Assembly: GCF_963675165.1 (NCBI RefSeq)
Contig: NC_087384.1
Location: 2,068,501 to 2,132,500, forward strand
DNA: 64,000 nucleotides
Reading direction: 5' to 3'
Source: Halichondria panicea
Taxonomy: Eukaryota; Porifera; Demospongiae; Suberitida; Halichondriidae
Shown: positions 1 through 64,000 of the stretch, piece after piece
How positions within the stretch are numbered: the stretch's first letter is position 1
Layout: every line of letters starts with the position of its first letter
Notes under the pieces: model-generated
Told to the model about the DNA's origin: nothing
Seen by the model: the letters and a program-made list of their open reading frames with translations, nothing else
Databases searched by the model: none
Program-made: the position numbers and the translations under genes

Positions 1-175
1 TGTCTACACTGAAACATCTCAGTTGCCCTGATGCTTATATCTTTGCATGCTCATGTTCAATTGTGTATGTAGCAATTGGAGACTTGTGACTGGGCATGGT
101 AAGTTACAGTGGCAGTGAAGAAGTCAGGAGCCTCCAGAGTCCTTCAGTGCAGTGCAGTGCAGGCAGCCTTCTCTC

Positions 176-224
176 TAGCCTCCTTCACAAGGCCTGGCCG
201 AAGAGCGGCCTGGGATCGAGGCTA
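176..224. mobile_element. 49-bp mini inverted-repeat element with 9-bp target duplication
   Basis: The element begins TAGCCTC and ends GAGGCTA, with GGCC-rich inner inverted repeats. It is flanked by identical 9-bp copies of CCTTCTCTC (167-175 and 225-233). It belongs to the same family as the elements at 9593, 42206 and 48807. It is far too short to encode anything, so it must have been moved in trans; 9-bp duplications are typical of Mutator-like transposases. The family assignment is an inference from the duplication length. Confidence 0.85.
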
Positions 225-233
225 CCTTCTCTC

Positions 234-985
234 TAGCCTCTAACTCTAGCTAGTCTCGAGGCCAGATTCTGATAAGGAGAGTTTAGCCTCGGACTATAAT
301 TATAAGCTGGAACTATAGGTGTGGCATGAGGGGGCGTTCAGGAATAACAGGGCGAGGCCTCAAACATACTTAGCACATGGTGCTTGCAGCTGCACCAGAC
401 TGCAGCTGCTCATGCAGCTTTATACCATCACTGACTGCATGCCTGTACCCCTGGCCCTGGCAGTGGGCTACCATGTTCCATGTACACCAGCTAGGATCTA
501 GGAGTCAAGAGTCACCTGCATCTGCAGCTTGAAAGAAAAGACAATTGCAAGTTAGTCAGTGCTCATTGCTAAACTCAACTTATTGCCCAATACTCTCTTT
601 CAGATTTTCTTAAAGAGTAGATAGTACCACCATCTCAAAGAAAAAAGTTAAGTTCCATTGCATGCTGTTGGCGCATGGCATGTACATGATCCCAAAACTC
701 TCTGAATTCACAGTTTACAAATCACTGCTATACCGTATCGGCGTATAACTCCACCATGTACCAGCTTCAAAGAAAAAGGATTTAAGTTATGTTGCTCATT
801 GCTAAATAAATGTGTTTACGTGTTTCTTCCAGCTGCAGATTTTACCGTACCTCGGCCCCACAATGTGTACCAGCTAGGAGTTTACTTAACCACCTTCATC
901 GACTTCAAAGAAACGACTTGCAAGTTATGTCAGATTCCATAAAACTATATAGCTAGCTAGAGGGCAACTGTCCCTGGTTTTTCGA
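234..985. other. Non-coding stretch, no gene seen
   Basis: Only short open frames without splice context or protein-like composition. Some short phrases recur (for example CACCATGTACCAGC-like pieces near 476, 755 and 868), suggesting degenerate local duplication. No recognisable gene. Confidence 0.5.
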
Positions 986-989
986 CCTT

Positions 990-1805
990 CATCTGTAGCA
1001 TACTGATTTACGAGTTTGTGTCTTCATGTGTCAGTTACACTGGTTTCGACTGGTCAACTTCGTCCATGGGGTGATAGCTAGTATACTGATTTACGAGTTT
1101 GTGTGTATGTGTCCTCATGTGTCAGTTACACTGGTTTCGACTGGTCAACTTCGTCCATGGGGTGATAGCTAGCATACTGATTTACGAGTTTGTGTGTATG
1201 TGTCCTCACGTGTCAGTTACACTGGTTTCGACTGGTCAACTTCGTCCATGGGGTGATAGCTAGCATTGTAATTTACCAGTTTGTGTGTATGTGTCCTCAT
1301 GCGTCAGTTACACTGGTTTCGACTGGTCAACTTCGTCCATGGGGTGATAGCTAGCATTGTAATTTACGAGTTTGTGTGTATGTGTCCTCATGCATCAGTT
1401 ACACTGGTTTCGACTGGTCAACTTCGTCCATGGGGTGATAGCTAGCATTGTAATTTACGAGTTTGTGTGTATGTGTCCTCATGCGTCAGTTACACTGGTT
1501 TCGACTGGTCAACTTCGTCCATGGGGTGATAGCTAGCATTGTAATTTACGAGTTTGTGTGTATGTGTCCTCATGCGTCAGTTACACTGGTTTCGACTGGT
1601 CAACTTCGTCCATGGGGTGATAGCTAGCATACTGATTTATGATTTTGTGTGTATGTGTCCTCACGTGTCAGTTACACTGGTTTCGACTGGTCAACTTCGT
1701 CCATGGGGTGATAGCTATAGCATACTGATTTACGAGTTTGTGTGTATATGTGTCCTCACGTGTCAGTTACACTGGTCAACTTCGTCCATGGGGGTGATAG
1801 CTTAT
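990..1805. repeat. 91-bp tandem repeat, nine copies
   Basis: The phrase GTTACACTGG recurs at 1034, 1125, 1216, 1307, 1398, 1489, 1580, 1671 and 1766: spacing is 91 bp seven times in a row, then 95 bp. Units include a TTTACGAGTTTGTG-like box, GGTTTCGACTGGTCAAC and CCATGGGGTGATAGCTAG. The last unit lacks the inner GGTTTCGACT part. The low divergence points to recent unequal exchange. A short open frame across it is an artefact of the repeat period. Confidence 0.95.
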
Positions 1806-2639
1806 ACTATTTACATTTTGCACTACATATGTGTTGGTAACTATAGTGACTTCAATCTTTTGTTCTGTAGGGGCTTATTGTGACGAAAATGATCTGAGGG
1901 ATGTAGCGTTCATGAAACCAAACGAAACGCCTGCAGTTCACTGTACTGGAATTTCAAGAAACGCTAAGTGATGAACACTAAAAACAATTTACTGACAGAA
2001 GAAATGTATTGTGCTGCATGTCATGTGATCCAGTGATCTTATTCTATCATAAACTCATTGTTCTAATACCGTTTGACCTTCTGCATGTGTGTACGTGCGC
2101 GAGAAAACAACTAATTAAATGACAAAGGTATAGTGTTAATTTAACAAAGAAATTCACTTTATAGCAGTGTTAATTCAGCATTCACTTTGCTATTTTGACA
2201 TAGAAGTACAATAAATTGGTGAAATTCAGATGACATAATACTTTGTTGTTTTGACATCATTTCTTTGCTTGAATGGCAAAACATTGTAGGTTGTTTTACC
2301 TTTGTCATTCTAACAAATATTATTCTGTCATTGTGAGATTCATCACCGGGACAAACTTTTGTTTGTTAAATTAACAAAAGTGTTTTTGCAGTGCAGAAAC
2401 CGTTGATGAGCTGTAGCTATTCACTGGTTGAGCACGCGCAGATCCTACACTATGGAATGAAACTTAAAATAACACACTCATGCATATCCCGCTATAATTA
2501 TGATACAACAACAAAACAACCAATACACACACTAGTCGTGACGACAAAGAGCGAGTGAAAGAGGCGTGAAACTATACTCTACTTGACAAGAAGGACGAGT
2601 CCACTTTATACCTCACATAAATTAAAAATCGTGCGGTCC

Positions 2640-3165
2640 ATTACACGGGACCTAAATATAATTATGAAAGCACTGTGGATGCTGATGCCTCGATGGGGAG
2701 GCATAAAATATGAAGCTATATAGATATATCGATTTTACAATTCAAAAAGTGGTAAATGATCGACTACGATTGTTGCTAAAAATATGCCAAAAGTTTAAAG
2801 TAATGGCTACAGCATGAAACAGCTCAGTGCAGCTTTTTGCAGCTTTTTTCTCACTCTTGCAGCTACCAATAGCTATAGCGTTTTGGTGCTACTAAGTAGA
2901 GTAGCAACACTCCATGGACAAATTTTGCTACGCAACTGTTCTGAAAGGCTACAATGGCATTCCAAGTAAGCCCACATAATTATACAACTCGAGAAAGAAG
3001 CATTATTTTGCAAATCCACATAATTATTGTAATCGCGACTAGAAACTCTTACATGCACTCACTGAGCAACTGTAACACTCTACTCACACACACAACACAC
3101 ACTTATAGTCTAAGACTACGTACCATAATTATACCTCGCTGCTGTTATAATGACACTAACTGAAT
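2640..3165. repeat. Interspersed repeat copy (shared with 10.4-11.2 and 19.6-20.0 kb)
   Basis: Contains GCAGCTACCAATAGCTA, CTAAGTAGAGTAGCAACAC and GGCATTCCAAGTAAG, all of which reappear at 10.44-11.16 kb (in both orientations) and 19.60-19.96 kb. The upstream part also shares a TGATGCCTCG-type box with the 10.6-kb copy. No open frame shows coding character. The transposon class is not recognised. Confidence 0.7.
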
Positions 3166-3639
3166 ACGATGAATGCTCCAAAACGTATGGCAATAATTAT
3201 TATTGTGTTATAATTATGATGGATTGGCCGGTAGCTATAAAGAGGGCGTGAGTGACAACATTCCCTGGCAAGCTCACAAATAATAATATTTGGGCAGCTG
3301 ACCAATTTTGTAACAAGAAGACATTCTACATCTTAAAAGTACAACACAGACGTCTAGTTAAACAATGAAAGTTTGAGGAATGTGCGAGTTTGGCAATGAA
3401 TACGAATGTTTATTGCAGCTCAATAGACAGTTATTATAAGCATGCAGTGCAAACTTGACGGCTGCATGTACAAGTGTGAGTATAGACAACAGTGTTGCTG
3501 GTGTGCATTATTAACTAGATACAGTGTGTTTTACTACGACATTGACAGCTTTAAAGAAGTTGAGGTTAATAACTGGTCGAAGCGATTATCAAATCAAGAG
3601 TTAATATAGCTACGCAGATCAGTTAGCATTGTATACAAA

Positions 3640-6600
3640 ATGGCAGAGAGGTGCTCACCAGTGGTTGACATGACAATAGAAGAGGCCCTAGAAATAATGG
3701 AAGCTATGATGGATCTGCTTAAGGTACGTATATAAGAAATAACTGTTAGTGAACAAATGTAACCCAAGCAGTTACGTATAAGTATAATATACAAGTTTCA
3801 CCACACAGATGCATGTCAAGCGCTTTAGCCGATTAAGAATTTGAACACAAAGCAACTAATTTTAAAGACATTAACTCAGCAATAATGCACAGAAACTTTT
3901 GAGATTATTCTATAGCACAAACTGACTTCTTACCTCTAATAGATAATTATAGTTATCGTACATGATATAATATATAACGTATAGCGCAAAATTTTCGAGG
4001 TTGTCGTGCACGAAATCTATAATGTGTAAATATTAAAGGCGTGGCTTCCAGTAACCAATCAACCCACGAACGTTATGCAACGAAATGCTTTTAGAGGCCT
4101 TTCTACGAAATATAGTGCCTCGAACATTTTGCACTATATATACAGGTATACTGAAATAAATTTTATGTTAGTGACCATTTTCAGCAAAAGTTGCCTGTAA
4201 GGTGCGGCCTACGAGTACCGGAGATAGTACTAGGAGGGTCGCTAGGCACAAGGACAGAGTTACCAGAACAATACGATGCTGACATCATCATATACTCACC
4301 AGGTATATATATACCATGCAGAGGCTTATTACCATAACCACCTGTTTTTTCAAGCAGTTAAAAGAGTTTTGTCGACAATTTAACTCTGCATATAGCTACA
4401 TTTCAACACTAACCCTCTCACAGACATCACAATTAAGGAGGTGATAAGGAATGGCTATGGACTCTGGCTAAACCAGATCAATCAGTTAATGCACTCGGAG
4501 AAAGACCTAGCTGAGGGGTTCGAATTCCATGCCCTCACAGACAAGGGGTTGCAATTCACATTTGAGGGGATTGAGATTGAGATTATGGTCAGTCCAAATT
4601 GGAGAAAGCCAGCTGACTTCTACACCTTCCTAGAGACTTTGAGACCAGCACACAGAAAATTGTGAGTTGGTACTAATTGGCAGGTAATTTATTATTACGC
4701 TTTGGTCTGTCTTTGTATAGGTTTACTCAGTGTGCTGCAAAATGGCAGATCCAGTTTCTAAAAAATCAAGCTACTCGGGTGAGAAAGAGACCGTTTACTA
4801 TACTATAGGTGTCTTATAATTATGTGAAAGTATAGGAGACGTTTTAGTCTTGCTTACAAGCATGATTATGAGAAAGCAGTTCTGCCATTACAGATAATTT
4901 CATTAATACATAAAAAAAGTATCATCACTATGATTATAATAAAATTAATGCAGTGTGAGTTTTGTTGTTTATCCCATTTAGAGAGGTAATTTTTGTCGTG
5001 AGTTCATTCGTCGAGCAAAGGCATGGCGTGCGCTCAAGTGGAGGCAGTGTACGGGGGGACGAGGGAGGCCCTCCTCCTATCTGCTCTCCCTCCTGGTCAT
5101 CCACGCCTACGAGAATGCTCACAAGACACTGGGCGTGTTCTCCACACTCAGTCCAGAGACACTAGCACAACAGTGAGTGGGCGGGTAGAGAGGTAACCAA
5201 GGGTACAATGGGCACAATGTACATCAATGAGTGGGTGAATAAGGGAGGTATATAAAGTACATGCATGCATGTACAGTTAGTGGGCAGGTAAGGAAGTAAC
5301 TATGAGAGCATAGTATATATATAGGCCTAGCTAATAATTACATAAATCGAAAACATACTACTGTATAATATATATATATACAACATAATTATATACATTG
5401 CCTATAAATTATATTTCTGCAACTTTAAGTGCTATAATTATAGCTGATTACTAAAAAGTATTAATAAATGAACAAATTGTTTATACAATGTACATATGGT
5501 AGCAATCACTGATTTGCACCAACTGTAATGAAATTACTTGCAGTGCCACAGAAGAGCTAAAGAGTATTGTATACAACTGTGACAAAGTCAAGTGAGTTAT
5601 AGCCGGTTATTCATTTAACATAAAGGCGACAAGCTGTTGCTATAACAGTATATAAAGTGGAACCTCGGCTACTCGACTTGTCATATTCAGTTCACCACGA
5701 TATAATCATGTTTAACTAATAATCAGAAAACGAGCGAGTCCATTAATGTGCATGCGCATTATATCTGTTACCATGCTGCATGCACCATGCATGGAGACAT
5801 ATTTTCTGCGCATGTGCAGACGACCACATACACTAAATTTGCACTGCTGTTTGTTAAGTGGGTAGATAAAGGCGTAGTTTATCCATTCGATTATCCGGTA
5901 TATAATTATTCAGATATCTGGCCTGCCTCTGGAAATCAAGGTGTCCAGATAATCAAGTGAAGTACAACCTGTGCCTTAATCTTATAAGTGAACCAAGCTC
6001 TTTCTATAGTGCGAATCAGCATAAACTTCCAAAATGTTGTTTTACAATTAGATATAATAACTCAGTAATGAATCACTACGGCCACTATTCATGATCAACT
6101 ATGCAGGTCAACTAAGAGGTAGTGGGCCTACATTTTGTAGGGATTCAATTTTCATGAATACACTTAACGCTTTACTAATTGATTTGAACAATGGATTGAT
6201 TGATTTTGCTTCAAAAGGATTCAACTCCTCCCCTGCTCAATTTTACCACACCAAATTTGTTATGCATGCCTTACATTCCATTGCAAACCATTCGCATTAT
6301 AAGTGGATGAAGAAAAAAGTTACGCTCACAAATTTTGCGCAGATGGTACAGGGAACAAGTTCTGAGGTAGTTTAGGAGTGGGCGTGGCCTAACATTCGTT
6401 TGGACCAACCTTTTGTGCCATTTTTAACGTCTTCCATTAATTAATTTTTTCAGAAATAAGTTCCTACACTCCTAATAATGTAAGTAATCACTAGTGAGCC
6501 TTCAATGAAGCTGTTGTAGAATACTCAATTTTGGAGTGCAAATACAATTTCGGAAGTTTATGCTGAATTGCACTATACAGTAAAATTTGTAGACGTGTGC

Positions 6601-7034
6601 CTTGGCTAGTTATTGTAGCAGGATAGACTCACTTAATCAAATTGATAATCATTGCACAACTGAACTTTACATAAGATCAACTGCTGTTACATAGTTCCTA
6701 TGACATCATACATGACATCATACACTGTTATATTATAAATAGTACCAACTGTCACAAAATTAATCCCCCCCCACGCACGCACGCACACACACACATACAC
6801 ACATGCAGCATATACTGGGAGCAGTGCTACGCTATGAAGCAGTACCCTACCCTAGTTCCCCCGAGGGCACCTCGCATCATTGACCCGGCTAACCCCACAC
6901 ATAATCTGTACCTTACAGGGCTCGCAAATTTTGAGCCCTACAAAAGGTGTGGAGAATACGACACTGGGACGGGGGATTGGAGTTCTCTAATCAGAAACAT
7001 TGGAACGCTAGACTTAAGTAAACCAGTAGAATGA
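3640..7034 (+). CDS. OAS-like nucleotidyltransferase, gene A (seven exons)
   Basis: Exons 3640-3723, 4185-4302, 4424-4661, 4721-4778, 4982-5172, 5544-5591 and 6809-7034 join in phase to 320 codons plus TGA, with GT-AG introns. Exon 2 has the P-loop-like G-G-S-L-G-T and metal ligands D-A-D. Exon 5 has R-R-A-K-A-W-R. Exon 7 has N-I-Y-W-E and I-I-D-P-A-N-P. In the OAS family these build a template-independent synthetase making 2'-5'-linked oligoadenylate from ATP. The third catalytic acid, Asp in the V-D-L-L-V-S-P motif of the intact paralogs, is Glu here (I-E-I-E-I-M-V-S-P, codon 4579-4581), so activity may be altered or lost. Introns 1 and 6 carry transposable inserts. It is the first and one of the most divergent copies of the array. 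Confidence 0.88.
3978..4150. mobile_element. Degenerate TACCGTATAGCG-type MITE in intron 1 of gene A
   Basis: Starts AACGTATAGCGCAAAATTTT and ends with an imperfect inverted counterpart (CGAACATTTTGCACTATATA). The inner AGGCGTGGCTTCC and ACGAAATGCTTTTAGAGGCC parallel the cleaner copy at 25215-25452 in inverse orientation. It lies wholly inside intron 1. Confidence 0.6.
6009..6573. mobile_element. 565-bp inverted-repeat element in intron 6 of gene A, with a 94-codon ORF
   Basis: The left end GTGCGAATCAGCATAAACTT matches the reverse complement of the right end (AGTTTATGCTGAATTGCAC) with about two mismatches. TATA sits on both sides (6005-6008 and 6574-6577), consistent with a TA or TATA target duplication. 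Inside, 6091-6375 (+) is open for 94 codons. I do not recognise its product; it has no transposase motif that I can see. It inflates intron 6 to about 1.2 kb, against much shorter introns at this position in most paralogs. Confidence 0.7.
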
Positions 7035-8990
7035 ATATAATTATCACAGCGTAATTGTGTCTATAACTATTCTATCGAAAAAATTAACATACGAATAGGG
7101 GCGTTTCACCATGCAGTATATACGTGGGTGTGATTTCAATATAGAAAATATTAGCCTGCATGCATGGGGGCCAGACCTTTTCTCAGAGGGGAGAGCGGCC
7201 GAGAGGCAAGAGAAGAAAAGGCCTGGAAACTCTTGTAGCAGTCCATGTACCTACATGCTCTTGCATGGAATGTCAATAATTAGTTAAAACTTGTGATATT
7301 GGAGGTTGTAAAGAAGGAGTAGATGTAGCAATACTCTCATTTCGTATTCAAGAGGCAATACTCGCATTTATTTGGGTTAAAAATCACAAGACATAGGATA
7401 TGCATTTCATTGGCTCTGCATGGCCACATTCTGCAGAGCACACGGAAATGCTGCAAGAGTCTCCAGACCTAATCCTAGGGCTCACGAGGACAATGGCATG
7501 ATATAAACAGATATAATTATAATTATATATAATCATTATCTATCTACATATTCACCTACAACGTAAATACATGCAAGAGACTGAGTCGAGTCGCAGCCAG
7601 TAGGCTACTCAGTGGCTGCGAGTAGCTAGCTAGCGAGTTTAAGAGTATGGTAAAGTCAAAACTAACATTTAGTAACGGGTATTAAGCTTATAGATCTACA
7701 TACACAGTATACAGTGTGAAGGCATGATCTCAGTCATGGAATAATAGTATCTTAAATTGTCAGTACAGTTTGATCCCTAAAAACTCCATTCCATTCAATA
7801 CCAGATGACATCCGCCGCCGTTCTTCAGAAACTTGTCAGACACTGAGTGGCTATATAGGTATTCACCATGGAATAACTGGACAAGAGCCAGGAGAATCAG
7901 AGCTTTCATAAGCTTCATGTAGACTCGCAAGCCGTCACTGTTCACCTGCAACAGTGACGGCTTGCGAGTCTAAGCTTCATGAGCATGCACGGGAAGCCAT
8001 CTTTGAGTAATAAAGTGAGTGAAGTAGATCTATATCGAAATATCAAAGTTTGTATCCTTCTGACAAGAAACAAGAGCAGTGGATAGCAGATTATATGAAT
8101 GGCAGAGCAAACAGCATGATCACCAATTGTAAGGAATTGTATTTGAAGGTGCATCTGGAACACAGTGAAACAATAAAACAAGCTATATATATAGAGACTC
8201 CATGGTGGACAAAGTAGAAACACACAAAGTTACATGCAGCTATAAAAATGTTTAAGATTAAGGTCTATATATAATTATAATTATAGACTATAAATTAAAA
8301 TAGTTATATATACTGTTTCGGATGTGTCTACGGGATTTAGAATGTCATGCAAAGGCACTGCTGTAGTACCCCGAGCGTAGTGAGTGTATTAAAAGTGCCT
8401 GGCTCTATAAAAATGTAGCAAAAGTCAAAAAAATCAGCACCCCCCTAAATGTCTCTAGCTAAGGTAAGCTTTCACTAGACTGAAAAATGAACTCTCCACT
8501 AGCGAAGGTTAATCGCACTGTCCACTAGCTAAGGTCAACTCTCTACTATCGAAGGTCATCGTATACTGTCCGCTAGTAAAGGTTAATCGTACTCTCTGGG
8601 CCACTGTACAATACAAATTCGATTCACAACGTAGATATACACAAGCTGATTCGAAGGGAAAAAGCATGAGCGTACAAAAGTGACAAGACAGTGGAACCCA
8701 ATGAGCCAAACTCCTATATTTCATCTCCTTGCTAGCACACTCCAAGAGTATCACGGGGACTGTGGGGAAAGTTCAGCTGTTTTTACAAAGTGTGAGGACA
8801 GGTATAATTATGGCCTCTTCTTAGAGTTTATAATTATAATCAATAGTGTACATGAACTGCATGTGTACCAAAAATCACCACTAGCCTATAACCTATGTCC
8901 TATAACCTATGTCATTTTTCAGTTGTGTGCTGTGTTTATGTCTACGTCTAAATTTTGTCTACGTCCCATTTTTTTGAAAAAAATCAGACA
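7035..8990. other. Intergenic stretch without a supported gene
   Basis: AT-rich DNA between gene A and a Gag remnant. It holds a perfect hairpin (7909-7981, separate entry) and four imperfect repeats of roughly 30-40 bp at about 8460-8600 built on CACTAGCNAAGGT. Minus-strand open frames at 7760-8223 lack homology that I recognise and overlap the hairpin, so they are not called. Confidence 0.5.
7909..7981. repeat. Perfect 22-bp-arm hairpin between 11-bp direct repeats
   Basis: Arm 7921-7942 is the exact reverse complement of 7950-7971, with a 7-nt loop (7943-7949). TAAGCTTCATG occurs directly on both sides (7909-7919 and 7971-7981; the second shares one base with the arm). It could be a tiny foldback insertion with a target duplication, or a product of templated repair. 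Confidence 0.85.
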
Positions 8991-9250
8991 CCTGATGCCT
9001 GGCCATGCTGGAAAAGACAGTTTGAACAATTTCGAGAAGCATCAGGCCTTACAGGAGAGTCACAGTGGAAACAAGTCAATACATTTTAGGAGAAGAAGCG
9101 GAGTCAAACCTAGTGTTCACTAATATTACTGCTGAGGAGCGAAGACAGTATGCTGCAGTAGTGGAAAAATGTGAGGAATTTTTCCAAGTACGCAAGAACA
9201 TCATTCACAAGTACACATTTTTGCGATTTTACTCTCATTCGCAGAATTAG
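8991..9250 (+). pseudogene. Ty3/gypsy-type Gag remnant, frameshifted
   Basis: The frame from 8991 reads P-D-A-W-P-C-W-K-R-Q-F, then F-R-E-A-S-G-L and Q-V-N-T-F, then hits a stop. The neighbouring frame continues with G-E-E-A-E-S and I-T-A-E-E-R-R-Q-Y, then F-F-Q-V-R-K-N-I-I, ending at a stop at 9248-9250. This order is the N-terminal Gag region common in invertebrate gypsy elements, which acts in particle assembly. A small deletion at about 9085 broke the frame. No pol part follows, so it is a dead fragment. It differs from the Gag of the element at 60.46 kb. Confidence 0.65.
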
Positions 9251-9287
9251 CAGAAATTAATACCCAATTTTATGCCACCTTTAAGTA

Positions 9288-9726
9288 CAGTATAGAACCT
9301 AGCTAATCTGGACCCTTTTTAAAGTTCGGAGACTGGACAAAAAATAATATTAAACTGAAAAGAAGAGGGCTGTAGAATAGACTACTGCACATGCGCACTT
9401 TATTAATAAACTGCTCAATACCTCACTGAATACAATGGCTATACTGCAAAGAAAACGAAAAGAGCTCACAAGACTCGCTGTATATTAGAAATTTGAGATA
9501 AAATTAGCTAGCAGCTTTCCTTCTGGCCACAGTAATATTACATGCATGCATGTGCATGTGAGTGTTCTTTGTTAATGATACTTAATGACATCTAGCCTCC
9601 TTCACCGGCCTTTGAGCCTAGTGGGAAGTGCGGCCTGGGATCGAGGCTAAATGACATCCAAAATTTTCATGTATATTTGAATGGGGGTTTAGTCCCGCTT
9701 ATTCGGATTAGCGAGGTTCTACTGTA
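9288..9726. mobile_element. CAGTAGAACCTCG inverted-repeat element, copy 1
   Basis: The left end CAGTATAGAACCTAGCTAAT pairs with the right end GATTAGCGAGGTTCTACTG. The internal sequence (GAGGGGCTGT-like start, TAGACTACTGC, GCCACAGTA) matches the copy at 24310-24678. Another element has inserted in it at 9593-9649. No coding capacity. Confidence 0.75.
9593..9649. mobile_element. 57-bp mini inverted-repeat element with 9-bp target duplication
   Basis: Starts TAGCCTC, ends GAGGCTA, and sits between two perfect copies of AATGACATC (9584-9592 and 9650-9658). It interrupts the larger element at 9288-9726, so it arrived later. Same family as 176, 42206 and 48807. Confidence 0.9.
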
Positions 9727-9938
9727 TATATACAGTCCTTTATAGTGCTTTATTTTCGAGGAGCACCATTTTTAAGGTTCGAAGCCAATCCACGGAAACT
9801 GTATTTTAGTTCCTCAAAAGTAAAGTACCTTACATTATTGAAACAATAATTGATATGAAGCACTGTAATGATGACATACATGTACCTTGCATGCACTATT
9901 ACGCTTAATAGTCCAGAGCTAAAGACTCTGGGCTAAAG

Positions 9939-10109
9939 ATGATCCGAGAGAAGTACTCTCACCTCCTTCCTGCTCCGTGGTGGCCGGCCAATCCCACCAA
10001 CAATGTGTACGTCAGTGGCATGTCTGGTCGGAGGAAGGACAAAGGATGGCAGGAATTTGCTACGAAGGTGGACAACATTGACCTCACCATAGACGTCCAG
10101 CAGCAGTAG
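9939..10109 (+). pseudogene. Orphan OAS-like exon 7
   Basis: The open frame from ATG 9939 to TAG 10109 reads like the C-terminal exon of the array genes: H-L-L-P-A-P-W-W, then P-A-N-P-T-N-N-V-Y-V-S-G, a G-W-Q-E-F segment and I-D-L-T near the end. It lacks the I-D that normally precedes P-A-N-P. Its closest relative in the window is the exon 7 of pseudogene G (33.0 kb), which shares S-G-M-S-G-R-R-K-D-K-G-W-Q. No exons 1-6 lie upstream, so it is a relic of a deleted copy. Confidence 0.75.
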
Positions 10110-10439
10110 ACACTTTACAATGTGCTATTATACGCTATATAATATAGGATATTCCAACAGCTGCATGCACATTTGTAACCTTAGCTATATACTCACGCAT
10201 GCATCTGTTCAGTGTTTGTATAATTATGGACCAGTGCATGCAACCATGTATATATATTATCTATTATTATTATGCTTCGGTGTGCATGCGTATAAGCGAG
10301 GTATATACGGTAGTGTGTTTGTGTGTGTCTGTGTAGAGTGCTACAGCTGCTCGATCAATAAGTGCAAGTAAGAGTTTCTAATAGGCTTCTATAGTTATGT
10401 TTTCTTCGAGTCAATAATGCTTTGTTCTCTAGTTTTGCT

Positions 10440-11160
10440 TACTTAATTGGAATGCCATTGCATGCAGTTTTTTCAGAAAAGCACGTAGCCAAACTTGTTT
10501 ACCGAGTGTTGCTACTCTACTTAGGAACCTAGCTATTGGTAGCTTCGAGAGTGAGAAAAGAGCTGCAAGGCTCTGCAGTGCTGATGACAGCCATTAATTA
10601 GACTTGAACTTTTGGCATAGTAATGAAAGCACCACAGGTGCTGATGCCTCGGTGGAGGTGCCAAAGCTACATAACATAAAACTACTAATAGCTAGCTTTT
10701 ATTATACACACATTGATTATGATGAATTTTGCTGCATGCAATCAACCGAATAGTGGGTAATGATCGACCATGATTGTTGTTAAAAAAGATCGATGCCAAA
10801 AGTTCAAGTCTAAAATTAATGGCTGCAAGTCAGCAGAGCCTTGCAGCTCTCTGCTCACTCTTGCAGCTACCAATAGCTAGCGTTCTAGTGCAGAGCTAAC
10901 TACTAAGTAGAGTAGTAACACTCGGTGAACAAGTTTTGCTACGGACTCTTCTGAAAAGGCTGCAATAGCATTCCAAGTAAGCAAAACTAGGCATAACTCG
11001 AGAACGAAGCATTATTTTGCAAATCCACGAATTAAAATCCAAGTAAACATGACTAGAAGCCTATAGAAACTCTTACTTGCACTTGATTCATCCTTGAGCA
11101 GCTGTAGCGGTCTACACAGACACACAGACACACAGACACACAAACACACTACCGTATACC
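10440..11160. repeat. Large inverted arrangement of the 2.6-3.2-kb repeat family
   Basis: The segment around 10450-10640 is the approximate reverse complement of 10790-10990: both carry the GCTACCAATAGCTA, AAGTAGAGTAG and GGCATTCCAAGTAAG boxes in opposite orientation. A further partial copy starts near 11190 with the shared AATTAGACTTGAACTTTTGG phrase. Likely two element copies head to head. No genes. Confidence 0.65.
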
Positions 11161-12763
11161 TCGCTTGCGCATGCGCACCGAGGCATAATGACAGCCATTA
11201 ATTAGACTTGAACTTTTGGCATCGATCTTTTTAACAACAATTATGGTTGATCATTACCCACTTTTTGAGTTTGCATGCAGCAAATTGCAAAATGTTCAGT
11301 AATCTACAGTACACCAGTAATAAATATGCAAGCCATGCACCCGACTAGATACCATTACCACTACATAGTTATATATTGCTCTAGGTACCGCTGTAAGCGT
11401 TGAGTACAGCTACCCATTACCGCAACGCCCCTTGGAGGGTGAGCCGGACCATGACTGAAGGCCGTTATTATTGTTAGGAAGCCCCTCTAATTAATTAAAG
11501 GAGTGCAACCTCGCTAATTAGATAATAATTAAGCGTTTTTAATAATTATGTTGCTCCCCTAATTAAGTACTTGGGGGTAAAGAGGTGGCCTAGCCAACAG
11601 TCATAGCCACGGCTCAGTCATGTCGTAACGACAGAGAAGTGTATAGAAACCAAGGGAGGGTTGGGTGTGGGGCTTTAACTCAGATAGCTATAATCAAGCA
11701 CGAGGTGTAGAGATAATTGCACATGCGCGTAGATGCTGGGCAGTACATAATGCAGTAGGCAGGGCAAGCGGAGTACCTCGATTAACTTTGTTTAACCGTA
11801 GATGAAGGAAGAGAAAGGGATTGAAAACGCACGTCATTTGACGTCACGTTTTGTACGTTGTGTGGGTGAAACCCTTTGAAGTCTAGACGCGTTACGCCTA
11901 GGCTGCTAAGCAAGAACACTTATTTTCATCTGTAATCACAAAAACAGCTATCTTGTGGTTGGTTCCTCTGAGGTGAAGATGTATATCTATGGACCAAGTC
12001 TGTTCTGAGGGGGAGAGGTGGCCGTAACAGTATTTGTTCTACATGCAGTATCAAGAGTCATTGATACATGGAAACCACACCTGCATGGTCTGGCCTGCGC
12101 TAACAGGTGCGTCTTCTGTGGTAATATTTCTCGTCTCCCAGGTGCCATATTCATTGTGACCTTATAGTTTCGAGTGCATGGCTTGCATATTTATTACTCA
12201 GTGTACTGTAGATTAAATGATGTTTAAGGTAGTTAAACCATAGATGAAGGAAGAGAAAGGGATTGGAAACGATGGGCGTGGTTGAATCCAGGCGCGTTAC
12301 GGTGATGTAATCATTATTTAGCGATACATTGCGCGCGAAATTGGCGCCAATAAGAGAGGCTGCTGTGGCAGTGAATCAAAGCTATCTTCTTCTCATCAAA
12401 GGGCTAACATGGTAAGATATCTTGCTCAGGTCATTATTAGAAGTCATAATAGACAAGCTAAAATAGTCAGAATGCTGAGAAGTCTGCTTAGACCTGGTAA
12501 CTTCTGACAGGAATAATAATACACTGAAAATACACTTCCACGATAAGACTGAAGAGTTTTGGGCTCAATAAAGGAATGACTATACGGTCTCTATTCACAG
12601 GATAATGAAAAGGATTAGAATGAGATACTGCTTTAAGTTCTATACAGTACAACTTCCATAATTATTATAATTGTATTAAAAAGTGGTTGAAAAAATAATG
12701 ATACTGTAGACATACATTTGTAGTTGGTTCATGATCGGTAAAAGTTATTATCAGAGGACTTAC

Positions 12764-13260
12764 CAAAGGACACAATGTAATATTAGAATCACTTGATAAC
12801 TTCGTTTGCACTTTCATCTTTGGCACACCAAGCCAGCCGTCTATCTCTTGCAGCTTTTTTCCAATGCTGATATCTTCTTCCGTGTGGCATTCCTATTAGT
12901 ATGCATTACGATACAGTAAAGACTATTCTCCATTGCTATGAATGCCAAAAGGGCTAATAATTGATCAGTGTTAGAATAGAGGGATTAAGCATAACGGCCT
13001 TTACAGTTAGACTAAACTCTACGAGTTTCTCTAAAGCAAACAAGAAAGGGGAAAGACCATACATTAAAGTAGTGTACATAGAGTCTATTTCATGAAAGAA
13101 GCTAGGCAATATAGCTTTGAGTAGCCTCATAGAGGGATTAATATGCAAAATTTAAAGAAAACTGACCTTCAATGGCCCACAGCACATACATTTTATGTTC
13201 AGACAACTTTCCAAGAGTAGTATACTTGGTATTTTCTTCATGAAGCACATCTCAGTCGCA
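12764..13260 (-). other. Candidate minus-strand exons of an unknown gene fragment
   Basis: On the minus strand, 12892-12764 is a 129-bp block open in the AG-adjacent frame, with AG before it and GTAAGT after it. A second block ending at 13167 before GTCAGT reads G-K-L-S-E-H-K-M-Y-V-L-W-A-I-E. A 64-codon open frame lies between (13148-12954). The exons do not join in an obvious single phase, and I recognise no family. It may be a gene relic or chance. Confidence 0.25.
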
Positions 13261-13269
13261 ATATCTAGC

Positions 13270-13640
13270 TCTTGTTAACAGTGACAGAACATTCTAAAAA
13301 GCGGCAGAATCGACACCGCAGAAAGTTACTGGTAATGGTCTCAGAATTAGAGACAGTCTGCACAGAACACTGTTCTCAGTCCGCCCGTCTCTTGAATATC
13401 ATCACTGACCACACACACTTTTTCCAACACACACACACACACACACCTTGGCTGCTTGGTGAGGTACTGCCTCAAGGCGAGGGTCACCATTTTCTTCCGC
13501 TCCCTCAATCAGTTCTTTTCCTCACTTTATCCTCCTCTTGCGTGGGAACAACCATTGAATCTTATCCTTGTCCTCAGAGTAACTATGCACAGTAGCGAAC
13601 GATAATTATATTGATGCATATCCTCCTTGTAGTGAGACGT
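13270..13640. repeat. Low-copy repeat unit shared with 52.76-53.09 and 55.33-55.69 kb
   Basis: Nearly identical over about 340 bp to 52762-53090, including AGAGACAGTCTGCACAGAAC, the CCGCCCGTCTCTTGAATATC region, a CA microsatellite and GCGTGGGAACAACCATTGA. Weaker copies lie at 55330-55690 and 35690-35920. Open frames here are not supported as genes. Confidence 0.8.
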
Positions 13641-14269
13641 GTACATGCATGCATATGTTACGTTAAATATTCAGGAATGTTGTGCCAAAATTCCATACCT
13701 TAGCCGAAAACGATGGTGTTTTCCATTGTTAAGCGATTATCCACTATAGAAAAATGTTGGTGTTATATAAACCACCACATACCCACCACCTTTGGTTGCC
13801 ATGGAAATCTTTTTGGACTTTTAGATAATTTGTTCACCAACACAATGGTATATCATCATATTTTCTTAGAAATGTTCCAATCCCAAAATATTTACATTTA
13901 TGTACCATTACGCACCAAATTGCGTTTATTTACTCTATAGGCTGAATGCACTTGTATGTAAGTACATTATCAGTTTCTTGTTTTGTGATGATTGTAATTA
14001 GAACACACTTACATGTATGTCACGTCACGGCACTGAGTTTTTCTACAATAATTATGCATGAGTGATGAAATGTGAGTCAAAAGAACCTATAATTATAGCG
14101 CGGTTGTTTTGACCGATCAGCTACTATATACCTACGGGAGGTTGCTACAACCTATAGCTGCATGCATGGGCGGGTACTTCTACGTATGGCTGCTGCTGTG
14201 CATGATTGCTAAAACCTACATATAGGTGGATGTTTCTACCTATGGGAAGTTGCTATACGACCCATTTCC

Positions 14270-14488
14270 AAGGGCGTATAAAAGAAGAGAGAGCATGCAA
14301 CTCCACTATCAGTATACACGTAGCTAGCAGAGTTCAAACGTGGGCAGAGGAATGTGTGCATTAATTTGCATTAAGTGCTAAAAATATAAATTTCGCATTT
14401 CATGCCAGTCATGCACATTCATCCGCCCACATTTGAACTCTGCTCATATGGAGTTGCATGCATGCCCTCTCTTCTTTTATACGCCCTT
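14270..14488. mobile_element. AAGGGCGTATAAA inverted-repeat MITE, copy 1
   Basis: The left end AAGGGCGTATAAAAGAAGAG mirrors the right end CTCTTCTTTTATACGCCCTT. The inner arms (GTTCAAACGTGGGC and GCCCACATTTGAAC) also pair, so the whole 219 bp can fold on itself. A diverged copy lies at 31889-32095 inside pseudogene G. Non-coding. Confidence 0.85.
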
Positions 14489-15172
14489 GCCATTACCAAA
14501 TATGCTTAAAAGAACCTATATGGCTGGTTACAACAACCTGTAGCTGAGTATTTCTACTTGTTTTAAATGTGTATACTTTTATCTGTTGTTGTAACCCAAC
14601 ATGTGGGTTACTTGAATTGCACATGTTTTAACCAGGGTTATAGTGTGACATGTTGCACTGGGGCAAAGTGACCTTGTAAAAGTCACTGCCTACTGCTACT
14701 CTGAGTATAATTATGACAACTGTTCTGCAAACCACTGTTTATATATTGTAAATCCAGCCACCAAAAACAGAACAAAAACTACCAAATTACCTTTTTTTTC
14801 ACATCTATATGCAGCAAGTGGTCTCTATGCTGGTTTCTATATCAGAAAATGGTTTTCAAGGCAACAAATTAGTTATTACATGGCAATTCGTGCCACAAGC
14901 AGTTTATTGGCCCTTGTAGTAGATAATGATCTTGGCCTTTGTATTACATGTACTGAGTACTGCACAGGAAAGAGAGATTACTAGAACTGATTATTTTCAG
15001 GAATACACCCCTAAAACCTGGTAGATCTAATTATACAACATAGACCACAATAGTCACCATTACAGAGAACCTTCTAGAATCTTGGAATCTATGAAACTAC
15101 TTAATTTGATATAAAAGAGAGCAACTGTTTAAAATTAGGCAGCAGTCTCAGACAGGAATTTATAAGTTCAAG

Positions 15173-16734
15173 ATGGCCTACTTTAGGAAACCTACACATG
15201 CTGAGGCTAAAGCAGCCATTAGGGAGTTGGTGTCTACTCTACAGGTAATAATGAGGTATATGCATGCAGAAATCTGTATAATTATATATGTTCAAATGCA
15301 GCTTAATTTGTCAAGCTATACACATCCAAAATTAGAGTGAGCGAGATCGTATAAGCTGGCTCTATGGGACATGGAACAATTGTGCCTGGAAGCTTTGACA
15401 TCGACCTGGTGCTCTACTCTCACGGCAAGCAAACCTGCGTGCATACATGCATGCATGTAGCTGTATAGAGCATGCAACACCTGCCCATTCACTGGGCCTA
15501 TATCACATGTAACGTTGAAGTGCTAACTCAGAGGGGCACCTGGAATCCCTATACACCTATAATTCTAGCTTAAAAAATTTGAGGCGAAACTATAATTATA
15601 GACGTGATCATCAAAAGCATACACTATGCACGCAAACATATATATTATAGTTGTTGCTTAACTGCATGAATAACACATGCATGTTGTGCAGATGTGAGCG
15701 GAGATACTATCATAACTGACGGATATGACCAACACATACGACGGCTAGAAGCTTTCATTAGCAATCGACAGGTGTTTGGAGCAGGGGTCATTACAGAGCC
15801 CAACATAACAAGATATGCTGTGCAGTTCAAGTACAAGAGCTACATCGACGTGGATCTCTTGATCAGTCCAGTTTGGTGGAGTGATTATCCAAACGATCCG
15901 ACAATGTTTTTTCGGTTCCTTCGAGATAGTGTGCCAAGACACAACCTGGAAGTCATGCACAGATTTAGTGTGAACGCTTCCAAGTGGCAAGTGGAGTTTA
16001 TGAGAAAAAAAGATCAGAAGGTACTATTACATAACAATGAATTTTTAATTTTTAATGTGCATGCCATGCTTTGTGTTGCATGCATGCCTATAATTTTATA
16101 ACGCTTATATCGTACACTGCATGAACTCCATGCGTTCCGCTTGAGTCATCAGAATCTTGCGTGTATGATATTTTATAGGTCAAGGTGTACATAGTCCGGG
16201 CTAAAGCATGGAGGAATCGCCTATTGCCTAAAAGTAGAGTAGGACGAAGAAGCCCTAGTTCCTTTCTAATATCCTTGTTGGTGCTTCGAGCCTATGAAAA
16301 CCAGCAGTCGAGCCAAACTTATGGCTACCGTGGACACAATGAAGCTAGAAGGTAAAATTGATCACCATGCATGTATTATTTTATTAAGCTATAATTATAT
16401 ATGCAGTACCACTGAAGAGTTGAAGAAACTTGTTCGGAATCACAGCAGAATGGAGTATGTTTAATATAGATAACATTATCTCAAATAATTTGTATACACA
16501 TGCAGCATCTATTGGGAAGACTACTACAAAGCTAGAGACTACCCCACCCTCTTTCCCTCGTCAACTCCACGCCTGGTCGACCCGGCCAATCCAGCTAACA
16601 ATGTCTACCTGTCTGGCATTGGTACGTACCCACCCAACAAAAGGCCAAGTGAAAACGAGCAGGACTGGAGTCAGTTTGTGGACAAAGTGGAATATTTTGA
16701 CCTTGAGAAGAGTGTGGAGGAGATCACACGTTAA
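15173..16734 (+). pseudogene. OAS-like gene B, one in-frame stop, one intron precisely lost
   Basis: Exons 15173-15244, 15316-15424, 15692-16020 (exons 3 and 4 fused), 16179-16351, 16407-16454 and 16506-16734 give 320 codons including the final TAA. Motifs are good: G-S-M-G-H-G-T with D-I-D, I-D-V-D-L-L-I-S-P, R-A-K-A-W-R-N, and D-I-Y-W-E with V-D-P-A-N-P. Two oddities occur in exon 2: codon TAA (GTA-TAA-GCT) where gene J has lysine, just before the GS motif, and a GC donor (GGCAAG). Exon 2 also needs a different acceptor from J. The intron between exons 3 and 4 is absent without loss of flanking codons. Its nearest relative is gene J. It is either a very young pseudogene, a truncated protein, or the stop is a sequence error. 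Confidence 0.8.
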
Positions 16735-17357
16735 GACCGTTCAAGAGAGCTGACTAACTTTAGTACAGACAATTAAGACTATATAGCAGCACACAATATT
16801 ATAGTGTAGTAGTGTATTATTATAGTAACTTGTTTCGCTGATGGCTGATGGCTGCACGATTATTTGATTGTTAAATTTGTTTGCTGACCTTTGACAATAA
16901 TTATATACACCAATACCCAAGTTTGATTGAGGTAATCCAGTTGGGTATACTCATTAGCAGTGCATGCATTGTGTATAGTTCTAGAAAATTAACAACTGAC
17001 AAATTTAGTAGGAATATAGCCTTATCCTTTATTCATTGATGGATTATTACTTTTCTCAAAACAATGAATATTCTTAAGGGACTTTTTCATGGGAATCAGC
17101 TCTTAGACTAACAGTATAAGAACTGATGCTATAAGCATGATGATGGTGCAAGACGTGGGTGCAGCTGTTGGGAGCATGGTAATACATCAATTAATGAGCC
17201 TATATGGACTTTCCCTGGGACAGTCCCTTTGCCCTTTGCTGACTAATCTCGTAAACGCTACTTAGTTTACTACAAAATAACACAAGACAAACACACACAT
17301 ATACACACCCAATTAGATCGAGATATAGACATAGACAAAATAATAAGAACATAACAA
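16735..17357. other. B-C intergenic spacer, partly shared with the H-I spacer
   Basis: About 620 bp without a gene. The part around 16970-17100 (TCTAGAAAATTAACAACTGA, AATGAATATTCTTAAGG, TTTTTCATGGGAATCA) resembles 39130-39250 behind gene H, showing that spacers were duplicated with the genes. Confidence 0.55.
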
Positions 17358-18869
17358 ATGGACTTTAGGAATTGCCACCCTCCCCACAGCAATGAGCTAC
17401 TCACTCACAAGGCTGCTAGAGAAGCAACAGATGAGTTGGCTACCCTCCTAAAAGTACTATAGAGCAACAGGTATAATGTGCAAAATTCACTTATCTACTT
17501 TACATGACAGGACCAACAGCCAATTACTATCAGTGAAGTCATCAGAGCTGGCTCTCTGGGACACGGCACTGCAGTTCCTGGAGACTTTGATCTGGACATG
17601 GTCATCTACTCAAGAGGTGAGCACCTGCTAAACACAGAATAATAGTAAGAACATTATTACATGAGGATTTTGTAGGCAGCTAACTCCTAATTTTGACAGA
17701 CCTAGATCCACACAAAGTTCTTGAGCAAGGCTATGACTACTGGCTAGAGAAGCTTGAGAAATTCTTAAAAAGAAGCAGCGATGTGCAATTTAAGAATAGG
17801 ACACCTCACTCTGTCCAGTTTCGGTACAAGGAACTCATTGACGTGGACATGCTGGTGACCCCTTGGTGGGACAGTGTCTCCCAGCTGAGCCTGTTCTTGG
17901 ACAAGATCCCGGTTCAAAAGCGCTTCCCGTGAGTTAAAATTTAAGAACAGAACTGCCTGCATGCATGCACATGCATAATAATTATTATACGATGGCCTAT
18001 GTGTAGAAACAGGAGTGCATGCACTCCTGGTAGAAACAATTAAATCAAGTATGCATGCCAATACATGCAGGTTCTCAATAGGAGCCTCAAAATGGCAGGT
18101 GCAGTTTATGCAGAAGCAAGACAATGAGGTAAGAGATACATTATTATAGATTGCAGTTCATCTACATGCACATTGTGCATGTATGTATATACCACAATGG
18201 TATAGGTCAAAGTGCTTATTCAGCGTGCTAAGGCATGGAGAAACAAACAATGGCCAAATGTTTACCCAGGACAGAAGAAGCCCAAGTCCTACTTTCTTTC
18301 TTTGCTCGTTTTGAAAGCTTATCAGCGTGCAAAGAAGAAATTTGGAAATCAAATCTTTCGTGATATGGCTGAAAAGTACGTACACGCATGCAGTTATCAC
18401 ATCATAGTATACCCTTACATCGATCTATTCACGCATAATTATACCATAATTATATTTCATGCTATATAGGACCTCCTATGAGCTTAAAGACCTTGTTCTT
18501 AGGGAAGATCAACAAGAGTAAGTCGGTCTATATACATCGTAGAAGTATATATACTGGCATTGTTAATCACTATATAATGTATAGGTATATCTAGATATGT
18601 TACACAAACACACACATCACTCATTGAAATACAGTATTTACTGGGACGACTACTATATGATGGTGGGAGGAACTGGTAACACGATTCTGCATGACCCCCC
18701 AAAACCCCCTCGCCTCCTGGACCCAGCTAACCCAGCTAACAACCTGTTTGACACCGGGTTCACCACTACACGTACCGGTGACAGGTCACATGATGAGGGG
18801 GAGGGGAACTGGGCTGAGATAAAGAAGAAGATTGAGACCATCGACCTTACTGTAGATATAACAGCCTAA
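17358..18869 (+). CDS. OAS-like nucleotidyltransferase, gene C (seven exons)
   Basis: Exons 17358-17453, 17511-17616, 17700-17928, 18071-18128, 18206-18375, 18470-18517 and 18635-18869 join in phase to 313 codons plus TAA, all introns GT-AG. Exon 2 has G-S-L-G-H-G-T and the ligand pair D-L-D. Exon 3 supplies the third Asp in I-D-V-D-M-L-V-T-P. Exon 4 has S-K-W-Q-V-Q-F. Exon 5 has Q-R-A-K-A-W-R-N and exon 7 has D-I-Y-W-D plus L-L-D-P-A-N-P. All residues expected for ATP polymerisation by the OAS family are present. No signal peptide or membrane segment is seen, so it is probably cytosolic. The start is the first ATG of an open exon of 32 codons ending at GT. Class 1 member. Confidence 0.9.
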
Positions 18870-19006
18870 TAATTATAAGAGTATTATAACTCATCATAAA
18901 GTATTTAACTTATAAGTATTATGTTGAAATTACTAATTGACAGCTAGTGAGATTATAGGTACGGTATATATACTTTAAACTTAACATGTTCCATTATTTA
19001 CTAATA

Positions 19007-19482
19007 TTACCGTATTCTACCGAGATTACGCCCACCCTAATTGCATACTACAAAGCAGCAACAGGTGGGATGGGCTTAATATCGAAAACGATATAGTTTT
19101 GTCTCGAAATTAAGCCCACCCAGATTATTTGCCTCGAAATGATGCCCGCTCATTAAAAAACGATCTGTGTCTAACATGCAGCTATTGAAATACAATGCAA
19201 TATACAACAATGCATAAGTATAGCTATATATAGGTATGAAGAACAAGTCAATATTCTGCATCAGAGAGTTGTTCTTATATATATATTCAGAGTCTTCAAC
19301 AGAGATTTAGAAAAGATAGCTCATATAGATCCAATAATTATTGCTATTTGCAAGTAGACTATAGGAGACAAGAACAAATCAGCTCAGCTATTTTTTTTAG
19401 CAGTGGGCGCATTCTCAAGGCAAATTAGCCTTTGGGAACTTCACTCAAAAGTGGGGTGGGCGTAATCTCGATAGAGTACGAT
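19007..19482. mobile_element. Inverted-repeat element with ACGCCCACC ends
   Basis: The left end TACCGTATTCTACCGAGATT, followed by ACGCCCACC, is mirrored at the right by GGTGGGCGTAATCTCGAT and a diverged tip. About 476 bp, AT-rich, without coding capacity. It occupies most of the C-D spacer together with the 19.6-20.0-kb copy of the interspersed repeat. Confidence 0.65.
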
Positions 19483-19599
19483 AATTATGCAAAAACAACA
19501 AACCTATACCATATTTTCGTGGGTATTAATTTCTGCTATTTCTGTAAAGTGAGAGTAAAATCGCAAAAATGTGTACTTATGTCTAGCAGATAATTGGAA

Positions 19600-19965
19600 A
19601 TGCAATGAACTTTGCAGCTCTCTTCTCACTATTGAAGCTACCAATAGCTATAGCGTTCTATAGTGCAGAGCTAACTATACTAAGTAGAGTAGCAACACCC
19701 CATATAATTATGGACAAGTTTTGCTATACGCACTGTTTTGAAAAGGCTGCAATAGCATTCCGAGTAGGCATAACTCGAAAACGATTATTTTGCAAATCAA
19801 CACATTAAAATCCCCCCAAAAAACTTTGTAGAAGCCTATAGAAACTCTAACTTGCAGTTCACTGATCCCTGAACAACTGTAGCAGTCTACACACATACAG
19901 ACACACATTATATACCGTATTATTATGTATACTTTGCTTGCGCATGCGCACCGAGGCATAACAAA
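19600..19965. repeat. Third copy of the 2.6-3.2-kb interspersed repeat
   Basis: Shares GCTACCAATAGCTATAGCG, AAGTAGAGTAGCAACAC and GAAAAGGCTGCAATAGCATT with the copies at 2640-3165 and 10440-11160. Ends near GCGCATGCGCACCGAGGCAT, as does the copy ending near 11185. Confidence 0.7.
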
Positions 19966-20619
19966 CATTAATTTCACAACTGCAGAATAGCAAAATGAGA
20001 AATTGTACTGTGAAAATATGCCACCTTAAGGTATTTACAGTGAATACTCCGAGTTCAGAGAAACTGAAATTCATGGGTACATAGCACTACAGAGTATATT
20101 CATTGAATTACTACATTATCACAACTACAGGAATACAATCCTTGTATGGAGTGAAAACCCCCACACACACACATGCAGTGGAATGAATAGAGTGCACGTA
20201 CATGCAGCCACAATTAAGCCTATAAAGTAATTGCTATAATAAACTATGGCGACAACCCAAGTCAGAGTAAAGAGGCCATTAAGAAAAGCTCGGATATTAA
20301 GCAACAAAGTTAGAACTACACTGATAAAAGTAAGCCAACAAACTTTCCAGCTGGAATCTGTTATCAGTGGCTTATTGACATCACACAGGCATCTAAGAAG
20401 AAAGAAATAGACATTGACATATCAGATGTTGTTGTTGGAGGATCAGTGGCTCATGGTACAGCATTACCTGGGCACTTTGACATAGACCTTACTGTCTTCT
20501 CACTAAGTAAGTATAGTAAAGTCTTGAGAGAGTTTATATTCCCACCAAGTAATTAGTCTTATATAGACAGTTATAGGAAACATCTTACGTATACAAATAT
20601 TATACCTTCAAATAATTAT

Positions 20620-20995
20620 TACCCGAGGCGCGCGTAGGCGGCACGAGTATAGTATAGTCGTTTGGTTTGTTTGTCTGTTTGTAATTTCTGAGTCTGCTTA
20701 TCTGGATGCCATAGCGCTGCATGGATAGCCTTCACACAACAAGTTATTGTGGCAGATTTCGATGGTAAAGCTTATAAAAGTGAGCAAAAGCTAAGCATTA
20801 CACGTTGGCTAGCTCTACACGCGACCTTTATTCGAGCTAGAACTACATATTTGCAGCTGAAGTGATCCTTTACCATGCAGTCTCTATTAGTGGCTTCTTT
20901 ATTACTGAACCATGCATCCCTATGATTTTTATAGCTCTATTTATTCATGTCAACAACCGAGGGTTAGCACTTCAGTGCTCTGATTGTATGTAATA
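20620..20995. repeat. Repeat insert in intron 2 of D, shared with intron 2 of E
   Basis: ATTACCCGAG, TTTGTAATTTCTGAG, CTGGATGCCATAGCG, TAGCCTTCACA and AAAAGTGAGCAAAA occur in the same order here and at about 26902-27110. CCGAGGGTTAGCACTTCAGT closes both (20957 and 27478). Gene K, which resembles E, has a short intron 2 without it. A transposable insert present before or during D/E duplication fits best. Confidence 0.7.
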
Positions 20996-21688
20996 GCTTG
21001 GTAAATTAACTTTAGCGCTATCAACAGGTGGTAGATTACATAACTCAATATAACGAGCAGTGTATGCTCAGAGCAATAATGCATACAGAATACGTTCACA
21101 GTTCAGAGTTCTAGTCCTTATACACTGTATAATTATGATAGGTCTACATCCAATAAAGCATACAGTAACAGAACAGACGTATAAAGACGGTATGGAACAG
21201 ATCATTCACTGTCTCCAAAGACACTTGACAAATTACTACAAAATAAAGGACCCTGAGGAACTGTATGGAAACCATGGTCGACGTTTCCAATGTTGGCACT
21301 TCCAAGTGGATTTATCACTGAGCCCAAAATGGGAAAATCTAGAGGATATGTACAAATATATGAAGATGAACCCAAGCACAAGAAAGTTGTAAGTTAATTG
21401 CATGCATTCTATCGACGTATATAGTACTACTAAGTAGTATTGGCACATATAATACAGAGAACTCAAGCATTCACTAAATCAAAGCATTGTGGGGGGGGCG
21501 AGCCTGAGCAAACTAAGGACAGGTGCGGAAGAGAATATGGAAAGAAAATATAGGCAGTGTAATTTATGACAATATTGATTTTGCATGATGTATACTTGTG
21601 TGACAGTCATGAGAGGGGTTATGCATGTGTTTATGGTGCATGTGATTGAACCAAATTATAGGCTTGATTACTAAGAAGTTTTATTCGC

Positions 21689-21988
21689 TCATGTATATAT
21701 AGTGTATACTGGACAAAGTGTCAGGTCATTCTCTTCCACCTGCTGTTTCCTAAATGTCTTCCCTAACTGCGTTTTCCTCTTCCTCTTCAAATTTGTGCCT
21801 TTTGGCTTTATCTCCTCTTCATTTTCATCCTTTTCCTGATAATTATCGCAAAAAACTGTATTGTTCTGTGCAAAGGTTATACAGTCTATTTTGGCTTTAA
21901 TAACTGCCTGTACATGATTTCTGAAAGAGCTATTCATATGTCCATGTATGCACACCTTCTCGGTGTCAGCGTGCCCTGTCTTGTTCAC
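21689..21988 (-). other. Antisense 99-codon open frame in intron 3 of D
   Basis: The frame is rich in charged residues, with an acidic run (K-D-E-N-E-E-E-I-K) followed by a basic run (L-K-R-K-R-K-T-Q). This composition is more protein-like than most chance frames here. No family recognised, and no splice partners found. It may be part of a mobile insert that explains the unusual length of this intron. Confidence 0.2.
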
Positions 21989-24309
21989 TTTGTGTTGTCA
22001 GCCTCTGCTCTTTCATAATATAAGAGTTTGATTTTTCTTGCTGTTTCTTCAGGTTCACTTTCTTGTCCCCTTACGTACAAAAACGCGAATTTCCGATCAG
22101 CATCCTCTCTCTGTATTCCACACTACTGTCGGGCTCGCTCATGCTCACCCCAAATATGTGCAAGCATGCATGCATGCATGGCTCGTAATTTTGTGTTTGC
22201 CTCAGGTTCTCTACAGGATCGAGTAACAGAGTTTCATAATGATATCCTGAAGTCACACCCAGATAGAGTAAGTCCCAGAATTCTATAAACTACCGTATAC
22301 ACACACTTAACGCGCACAAATTAAATTACAGGTAAAGGTGCTCATCAAAAGATTCAAAGCATGGAGAAACGAAATATGGCTTCCTGACTCACCAAGTGGT
22401 GGTCGCCCAAAATCTATATTCCTTTCATTCCTTGTTATAATCTCATACAACAGTGCACCAGAGTCTTATAAACAAGCCAGAAGACCGCGAACATTAGCAA
22501 AATGGTATAAAGTTATTTAGAAAGCATAACATATAATAATAATTACCACATGCATGCATGCAGGATGACAAAAAATTTGCAACGTCTTGCCAGTGAAAAA
22601 AGTTCAAGTTTGGAGTAAGTATAATTATATAATAGTAACGATCATTCTCAATAATATACACGTATCTATAATGCACATCGAAATTATTTGGCAGCCTCCA
22701 GGTTCCTGGGCAGAACCCTTTAATTATGGAAAAGTACAGCGATATCCTTCCCAAACCGCCACGCATCCTTGATCCAGCCAATCCCTTCAAGAACTTTTAT
22801 CGACAAGGCCTCGGGGAAGTAGAACCGAGCGGGGGAGAAGACATTAAAAAACGATGGGAGATATTTGCAAAGAAAATTAAAACACTTAATCTTGTGATGA
22901 ACATCACATAGGTCATTTATATAGTATGTTATACTATTATGTCATTTAGCCTTACAAGCACATGTCTCAATGCAGCTATACGTAACAGTGCCTTTAGTCT
23001 AGAGAGTAATTTTGCTCCTATGTAAATATTTTGTGATTTAGAACATTTCTAAGAAATTCTGCTGTTACCATTGTGTAGGAAAAATCACATATTCAAAAAT
23101 ATTTCTATGGTAACCAAAGGTGATGGGTATAATTATGTGGTGGTTTATATAACACCAACATAATTATTTCTATAGTGGACAATCGCTTAGCAATGGAAAA
23201 GACCAATCGTCGCCAGCTAAGGTCTGGAACTCTGGCACAACATTTCTGAGAATAGTTTGCTTAACATAATTTATTATTATAATTTTGTTTAGCCTATACG
23301 TAAGTACACACACTGATCACTACTCCATTACTATAAGTTTTTGTTTTTTGAGTGTCTTTTCGCTTAGCGATGGAGCTAAAGCAAACTTGTCGGCTAAGAT
23401 CTAATTTTTCACAACATGAAATTGACTATCTTCTGGTAGCAGCAACTTCATTGAAAACTTGAGATATTGAGGTTAGATCGTAAGTGCTCTGTTTCTGTGA
23501 CGTCAAAGACAAACCGCGATGCTAATGATGTTATACTGCATGGCTTGTAATCTATGAATTTCCTAACTAAGAATCGTGTGGGCAGTGACCAATACCTACC
23601 ATAATGTTAACGAAGCCATTTCACAGATGTATTGATGTCAATGAAACGTCCCTCTAAGATGGCTGCTCCACACACAGTATATAGATAGAGAAAGTAGCAC
23701 TTAGCTATCCACAGCCTCATAGAAGTGTTTCACACTCCTAGCTGGGCATAATTATGCATGCAAAGTAAGTTGCTAATACATTTACACCAACAAGTGAGAG
23801 AACATATTTACTCTAGGCTATAAAGGCACTCTACTGTATAATAGGATGTTTACTATCTCAGGTAGGTTAAGGACTGGGACCTCCCGATTGAATAGTCTGC
23901 ACAAACCTTTGAACTACCTACTACACTAAAAATTCAGCGTGCAATTACCTGTTGAGTAATAATTATACACGCTGTCAATGACAACATAATGTTTTGAATA
24001 ACGGCCACGGCTGAATGTTAAGAAAACTGCAGAGAACTTCATCATAAACAATTAGAAATCAATAGTATGGTACTCGTGCAATAAGTACTCATAACAAGCA
24101 CTGCATGGCAAGGTTAATAGTTTAACTTAATAGCACTCGGCTACGACTTGTGCAATTAGAAGCCTTGACATTGCTTATTAATCCCATATTGCACTATTAA
24201 CCATACTATACTTATTGACAGCCTAACATAATCAAAAACTATAAGCAATGCACATGCACACACAAATCCAGAGTGAACTATAACAGTATGATAGATACCA
24301 TGCACAATA

Positions 24310-24844
24310 CAGTAGAACCTCGCTAATCCGGACCTTTTTAGTTTGAAACCTCGCAAATCTGGCAAACTGAAAGAGGAGGGGCTGTCAGTAAAATAGACTA
24401 CTGCGCATGCACAATCTAACTTAATTGCTTTGCTGAATCAGAACTGCTCAAAACATTGGTCACTGCAAAGAAAAGGAAGAGCCAGAGAGCTCACAAGACT
24501 CACTGTATTGGAGAGAAAGTTGAGATAAAAGACTATTCTAGCTAGCAGCTTCCCTTCTGGCCACAGTACATATGTACATTCGTTACTGATATTCATAATC
24601 AATTACCGTTAATCCGGAAATGTCATGTATTCAGATAGGCTCTGGTCCGGCTCTATTCTGATTAGCGAGGTTCTACTGCATGTACTGATTATGCAGTTAC
24701 CAAAAAACTCGACATGGCCATATACATAATTAATTGACAACTGATAATCAGTACATGCAGTAGAACCTCGCTAATCAGAATAGAGCCGGACCAGAGCCTA
24801 TCTGAATACATGACATTTCCGGATTAACGGTAATTGATTATGAA
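24310..24844. mobile_element. CAGTAGAACCTCG element (copy 2) plus a long perfect foldback
   Basis: 24310-24678 is bounded by CAGTAGAACCTCGCTAATCC and its mirror, matching the copy at 9288. Its right end is then repeated in inverse orientation: 24592-24692 is almost exactly the reverse complement of 24744-24844, with a loop of about 50 bp. The arms are about 100 bp with hardly a mismatch, so either the event is recent or gene conversion keeps them identical. Confidence 0.85.
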
Positions 24845-25214
24845 CAGAAGTTAACTATCTATGGGCTGTCATAGCGGTGAAGCTGTGATAGATTGAAGTT
24901 TCCACAGGGTGTCATATAGGATTTTGAAGTGTAGAGGGGGGAAATAAGAAAAGTAACCAGAACATTTTGCTAAAAAAAGGTCAACTGTTATTTTAATACC
25001 CTATATGTAAAATTGCCAGCTATGGACACTCAGTCATAAAACTTGTACCTGAATGCAAAAAAGGGGGGGGATTGGAGCTAGGGGGGTATCCCCCTTTCCC
25101 CCCGTATGACACCCTGTTCCAACATAATATAATTATACCCCGGAATCATAGATCTATCAAGCCAAAATTCGTAGGAAAACTGAGCATGGTGCAAGATCTT
25201 ACTTAGCTACATAA

Positions 25215-25452
25215 TACCGTATAGCGCGAAATTTTCGAGGCACTTATATTTCGTGGATTGGCCTCTAAAAGCCATTTCGTTGCACAATGTTCGCGGAATG
25301 ACTGCTTACCGGAAGCCACGCCTTTAAATATTTGCATGATAGCAGATAATTCTTATTAACGAACACTTTTCGTGGATTTAATTTTCGTGTAGAATTCCAA
25401 CCCACGAAATCCGCGAAAATTAAGCCCCTCGAAAATTTCGCGCTATACGGTA
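25215..25452. mobile_element. TACCGTATAGCG MITE with 9-bp target duplication
   Basis: The terminal repeats TACCGTATAGCGCGAAATTT and its exact mirror bound 238 bp. GCTACATAA occurs directly on both sides (25206-25214 and 25453-25461), a perfect 9-bp duplication. Diverged relatives: 3978-4150, 45003-45205, 54966-55190 and 56581-56798. Non-coding. Confidence 0.9.
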
Positions 25453-26499
25453 GCTACATAAAACTGGATGTGTGAACATTATGTTATAGATATATACATG
25501 GGCATGAGGTATCTATATGTGTTATAGTGTCCCATATCACGAGGGCTTTGCCCGAGGGATGAGGGACACTATAACCATAGATACCGAACACACATGTGCT
25601 AACTGATTTAGATCCCACTTTTTATTGGCTGCCTCAGGCAAGAAGTGTATCTATAAAAGCAGCAAGCCTTAGCAACAACTTTATTTTTGAAAATGTCCTG
25701 TTCTGACAAGCTAGATGATTTCTGCTTCTCTGCTAATTGCATTGGCCTTGCTTCAACATTGGAAAACTAGTGACTCCACCTTGTGCAGGAAGCGCTCTGC
25801 AACAAATGAGCCCAGCCTCCTCTTTTCTCTGCACTCAAGCCCCACCCACCCCAGCTCAAGCTTCTCTTCTGATCTGTACGGCTAGCCTGTAGCTAGCAAG
25901 GAACAGCTTGCAGCAATGCTACAGTGCACTATCGTTCCCAAAAAGACACAGGAGTCTACTGAAGTAAACAATTTGAAACATGGCTGCAGGATAGAAACAG
26001 AAGTCAGGAGGACGAAGTTTACAAAATAATGCTACAAGTTGAAGACATGCTTTCATGCTTGTGACAATGGACCCAGAACTGTTAAAATCATTGGCTCTTA
26101 GTGTTCCTCGTAGAGACAAGAAAAGATACTGGGGAACTCTACCATCAACCCAGCAAACGCTATAGAAACTGGTAGTGAAAAAACTGAACAGCCATATAGC
26201 TAATTATCATGCAGCTACAGCTATTATTATTTCTGTACATTCAAAAAATTATATACTTGTACTTTATACCCTCAAGCTTATAATTCCCTGGGAAACTATG
26301 AGATTATGGCTCATAATTCCCTGCTAAACACACACAAGTGGGATCTAAAATTATTATAGAGCAAGACGTTATTTAAATGTTATTACTTTATGCATTAACA
26401 CATTAGGTAAGGTCATTAACCAGACATCCATAACTAAGATCAACAGCTACAGCTAGCTAAAGCGATACACATGCATGCACTACACAAGGCCATGTGACA

Positions 26500-28920
26500 A
26501 TGTCACTGGCTCTAGCTGGCAGTACCAATAATAATATGAGAAACAGCACCTATGAGCAAAGCTAGTAGAGTGAGGGCTCCAATCAAAGATGTAACAGCAT
26601 TATTTTGTGAAAAGACAGAGTGCACTGTTTTTCTGCTCTAGCAGTCTACTCTGGACATAAGCATATCTGAAGTATACCTTGGAGGGTCCCTGGGGCAAGA
26701 GACAAGTCTGCCTGCACATTTTGTTGATCTATGCATCTATTCACCAAGTACGAACTACACTGAGAACAAATGCAGCATTCATGCTATAATCACGTTGTGC
26801 ATTAGCATTATTATATATCCATGCTAACCCTATACAAAGGCTCACACACAGACTGAGAATATTGTTAATCTATAATTGTACATGTACTATATACTTTGTT
26901 ATTACCCGAGCCCATACTGCGGCCACAGCAAGTATAGTAGTTCGTTGGTTTATCTGTTTGTAATTTCTGAGCCTGCTCACCTGGATGCCATAGCGGTGGG
27001 TTTACAGCGTGCATGAATAGCCTTCACATAATTATAACAAGTTATTGGTTTTAAAGGTAGCATATTTTGGTTCGTTGTCGAATAAAAGTGAGCAAAATCT
27101 AACTTGCTCATTAGTTGGTTAGCTATAGCTACACTATACATTCGAGGTACGTATTTTCAGCTGAAGCTAGGGATCCTTAGAAATAATGGAAGTCTGGGGT
27201 CCCTAAGTAGAAAGCTAGAATTGTGGTTTGTTGCTTTTTTAGCCTCAAAACATTATAACTATAGCCCCATAATTATATCTAAAACTCCAGGCTTTTTTCC
27301 TAACTTTGCTGTGATCCTAGTCCACAATGAATGTCTCATACAGCGTATGATACACTACTAAAACTCTGTTCTCAAAAGTTTCAGCATGCCTCTAGCTCCT
27401 GTAATATTTGCTGCTTAACCAGCATTTATTGTACAACACTATTTTGGTTGGTATAGATCTTTATTATTCATGTCATCAGCCGAGGGTTAGCACTTCAGTG
27501 CTCTATATCTTATGCATTTTGGCATCTTTCTATACAGGTCTGCATCCGAGCAGGAAGGAGGTATCTGAGGAGCGCACGCATGCAGTACAAATTTATATTA
27601 CTAGGCAGAACAATCAAGTGCCTATAAGGCACTCTATTACAGACATACAGAACATTGAGAGGTTGTACCACGGCTGGCGTTTCGAAACCTCTAACCTGAA
27701 CATTGATTTACAACTCATGCAGTCTTTAATGAAAGAAACAAAATTTAGAGGATTTGTACAGCTATCTCAAAGGAATGCAATCAAAGAGCAGGAAAATGTG
27801 CCCGTCTCCTATTTCTATTGTTGTATATGATATTATACTTCCTCTACTATACACACATGAAGTCAGGTTTTGCTGCGGACTATTCAAGTATAAGACCACA
27901 ACAAGTACGAAATTATTACTTCGTATATATACAGCATGTCACATGAAATTTATTTACAGGTAAAAACGCTCATAAAAAGATTTAAGGCATGGAGAAACAG
28001 AACATGGGACAAGCAGAAAAATGGTTACCCCAAATTCTACCTTTTGTATATGCTCGCACTGATATATCCTACAAACATGCACCTGTTGAGTTAGCACAGG
28101 CAGAATCACTAGAAGAACTGGCAAAATGGTGGGTGGGCTATTAATTTAGAAAACTTTCCATGCACGTTTTTCTCTTAAGGGATATCAAGAAGCTGGTGAA
28201 GAATATTGCTAAAAATCAAGACTTATATAGAGTGAGTTGCTTTACCATTTACTATACTATAATTTATGTATAATATTATACAGTGCAACATATGCACCGG
28301 TTGAGTTAGCCCGCACAGAATCAGGGAAATTAGGAACTGGAAAAATGGTGGATGGTCTGCTATTGATACTATGGACATGCAGAATTCTTTTCACTTACTT
28401 GCTTATAGAATTATGACCAAGGATATCAAGAAGCTGGTGAAGAGTATTGCTATAAACGCACAACAATGTGTATGTACCATAATAAACACATAACGTATAC
28501 TATAGCTATAGACAACAAAGATTGCAATTGCATTAGCTAAGTAATATGCACTTCTTAATTCCTTTATTATACAGGCAAGGAGCACCAAAAACTCAGTGAT
28601 ACATTTAGAGATCGAAATCCTCACATAATTGTATATACATCTACATCCAAATAATTGTGTATACAGACACACACAATATAGCTACAACGCTCTATTAATA
28701 CAGCATTCACGTCCCTGGGGAAAACCATGGATATAAGTACAGCCGGTATACGTACACGAGAAGCCATGATCATTGACCGGTCTATAACCCGTACAAGAAC
28801 CTCTACAAACATGCATGGCGTCTGTCAGATTGAGCCACAAAAGAGAGACTCGTTTCCCAAGAGATGGCAGCTGTTTCTCAGAAAGATCCATCTTATATAC
28901 ATCTAACTGTTGACTTCTAA
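26500..28920 (+). pseudogene. Decayed OAS-like gene E (class 2, relative of K)
   Basis: Exons align with gene K: exon 1 from 26500 (frameshifted, donor deleted), exon 2 26642-26747, exon 3 from about 27540, exon 4 from about 27870 (truncated), exon 5 27961-28128, exon 6 about 28178-28235, exon 7 about 28712-28920. A 3-bp deletion in exon 2 removes the first ligand of D-x-D (K: H-F-D-V-D; E: H-F-V-D). Exon 3 shifts frame right after N-I-D-L-Q-L. Exon 5 has a 2-bp insertion, and the exon 5-end/exon 6 region is duplicated (about 28290-28470). Exon 7 is scrambled. It cannot make an active enzyme. Confidence 0.85.
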
Positions 28921-29207
28921 TCATTTTTCTCTTGGACCCTGTGTACATTTATAACATTTACAAGAACAAGATTAAGGGTGACCTGCTGACTCAATAAAAC
29001 AAAAGTTCCAAGAATGAATGATTATTCCATCTTTTTTGTTTACTGCAGACAACGTTATTCATATTTCTCAGGTAACGTGCACAATGCATGCGTGATTTTC
29101 ATTAGAGCAACGTACACACCCATAATCAGTACTATAAGAGTAATGGTCCTGACTATCTATGCACAAAGCATCCTATATAATAGTTCTAACACAACACCAA
29201 ACGAAAA

Positions 29208-30708
29208 ATGGCACTAGAACTGGCAGCAAAAGTGGAGCATGTACTAAGATCGGTAAGATCCGTATAATAATTATTATATGCAAGTGTTTTTGGCGATTTG
29301 GCAAATCAGGTGAGGTTTGCCAAATTTGTCAAAATAAAAAAAAAATGTTGTCAAATATAGCGTACACTATAAGCAATTTCCAAATGTGTAGCAAGCCGTG
29401 CAGAGCAGAATCGGAATAACTATTTCTGAGGTTGTTCTCGGAGGATCAGTGGCTTATGGAACCGCAGTCCAGGGGAACTATGATGTGGATTTGGTTGCAT
29501 TCTCACCAAGTCAGTGACTGATATTACAACAGCACAACAAACTAGAACACATGCACGTACATATCACATAATAACTATAATTATATGTATAATTCTATAT
29601 GTACATGCATAGCATCACATTTTTAAATCAGACATACATGCATAATTATATTTAACACAAAGTTGTGTTCAATTAGTCTTCTTAAATCAGGTCTTCACCC
29701 AAAACAAGGGAAAGTGTCTGAAGATGGGTACAGCACAATACTAGCCAAACTCAAGATATACCTTCTAGAGCACCTAACTGGGAGATATATACCCCAAAAA
29801 ATGGAGAAGCAATTTCATGGCTGGCGCTTTACTGCTAACTACTTGCAAGTTGATTTGCAGATCAGCCCTCAATGGGAGGACCCTAACCTGGAAGACATGT
29901 ATTCCTACATGAGAGACATGCATCCGGACAGGAGAATCTTGTATAGCTATATACGATATTATGGCTAAAGCTATTATATATGAATGCATTATATACGTAC
30001 AGGTTTTCTTGTGGAACAGCCAAGTACAAAAACTCCTTAATGGAGGGCCAGCCGAGAAGGGTAACTATATTAAAGTATATACTAGGTGCATGTATATTAT
30101 TGTCTATAGCAACAATTAATAATTAATCTACCTGCAGGCAAAGATACTTATCAAAAGAATCAAAGTGTGGAGAGACTCCATTTGGGATGGAAAAGTCAAT
30201 GGATGCCCAAAGTCTTTCTTTCTTAGCATTCTTGTGCTCATCTCCTATCATCGAGCTCCACAGCATCTACTCAGTGATGCAACTCCATTGAAAACCCTTG
30301 CAAAATGGTAATTAAACTCTAAGCTCCGTATATATACTAAAACTCTTACTAAACTATTGAATAATACATTGTACAGGGTGGCAAGAGATATACAGGAACT
30401 TGTGCAACATATTCGAATGGACCCAAACCTGGAGTAAGTCGAAATCAGAGTCCTATACAGCTATATAGTATTACCATGACAATCCCTATAGCCTCCATGT
30501 TCCCGGGGAGAACCAAGTGATTATGAGAAAGTATAGTCACTGCCTTCCTGACAAGCCACGCATCATTGACCCGGCCAACCCCTTCAAGAACTTCTACAAA
30601 CAGGGTCTCTGTCAGATTGAGCCTCAAAAGAGCGACTCGTGTGAGAAACGATGGGACATATTTGCAAGACAGATCGCAAGCCTCAACCTGGTGATGAATG
30701 TCGTGTAG
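29208..30708 (+). CDS. OAS-like nucleotidyltransferase, gene F (class 2, seven exons)
   Basis: Exons 29208-29252, 29392-29509, 29691-29940, 30003-30060, 30138-30307, 30377-30433 and 30492-30708 join in phase to 304 codons plus TAG. Exon 2 has G-G-S-V-A-Y-G-T and D-V-D; exon 3 starts S-L-H-P and carries the third Asp in Q-V-D-L-Q-I-S-P; exon 5 has K-R-I-K-V-W-R-D, a variant of the usual K-A-W-R-N; exon 7 has V-P-G-E-N and I-I-D-P-A-N-P. Exon 1 is very short (15 codons), so the N-terminus is trimmed relative to its paralogs; the true start could be further upstream. The catalytic residues suggest an active nucleotidyltransferase. Confidence 0.87.
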
Positions 30709-30867
30709 CCTAGTGGCATACTTATAAGATACTATAATACTTTTATTCTACTGTGTTATTAGTAAATTAATAGTGTTGTGGTATTGTGTAAACATTATGA
30801 CAATTATTATTAGTACATAATTAATAATTGAACACTCGCCACCCCCAAGTGCTTTGATATTACCTAT

Positions 30868-30972
30868 GGATACCGAAGATTATCACGAGTCTGTGCCAGT
30901 AACTGCACGAGTGCCTGCAAGGCACGAGTGACAGTTACTATAGGCACGGACGAGTGATAATCATCAGTATCC
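30868..30972. repeat. Imperfect inverted repeat behind gene F
   Basis: GGATACCGAAGATTATCACG at the left is mirrored by GTGATAATCATCAGTATCC at the right. The inner parts (GCCAGTAACTGC and CAGTTACTATAGGC) pair too, around a GCACGAGTG-rich centre. About 105 bp. It could fold as a cruciform; class unknown. Confidence 0.7.
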
Positions 30973-31460
30973 ATGGGATAATGCTTAGCAACCAAAATGC
31001 AGGTTAAATCTGCGCATGCGCGACATGCGATTGCTTTGTCAACCTGAAGGATGTGTATATAGCAACAAAATAGAGTTTCTCCCAGTTGAAGACGAGTTTA
31101 AGAGAAAGAAGACGGCTAGCTAAAAGACAAAGAAATAAGACTCTATAGAACACCAGGAGAGCTTGCAGAAGGCTACTAAAAGATTTGTAGAGAAGTTATA
31201 CTTTACTGTATCAGAAATATAAAGTAAATTCATTGCGACTATTACTTTAGAAAGTCAGAATTTATATTTTATTCACTATGCATTTATATATTTTATTCAC
31301 CAACCAAACAGTCCCTATCAGAAATACACTGTTCAATAATTATATGCTGGCTAGTTTCAAATCTAAGACCTAGATGCTACCAAGTTTGTATTTTTCAGAA
31401 AGGGAAAAGAAGGAATGGTGGGATAAATAGAGAAAGGAAGTGAGGCCTTTCTATAAAAAA

Positions 31461-33176
31461 ATGAGACCCTTCTATCAAAAAAAAAATGAAAAGGTGCTCG
31501 AGATAAAGGCGGGGGCTGAAGATACAAAGGAGGTTACGATAAAAGATGCCCGGTCATACGTGATGAAACAAGTAGTGGACATATTACAAGATGTAAGCTG
31601 AAATCTGACCAGTTTCTTTGCACTAAATCAGCTTCAATATTATTTTTGCAGAAAGGGGAGTTTTAAAAAAAGTTAGATATAAAAACTAATGAGGTGTATG
31701 GAAATGGGTCTCTGAAGCAAGCAACCACAGTGCCTGGAAATTTTAACATTGATTTGGTTCTCTTCTTAGAGAGTAAGTATACATAATCGTTACAGGCAAG
31801 CCAACTATAATTATATCAAAATTTACGAAATATTATATTCAGCTTTGTGACAGATTATGCTTACTATAATACAGAGATAATATTATATCAAGGGCGAATA
31901 AATTAAAGAGGGTATATGCAACAGCAAAACAGCAGAATTCAAATTGTCCATGGGCAAATGAATGTGCACAAATAATTTATGATAAAGGTAGAAATTTTTA
32001 TTTTCACATTCGTCCGCCCACGATTTTTGAATTCTGCTCACCACCGTGTACTATAGATAGTCACTTGCACGCCCTCTCTTTTTTTATACGCCCTTGCTAT
32101 TACTATAATTACAAAATATCTACAGGTTTTACAACTGAAGATTATCTTGCTAACAACGGCTATCCTGAGAAGCTGGAAGAAATCAACAAACACATCAAAG
32201 AAAAACTTAAAGACAACTATCAATGCATTGAAATAAAGAAAACGGAAAAGAAAACATACACAGAGCTCATTTTTAACTTCATGCCCCCACCAAGGACAAT
32301 TGTATGGAGAGTATCAGAGTGACTTTAATGCTTTTTCCATTCTGGAAGGATACATCTACATGTACTAAAAAGCTCTTTGATTTGATTTCGGCACAGGATT
32401 CTTGGGAGAAGAAGCAGCTGTAAGTTTTTGAGATATTTATATCCTGAAGTTCTATATGCACCTATACCTATATAAAGCCTCTTCCCTGGTGTCATCAAAC
32501 TCCAGACACAGTATATATACGGAAAGTTGACAATGATCACAGAGTTTGTCAGAAAGTAAGAGTTAGTCTATTGTGATTGTCAATAATGTTTCTTTTATAT
32601 ACATGTAGATACACGTCCTAATTCAGAGGGAAAAAGCATGGAGAGACATTTAAACATGGCCCGAGGACCGTGATGACCAGGTACTTCAAAGACCTAACTC
32701 ATACCTGATTTCCATGCTAGTTATCAAGGCGTACTATGAAGTACCAGAGACAGAAAAAGGCAATAAATTGAAATTTTATGCCACCAAGTAATTATCATCT
32801 TAATTTATCATTCCTACTTTACATTCTATATAACAACAGGGTGACCAAAACGTTTATAAGTATCGTAAAAAGATTAGGACAACTTTATGACTGGGAGTAA
32901 GATTTTACTGTAATATACGTGCAATGGCTGTGACACTATATACCTTTTGTGCATCCATGCATGCAGTGAATTGGATGAACCTATAGAGACAAGAGTTTGG
33001 TTGCCATTAGAATTAAATATGCCTGCCTCCTTCCTGCTCCGTGGTGGCTGATTGACCCCGCCAACCCTGCCAACAATGTGTACGTCAGTGGTATGTCTGG
33101 TCGGAGGAAAGACAAAGGATGGCAGACATTCGTGAAGAAAGTGAACACCATTGACCTCACCAAAGACGTTGCATGA
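31461..33176 (+). pseudogene. Divergent decayed OAS-like gene G
   Basis: Recognisable exons: 1 (31461-31592), 2 (31652-31772), 3 (32126-32419), 5 (32609-32787), 6 (32840-32896), 7 (32967-33176); exon 4 is unclear (about 32506-32555). Lesions: TAA in exon 2 (31664-31666), a one-base shift near 32285, TAA in exon 5 (after W-R-D-I), and a shift in exon 7 before L-I-D-P-A-N-P. The first metal ligand is Asn (N-I-D) and the third acid is Thr (I-R-V-T-L-M-L-F-P). It shares V-Y-V-S-G-M-S-G-R-R with the orphan exon at 9.94 kb, so the two may mark a third, extinct class. Confidence 0.8.
31889..32095. mobile_element. AAGGGCG inverted-repeat MITE, copy 2, in intron 2 of G
   Basis: Starts AAGGGCGAATAAA and ends TTTTATACGCCCTT. 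The inner arms CAGAATTCAAATTGTCC and GATTTTTGAATTCTG also pair. It is more diverged than the copy at 14270-14488. Confidence 0.75.
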
Positions 33177-34399
33177 GAAGATCCTTGGAGAAGAGAATTA
33201 AAACTTGCAAGAGACACGAATCCTCTTGCTATAATTATAGCATGCACTTTGATTTTTGTGACTTGTGATACCAATACCAATATTCATTTGGTATAAAAAC
33301 ACAGGCATTTCAAATTTTCTATAGCACTATAGTACACATGATGTCACTTCTAAAATTAGGTACTGTATATGCATGGTAATTTTCAGGGGACAAAATATTT
33401 GTGGTTTTGTGGTTGAAGCTCTGACCACGAATATTTTACCCATAAATGAAGCGACCTTGACTACCTTTACCTGCAGTGCAATCAGTATACCACGAAAATA
33501 TTATCCACAACATTGTCTAAATATTGCCAAGAGTATATGATTAGTAAAACCAGTAGGTTTTACATAGGATTGGCAGTGGGTTTGCCCGTGTTTAGCAATA
33601 TTTCAATTATTTTGACTCATGTTCAAACTGTTCTATCTCTGCAGGGAAAGGCCACATCAAGAAACTGGCTGAACAGATAGTTTATTTAGCCTTTTCTCTC
33701 TTTGTATCTCTCATTTCATAATCCATAAACATTTTAATGAATGAATATTTTCATTTTAAAAATTGCACTATTTCGACGTTTCACCGCTCTTTGTCTGACT
33801 GACTAAGTAAGTAAGTAAGTAAGTAAGTGAGTAAGTAAGTAAGTAAGTAAGTTTCTTGCCCAGCATTTACTCCAAGTACAGCCATCTCCAGGACATTCTG
33901 CACAGGGTTTCCAAACGACTACAACCTGGATTACAAAGCGCTTCTTCAGATTTGCGATTGCTTCCACGAGGCAGATGACCTCTCAGTCTCTATTTCTCTT
34001 ACCTAGACAATTCCGCCATCTTTAATGACTCAGCAATTGTGTTGTGGCCAATAATAATAGATAGGCGTGGCTAATAAACTGTGCGCCTAAAATCAGTGCA
34101 GCAGTGCTTTTCCAGAGCCTGAGCCTGTGAGGTGTTCCTTTTCTTCACACTGTTCAGCTCTTTCTCTGACAGGCATGCTATATGCACTGGCTAGATATCA
34201 TGCTCTTAAAATGGCTGTCATTTAATTAATACTGATTCGCAAATTCAACATAATTATCAAGCAATAAATTATTACTCATTATTAGTCCAGAGATATTCCA
34301 GAAGATATCTGATTAGTCCTGTCTTCTCTTCTTGTACTGCCTCTTGACGTTCCACTTATGCATGTCATGATACGTAAACTGTACTGAAAAAGAAAGGGA
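33177..34399. other. Intergenic stretch with a tetranucleotide microsatellite
   Basis: No gene. A TAAG/GTAA microsatellite of about 50 bp lies at about 33803-33852. The text around 33190-33370 (AGAGACACGA, ACCAATATTCATT, GATGTCACTTCTAAAATTAG) recurs at 37410-37575, i.e. the 3' flank of G is duplicated in front of H. Confidence 0.6.
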
Positions 34400-34955
34400 A
34401 TCCGACTAGAAAAACATTTGCAATGTGAAAAATTGCTAGGATTGGCCAGGCGAACCACAAAAAAGCGTGGGAACAAGAAATCAGACGAGAGCATAACTCC
34501 AATCCGTTACAACGTCATGAACATGTACAATACATAGTATATTAAATAATAGACTGTGTTCCAGATCCACCTATCAGCTTCCATCCACCACATCATTCCA
34601 TGCAGTCACCAGTACGGTCCGTGCATGTTACTACGCATGGATGGACTGTGTGTACCTGTGCTCAACACTGCATGTATTAGGAACATCAATTCATCACAAA
34701 TCATCATGATTATGTGCCCCACATTCTAAAATGGATGTATAATAAATATATATATAGGGATTGGTCATCACTCCACCAGTAAAAATTGCGTGGCATATTG
34801 GCTGGGAAAACATGGGAAAACTACCAGTACATGTGATTGACGTTGTAACGGATTGGAGTTATGCTCTCGTCTGATTTCTTGTTCCCACGCTTTTTTGTGG
34901 TTCGCCTGGCCAATCCTAGCAATTTTTCACATTGCAAATGTTTTTCTAGTCGGAT
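34400..34955. mobile_element. 556-bp foldback element with arms of about 130 bp
   Basis: 34400-34528 is almost exactly the reverse complement of 34829-34955, including ACAAAAAAGCGTGGGAACAA, the TCAGACGAGAGCATAACTCC stretch and CGTTACAACGTCA. The centre is unique, and no transposase is visible. An OAS exon 3-4 fragment begins about 18 bp beyond the right arm. Confidence 0.9.
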
Positions 34956-34972
34956 AATATTATGTTTGTAGG

Positions 34973-35392
34973 GATTTGGTAAGTGGCTAGATCAGCTACA
35001 GACGTTTCTCGAAAGACAGCCCAAAGTCGCGATAACCAAACAGACCAAGTTTTCTGTCCAATTTAAGTTTGACGACATTATCGACGTTGACCTCTTCGTT
35101 AGTCCGTATACTGGAACAACCATGTTTACGACTTCCTCAAGGTGTCCCAAAAGAAGAAAGATACGAATAAGTTGAATGTATATATACGTACAGTATTGTA
35201 GGTAACTTTTAAAGGAGAAATTAAATATTTGACAATTGTAAAATGCACGGTCTATCAATGTAACTATAAGATGGGGCTGCCGCTCTCCATAATTTGCGAT
35301 AGTCTAAACTCTAATGTGTGCGTGTACAAATATACTCTGTGTGCGCTGCTAAATGGCAGGTGAAATTCTTTGAGCAACAACCAAATCAGGAC
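34973..35392 (+). pseudogene. Fragment of an OAS-like gene: exons 3 and 4 (M-like)
   Basis: 34973-35172 is close to gene M exon 3 (47255-47455), containing K-W-L-D-Q-L and I-D-V-D-L, but with indels such as CGTATACTGG for CGTACTGG and a loss around N-N-Q-H-D that break the frame. After an intron-like gap, 35341-35392 matches M exon 4 (A-A-K-W-Q-V). Because the intron is retained, this is a DNA-level copy and not a retrocopy. No exons 1-2 or 5-7. Confidence 0.85.
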
Positions 35393-35402
35393 GGTACGAT
35401 GT

Positions 35403-37300
35403 ATGTTGACATTAGCCGTACAATCGGCGACTGAGTGTATTGTTAATCTGACCTTTGAACTGTTTGACTATCTAATAGTGATTGTCTAGAGCTCCTTTTA
35501 GAATGGTATCTGCATCGTCCATCTTTCAACGTCACACCATGCCCACTGTTGTGCTGGTATGGTGCCTGGGGGAGTGGAGTGGTAAGTGGGGGGGTGGAGT
35601 GAGTATGTGGGGAAATAATAAGCATACGTGCACGTGGGAAGGGGGAGGTAGTTTTGAATTTACTTGCTAAGTCAGCTGCAGAGAATTTGTATGGTAAAAG
35701 CCAACCTAATCACACACACACACACACCATGCTTAGTGAGGTATTGCCTCAGAATGAAAATCACCGTTTACCTCAGCTCCCTCAGTTCTTTCCTCACTTC
35801 ATCCTTCTCCTGCGTGGGAACAACCATTGATTCGTACAACATGTATGCTTGTCTTCAGAGTAACCATAGTACCAAACGATATCATTTATGGGTGCGTATA
35901 TCCTCCTTGTAGGTGTGGTATATCATAATTATACAGTAGACTCTTGCTATTCCAGCTCTCTAAAGCACGGCGGCCACCTCGATAATATCGGCCATTTGGT
36001 TCAGGACGGATTGCTAGCTATACTGTATTACTAGAATGTTTTGCGAGCAACATTTACGAACTTTGCGATGGTTGATCAATTCGCAATAAAAAAATCCGCA
36101 AAACCTAAATTATTACTAGTATTTACACATGATCCTTGCCAGACGCAATAGTTAGATCGCAAAGGATCAACTTTTCTGCTGATTTAGCTCATTCGCAAAG
36201 GTTTTTCACCAGCAAAATATGCTAGTAATACGGTATAGATGTTTACTGCACAAAACTCGCCCTGAATGCAGCCACTTGCTATTCTGTATACTGCATGGGC
36301 TTCCACAAAAACTAAGTCTTCAATGTTTATTACGGTCAGATATGACGTTTTGGGTGTGGTTTGGCAGATAAAATAGAGAGCAATTATCCTTGAGACAGAA
36401 CCGCACAATTAGTGAGGTAGGTTCGTTTTTTAGCCGCAGCTATTTTCTGAAATGCGGACACCTCGCTATTCTGGCCAAGCTGCATTGTCCCAAGGATAGA
36501 CAGATTAACAAGAGTCTATACTTATAGCCTGCATGTGTGCTTCTGACTATATACCTGTCAATGGGGAAAATACCACATATTTTGGCTTCCAGATTGGTCT
36601 ATCACACCTGAAAACGTCTGTGTTTCCCGGACCTACAAAACTATTATTAGCTTGTAGCTAAATATATATATACCTTGAGGGTTCACATGTCTCTTACAAC
36701 ATCAAGAACCATGGAAGAACTTAACTATATATTATTTGAGCCTGGCATCATCATCTAGCTTGCTTCAGGCAATGGATGCATGCATCTCGAAGCAACATGG
36801 ACCTGCATGGTATACTAATTGCCACAGGAAAAAGCTTGATACCCTGCCTATCCCTAGTAGTAGTAAAAATACACACAAGTTGAATACTGAATGCATCATA
36901 GATGAATAAGAAAGTGAACAATACGTATTCAGTTCACACATCTCATACAGTTGGTATATACGAGGAACTAAAATTTAAAACACTATTGATGGAGTCGTGA
37001 TCGTTTCACAATTTTTTTCTTCACTCAACTCTTCACTTTCCTATCAACTTTGAGGCATAATATTATGTTCTATAACCCAGAAGGTGCTAGCTGCTCTATA
37101 GACCATTCAACAGCTAGGTTTTCTGGTTCATGCACTTGGTATACTAACATTATCTTCATCAGATTCATTTGAAGCTTTTCAGTCGTTTCGACATCAACGA
37201 TGCATGGGGTCTTCTGGTTGGTCAGTTTCAACTGTCGAGACAGAGTTTGCTAATTAATTGGAGGTGATCTGTGAGCATTATGCAATACTCATTGATATCT
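35403..37300. repeat. Low-copy composite repeat (shared with 52.1-58.3 kb)
   Basis: Parts in order: TGTTGACATTAGCCGTACA to the GGGGGAGTGGAG stretch (35403-35600) matches 52150-52400; 35690-35920 matches the 13270/52762 unit; 36740-36830 (GCTTCAGGCAATGGATG) matches 56865-56930; 36985-37265 matches the units at 57100 and 57990. Between them, 35940-36480 holds an AT-rich insert with no identifiable gene. Confidence 0.65.
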
Positions 37301-37668
37301 GTAAGAGCGTTACTATAATTATTGTGTACTGCTCAGGACATTTCTCCAAGCAGGCTGCCTATATTTAGAGGGCAAAAGCATGGAGAGATGATCCTTAGAG
37401 AAGGGTATTAGACTTGTAAGAGACACGATATACTCGTGCTATAGCATTTGTGTGTCTTATATATAGTTTATTCATAATCTGATTTGTCTGGCTTGTGATT
37501 TACACCAACACCAATATTCATTAAGTACAAATGTTATATAATGATGCTAGTATGATGTCACTTCTAAAATTAGGTACTACCCCCTAACTGCATGGCCTCA
37601 ACAGTTTGTATTTTATAAAGACTTGGAGCCTGCATACATAGATCTTTCTATATCATAGCATATCTGAA

Positions 37669-39056
37669 ATGGCTCATAAAGTGACTAAAGTACTCACTAT
37701 AGAGGAAGCAAAAGTTAAAGTAGACAAACTTGTCACTGAATTCCAGGTAATAGATCTATACATGAGTCTACCTGCATGACTCAACTGTATAATTGTAAGT
37801 GAACATGCTTAAATGTTTATATTACTATCATATACGTATATAGCATGGAGATATCGGCCTAACTGTGAATGAGGTGATCAAGGCTGGCTCTCTGGGACAT
37901 GGCACTGCAGTTCCAGGAAAGTTTGACTTGGACTTAGTCATCTACTCTTCAGGTATTTATAAGCCGGCATTGAGAGTGTTTAGGAAAACAATTATAAAAT
38001 ATATGTATACAATAAATTATTATTTAGCTAAAAGCTGGCCCATGCATGCATTTCCCACGTATTTTTGTAGATGTAGATGCAAGAGAAATAAAAAACACCA
38101 GGGCAAAAAGACAGCGCACAACTTCTGGAGATATAGACACGGGCTATGGGAAGTATTTAGACAAACTGAGGATCTTCTTAGGCAGTGTGCCGGGGGTGAC
38201 GCTCAGCAAAACCAAACCACATGCAGTGAATTTCTACTACTATGGAATTGAAGTGGATCTGCTGGTTAGCCCAAACTGGCCAAATCTAGATGCACTCTGG
38301 ACGTTTCTCCAAGATGTTGACCGAGAACACCTTTTCGAGTGAGTACAGTAATATATAGCTATACACTGCATGTCATAATGCCATACATGAATCTGTTTCA
38401 GTTTCTCAGTGAATGCCTCGAAGTGGCAGGTGCAATTTTTCAGTGAGGTTCCAAGTCAGGTAAGCAAACAATAATTATTCTAAGACATACACATAACCGT
38501 ATGACATGCATGCATGCAGGCTAAAGAGTTTATCAAGCGTGCTAAGGCTTGGAGGAACAAAACATGGTCACACAGTAATGTGGGAAAACCAACATCTTAT
38601 CTCATCTCTCTTCTCGTATTGAAGGCATACGAAAATGCACGAGGGCGTGGTGTCAGCACATCAAGCACCTCATTAATTGCTAGAGAGTAAGTTCAGTAAA
38701 GCAGAATTTTAGTTTATAACACAATTGTGTGTATCTACCCAACCATGCACGCAGGACAAAAGTTGAGCTAAAGAAGATTGTTAGGGATCACACAACTGTT
38801 AAGTAAGTCAGATGAATATAAGATTGACACTGATAACCACAATAACATAAACTACAGTATGCACTGGAAGAGGTACTACACTTATAGTGTATCTACTCTC
38901 TATCCACGACTATATATACCAAGTGAAAGAGAACCAAGAATTCTCGATCCGGCAAACCCTACGAACAACGTGTATAAAACTGGAATAAATGGGAACTGGA
39001 CACAGCTGGTCACTAACATTGACACTATCGATCTCACAAAAGCTGTGGAATATTAA
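37669..39056 (+). CDS. OAS-like nucleotidyltransferase, gene H (seven exons)
   Basis: Exons 37669-37746, 37844-37952, 38071-38338, 38402-38459, 38520-38686, 38755-38802 and 38858-39056 join in phase to 308 codons plus TAA. Exon 2 has G-S-L-G-H-G-T and D-L-D; exon 3 has I-E-V-D-L-L-V-S-P; exon 4 N-A-S-K-W-Q-V-Q-F; exon 5 K-R-A-K-A-W-R-N; exon 7 starts N-M-H-W instead of I-Y-W and has I-L-D-P-A-N-P. Exon 3 carries an extra basic insert of about a dozen residues (N-T-R-A-K-R-Q-R) at its start, absent in C and M. Catalytic residues are complete. Class 1. Confidence 0.9.
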
Positions 39057-39729
39057 AGTCTTAAATGAGCATGCATGTATAGGTGTAATACTGATCATTA
39101 GCTAATGGTTAGCAGTTCATGCATGTAGTACTAGAAACTGGCAACTGAAAACTTTACTAGGAATTAATACTATAATGTTTGTCATGTTCATGATGGTTAA
39201 CCTCAAAACAATTAATATTCTGAAGGAACTTTTCATGGGAATCATCTCAGTACAAAAGTTGCTAAGCATGAAGGTGCTAGTGAGTGCGAGCTGGAGGCAT
39301 TTCAGTAACTACCTTAAATTTAAATGGATGAACTATAAACTAAAAGATGCATTCTGTAGCTATATCTATAGCTATAACATGACATGTGTTTCTTTATAGT
39401 CATTAAAGCTGAGGGGGGGGCAGTCAAATTATACACATCAGAGAAAACAACCAATTTTACGTGCCTCTATACGTTTACAATCAATCCCATTGCCATTAGA
39501 GTGCAGTGCACTTATATATATACGCGCACACTACGTTACTGATAAAAGTATAACAGCACATGAAAAGCAGCAATGTTGTGGACCATGCAGTACAACCACA
39601 CGTGCATTTAGTGCTATCCTTTGATATTGTCAGGAATACATACCAGATTTACCCTAAACTGATAACTATAACACTGACCATAAAATACTATAAGGTGACA
39701 TTATTGTCGCGAGTATTAATTTATGTTAC

Positions 39730-40313
39730 TTCTGCAAATGCATGAGAGTAAAATCGAAAAAATCTGTACTCGCAGACAATTGGAAATTGCATTAAAACCA
39801 CTTGCGAGTACACCAAGTGGTGCATCGCCCAAAATCTATATTCCTTGTTGTAATCTCATACGACAGTGGCTCAGAGTCTGTGTTGAACAAGCAAAACTAC
39901 TAGAATTGGCAGAATGGTGAGCAGTCTGGACTGGCTAGAGAAAAATGAATTATTGACCATAATTATCACGTATATACAGGATGACAAATGATCTGAAGTT
40001 AAAGAAGATATTTTACCTGACGCCAGCTTGGAGTAAGTTCACTCTCAGTATACATAAATATTACGTATAATAAAAATTATTACATACATATCACAGCCTC
40101 ATAGTCCCTGGGGAGAACCCCTTAATAATGGAGAAGTACTGTGACATCCTCCCAGACCGGCCATGCCTCCTCGATCCTGCCAACCCATTCACAAACTTGT
40201 ACCGACAAGGCCTCGGGGAAGTAAAACCGAGCGGGGGAAAGGACATTAAAGAACGATGGGAGATATTTGCAAAGAGAATAGAAACACTTAATCTTGTGAT
40301 GAACCTCACATAG
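39730..40313 (+). pseudogene. Truncated OAS-like gene I (D-like, exons 5-7)
   Basis: Only the 3' part survives. A decayed exon 5 (about 39780-39918) has the S-G-x-x-P-K-x-Y core. Exon 6 (39980-40032) is 53 bp where D has 51, so it is out of phase. Exon 7 (40097-40313) is fully open, with V-P-G-E-N-P and L-L-D-P-A-N-P, nearly identical to D exon 7. Exons 1-4 are missing; the space in front holds unrelated AT-rich DNA from 39060. Confidence 0.8.
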
Positions 40314-40645
40314 GTCATTTAGCCTTACAAGCACATTTACTAGCTGTTCATTGCAGCTATATATACATGTTCATGTTTGCTACCGTCAATAAAATTGCAA
40401 TAATAAATGCAGACTCTTGAGTCTAATATTCCAGGAACTATAAGCAACCAATTAATGTATACACTACACACATCATTATACAGAATTCATGACATACCAC
40501 AATATTCACTCCTACTATAGAAATACAGTTCCGGAGAAACTCAATTATTACAACTATAAAAGAGCTAGGACCTCCAATGTGTATACGTACCTATATACTT
40601 TGGATTTCTAACTTCATTTTAGCTGAAAGCTATATACATACCAAC

Positions 40646-42153
40646 ATGGCAGCCTCTCGTGCCCCAAATCATACTGAAGCTGAGAAAGCAATTGGAGAAC
40701 TAGTCCTAAGATTACAGGTACTCGACCCATGCGCCACTGTAACTCTACCCTATATAAATATTAATACCCCTACATATATATACTAGCTATTCAGTACTGT
40801 GACAAAGCTATATATAATTATATCACAAGTTATCTATAGAATTTTCAATTCAGACAAACCTTTCAAAGTACACACAAAGCCCCAGTATTAGAGTGAGTGA
40901 GATTGTTAAGGCTGGCTCTATGGGACATGGGACGGCTGTGCCTGAACACTTCGACATTGACCTGGTGCTCTACTCTAGCGGTGAGTATATATATACGGGA
41001 CTAGCTATATGCTTGTCTTTACATCATTTAATAAATAATAATTACTGAATGCAATTTGAACATGCAGATGTGAACAGAGATACAGTGAACAGAAACGGAT
41101 ACGAAAGCTACTTAGAGAAAATAAGGGCTTTCATAACAGATGGCAGAGTCTTCAGGGCAGGAATCGTCACTAACATCAATCTGACTAGATACGCTGTTCA
41201 GTTTCAATATGAGGGCTACATCGATGTGGACCTCCTAGTCAGCCCTGTCTGGTGGGGGGGACAACCCAAACATCCACGAGAGCTCTTTGAATTCCTACGA
41301 GATAGGGTGCCTAACGATGCTGAAGCCAGGCATAAGTAAGCTACACGCATTACTTCACATGCATGCATGCTTTATGCTGACTGTATAATGAAAGCACGAA
41401 TGCTCTCTTTGAGTAAATCGAAATCACTGCATGTATGGTTTCTGCAGGTTCAGTGTGAATGCATCCAAGTGGCAAGTTGCTTTCATGAAGGAGCAAGATT
41501 CATCTGTGAGTTCACCAACACATTACGTTCAGTAAATACCTAATAGATTGTCACACAAACAAACATAAGGTGAAGCAGCTAATCATACGAGCTAAAGCAT
41601 GGAGGAACCAGCTATGGCAAAAGAGCAAGGGAGGCCGAGGTCGACCAAGTTCCTACTTGCTCACTCTGCTGGTACTTCACGCATACAAGACTTCCTCTGG
41701 TACTGCCAAAAGGTACGTAAAATTACAATAATATATATACAAGTTAATATTTGACACTCCACACAGCACAACACAAAAACTGAAGGAAATTGTCCGCAAC
41801 CACAGGACAATGAAGTAAGTAACCCAGAGTGCATGTGCATGTTTTTGCTGCGCACACACATGTGCATGATATACAACTGTATACAACCGAGTCTGCATGC
41901 ATGCTAATTTTCCAGCATTTACTGGGAGAACTACTACAACGCTAGAGACTACCCCACCCTCTTTCCTTCGTCCACTCCACGCCTGGTCGACCCGGCCAAT
42001 CCAGCTAACAATGTCTACCAGTCTGGCATTGGGCCGTACCCACCCAAGAAAAGGCCATGTGACTACGAGCGTGGGGATGGGGACTGGAGCCAGTTTGTGG
42101 ACAAAGTGAAACACTTTGACCTTGAGAAGAGTGTGGAGGAGATCACACGTTAA
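40646..42153 (+). CDS. OAS-like nucleotidyltransferase, gene J (seven exons)
   Basis: Exons 40646-40717, 40854-40980, 41068-41335, 41448-41505, 41570-41712, 41767-41814 and 41916-42153 join in phase to 317 codons plus TAA, introns GT-AG. Motifs: G-S-M-G-H-G-T with D-I-D, I-D-V-D-L-L-V-S-P, N-A-S-K-W-Q-V, R-A-K-A-W-R-N, S-I-Y-W-E (or N/K at the splice codon) and V-D-P-A-N-P-A-N-N-V-Y. It is the intact sister of B, and retains the 112-bp intron 3 that B has lost. All catalytic residues are present. It starts only about 330 bp after remnant I. Confidence 0.92.
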
Positions 42154-42205
42154 GACCGTTCAAGAGAGCTGACTAACTTTAGTACTTACATACACAGGAC
42201 TATAG

Positions 42206-42804
42206 TAGCCTCGATTCCAGGCCGATTAAAATACGGCCTGGTACCTATTGCAGGGGTGATAGTGCGCATGCGTTAGTTTATTCACCAAAATCTGGGGAAT
42301 CCCCTTTTCTTCCCTCATCTATTTTCTATCTTTGTAAACATCAGGTTAGCTCTCTATTGCGTTGTTCCAGAAGGCTTTCACACTAGTCTGAAGCCAGGAG
42401 AGGCTCTCATCTACCTCTATGACGGTTGTATGGTCAGGATGTCTTACCATGGATCTGTACAGGCTATGGGAAGTGTATGGTGCCTCAAACTGCTACTCGC
42501 GAAGACAACCCGGCTATAGGACAGTCCTAGACGTAGATGAGAGCATCTTTTGTCTTAAAACTAGTGTTTAAGCCTTCTAGACCAACGCAATAGACGGCAT
42601 AAGCCACAGCTTCACAGAACTCAGTCATAGAGATAAAGTATTACGGAACATATTTTAGTAAACGGACTAATTTCCGGTATAATTTACTAAGGTTTTACGT
42701 TCGTAGTACGATTACCCATATTCTGGGTAATTTGAAGCGCATGCGCACTATCACCCCTGCAGTAGGTACCAGGCCGTATTTTAATCGGCCTTGAATCGAG
42801 GCTA
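42206..42804. mobile_element. 599-bp TAGCCTC element with 9-bp target duplication
   Basis: The termini TAGCCTCGATTCCAGGCCG and its mirror extend as inverted repeats of about 70 bp (through GGTAC and GCGCATGCGC). Perfect 9-bp copies of GGACTATAG flank it (42197-42205 and 42805-42813). An inner inverted pair (GAGAGGCTCTCATCTAC and GTAGATGAGAGCATC) gives a second stem. No transposase frame. It is the longest member of the family with 41-57-bp relatives at 176, 9593 and 48807. Confidence 0.92.
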
Positions 42805-42813
42805 GGACTATAG

Positions 42814-43707
42814 TAGCACATTGTTAACTTATAGAGTTTCCATGCATGCATGTGTGACCAAAAATAACAAAAAGTATTTTGCAACAAATTAAGGGACTCT
42901 CCTCTCCGTAGCCAGACATACAATATTTAGAATAACATGGCAAGACACAAAAGAAGACCAATAGGACAAGCTACATGTATATAGGGAGATAGTTAAGCAC
43001 GTATCTGGCATCCTAAACAAGGACTGTTTATAGAGGCCATTATATGAGTATTTATTATTATACACCATAATCATCATCGTGTATACACATGAGGCATTTC
43101 AAAAGAAAGTATATATTACTGATATAGGACATGTATAAAGGCATCTGAGATATTTGTAGAGGCTCGTTGGGCCAGGGCACCATGCATGCATTGTTTATGA
43201 GCACTATAATTATAATTAAGCAATTACTTCTGATAGGTCTCCTAAAAGAGACGTGGTTGACGTTGCTACTGGATACAGTATAACCGAGGCTGATTCTATA
43301 TATAGGAAAGCTTGAGTTAAGTGAAAATGTGTGTCACTACAAGCATATATATAATCAAACAATAATTATGTGTATTCGAGTGAAATAGGGGAAATGGCTA
43401 AGGGAGAGGGAAAATGTCGGGGAAATTTATATTTTGCTGCCGATTGATAGATTGAAGCTCAAACATACGAAAAAACGTACCTATTAGGCCAAAAATGTGA
43501 GAGCATGCATGATTAGCTACATGAACTAGATGAATAGAGCAAGACTAGAGGCTGAGGCAAAAGTTTTTTTTATGCAGCATCAACTTGATAAGCAAACAGC
43601 AACATTATTTATTAGGTAAATGTCCTCAACCAAACATCCATAAACAAGGAAGGGATCAAGCTAGCTAGCTAGCTTACTATACATAGTATACACAAGGCCA
43701 TGTGACA
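42814..43707. other. J-K spacer, no gene seen
   Basis: AT-rich, with scattered GCATGCATG runs and TAGCTAGC palindromes. The text just before gene K (TTATTTATTAGGTAAATGTC through CACAAGGCCATGTGACAATG) resembles the upstream DNA of pseudogene E, so the promoter region was probably duplicated with the gene. Confidence 0.5.
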
Positions 43708-45561
43708 ATGGCACTGGCTCTGGCAGTACCCATGAGCAAAGCTAGTAGAGTGAGGACTCCACTCAAAGATGTCACAGCATTTGTGAAGAGGGTTAGAAGC
43801 ATACTAAAAAAGAAGGTGATCTTCATTTGGTATGCCATGTGCACTGTGTTTTTCTGCTCTAGGAGTCTACTCTGGGCATAAGCATATCTGAAGTATACCT
43901 TGGAGGGTCCCTGGGGCAAGAGACAAGTCTGCCTGCACACTTTGATGTTGATCTATGCATCTATTCACCAAGTACAAACACACTATGCATACACTATACT
44001 ACAGTTCATGAGAGCAAATGAGCTATATTAATTCATGTTGTGCATTAGCCTAAATTCATGCTAACCCTACAAGCCCTACAAAGGCTCACACAGACTGAAA
44101 CATAATTATTGTGCATATAAAAAAATTATAATAATTATGTTCAATCTCAAATTCAAAAACTAAAAATACTTACATGATTATACATAATTATGTTATCTTA
44201 TGCGTTATGGTATCTTACTATACAGGTCTGCATCCGAGCACGAAAGAGGCATCTGAGGAACAGTACAAATTCATACTGGGCAGAACAATCAAGTGCCTAA
44301 GGCACTCCATGACTGACATAAAGAACATTGAGAGGTTGTACCACGGCTGGCGTTTCGAGACCTCTAACCTGAACATTGATTTACAACTCAGTCCTCAATG
44401 GAAGAAACAAAGCTTGGAGGATTTGTACGACTACCTCAAAGGAATGCATCCAAAGAGGAGGAATTTGTGCGTAACCTTCTTGTCTCTTATCGTTCTATGA
44501 TATTACTCTCTCTAATTATGCACACACAAAGTCAGGTTTTGCTGTGGACTGTTCAAGTATCAGACAATGCTAGTAAAATCACAACCACAACAAGTACGAA
44601 ATATTTACGATATCTACAGTATGTCACATGATTTATTAACAGGTAAAAACACTTATAAAAAGATTCAAGGCATGGAGAAACAGAACATGGGACAAGCAGA
44701 AAAATGGCTGCCCTAAATCCTACCTACTGTCTATGCTCGTACTGATATCCTACAAACATGCACCTGCTGAGTTAGCACAGGCAGAATCACTAGAAGAACT
44801 GGCAAAATGGTGGGTGGGCTATTGATTTGGGAAAAGTTTGCATCCACTTGCTTCTCTCGCTTATATAGGATGACCAAGGATATCAAGAAGCTGGTCGAGA
44901 GTATTGCTATAAATCAAGACCTAGAGTGAGTTGCTTTACCATTATTTTACCACTATGTACAGTAAAACATTGTGGTACAACATTATGGTATGTATATACT
45001 GTACCGTATATGTAGCGGGTATATTTCAAGGGTATAAATTTTCGCGGAAATGCCGTTCATTTTCGTGGAATAGCAGCCTTTTGCAGCATGCATGCATGCG
45101 ATATTAAATTCAGGGTTATAAATGTTCGCGGTACATGCTTAATCCGCGAAAACCACAAACATTTATACCCTCGAAATAATTATACCCTCTATACATATAT
45201 ACGGTATATACAGTCATGAATTTGTACAACATTTCATACCCTAAACACGTGCCAGGCCGCAAAAACATTGCAATGCAGTAGCCATTAAAGGAAGTACCAA
45301 AAACCTAAATAAATGTACAGACACACAACTACTCTCTATCAATACAGCATTCACGTCCCCGGGGAGAACCCTGTGATTATGGAGAAGTACGGTCACTACC
45401 TACCCGAGAAGCCACGCATCATCGACCCATCCAACCCTTACAAGAACCTCTACAAACATGGCGTCTGTCAAATTGAGCCACAGAAGAAAGATTCGTTTCC
45501 CAAGAGATGGCAGTTGTTTCTCAGAGAGATCCATAACTTAGATCTGACTGTTGACTTTTGA
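43708..45561 (+). CDS. OAS-like nucleotidyltransferase, gene K (class 2, seven exons)
   Basis: Exons 43708-43815, 43863-43971, 44226-44466, 44539-44596, 44643-44809, 44869-44925 and 45348-45561 join in phase to 317 codons plus TGA. Exon 2 has G-G-S-L-G-Q-E-T and D-V-D; exon 3 starts S-L-H-P and has N-I-D-L-Q-L-S-P; exon 4 F-C-C-G-L-F-K-Y; exon 5 K-R-F-K-A-W-R-N; exon 7 V-P-G-E-N-P and I-I-D-P-S-N-P (Ser for the usual Ala). It is the functional-looking sister of pseudogene E. Intron 6 holds a MITE. Confidence 0.9.
45003..45205. mobile_element. Diverged TACCGTATA-type MITE in intron 6 of K
   Basis: The left end TACCGTATATGTAGCGGGTA and the right end with TATATACGGTATA mirror each other loosely. 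The inner GGTATAAATTTTCGCGGAA and CGCGAAAACCACAAACATTT also pair. No TSD is evident. Confidence 0.55.
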
Positions 45562-45845
45562 TCATTCATCCTTGTGTATATTATTTGCTTTGTACAAAAA
45601 TTTGAATAATTCTTTTAAGGGTATAATTTTATAAGTACAAGCATAAAATTGTTATTAAGGCATATTATTATAGCAAAACACTTCCAAGAATGAGTGAAAT
45701 GCCTTTTTTGTTTACCCATAATTATTATTATAGCATATTTCTCAGGTAATGTGTGATTTTCATTAGTTCACATGACCATCTTATAAGAGAGCGGTGGTCC
45801 TGACTATCTACAAAGCATTCTATAGTTCTAACACATCCAAACAAA

Positions 45846-46320
45846 ATGGCACTATTTGGCGGCAAAAGTGGAGCATGCATGTATATACTAAAATCAGTAA
45901 CATTAACATAATTTTATCGAAGAAGCATTTAAGGCAATCTCAGTAGAGCAGAATCGGAATAACTATAATAATTATATTTCCGAGGTTATTCTCGGAGGAT
46001 CAGTGGCCGCAGTCCAGGGGAATTATGATGTGTTGCATTCTCACCAAGCCTCATGACACGAAGGAATAATGACGATGCATGCAATAAAGGGCATTAAGCA
46101 GTTTACAATTTGTAGTACTAATGGACTAATGTTATAACTGCACAACTGTACGAATACATATAATTTTTGCTTTACTCACAGTATCAAAATTATACATCAA
46201 ACCTTTAATGTACGTACATTTAACATCAAATACTCTTCCTAAATCAGGTGTCCACCCACAACGACGGGACGTGTCTGAATGGGAAACAAACGGACAAAAT
46301 CCTAACGGCACGATGCAGGT
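45846..46320 (+). pseudogene. Truncated OAS-like gene L (F-like, exons 1-3 only)
   Basis: Exon 1 from ATG 45846 resembles F exon 1 with an insertion. Exon 2 remnant (about 45945-46048) retains V-I-L-G-G-S-V but has lost several codons of the G-T loop and one Asp, and has an AT insertion. Exon 3 starts at about 46249 with V-H-P and stops matching near 46320. Nothing of exons 4-7 remains before gene M. The lesions remove the active site. Confidence 0.8.
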
Positions 46321-46802
46321 ATTGATCATAGACATACACATCTCGTTGCACTTAATTAGTACATGTACTATTATAAGGAACATAAGACTATAGGCAGTTA
46401 CCATGGTGATCGAGACAATACATTATATTATTCTCCTGAAAATCATAAACAAGTCATTCTAATATCTCAAGTTCCAAGTAGGACATAATGTGACCACGAG
46501 TTCACAGAAGTCATATTCATCTATATAATTAAAAGTCAGCAACTATATACATAACATGTACATGTACTAACGTTAGACTACCCAGAAAGTATATATAGTA
46601 CAGTACAATCATGACGTATTCCCCTCAGTTTAGTCTGTGTACCCGGGAGTTGCCTGAGAATGACATGACACATTTGGTGGAGGGTAAAGCCCTACATCAA
46701 AGGATGTTGTCAGCGCAGAGACAGCTAGGGTTATAAAGTGAGGCTACAATCAGTGCCACACACAGACCTTCAAATAACAGAGTGACAGGATAGAGATACA
46801 GA

Positions 46803-48225
46803 ATGGCTCACCCGGACATTTTAAACCACAAAAGAGCTAAAGAGGCAGTTAATGAGATTGCTACGCTACTCAAGGTAAATACATAATAAAATTCATACTA
46901 AACCTAAACCACAAGTTGTATCAAGTACTTGGAAATAGTATGACCTACTATTAATACTCTTTGTACATGATGTACGTACAAAGGATAACCAACCAATTGC
47001 CATCGGTGAAGTGGTAAAAGCAGGCTCTCTAGGGCATGGAACAGCCGTACCGGGGGACTTTGACCTTGACCTGGTCATTTACTCACCAGGTAGGCCAAAA
47101 CAGAGTTACCTGAATTAGCTATGGTATGATGAGCATTGCGTTTTGGTCGCAAATATCTTGTGACAAGTTTGTGAAGAGTTTCAAGTTTTGTGTCGCATAT
47201 AGCTACACACAATTTCAATTCAGATGTTGATACGCATACGATGCGATACAAGGGATTTGGTAAGTGGCTAGATCAGCTGGAGACGTTTCTCGAAAGACAG
47301 CCCAAAGTCGTGATAACCAAACGGACCAAGTTTTCCGTCCAGTTTAAGTTTGACGACATTATCGATGTTGACCTCCTGGTTAGTCCGTACTGGAACAACC
47401 AACACGACTTTTACGACTTTCTCCGAGGTGTCCCAAAAGAAGAAAGATACGAGTGAGTACAGTTTAGCAGTATATAGCAGGTGATTTAAACGGACAAATT
47501 ACATTGCAATTGCAAATACATGGCCATTCCACGCATACAAAGGTGGGGCTGTAGTTTTTAGTTATTGCTGTGGGTGTGCAGGTACTCTGTGTGTGCAGCT
47601 AAATGGCAGGTGGAGTTCTTTGAGCAACAACCAAACCAGGTACTGTATAGCCTAAGGCATGATCGACAATTACACTGAGCTACAGGTGAAGGAGCTTATC
47701 AAGCGTGCAAAGGCTTGGCGTAACAAGCTCTGGTCCGAAAGGAAGCTGTCCAACAAGCCCAAGTCCTACCTCATCTCTTTACTCGTACTCAACGCCTACG
47801 AGAAGGCCACAAAGAGAGTGGGAACTTCCAACACAAGGAGGATCGCCGAAGCGTAAGCTAAAAACACTTTAAACTACACAAATGATATGTATATACACAC
47901 TATAGCACAATGGATGAGCTGAAGAATCTCCTCCTTAACCGCCACGGCATAGAGTAAGTCAGCAATATAATGGTACGTATTAATTTATCTCATGTATGAT
48001 TGCATTGTATACAGTATCTACTGGGAGAAGTTTTATAGCGTGGGTGGAGGTGTGCCCTCTGGTCCCAACCTCTTCCCAACTTCACTGCCGCGTATCGTTG
48101 ACCCGGCCAACCCAGCCAATAATCTGTATGACACGGGCGTCGCCAAGAGTCGTGGTCAGAGAGGCGACGGGTGGTCTGAGCTGGTGGAGAACATACACTC
48201 AGTGGACCTGCTACAGAGCGTCTAG
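46803..48225 (+). CDS. OAS-like nucleotidyltransferase, gene M (seven exons)
   Basis: Exons 46803-46874, 46984-47089, 47224-47452, 47582-47639, 47686-47852, 47906-47953 and 48015-48225 join in phase to 296 codons plus TAG, every intron GT-AG and under 135 bp. Motifs: G-S-L-G-H-G-T with D-L-D, I-D-V-D-L-L-V-S-P, A-A-K-W-Q-V-E-F, K-R-A-K-A-W-R-N, and D-I-Y-W-E with V-D-P-A-N-P-A-N-N. It is the most compact and canonical member and a good reference for the exon plan. It makes no visible use of signal or membrane segments. A partial copy of its exons 3-4 lies at 34.97 kb. Confidence 0.93.
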
Positions 48226-48346
48226 TGTAGCCAAGCATGACTTGGAACTATAAAACATTAACCTGTGTGCTTAGAGTATCAGGTGTGCATATATACATTG
48301 TAATGTAAGATTAGTTGCCTAGTTATAACAGCTTCAGAGACAAATT

Positions 48347-49133
48347 CAGGGGCGTAGCCTGGATTTGAGAGAGGGGGGTGCTTGGGATGAATGGTTTGTC
48401 CGAATTGCTGGTGCACGGAGTGCACTGGTGGTGCAAAATGTGCTCCAACGGGGGTCTGGGGGCACTCCCCCAGAAAATTTTTGTTGTTACATGCTCTGAG
48501 ATTGATTCTAACGCAATCTGGCTAAAGAAATAAGGATACTGCTGCTTTGAGGGTACTGATGGTTAAGCCACATCTTCATCTGAAGATGTCCTATAAAATG
48601 CATTGTTTTGAGTTGTGACAATTAATTTAAATTTTGTTATTAATTAAATCAAGCTACTAACCAGGTTGGTTCTGCTTGTGAATTAGCAGAACAGGGTGGC
48701 AAGACACTTGCAGTTGCAGTGCTGCTCTATGAACTGGGCTCAACTGAAAAATACTCGACACGATGCATGATGGATGCCATGGTGCAGGTGATAGCTGCTG
48801 AACAGTTAGCCTCGATTCAAGGCCGATTCGGCCTGGAATCGAGGCTACTGAACAGTCTGCAACTCTGTGGGGGGCCTTAATTGGTCTGCTCAGCCCACGT
48901 GGCTTTGCGCATGTGCACTGGATGCACTGACTGGAATGAATATTTGGAGGTGGAGCTAGCTAGTTGGAGGTGGGGTTTTGAGTTGATCGTGCAATCTTTT
49001 ATCTATGGTGCAATAATTATTCTATGACTAGTTCTCTCATATCAGCTAGCTAGTAAAAGGAACTTGTGGAGCAGAGTCTGAGGCCAGAGGGGGGTGCTGG
49101 AGCACCCTCTGCCCCCCTCTGGCTACGCCACTG
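48347..49133. mobile_element. CAGGGGCGTAGCC inverted-repeat element
   Basis: The left end CAGGGGCGTAGCC and the right end GGCTACGCCACTG are inverted, followed inward by AGAGGGGGGTGCT on both sides. AAATT occurs directly outside both ends (48342-48346 and 49134-49138). These termini resemble hAT-type non-autonomous elements, but a 5-bp duplication is short for hAT. It contains the nested 41-bp element at 48807. No transposase frame. A similar tip occurs near 57335. Confidence 0.8.
48807..48847. mobile_element. 41-bp mini inverted-repeat element with 9-bp target duplication
   Basis: TAGCCTCGATTCAAGGCCG and its mirror make up essentially the whole element, i.e. it is almost only termini. Perfect 9-bp copies of CTGAACAGT flank it (48798-48806 and 48848-48856). 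It is inserted in a larger element. Confidence 0.92.
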
Positions 49134-49138
49134 AAATT

Positions 49139-49757
49139 TGTGTAAATGATAAAACCGAATGTAAAATGTACATTCGTAAAGCAAACGTGATTTATTGTAT
49201 ACTACCATGCATGCACGATTTTACGTACACGGAAGGTGACACAGTAAGTACCAGATCTAGAATGACATGGCATATTGGCAAATAAAGCCCCTATATACAT
49301 CAAAGGATAGCTGTGCCCTACTACCATAGTTCGTTATTCATTGTATGCTTCCACAAAGCCATGAATACTGGTAGTAAATTCATCTGCATCAAATTTTCCA
49401 TGAAAATATTTTCTGCAAGTGCAGTTCAAACAAACAACTCAAATTCCAAGTATACTATAAAACCTCCCATGCATGCACACACCCACACAAACACATAATC
49501 AAGTTACCTCTGTACAATGAAGTACACCGGTAGGTACTTGTACATAATTATTACATGAAGTAGGTTTCATCATCATGTGACTATTCTTGGCTTGTCTACA
49601 AAATTAGCACGTCAGTCATCCTCATGATTAATCATTCTAATATTAGCCAAATATGAATACTGTTCGGAAAATGGGGAAACCCACAACCATTGACTAACCT
49701 ATATAACAGCTGGCTGGTATATAGAAGTTGACCAGTGAAAAGAAAAAGAGAGAGAAG
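49139..49757. other. Spacer before N, no gene seen
   Basis: Non-coding, with short CA-rich stretches. The DNA right before N exon 1 (about 49670-49757) is a plausible promoter region, but no defined element is recognised. Confidence 0.4.
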
Positions 49758-52070
49758 ATGGCAAGGAACAAGGACATCACATTTGATGATGCTATGAGAG
49801 TTGTGGATGAGCTTGCAAGAGAAATAAAAGTAAGTCAGGATCGATAGTCGATATCAGTGCCACTGATGTGCCCAGGTGGTGGCTAATTCCAATCACACAA
49901 ATTGCCTGTGGTTTAGCCTATTAGTATTATGTGGTAAAACTGTGCCTATAAGAGGTGGTTATTTTTGTCTAGAGCAATTTTCTCGAGGTAGTTTTACCAT
50001 AGATTGAAGAGTTAGAGGGATAGGAAACGGAGTGGTGCACGTGATGATTTTACATTGTATCTGCTGCAGTGGAGCCACGAAAATTATCCGCATTACGCCC
50101 TATGAACGAGGCTATTAAGCACATTTTTGCCGGGTAACTCCCAAAGCTGTGTTTCCTCGAGACATCATCTCTTTCAGCAACTTATAATACGCCTAGTCCA
50201 TGAGCCACGTGTAGTACTTGCTAATGACTGACCACACCCAGTAAAAAGAGACTTTCCAATAAAGTTATATGTTCCCAAGGCTGTTTTAGAGCTATTGGAA
50301 CATGTAACGTGTAAGCGTGCTGGTTATGACTACTACAATAGGTATAGACCTTGAAATATAAGTGAGTTGCACGGACTAAGCACAGTTACTTGTAGTTTAT
50401 TATGCACTGGGTGTAGAAATAGATATTGTTGTGATGGCCTCGATTAAACCGCAGCGTAGCGCAGATGTTACTCGAGATACCAACCGTTTCCTATCCCTCT
50501 AACTCTTCAATCTATGTTTGTACTATCACCACGACCAGGGTGGGAACATATCACATTTACTACATGTATATAATTATGGTAACTAGCATGAACACATATA
50601 TTCACTAGCATCATAGACATGGCCTGAACAGAGTCCAGGTAACTCAAGGCTGGCTCCCTTGGTCAGTACACAGCCATTCCGGGCAACTTCGATGTGGACC
50701 TAGTGGTCTACTCAGAGAGTAAGTTACTCACTTGGCTGCCCTACAAACAATATTTTTCGTGCAACAAATACATATGCTGAGATAAAATGTCGATACTCTA
50801 CACATAATCATTACATAACAAACCTTGCTATACATAATTATAGGAAACCTCACATAGAGGAAGGGGGCTTACTTCAATTAAAGTACAATTAATTATACAG
50901 GTGTGGATCCAGACACTGTCCTGAGTGAAGGATATCGTACGCCTCTACACAAACTGCGAAGCTTTTTGGGAGGTCTACGGAGTGTCAAGCTTCAAACACC
51001 ACTAAAAATGTCTGTGTCACTGAAATACAAGACATAATGACCAGCAAGATCGAGAGCTATCGATAGACGTTGACGTCTTGGTCAGCCCTAAATGGGAGAA
51101 TCCAGCAGATCTCTATGACTACCTGAGGAAAGCCAAACAAGACGGAGCAAAACCTGCCCAACTATTCCGGTAAGCTAAACACACAATAACAACACAACAA
51201 GTGTTGAGTTGTAACACTATACCATGCACATTATAATTATAGGTTCTCAGTGAATGCTTCAAAATGGCAGGTTGCATTTATTGAAAAGCAGGATGATAAA
51301 GTGAGTATACGCATGTACAATGTCACGAATCTGACACACATGTATACAGTAGCTAGGGCATGCGTTTCAATTTGTATACTTAAAATCCTGCAGGCTAAAG
51401 AACTTATTCGCCGTGCTAAGGCGTGGAGGAACAAAGAATGGCCTGAGGGGAAGCTATGTACTGGAAGGCCAAAGAGTTATCTCATCTCAATTCTGGTGCT
51501 TATAGAGCTTATATGAGCTGGCATTGAAACAGCACTATGGTGGAACTATTGAGCAACGGTAGGGGAACTCCCTTGTGTACAAATCAGTATAGCTTCCCGT
51601 TTCTACAGAACAACAACCACTTTGAAGCAGATAGTGAAATCTCACCTAACAGCTGAGTACGTTGAGTCTAAAACTAGCCACACGCACTATATGTGTTAGC
51701 GAATTGTGAAAGCTAGCTAACATAATCACATCATTTTGCTTAGACGAATTACTAAAGTCAATACATGCAAAATTTCAGTGTCAAACGTTTCTTTCACAAG
51801 GTCTTTTCCAATCTATGCATGCACACAGTATCTATTGGGTTGACTACTACAAACCAGGGGACTACATAGACTTGTTTCCAGCCAGGCTCCCCCGAATCGT
51901 TGACCCTGCCAACCCGGCCAACAACCTCCACAACACAGGGATAATCGGAGGCAGCACCTACACTTCACATTCATACTATATACGAGCAGGGAGACGGCAA
52001 TTGGACGCAGCTGGTTGGGAAAATTGAGTCAATCGATTTGACCAAAACAATTGAACAGATACAGGCCTAA
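49758..52070 (+). pseudogene. OAS-like gene N, several frameshifts
   Basis: Exons 49758-49829, about 50636-50718, 50901-51169, 51243-51300, 51394-51558, 51610-51657 and 51829-52070. Motifs survive: G-S-L-G-Q-Y-T with D-V-D, I-D-V-D-V-L-V-S-P, N-A-S-K-W-Q-V, R-R-A-K-A-W-R-N, and S-I-Y-W-V or D-I-Y-W-V with V-D-P-A-N-P. Exon 2 is out of frame at TAACTCAAGG before the GS motif. Exon 3 meets TAA-TGA after K-Y-K-T, then the right frame resumes one base off. Exon 5 shifts after I-L-V-L, and exon 7 shifts after the D-P-A-N-P block. Four independent lesions make a sequence error unlikely. Intron 1 has a transposable insert. Confidence 0.85.
49994..50516. mobile_element. TACCATAGATTGAA inverted-repeat element in intron 1 of N
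   Basis: The left end (CATAGATTGAAGAGTTAGAG then GGATAGGAAACG) is mirrored exactly at about 50484-50516. About 520 bp, no coding frame. A relative with the same end motif lies at 55714-56430; single ends occur near 11800 and 12240. Confidence 0.85.
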
Positions 52071-52139
52071 AATACGCTTGCTTTTTTAAATCACCATGCA
52101 CAGACTTAGTGATAACAAAGCACCTTTTTGTATTGTGTA

Positions 52140-55100
52140 TGTACGGTATATGTTGACATTAGCCGTACAGTCAGTTAGTGCACGTTAACCTGACCTTTGA
52201 ACTGTTTGACCATTTTGGTAGTGACTGTCCAGAGCTTTTTTATCCACATCGTCCATCTTCCAACACCACTCCATGCCCACTGGGTTGGTATAGTGCCTGG
52301 GGGGAGTGCATAGAGCGTTAAGTAGGGGGGAGGATATGTGGGGAAACAATTCCTGGGGGAGAGGGGGAGTCATTTTGAATTCACGAAACTTACTTTCCAA
52401 ATTCACTACAGAGAATTAAGGTCTATTAGTGAGAGATGGCAACAACCAACTTCCTTATAACTATAGGTCACAATGAATATGGCACCTGGGAGACGAGAAA
52501 TATTACCACAGAAGACGCACCTGTTGGTGCAGGCCAGACCAGGTGTGGTTTCCATGTATCAATGACTCTCGATACTGTAGAACAAATACTTGTGACAATC
52601 ACCCCTCCCCCTCAGAACAGACTTGGTCCATAGATACATCTTCACCCCGGAGGAACCAACCACAAGATAGCCTACATGCAGAGGGTAGATAATCAACATC
52701 ATGTAGACATTGGGCCTACTAAATTTTGAACCCCTGTGACAACAGTACAAACACCATGCACAGTGGCAGAGCATTCTAAAAAGCGGCAGAATCGACACCA
52801 CAGAAAGTTACTGGTAATGGTCTCAGAATTAGAGACAGTCTGCACAGAACACTGTTCTCAGACCGCCCGTCTCTTAAATATCATCACTGACCACACACAC
52901 TTCTTTCCGACACACCCACACACACCTTGCTTGGTGAGGTGCTGCCTCAAGGCGAAGGTCACCATTTTCTTCCACTCCCTCAATCAGTTCTTTTCCTCAC
53001 TTTATCCTCCTCTTGCGTGGGAACAACCATTGAATCTTATGCTTGTCCTCAGAGTAACTATGCACAGTAGATTGATGCATATCCTCTTGTAGTGAGACGT
53101 AACTCAGCTCCTCAATTTTCCTCCCAGCCTCGAGTCATATTTTCCTAGAATCCAGAATGTGCTGCTTAAGATATCATCATACAATAGGTCGTCGGGGTCA
53201 CTTGATGCAATGTACATTTTCTTCATTATTTTGGAGATTCTTCAATTGTTTCTTGTTTCGACAAAAGGGTATCGTCAGTTTCAACTCTCGAGGCAGAGTT
53301 TGCTGATCAACTGGAGGTGATCTGTGAGAATGATGCAACACACATTAATCTCTAATTGTTATGTTTAATATAGCGTGACTATCCGTTCAGCTCAGAATAT
53401 TTCTCCAAGAAAGATGACAAAATCTTTCTCCGATTTACAGCTAGCAGGGATACCACCGTTGACCCCTAAAAAATCCAGACTAATAGAACATTTAATATGT
53501 TAGGTATGTATACGGGAAAACCGCTACATCTTTTGCACCAACGTGCAATGCAACATGGACAATAATATTATTGCAAATAGATTTCTCTGCTGCTTGTACT
53601 CTTCAAATCTGTAAAAAGTAATCAATTCTGTAGCTAGAAGCTGAAATTTACTAAGGTGATATCATAGATAATAGAGGAAGGTATCACAGTCTAGTAATAA
53701 TTATTCATCAGTGAAGCAAGCATGATGATGGAAGTAATCAGTATTAGCTTCTGATTCTATCTAGGCCATAATCAGAATATAGAATAAACTTACTTAAGAA
53801 CATCGTTGCTCCTGTACACTGATGTCCAAAGCCATGCATGTGGACCTGGTACTAATCGTCACACTAAAACGCTTTGAAGAGGTAATACACTATTCAAGGG
53901 GCTGGAGTCGAGGCTACAACAAGACTCACTTGATAGCCATTATGTATAATATGGAAGTACAAATTACAAATTCAAACATATCTCCTTAGCAAATAAGTAT
54001 ACACTATACACACTATACACACAAGTGGAATACTGAATGCACAGTGGATGAGATGAATAGGATACAAACAAGAAAGTTAACAAAAATGTTTTTACACTTT
54101 GACATCTCATATCTGAGTTGTGATCATTTGAATCGTTTCGTCATAATAAACATTTCTGTTTTCTTCACTGAGCTCCTCAAATTTCCTCTCAGCCTCGAGA
54201 CTTCTTTTCTTAGAATCCAGAACTCGATAATTCAACAGGTCTTCTGTTGTTTCGAAATCAAATCAGATCTTTTGGTTGGTCAGTTCAACAGCCGAGGCGA
54301 AGTGTTGCTGATAACTGGAGGTGATCTGTGAGCAATGATGCACTGTAAACTGATGGGTATTTGAGAGATAACACACCCACTGTTTAAATAGGGACACCTC
54401 TACATTCACCAATTCACCACCCCAGCCCCTCGGGTACTATCGATAGAAATAGGCCAGAATAATTATGGATCAAAAAGACCCACAGAAAACACCTCACTAT
54501 TCGACAAGGACACCTACATACGTATAGGTCTAGAGTTCTGATGATTATATAGGTCTTGACTCTTCTTTTGCCTATCATTCTTTTTAAAAAGTCAGCCTAT
54601 TATTCCAGTTTGGTGTACCCATTATTTCAGTTTAAAGACACCACTCTCATTCTGCATGAAAATACAATTTATTTGTTTGTATTGACTGTAGCAATACAGA
54701 AAGCTAAAATCCCACAATAGCTACAAACCAACAAGATATAGCAGAGTTGCACTCCAAAAGCTATTCTAGTACAGATCTATTTTAAAGATGTCTAGCTACA
54801 TTATAAAATAGAACCAAGTGAAATTAGGTCTACCAGTGAGGGTCAAATTATGCTAGTTTAGTGCCCTATTATTCTCAGTTATGATAGTTTTTAAAAGTCT
54901 CCCAACTCCCTATTCTTCCAAATATTATCAAGCCCTACTGATGATCCGGAATTCATGATTTTCTGATACCGTATAGCAGGAAATGTATGTGCAAATCCGC
55001 GCTTTTCAAGGATAGAGCACCTAACGCGAAAATTAAAACTGGGATAAACTCCCACGCACCGGTATTTCACATGCAAAGCTCTTGGTGGGTGTTGTTCCCT

Positions 55101-55700
55101 GGCATTCAAACGCCAAAATTTCTTCTAAGGCTCTGTAACCAAATGGGGAATTTTCCCACTTTACAGTACCGCGTTAAATCGAGGAAATAAGTTAAGCACA
55201 TAACGTTTTCGGAGCCTTAACGCATAATTTTCTGAGCCAAAAAGAAAAATGCATAATTTTATGCTTGTATTATTTCTAGCACTACAGTATGATTACTTGA
55301 ATCTAGATCTTCTCTGTGAAAATTCTCTGTAAAGGCACCTGTCACAGAACATCCTAAAAGCAACAGACACCAAAGAAAGTTACTGGTATATATGTATATA
55401 TATATATATATATATAAGGGTCTCAGAATTAGAGACAGTCTGCACAGAACACTGTTCTCAGACCGCCCATCTCTTGAATATCAACACTGACCACATACCA
55501 CCCTAATTTACCTACCCATCAACACACATACCTTGCTTGACTGCCTCAGGGCGTAGGTCACAATTTCCCTCGGTTCCTTCAGTCTTTTTCCTACTTCATT
55601 CTCCTCCTGCGTGGGAACTAGTATTGATCTTACAGCCCTATCCTTGGAGTAACCACATGCGGTACCGGGCGCATATCTTCATAGGTGTGGTATATTATCA
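52140..55700. repeat. Composite of low-copy repeats
   Basis: 52150-52400 matches 35403-35600. 52436-52633 is open for 65 codons (H-N-E-Y-G-T-W-E-T-R-N-I) and recurs inverted at about 11950-12160 with an insertion. 52762-53090 matches 13270-13640. 53100-53340 and 54115-54330 are two copies of a unit whose minus strand can read a charged helix (see findings). 55330-55690 is a further copy of the 13270 unit with a TA microsatellite. 54966-55190 resembles a TACCGTATAGC MITE. No complete gene is supported. Confidence 0.65.
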
Positions 55701-55713
55701 AAGTGCTTAGTAA

Positions 55714-56430
55714 TACCATAGATTGAAAAGGAAGGGGATTGGAAACGACCAGGCCACCCTGTGTCAACGGGTGAAACACTCTGCGTTATGATTTCGCGCT
55801 CGCGAATATTTTAGTTTTTACCGTACTCAGGTTGTATTTCAACTGTTTCTAGCTCTCCTATCCACTATTGATCACTCAGAAGCTGGGAGGTACTCTAGAG
55901 AAGTAAGTTGACAAGCTCTAAGTCCCTTGTCTTTACTCTGTTTTTACTTTTTGTTGAGTTTAGCTTGAAATACTCCATGTCAACTTTTCTCTTTCCCTGC
56001 TGTGAAGCCGAAACAGCAAAGGACATTGCTTGACTTGGTTATTATGTATCTAAGTGCTATATAGGATGGTTTCATGCTATGGATAAGTTGTACTGTTCAT
56101 AAACGTTTGCAGTATAGTCCTTCAAACTGCTTTAGTATACTTTTAGAGACCACAGTCCTTGACCTCCCACGACTTCATAGTAAGAGCTATTCCTTCTTGT
56201 ATAGCATTTATTTGTTTAGTGATAGTGGCTGCGTTGCTTAGTCTACCTTTTAGAGCTAGATCCTCTAACTTTTTAGAATAATCAACATCAATTTCACCAT
56301 TTCTATGTACAACACATTGTATGGCAGCAATTAAGACAGGTATAATGGTAGTTTTAGCCACACCCTATAACGCGGAGTGTTTCACGCAAACATTTTCGTT
56401 TCCAATCCCCTTCCTTTTCAATCTATGGTA
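55714..56430. mobile_element. 717-bp TACCATAGATTGAA inverted-repeat element
   Basis: The perfect termini (TACCATAGATTGAAAAGGAA then GGGGATTGGAAACG, and mirror) span 34 bp. TA flanks both sides, compatible with a TA target. A minus-strand open frame of 72 codons lies inside (56143-56361); its product is not recognised. Longest member of the family also seen at 49994. Confidence 0.85.
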
Positions 56431-56580
56431 ATACGGAGTCCTGACATAATTTTACCTGTCAATAAGGAAAACACCACATCTTTAGGTCACCAATTTGTGG
56501 AGAATAATATTGTAGTTTTCTGGAGTTACAAAAAAAACCTTTTTAGCTATAAAATATAGATTCATACCTTCGGTTCACAA

Positions 56581-56798
56581 TACCGTACAGCGGGAAATTT
56601 TCGCTATTTGGCTCCAAAGCCCTCAGCATAAATTTTCGTGGGTTCTAATATTCGTGTTTCAATGCCAGGAAACCACACCCACCAGTGTGTGAAATACCGG
56701 TGCATAGGAGTTTATTCCAGTTTTAATTTTCGCGTCTTCTGTCTGCCTCCAAAAAACGCGAAATGTTGCACCTTATGAAAATTTCCCGCTGTACGGTA
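56581..56798. mobile_element. TACCGTACAGCG MITE
   Basis: The termini TACCGTACAGCGGGAAATTT and its mirror bound 218 bp. The inside shares CACCGGTATTTCACA (inverted) with the degenerate copy at about 54966-55190. No clear target duplication. Non-coding. Confidence 0.85.
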
Positions 56799-58260
56799 AG
56801 TCTACAACAATCTCTTCAGAGCTTGGAATTGAAGAACTGTCGAAGAACCTATATCATGCTTCAGGCAATGGCAACCACATCGACCCGGTACTAATCACTA
56901 TACGAAAAAGCTTTGAACAGGTATGCATGCAACTGGATGCCAGCTGACTTATATTATTATAGGTAAACATACACACAAGTTGAATACTGAATGGACCATA
57001 GAAAGTGAACAACAAGAAAGTGAACAACAATGTTCAGTTTACGCATATCTCATACAATTCCATTTGACAGTTGGGTATTTGAACTAAAATTTAACTTTTG
57101 ATGGAGTCGTGATCGTTCAAGGGCACAATATATAAATAGAACCTACACACTTCATTTCTTTTCTGAGACGTTTATTTTCTTCACTCAGCTCCTCAACGTT
57201 CCTCTCAGTTTCGAGGCATCTTTTGCATGGTTGGTCATGATCAATTAATTGGAGGTGATCTGTAAACATTATATGCAACACCCACTAATATCTGTAAGAG
57301 GGTGACTATTCACACTTAAATTTATCAGTGGCGTACGAAGTGGGGTGGCTCCAGGGGCTGGAGCCCCCCCTTGTTGGAGAGCAATGTTTAGCTTGAACTG
57401 TTGAGCTAGCTTAAGAGCTACAGCAAGCTGGCCGGCTGAAGCCAGCTAGCTAATAATTATTACGTGATTATTTCAATGATGGGCTAGGTTTCAAGTGCGA
57501 AGCTACCCGCAGAGATAATGATTGGATCTATGCGCCGAGTCTCTCGAATTCCAGCCTCTTTTGTCTTTGCGAAGTTGGGGAGGGCGTGGCCAGACTACTA
57601 TGCTCTTCCTACGCCATGCGCCACTTTATATATAATTATTTGTACTGCTAGGACATTTCTCCAAACAAGCTGCAAAATCTTTCTCAGGTGTACAGCAGTT
57701 ATATGTCCTTCGTTTGTTTCATTTATAGGAAGGGACTTTCTCTCGGAAGAAGCCACGTGGACTTGCAATTGGTACGAGAAAAAAGTTTTGGAACAAGCAA
57801 CAACAATTTGATGACCATGGCCCAGTGCAGTAGAAGATTATAAACGCATAAATTTTATAAACACATAAATTGAATACTGATGCAGATTGTACAATCCTTC
57901 ACATAAACAAACAATAGCTATACGTATACATGTAGGTATATGCATGGGGAGAGATTACATGACACAACACATGCATATGAGTATCGATGGAGTGGTGATC
58001 GTTTTACAATAGAACCTATACACTTCATTTCTTTTCTGAGACGTTTGTTTTCTTCACGAGCTCCTCAACTTTCCTCTCAGCCTCGAACCATATTTTCCTA
58101 GAATTCAGAAGGTGCTGCTTAGACTATTTAACAGGTGTTCAGGGTCAGTTGGTCAGTTTCAACTGTCGAGGCAGAATTAATGTCGCTGATCAATTGGAAG
58201 TGATCTGGGAGCAATCAGTGCAACATCCATTACTGAATAATAATAATTATGATGGTCATT
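56799..58260. repeat. Composite repeats with coding-like scraps
   Basis: The frame from about 56806 to 56923 (+) reads S-S-E-L-G-I-E-E-L-S-K-N-L and H-I-D-P-V-L-I-T-I-R-K-S-F-E-Q before a GTATG donor-like site. Parts recur near 36760 and 53820. 57090-57270 and 57990-58230 are copies of the charged-helix unit also found at 36985, 53100 and 54115. These look like fragments of a dispersed gene or element; no intact copy is here. Confidence 0.55.
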
Positions 58261-59799
58261 ACTTACTTAGAAAATATGCCAAAATCTTTCTCGGTGTACA
58301 ATAGTGATGCCATTCGCGACAGATTTTGCCTCTGAAAAAAAATGACAAAAATGACAAGCATTATAAGGAATCAGCCGAAAAGTGAATATTTTATCATTAG
58401 CCTAGCAACAAGGAACTTATCTACTGTTTCTACCCTTCCAACCTACCCTTCCAACCTACCAAAAGTATAGCTATAATTAAAATAATTATACCTTCAGGTT
58501 TTGCGAAATTATGCTACACAGAGCTTTTCCAGAATATTTTTCAACATCAAAGCTTGGAATAACTATCTTTGAGCCTACCTGGCATCATTCTGTCTGCATC
58601 AACGAATGGGCCTAGCTTCTGGTTGGTCAAAGTTTTGCTGATAAACTGGACGTGATCTGTGAACACATGCACATCCATTATGTGTTAGAGCATGCATGAC
58701 TATCCACACTTACATTGTGTATACTGCTCCAGACATTTCTCCAAGAAAGCTGCTAATATCTTTCTCTTGTTAAAATTTCGTGGAGGTCAGCTTGCCCACG
58801 AAAATAACGAATATTTTTACCTCACGAAAATTACCCGCTATATATAATTATAACAATACAGTAGCAGGAGCACAGTAGTAAGAAGCAACAAGAGACATTA
58901 ACTGATCATGCAAGCACGAGTCTTCGTCATGCATGTATATGTGAGACAATGCAGTGTGTAGTACCGACAGTGCTCTGGTATTAGTGACAGTATTATACTG
59001 CTCTGAATGGCACCGTGAGGGAAATTAAAAATCAAAAGTAACTGCGGGAAATCCAATAAGAAGCCTTTTCAACTTGGTTCGTTGCACATAATTATGAGAT
59101 ATCAAACTAATTGAACAATTCTTTTTAAACACGCAATGTACAAAACACACGTATACACAATAATAACCACACATTAGGATAAAGCTGATCTGAGGGTTCT
59201 GTTCTGATAATCAGTATCTACAGTCGATATGTTTGTGCTGTATTACGTACGTGCACCTTCTCACAGCTCCTGTGCATAGAGGCAATAAAGAATGAGTTAG
59301 TGGGTGGGTGGCTAATCACACAAGATCAGTTCAGTAACCTATATCAATGACTGGTGGGTGTAGGACGTACAGTTTGACGGTGAAACACCAGTATAGGGGG
59401 GGACACACAAAGAGTGCGCACACACATGCATATTAAGTACAATTTCTTTTGAATAACATTGTTCAATAAAATTCAAACAAAATCCTGCATGGCTATATAG
59501 CCTATAATTATATACACAGGATCATAGGCTTTTGTTTCACTTCCATGCAGTGTCACTATTAAGACTAACATGCAATAATATACATGCATGCAGTCTCACA
59601 AAAAGTATATATATATACTGATCTCTTTTACATAATTATAATACTAGCAAAACACATTTGTACACTGGAAGTAAGCACTGTCTGTTGAACTTTACCTGGC
59701 AGAGCAGTATGACATGCAGCATGCATGGGTGTATATAATTGTACATTAACTATAATTATAGTTTAATTTTACCACGAAGGCAGTAAAAAACCTGTAAAG
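58261..59799. other. Non-coding stretch, no gene seen
   Basis: AT-rich DNA with no supported open frame. Around 58760-58850 a short inverted pair (AAATTTCGTGGAGGTCAGC and CACGAAAATTACCCGC context) resembles a decayed MITE. Confidence 0.45.
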
Positions 59800-60209
59800 C
59801 TAAATTTCTCTTTTAGTGTGAACCCGCTGGACCTCACACTAAAAGATAATTTTACACCAGAGGTGTTTTGCATGTTCAGGCACTGTGTTACACACATTAT
59901 ACCACACTATTTTCAAGTACCACAGACTGTCAGAGACCAACAGCATCAGTAACAATCTATACAGATACATTTCTCTTTTAGTGTGAACTTGCGGACGTCA
60001 CACTAAAAGAGAAATTTTACACCAGAGGTGTTTTACATGTTCAGGCACTGTGTTATACATATCTACATCATTACCACACCATTTTTAAGTACCACAGACG
60101 GTCAGAGACTAACGTAACAGCATCAGTAACAATCTGTATATACAGATACATTTCTCTTTTAGTGTGAACCTGCAGACCTCACACTAAAAGAAAAATTTAC
60201 ACTTGAGGG
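59800..60209. repeat. Three-unit repeat with internal hairpins, upstream of the LTR
   Basis: CTCTTTTAGTGTGAAC recurs at 59808, 59973 and 60154. In each unit it pairs with a TCACACTAAAAG stretch about 10 bases later, giving a hairpin with arms of 12-15 bp. GTTCAGGCACTGTGTTA and ACCACAGAC follow in units 1 and 2. Unit 3 is cut off by the retrotransposon LTR. Confidence 0.85.
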
Positions 60210-60422
60210 TGTTGTGGTATCCTTACGACATGGAACTAACATTAAGATAAAGACTTGTGATTCCGTAAATACTGTGTTGTGTTAGTTCTAGTGGTTTCAT
60301 GTTCTTATTTAGTCATTTCTGTACTATTGTTCTAGAAGGTTCTTTCTAGTATTGTTTTTGTATAAATAGCCTGTGTATTTTGTATCAGAGTTCTGATTTA
60401 ATGAATTATTGAAGTTATCTCA
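60210..60422 (+). repeat. Putative 5' LTR of the Ty3/gypsy element
   Basis: Begins TGTTGTGGTATCC and ends CTCA, the TG...CA form of LTRs, and lies between a broken repeat unit and the primer-binding site. TATAAATA at 60361-60368 could be the promoter TATA box. The 213-bp length is short for this class but acceptable. The 3' LTR is outside the window, so the boundaries are inferred. Confidence 0.6.
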
Positions 60423-60423
60423 C

Positions 60424-60441
60424 TGGCGACGAGGATTGTGG
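60424..60441 (+). promoter_or_regulatory. tRNA primer-binding site
   Basis: TGGCGACGAGGATTGTGG begins with TGG, the complement of tRNA CCA ends, and lies one base after the putative LTR, where reverse transcription of the minus strand is primed. The matching tRNA was not determined. Confidence 0.6.
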
Positions 60442-60459
60442 ATCAAGTAGCCTACAGCA

Positions 60460-63400
60460 ATGGCAGCCACACACTATGGAACTCTCAACAATTACAGACC
60501 AGACCAAGAGTCTATCAAGACCTACCTGGATCAGGTAGACCTCTACTTCACGGCGAATACAGTCCCTGATGATAAGCAAGTACCTATTCTCCTCAGCTCC
60601 ATTGGTGCAACGACGTACAGTCTTCTATGTGACTTGCTTGCACCTGAGGCTCCCAAATCGAAGACAAAGGGAGAAATATTTGCTGCACTACGGAAGCACT
60701 ACGAACCGACACGAGCGGTGATCGCAGAACGTTTTCATTTTCAAAAAAGGGATCAAGTCCCTGACGAATCTTTAGCAGAATACGATGCAGCTCTACGCAA
60801 GCTGGCAACACACTGCAATTTTGGGGCGTATCTCACTGAAGCCCTACGTGACCGTTTCGTTGCAGGACTCCGAAGCGAAGCAATGCAAAGAAGACTATTA
60901 GCCGAAACAGAACTTACTTTGAAGAGAGCAATGGAAATCGCACAGGGAATGGAAGCAGCAGAAAGCAACACCAGAGCACTCAAGGCCAGCAACCCCTCCA
61001 TCAAGAGCATACAAAGCAAAAGGAGACCGCAGCCAAACCAACCTTGTTACCGCTGTGGAAAGTCGAATCACTCTGCAGCTGATTGCCGTTTCAAGGATGC
61101 AGAGTGTCACTCATGTGGAAAGCAGGGACACATAGCACCAGCCTGCCGCTCCAACCCACCCTCTCAGTTCAAGAAGACAGAGAAGAGACGATTCAAAACT
61201 CACCTAGTGGAACCAGATGGGAACAGCTCGACCGACTCAGAAGCTGACACTTACCACCTATACCGATTGACCGAGCCTTCTACACAGCCGATCACAGTTA
61301 CAGTCAAGATCGAGGATACTCCACTCAAGATGGAAATCGATACCGGAGCTGCAATATCTATTATCTCTGAGGCCACCAGAAAGGCCAAGTTCTCTAAATT
61401 CAAGCTGCGTAAGTCAAATATTTTGCTAAAGACATATACAGATGAGGCTATGATGGTAACGGGTCAGATTAATGTGTGTGTTAATTATGGAGAACAGGTG
61501 GCTCGGCTGGTGCTGGTGGTGGTTGCTGGAAGTGGACCAAGTCTTTTTGGACGCAATTGGCTGAAGTACCTCCAGTTGGACTGGAAATGTATTGCAACTG
61601 TCAAATCTCCCCCTGCAGGTACACTAAAGAATTTGTTACACGAATACGATTCATTGTTCAAGGACGAGTTAGGTACTGTGACCTCACACAAAGCCACTCT
61701 CAGAGTACGGCCAGATGCTACTCCTCGGTTTTTCAAACCACGTCCTGTTCCTTATGCAACCAAAGAGGCTATTGGAGATGAATTGGACCGCATGGAGCAA
61801 CAAGGTATCATCCAGAAAATACCTAGCAGTGACTGGGCAGCACCGTTGGTCGCAGTTCCCAAGAAAGACGGACGTTTTCGACTCTGCGGCGACTATAAAG
61901 TGACTATCAACCAAGACCTTGAAGTTGATCAGTACCCCTTGCCTAAACCCGAAGACCTATTCGCAACACTAGCAAATGGCTCCCTTTTCACTAAGCTTGA
62001 TTTGTCACAAGCGTATCTACAGGTCGAACTCGATAAGGACTCTACCAAATACGTGACTATCAACACCCATCAAGGGTTATACCAGTTCAGCCGACTTCCT
62101 TTTGGCGTGGCGTCAGCCCCAGCAATATTCCAAAGACTGATGGACACCATCCTACGTGGAGTGCCTCACGTTATCTGCTACTTAGACGATCTGTTGATAA
62201 CAGGAGTGGATGAAGAAGACCACCTACACAATCTGGAGCAAGTCCTCAAACTTTTTACGGAACACGGGTTGCGATTGAAGAAGGAAAAATGTATCTTTTT
62301 GGCCAAGTCGGTAGAATATCTTGGTCATCAGATCAGCAAAGAGGGAATCCAAGCTTTTCCAAGTAAAGTTGATGCTATTGCACAGGCTCCAGAACCAAAG
62401 AATGTTCAAGAACTTCGCTCCTTCCTCGGGTTGCTGAACTACTACGGAAAGTTCATCAAGAATCTCTCTAGCATCCTTTACCCAATCAACCAACTTCTGC
62501 AAGCGAGTCATAAGTGGGAATGGACACAGGAATGTCAGGAAGCTTTTACAGAAGCAAAGAAACAACTTACATCATCTGATGTGCTCACTCACTATGACCC
62601 GGACCTACCAATCAACATGGCTGCGGACGCGTCAGCCTACGGCATTGGAGCCGTTATTTCTCATGTACTACCAGACGCGGCTGAGAGACCAATCTGTTTT
62701 GCTTCACGCACGCTAACGACAAGCGAACAAAACTATGCTCAACTCGAGAAAGAAGCACTGGCATTGGTATTTGGTACCAAGAAGTTTCACCAGTATTTGT
62801 ATGGCAGGAAATTCACGTTAATTACTGATCACAAACCTCTGACAGCTATATTTGGCCCAAAGAAAGGAATACCGTCCCTAGCAGCTGCTCGTCTCCAACG
62901 TTGGGCAATTTTTCTCTCAGGTTATGATTACAATATCCAATTCAAGCCCACTCAAGCACACAGCAATGCTGATGCATTATCACGTCTCCCCTTGCCAGTA
63001 CAAGATTCGTACGAAACGGCTGACATTAATGCTATTCACACTTTCAATGTGGCTCAAATCGAAGCTCTTCCTGTAACATCTCAGCAGGTGCAGACGGCTA
63101 CCCGACGTGACCCAACCTTAAGCAAGGTGTTAAAGTATGTCAAATCAGGATGGCCACAGAAAGTGACACCGGATCTACAACCATATTTCAACCGCCGTCT
63201 TGAAATTGGCATCGAAAGTGGTTGCTTGATGTGGGGAATTCGCACAATCATTCCACAGAACCTGCATGCAAAGACCCTTCGTGCTCTCCATGAGAACCAC
63301 CCTGGAATGTCCCGAATGAAGGCTATTGCCCGCAGTTACGTGTGGTGGAGTGGACTCGATAAAGACATCGAAAACCAAGCAAAAGCGTGCCTATCGTGCC

Positions 63401-64000
63401 AGGAACAAGCCTCTAAACCTGCAGTAGCACCACTCCATCCTTGGGTTTGGCCAAACAGCCCATGGAAAAGGATCCATATTGACTACGCTGGTCCATTCTT
63501 GAACAAAATGTTTCTAGTGGTTGTAGATGCCCATTCCAAGTGGCCAGAAGTGATTCAGATGTCTTCCACTACGTCTCAAAACACGATCGAGGCACTGCAA
63601 GCACTATTTGCTCGGTATGGACTACCAGAACAGATTGTTTCCGACAATGGTGCACAATTCACATCCCAAGAATTTAGCGATTTTGTTCAAGCCAATGGCA
63701 TAAGACACATACGAAGTGCTCCATACCATCCCTCCACGAACGGCCATGCTGAACGATTTGTACAAACGTTCAAAAGAGCCATGAAAGCTGGAGAGAGAGA
63801 AGGACTGAGTTTGAAAACAAGATTGGCTCAGTTTTTACTGTCATACCGCTCAACTCCACATGCTACCACTAACGTCTCACCGAGTGAACTGTTCCTTCAA
63901 AGAAAAGTACGTACACGATTCGATCTCCTCAAACCAAACACAGAGGGAAACGTATCTGACAAGCAGATGAAACAGAAACAGCAACATGACAAACATGCTA
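60460..64000 (+). CDS. Ty3/gypsy Gag-Pol polyprotein, cut by the window edge
   Basis: One frame is open from ATG 60460 to the edge: 1180 codons without stop. Gag comes first, with two CCHC zinc knuckles starting at residues 196 and 216. The protease has I-D-T-G-A (catalytic Asp 294). Reverse transcriptase has F-R-L-C-G-D-Y and the catalytic Y-L-D-D at 574-577. RNase H has A-A-D-A-S (Asp 723). Integrase has an H-H-C-C zinc site (around 940-990) and a D-D-35-E core (Asp 1008, Asp 1062, Glu 1098). The order RT-RNase H-integrase defines Ty3/gypsy. No frameshift separates Gag and Pol. Nothing looks mutated, so the copy is recent. It copies itself through an RNA intermediate and integrates the cDNA. 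Confidence 0.95.
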   Translation, partial: MAATHYGTLNNYRPDQESIKTYLDQVDLYFTANTVPDDKQVPILLSSIGATTYSLLCDLLAPEAPKSKTKGEIFAALRKHYEPTRAVIAERFHFQKRDQVPDESLAEYDAALRKLATHCNFGAYLTEALRDRFVAGLRSEAMQRRLLAETELTLKRAMEIAQGMEAAESNTRALKASNPSIKSIQSKRRPQPNQPCYRCGKSNHSAADCRFKDAECHSCGKQGHIAPACRSNPPSQFKKTEKRRFKTHLVEPDGNSSTDSEADTYHLYRLTEPSTQPITVTVKIEDTPLKMEIDTGAAISIISEATRKAKFSKFKLRKSNILLKTYTDEAMMVTGQINVCVNYGEQVARLVLVVVAGSGPSLFGRNWLKYLQLDWKCIATVKSPPAGTLKNLLHEYDSLFKDELGTVTSHKATLRVRPDATPRFFKPRPVPYATKEAIGDELDRMEQQGIIQKIPSSDWAAPLVAVPKKDGRFRLCGDYKVTINQDLEVDQYPLPKPEDLFATLANGSLFTKLDLSQAYLQVELDKDSTKYVTINTHQGLYQFSRLPFGVASAPAIFQRLMDTILRGVPHVICYLDDLLITGVDEEDHLHNLEQVLKLFTEHGLRLKKEKCIFLAKSVEYLGHQISKEGIQAFPSKVDAIAQAPEPKNVQELRSFLGLLNYYGKFIKNLSSILYPINQLLQASHKWEWTQECQEAFTEAKKQLTSSDVLTHYDPDLPINMAADASAYGIGAVISHVLPDAAERPICFASRTLTTSEQNYAQLEKEALALVFGTKKFHQYLYGRKFTLITDHKPLTAIFGPKKGIPSLAAARLQRWAIFLSGYDYNIQFKPTQAHSNADALSRLPLPVQDSYETADINAIHTFNVAQIEALPVTSQQVQTATRRDPTLSKVLKYVKSGWPQKVTPDLQPYFNRRLEIGIESGCLMWGIRTIIPQNLHAKTLRALHENHPGMSRMKAIARSYVWWSGLDKDIENQAKACLSCQEQASKPAVAPLHPWVWPNSPWKRIHIDYAGPFLNKMFLVVVDAHSKWPEVIQMSSTTSQNTIEALQALFARYGLPEQIVSDNGAQFTSQEFSDFVQANGIRHIRSAPYHPSTNGHAERFVQTFKRAMKAGEREGLSLKTRLAQFLLSYRSTPHATTNVSPSELFLQRKVRTRFDLLKPNTEGNVSDKQMKQKQQHDKHA

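Follow-up and report, generated by a model that had tools for sequence, protein, structure and literature searches.

A tandem array of OAS-like genes

The window, a 64,000-nt stretch of Halichondria panicea DNA, carries 16 loci that resemble genes for OAS (2'-5'-oligoadenylate synthetase). These enzymes join nucleotides into 2'-5' signal molecules. All 16 loci lie in tandem on the plus strand, from position 3640, the first base of L01, to position 52070, the stop codon of L16. As the original prediction held, seven are intact, two are nearly intact and seven are broken or partial. Seven window loci likewise follow the predicted common plan of seven exons, with phases 0,1,2,0,2,2, as does every one of the 33 intact loci in a larger cluster described below.

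The intact loci are L01 (3640..7034; 313 aa; exons 3640-3723, 4185-4302, 4424-4661, 4721-4778, 5003-5172, 5544-5591, 6809-7034), L04 (17358..18869; 313 aa; exons 17358-17453, 17511-17616, 17700-17928, 18071-18128, 18206-18375, 18470-18517, 18635-18869), L07 (29208..30708; 300 aa; exons 29208-29252, 29404-29509, 29691-29940, 30003-30060, 30138-30307, 30377-30433, 30492-30708), L10 (37669..39056; 288 aa; exons 37669-37746, 37844-37952, 38131-38338, 38402-38459, 38520-38686, 38755-38802, 38858-39056), L12 (40646..42153; 312 aa; exons 40646-40717, 40869-40980, 41068-41335, 41448-41505, 41570-41712, 41767-41814, 41916-42153), L13 (43732..45561; 309 aa; exons 43732-43815, 43863-43971, 44226-44466, 44536-44593, 44643-44809, 44869-44925, 45348-45561), and L15 (46803..48225; 296 aa; exons 46803-46874, 46984-47089, 47224-47452, 47582-47639, 47686-47852, 47906-47953, 48015-48225). 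L07 and L13 belong to a subfamily termed B, as does L05 (20246..22911), a nearly intact locus with one frameshift in exon 4, whose type has an intact copy at C8:1694512-1696982. The other nearly intact locus, L03 (15173..16734), has a stop in exon 2 at 15352 with no usable donor after it, and its exons 3 and 4 are fused (15704-16020).

The remaining loci are decayed to different degrees. L06 (26552..28917), an L13-like member of subfamily B, can be modeled only with 11 frameshifts and three stops, and L16 (49758..52070) with four frameshifts and one stop. L08 (31515..33173) is broken, and its last exon is closest to that of L02 (9919..10097), a partial, degenerate locus comprising the C-terminal exon only (tblastn E 4e-6). 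L09 (34972..35393) is a broken partial copy of exons 3-4 of L15, with 94% DNA identity to it over 139 bases, L11 (39749..40310) is an L05-like partial copy with a last exon at 40097-40310, and L14 (45907..46053) is an L07-like fragment that consists of the P-loop exon.

When nine representative proteins were compared with the window by tblastn (E up to 0.01), all 389 matches fell on the plus strand and none on the minus strand. Every one of the 16 loci was matched by the protein of another copy, the weakest being L14 (E 9e-5), and these proteins had no tblastn match in the array flanks or in the gap at 10.8-15.0 kb. Gene models were built with a purpose-written splice-aware aligner, for which 13 tiles and two profiles gave 26 null tests of each kind. 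The null maxima were 100 on the reverse strand and 104 on shuffled DNA, and 15 of the 16 loci scored 169-1645. The L14 score of 104.6 is at the null level, so this locus is supported by its P-loop exon alone. A score of 163 obtained in the 60-64 kb forward flank with the single L01 sequence as query was rejected, as the aligned protein was not OAS-like and had no tblastn match. At a low intron cost, the aligner also suggested small exons in L05 and L01, which were discarded on sequence inspection. Among ten ORFs searched against Pfam, the eight from the window flanks and gaps were assigned no family.

Assignment to the OAS family

Three of five window proteins searched match the Pfam OAS1_C domain above its cut-off (L15, 3e-14; L10, 3e-12; L01, 1e-8). 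Among subfamily B proteins, L13 reaches 19.2 bits, under the cut-off of 19.9, and L07 has no match. Profile searches of the PDB are led by OAS2 and OAS1 for both subfamily A (5e-27) and subfamily B (7e-16), the two subfamilies align end to end (2e-45), and the PDB chains nearest to L01 are OAS1 (E 1e-8). A profile search had been proposed that might have placed these proteins in another nucleotidyltransferase family. Once run, it put vertebrate OAS chains nearest for A, B and L01 alike, with subfamily B the more distant, and the predicted assignment stood. The sequences therefore support membership of the 16 loci in the OAS family. A genome search with the OAS1_C profile (PF10421) gave no match, nor did any of 14 controls, a failure probably due to the shortness of individual exons; searches with protein queries did find the loci.

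Residues were tallied across the 33 intact cluster loci in human OAS1 numbering. For the catalytic triad (D75, D77 and D148), equivalents of D75 and D77 are present in 33/33. The third Asp is kept in 25/33 and replaced by Glu in the other eight, which are all the intact L01-type copies (in L01 itself, IEIEIMVSP). Thus, the triad is present in the family but not in the L01 lineage. The K213 equivalent is also invariant (33/33), the K66 position is never Lys (0/33), and the Q229 position is Ser.

The basic residues that contact dsRNA in human OAS1 (K60, R195, K199 and K204) have basic equivalents in 19/33, 0/33, 17/33 and 6/33 loci, respectively, or about one-third overall. With the K60 and K199 equivalents basic in so many copies, loss of the dsRNA site is incomplete. 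These vertebrate residues mark vertebrate activation rather than membership of the OAS family.

A larger cluster on the same contig

The array extends far beyond the window: it forms a single block within a larger cluster that occupies about 1 Mb of contig C8 (1.62-2.56 Mb). The cluster comprises about 74 grouped loci, a count that is rough in both directions because 17 are single-exon matches and two of the entries stem from a single gene at 2.34 Mb, yet the genome search recovered only 13 of the 16 window loci (L02, L08 and L14 were missed). By the same count, 33 of the 74 are intact, having GT-AG borders, the shared phases and an open frame from start to stop, and 41 fail. Three further OAS loci lie on contig C5.

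The cluster is built of repeated blocks, on the minus strand in its left part and on the plus strand in its right part, which align at 90-97% with introns and spacers included. Some genes that are broken in the window array are intact in other blocks; the L16 type, for example, has three intact copies elsewhere. Two border sequences, neither with an assigned strand, flank the array. The one 5' of L01 (2000..3500) recurs beside L01-type genes of other blocks and begins with 394 bases of a repeat that is scattered over other contigs. The one 3' of L16 (52700..53100) has 21 matches, all on C8, of which six, including itself, are full length.

Nine lineages have an intact copy, with 27-51% identity between lineages. 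Among their 36 pairs, dS is not computable for 30 and is 1.6-3.0 for the remaining six. Thus, the proposal of rapid birth and death fares unevenly: the nine lineages are old, and it is whole blocks that have been duplicated recently, with loss of single genes in some of them. Ten L01-type loci were found on C8, eight of them intact, and five of the L15 type; none of six loci assigned to the L03 type is intact. In the four lineages with at least 60 summed synonymous differences (L01, L04, L12 and L15), dN/dS is 0.11-0.23, and judged by these sequence comparisons the four are under purifying selection. In the L07, L10, L13 and L16 lineages, changes are too few for selection to show; L07 has three nonsynonymous and no synonymous differences. 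Upstream of representatives of nine lineages (400 bases each), interferon-type motifs (ISRE, IRF, kB) and TATA show no excess over shuffles (one ISRE was seen, a number equaled or exceeded in 51 of 300 shuffles).

Candidate partners

The prediction that no partner of OAS would be visible is true within the window. A genome search with the KEN profile (PF06479, E up to 1) gave eight matches: four in an LRR-kinase-KEN cluster on C8, three in the exons of a C3 gene resembling IRE1, and one weak match on C14. The C8 cluster holds three intact LRR-membrane-kinase-KEN genes, with one half of the OAS cluster on either side. This KEN cluster lies among ordinary genes and has not been duplicated along with the OAS blocks; we treat it as a lead to a possible OAS partner. 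An ankyrin-type RNase L was not found by this exon-by-exon search, which can miss genes, and the 18.5 kb surrounding the C3 gene show no ankyrin-like motif. Genes for AKAP7-type 2H phosphoesterases, a family that includes 2-5A-degrading enzymes, lie on C9 and C5, unlinked to the OAS cluster.

Interpretation

We consider it likely that the array consists of OAS genes whose triad-bearing copies make a 2',5' signal, that it grew in two steps, and that the L01 lineage is inactive or altered and perhaps a regulator. Intact copies with the D-D-D triad would use ATP, and perhaps other NTPs, to form 2',5'-linked oligonucleotides. Synthesis would probably be independent of the vertebrate dsRNA site, by analogy with published sponge OAS. 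The product could signal within the cell during stress or antimicrobial defence, through a receptor other than an ankyrin-type RNase L. Old single-gene duplications would have produced nine or more lineages; afterwards, whole blocks would have been duplicated, some in inverted orientation, raising the copy number as single genes decayed. By comparison with catalytically dead vertebrate paralogues, the Asp-to-Glu change probably leaves the L01 lineage inactive or altered, and the lineage may serve as a regulator.

Much of the block-level copy number might instead be an assembly artefact, with alternative haplotypes or repeat collapse set in series on C8. The L15 copies at 2.34 and 2.49 Mb, identical in coding sequence with an intron difference of 0.2%, invite this idea, as does the 100% identity of the 1.5-kb border sequence in several blocks. 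We nevertheless find it unlikely, because the ten L01-type and five L15-type loci share a single contig, L04 divergence reaches dS 0.15, blocks are present in both orientations, and the dispersed repeat at the border is present in five blocks and absent from four. Two haplotypes cannot explain such blocks, and the 16 window loci, being of different lineages, are independent of this issue. A stronger contender, though a doubtful one, is that the expansion is largely neutral, such that unequal exchange duplicates blocks, high copy number is unselected and only a few copies matter. The number of duplicated blocks is explicable without selection, homogenising exchange among copies is another possible cause of their likeness, and the 41 failing loci and wholly broken L03 type suit the idea; the low dN/dS of four lineages and the intactness of most L01-type loci speak against it.

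It also seems quite unlikely that the products are cyclic di- or trinucleotides instead of 2'-5' oligomers, as they would be if these enzymes were cGAS-like receptors or other CD-NTases. L15 does match the SMODS model, though under the cut-off, the subfamily A profile matches Escherichia coli CdnC (E 5e-6), and subfamily B matches CD-NTases weakly (E 0.015). However, vertebrate OAS chains top all PDB lists by many orders of magnitude, and the OAS1_C domain and a DPANP motif are present. The genome also has no match to STING (PF15009) or Mab-21 (PF03281), searches in which no control genome matched either.

On the preferred reading, that of a 2',5'-signaling OAS family, the old question of what invertebrate OAS does without interferon and RNase L could be tested lineage by lineage (trigger, product, infection or stress), given about 33 intact genes from nine or more old lineages. 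The conserved Asp-to-Glu lineage provides a natural way to test for a non-catalytic role, and for a downstream arm the KEN-nuclease receptors of this region are concrete candidates. One might go further and imagine that OAS genes on both flanks, with LRR-kinase-KEN membrane receptors between, form a complete OAS-nuclease signaling region without RNase L, in which the receptors are triggered by 2',5'-oligonucleotides or take part in the same response and the L01 lineage is a regulator. We rate this as a long shot. If true, the link between OAS and a KEN ribonuclease would predate RNase L and would have had a different sensor architecture.

Comparison with known systems

Judging by its title, a 2011 paper by Vallmann deals with both OAS pseudogenes and expressed OAS genes of Geodia barretti. 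No comparable OAS cluster is reported in the literature searched, outside which lie the two works most relevant by title (Vallmann 2011; Reintamm 2008). Like sponge OAS as described in print, the present genes encode a single OAS unit with low identity to vertebrate proteins and an altered dsRNA interface, and occur as multiple genes. Two papers describe OAS genes in Geodia, Chondrilla, Thenea, Amphimedon and Lubomirskia, and dsRNA-independent activity with use of several NTPs (PMC2852836; PMC6307210). With about 33 intact genes, the cluster clearly exceeds the one to twelve members per species given in one of them (PMC6307210). Exon plans are known to differ between sponge and vertebrate OAS (PMC2852836).

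Like vertebrate OAS1, OAS2 and OAS3, these proteins combine the nucleotidyltransferase core and OAS1_C with D-x-D, the third Asp (in most copies), K213 and a DPA motif. Unlike them, the 33 intact copies never have a basic R195 equivalent or Lys at K66 and have Ser for Q229; only single units occur here, and the exon plan differs from the vertebrate one. The L01 lineage, conserved despite loss of the third Asp, resembles the catalytically dead OASL and some mouse Oas1 proteins described in PMC6307210. It differs from these in that its change is conservative (Asp to Glu), and its 313-aa model has one unit and no ubiquitin-like domains.

The KEN plus LRR combination was not encountered in the literature searched. 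Like IRE1 and RNase L, the LRR-KEN genes join a kinase to a KEN nuclease; their best PDB match is IRE1 (9e-49), and their KEN profile also reaches RNase L (9e-4). They depart from both in that an LRR ectodomain replaces the luminal domain of IRE1 or the ankyrin repeats, the gene is a single exon, and DFD stands for DFG.

The window array and its family assignment

The original prediction of about 16 OAS-like loci at 3640-52070 of the window was borne out, with modeling yielding seven intact, two nearly intact, and seven broken or partial copies (L01 to L16 in window order). Candidate copies were gathered by six-frame translation of the window and clustering of the frames. Each locus was then modeled with our own splice-aware aligner, which sets a protein profile against DNA and allows introns, frameshifts, and stops, and doubtful exon borders were inspected by eye. 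The predicted single orientation also held, because all 389 tblastn matches obtained in the window with nine representative protein queries are on the plus strand. Every window locus was matched by the protein of another copy, and the window flanks gave no tblastn match to these nine OAS proteins. Null scores of the aligner reached 104, and L14, which scores at this level, is supported by one exon. In L03, exons 3 and 4 are no longer separated by an intron (window 15704-16020).

In Pfam, OAS1_C was matched by L15 (3e-14, with NTP_transf_2 at 6e-7), L10 (3e-12), and L01 (1e-8). L13 fell narrowly under the OAS1_C cut-off (19.2 of 19.9 bits), and L07 matched NTP_transf_2 only. In comparisons with the full set of PDB chains, the subfamily A profile (L15, L04, L10, L12, and L16-type) and the subfamily B profile (L07, L13, and L05-type) both placed OAS2 and OAS1 at the top (5e-27 and 7e-16, respectively), and L01 matched OAS1 (1e-8). 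The two subfamilies align with each other over their full length (2e-45). Thus, the profile results point to OAS rather than to another nucleotidyltransferase family, and the proposed identity survives.

Other repeats are present in the window, including a tandem repeat at 1017-1776 (91-base unit, 8.3 copies, 96%) and a repeat whose period is close to 165-170 bases at 59535-60000 and 59804-60202, arrays of which also occur on contigs C1, C3, C4, and C5. Broken frames at 61100-63940 resemble, by eye, Ty3/gypsy-type pol remnants, and the ORFs submitted to Pfam matched no family. The region C8:336000-433000 (C8 being the contig that carries the window) contains dozens of pieces resembling window 57.9-58.8 kb, which suggests another locally repeated stretch.

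Extent and history of the cluster

The window corresponds to C8:2068501-2132500 in an assembly of 131 Mb and 39 contigs. Genome searches with the L15, L07, and L01 proteins gave matches confined to C8 and C5. Exon matches from the L15 and L07 searches group into 77 loci, with 74 at C8:1621449-2557358 and three on C5, although this count is rough because 17 of the 74 C8 loci are single-exon, one gene was split in two, and three of the 16 window loci were missed. The C5 loci (C5:3143999-3154421) comprise an open copy close in sequence to L16, a broken copy close in sequence to L10, and a subfamily B fragment.

The DNA of all 74 C8 loci was retrieved and modeled. Thirty-three lack frameshifts and stops and have phases 0,1,2,0,2,2, and all 33 carry the ATG, stop, GT, and AG. 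By lineage, named for the window locus they resemble, these intact copies number eight for L01, five each for L12 and L15, four for L04, three each for L16 and L13, two each for L07 and L10, and one for L05. The window copies of L05 and L16 are broken, and other blocks, or repeated multi-gene units, carry intact ones. Every L03-type locus in the C8 cluster is broken.

OAS loci lie on the minus strand left of about 1.83 Mb of C8 and on the plus strand right of 2.07 Mb, and the block at 1785980-1830738 has the window gene order, inverted. Retrieved C8 stretches share 90-97% identity with the window over kilobases, introns and spacers included. Sequence upstream of L01 recurs next to L01-type genes, with a 394-base dispersed repeat present at five of these places and absent at four, and sequence downstream of L16 recurs at the ends of blocks. 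This dispersed repeat (window 2000-2393) has 27 similar or near-identical matches outside OAS blocks, found on most large contigs.

Proteins of different lineages share 27-51% identity. For pairs of lineages, dS is not estimable in 30 of 36 cases and is 1.6-3.0 in the other six; mean dS within lineages is 0-0.093. In a tree whose long branches leave the deep order unsure, the copies of each lineage group together and subfamilies A and B separate. These patterns indicate that the lineage diversity within the window is old and that the recent events were block duplications.

Summed nonsynonymous/synonymous ratios are 0.11 for L15, 0.18 for L12, 0.21 for L01, and 0.23 for L04, and these four lineages are under constraint. 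Only these ratios are informative, given that the copies cannot be treated as independent and that exchange among them may have a homogenising effect; values for the others are 0.42 for L13 and 0.29 for L16 and L10 (from one or two changes per kind), and L07 has three nonsynonymous and zero synonymous changes.

In the literature searched, outside of which lie two relevant older papers, no report of a comparable OAS cluster was found. Vallmann 2011, judging by its title, reportedly concerns sponge OAS genes and pseudogenes. The genes described here belong to a known family, and their scale, their layout, and the conserved L01 change described below are new to us. Numbers of OAS per species range from one to twelve in PMC6307210.

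A possible partner

A genome search for the KEN nuclease domain (PF06479) gave eight matches at E up to 1. Three are exons of an IRE1-like gene on C3, whose kinase exon has DFG and, at E up to 1e-10, has matches to IRE1 chains only. An upstream piece shows weak similarity to the luminal domain of IRE1 (0.015), and 18.5 kb at this gene showed no ankyrin-like motif. One weak match is on C14. The remaining four (C8:1960837-1976493) fall in the interval that separates the minus- and plus-strand OAS halves, in a cluster (C8:1960810-1978246) with two broken copies and three intact genes, each of one exon and coding for 734, 659, or 677 aa counted from the first Met. Each intact gene encodes LRRs, a kinase carrying HRD and DFD, and KEN, together with a hydrophobic N-terminus and a single membrane-like span. 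Our literature search found no earlier report of an architecture joining LRRs, a membrane span, kinase, and KEN.

The nearest PDB match to these proteins is IRE1 (9e-49), and the KEN part alone has matches to both IRE1 (3e-6) and RNase L (9e-4). They carry DFD where DFG is expected, and DFD is found in RNase L. Since the OAS region makes up only 0.7% of the assembly, their position within it is mildly unlikely by coincidence. However, the closest OAS loci are 97-130 kb away, and the genes adjoin GCN1-like and CS-TPR genes and were not duplicated along with OAS. We consider this cluster a lead for an OAS partner.

Residues and predicted function

Positions follow what we take to be human OAS1 numbering on the alignment. 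Equivalents of D75 and D77 are present in all 33 intact C8 loci, and the third catalytic Asp in 25, with Glu in all eight L01-type copies. K213 and W215 are retained in 33 of 33 and Y230 in 30.

Beyond the gene structure, homology, residue state, duplication, and constraint in four lineages observed here, intact copies with all three Asp residues are predicted 2'-nucleotidyltransferases, and the L01 lineage is probably inactive or altered. A stress or defense signal would be the most likely role. According to PMC2852836, both 2',5'-oligoadenylate and mixed 2',5' oligomers build up in sponges, and sponge OAS accept several NTPs.

A basic residue is kept at K60 in 19 of the 33 loci, at R195 in none, at K199 in 17, and at K204 in six, so the dsRNA site is partly lost. 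This agrees with sponge OAS as described in PMC6307210, where fewer basic residues at the dsRNA site accompany dsRNA-independent activity.
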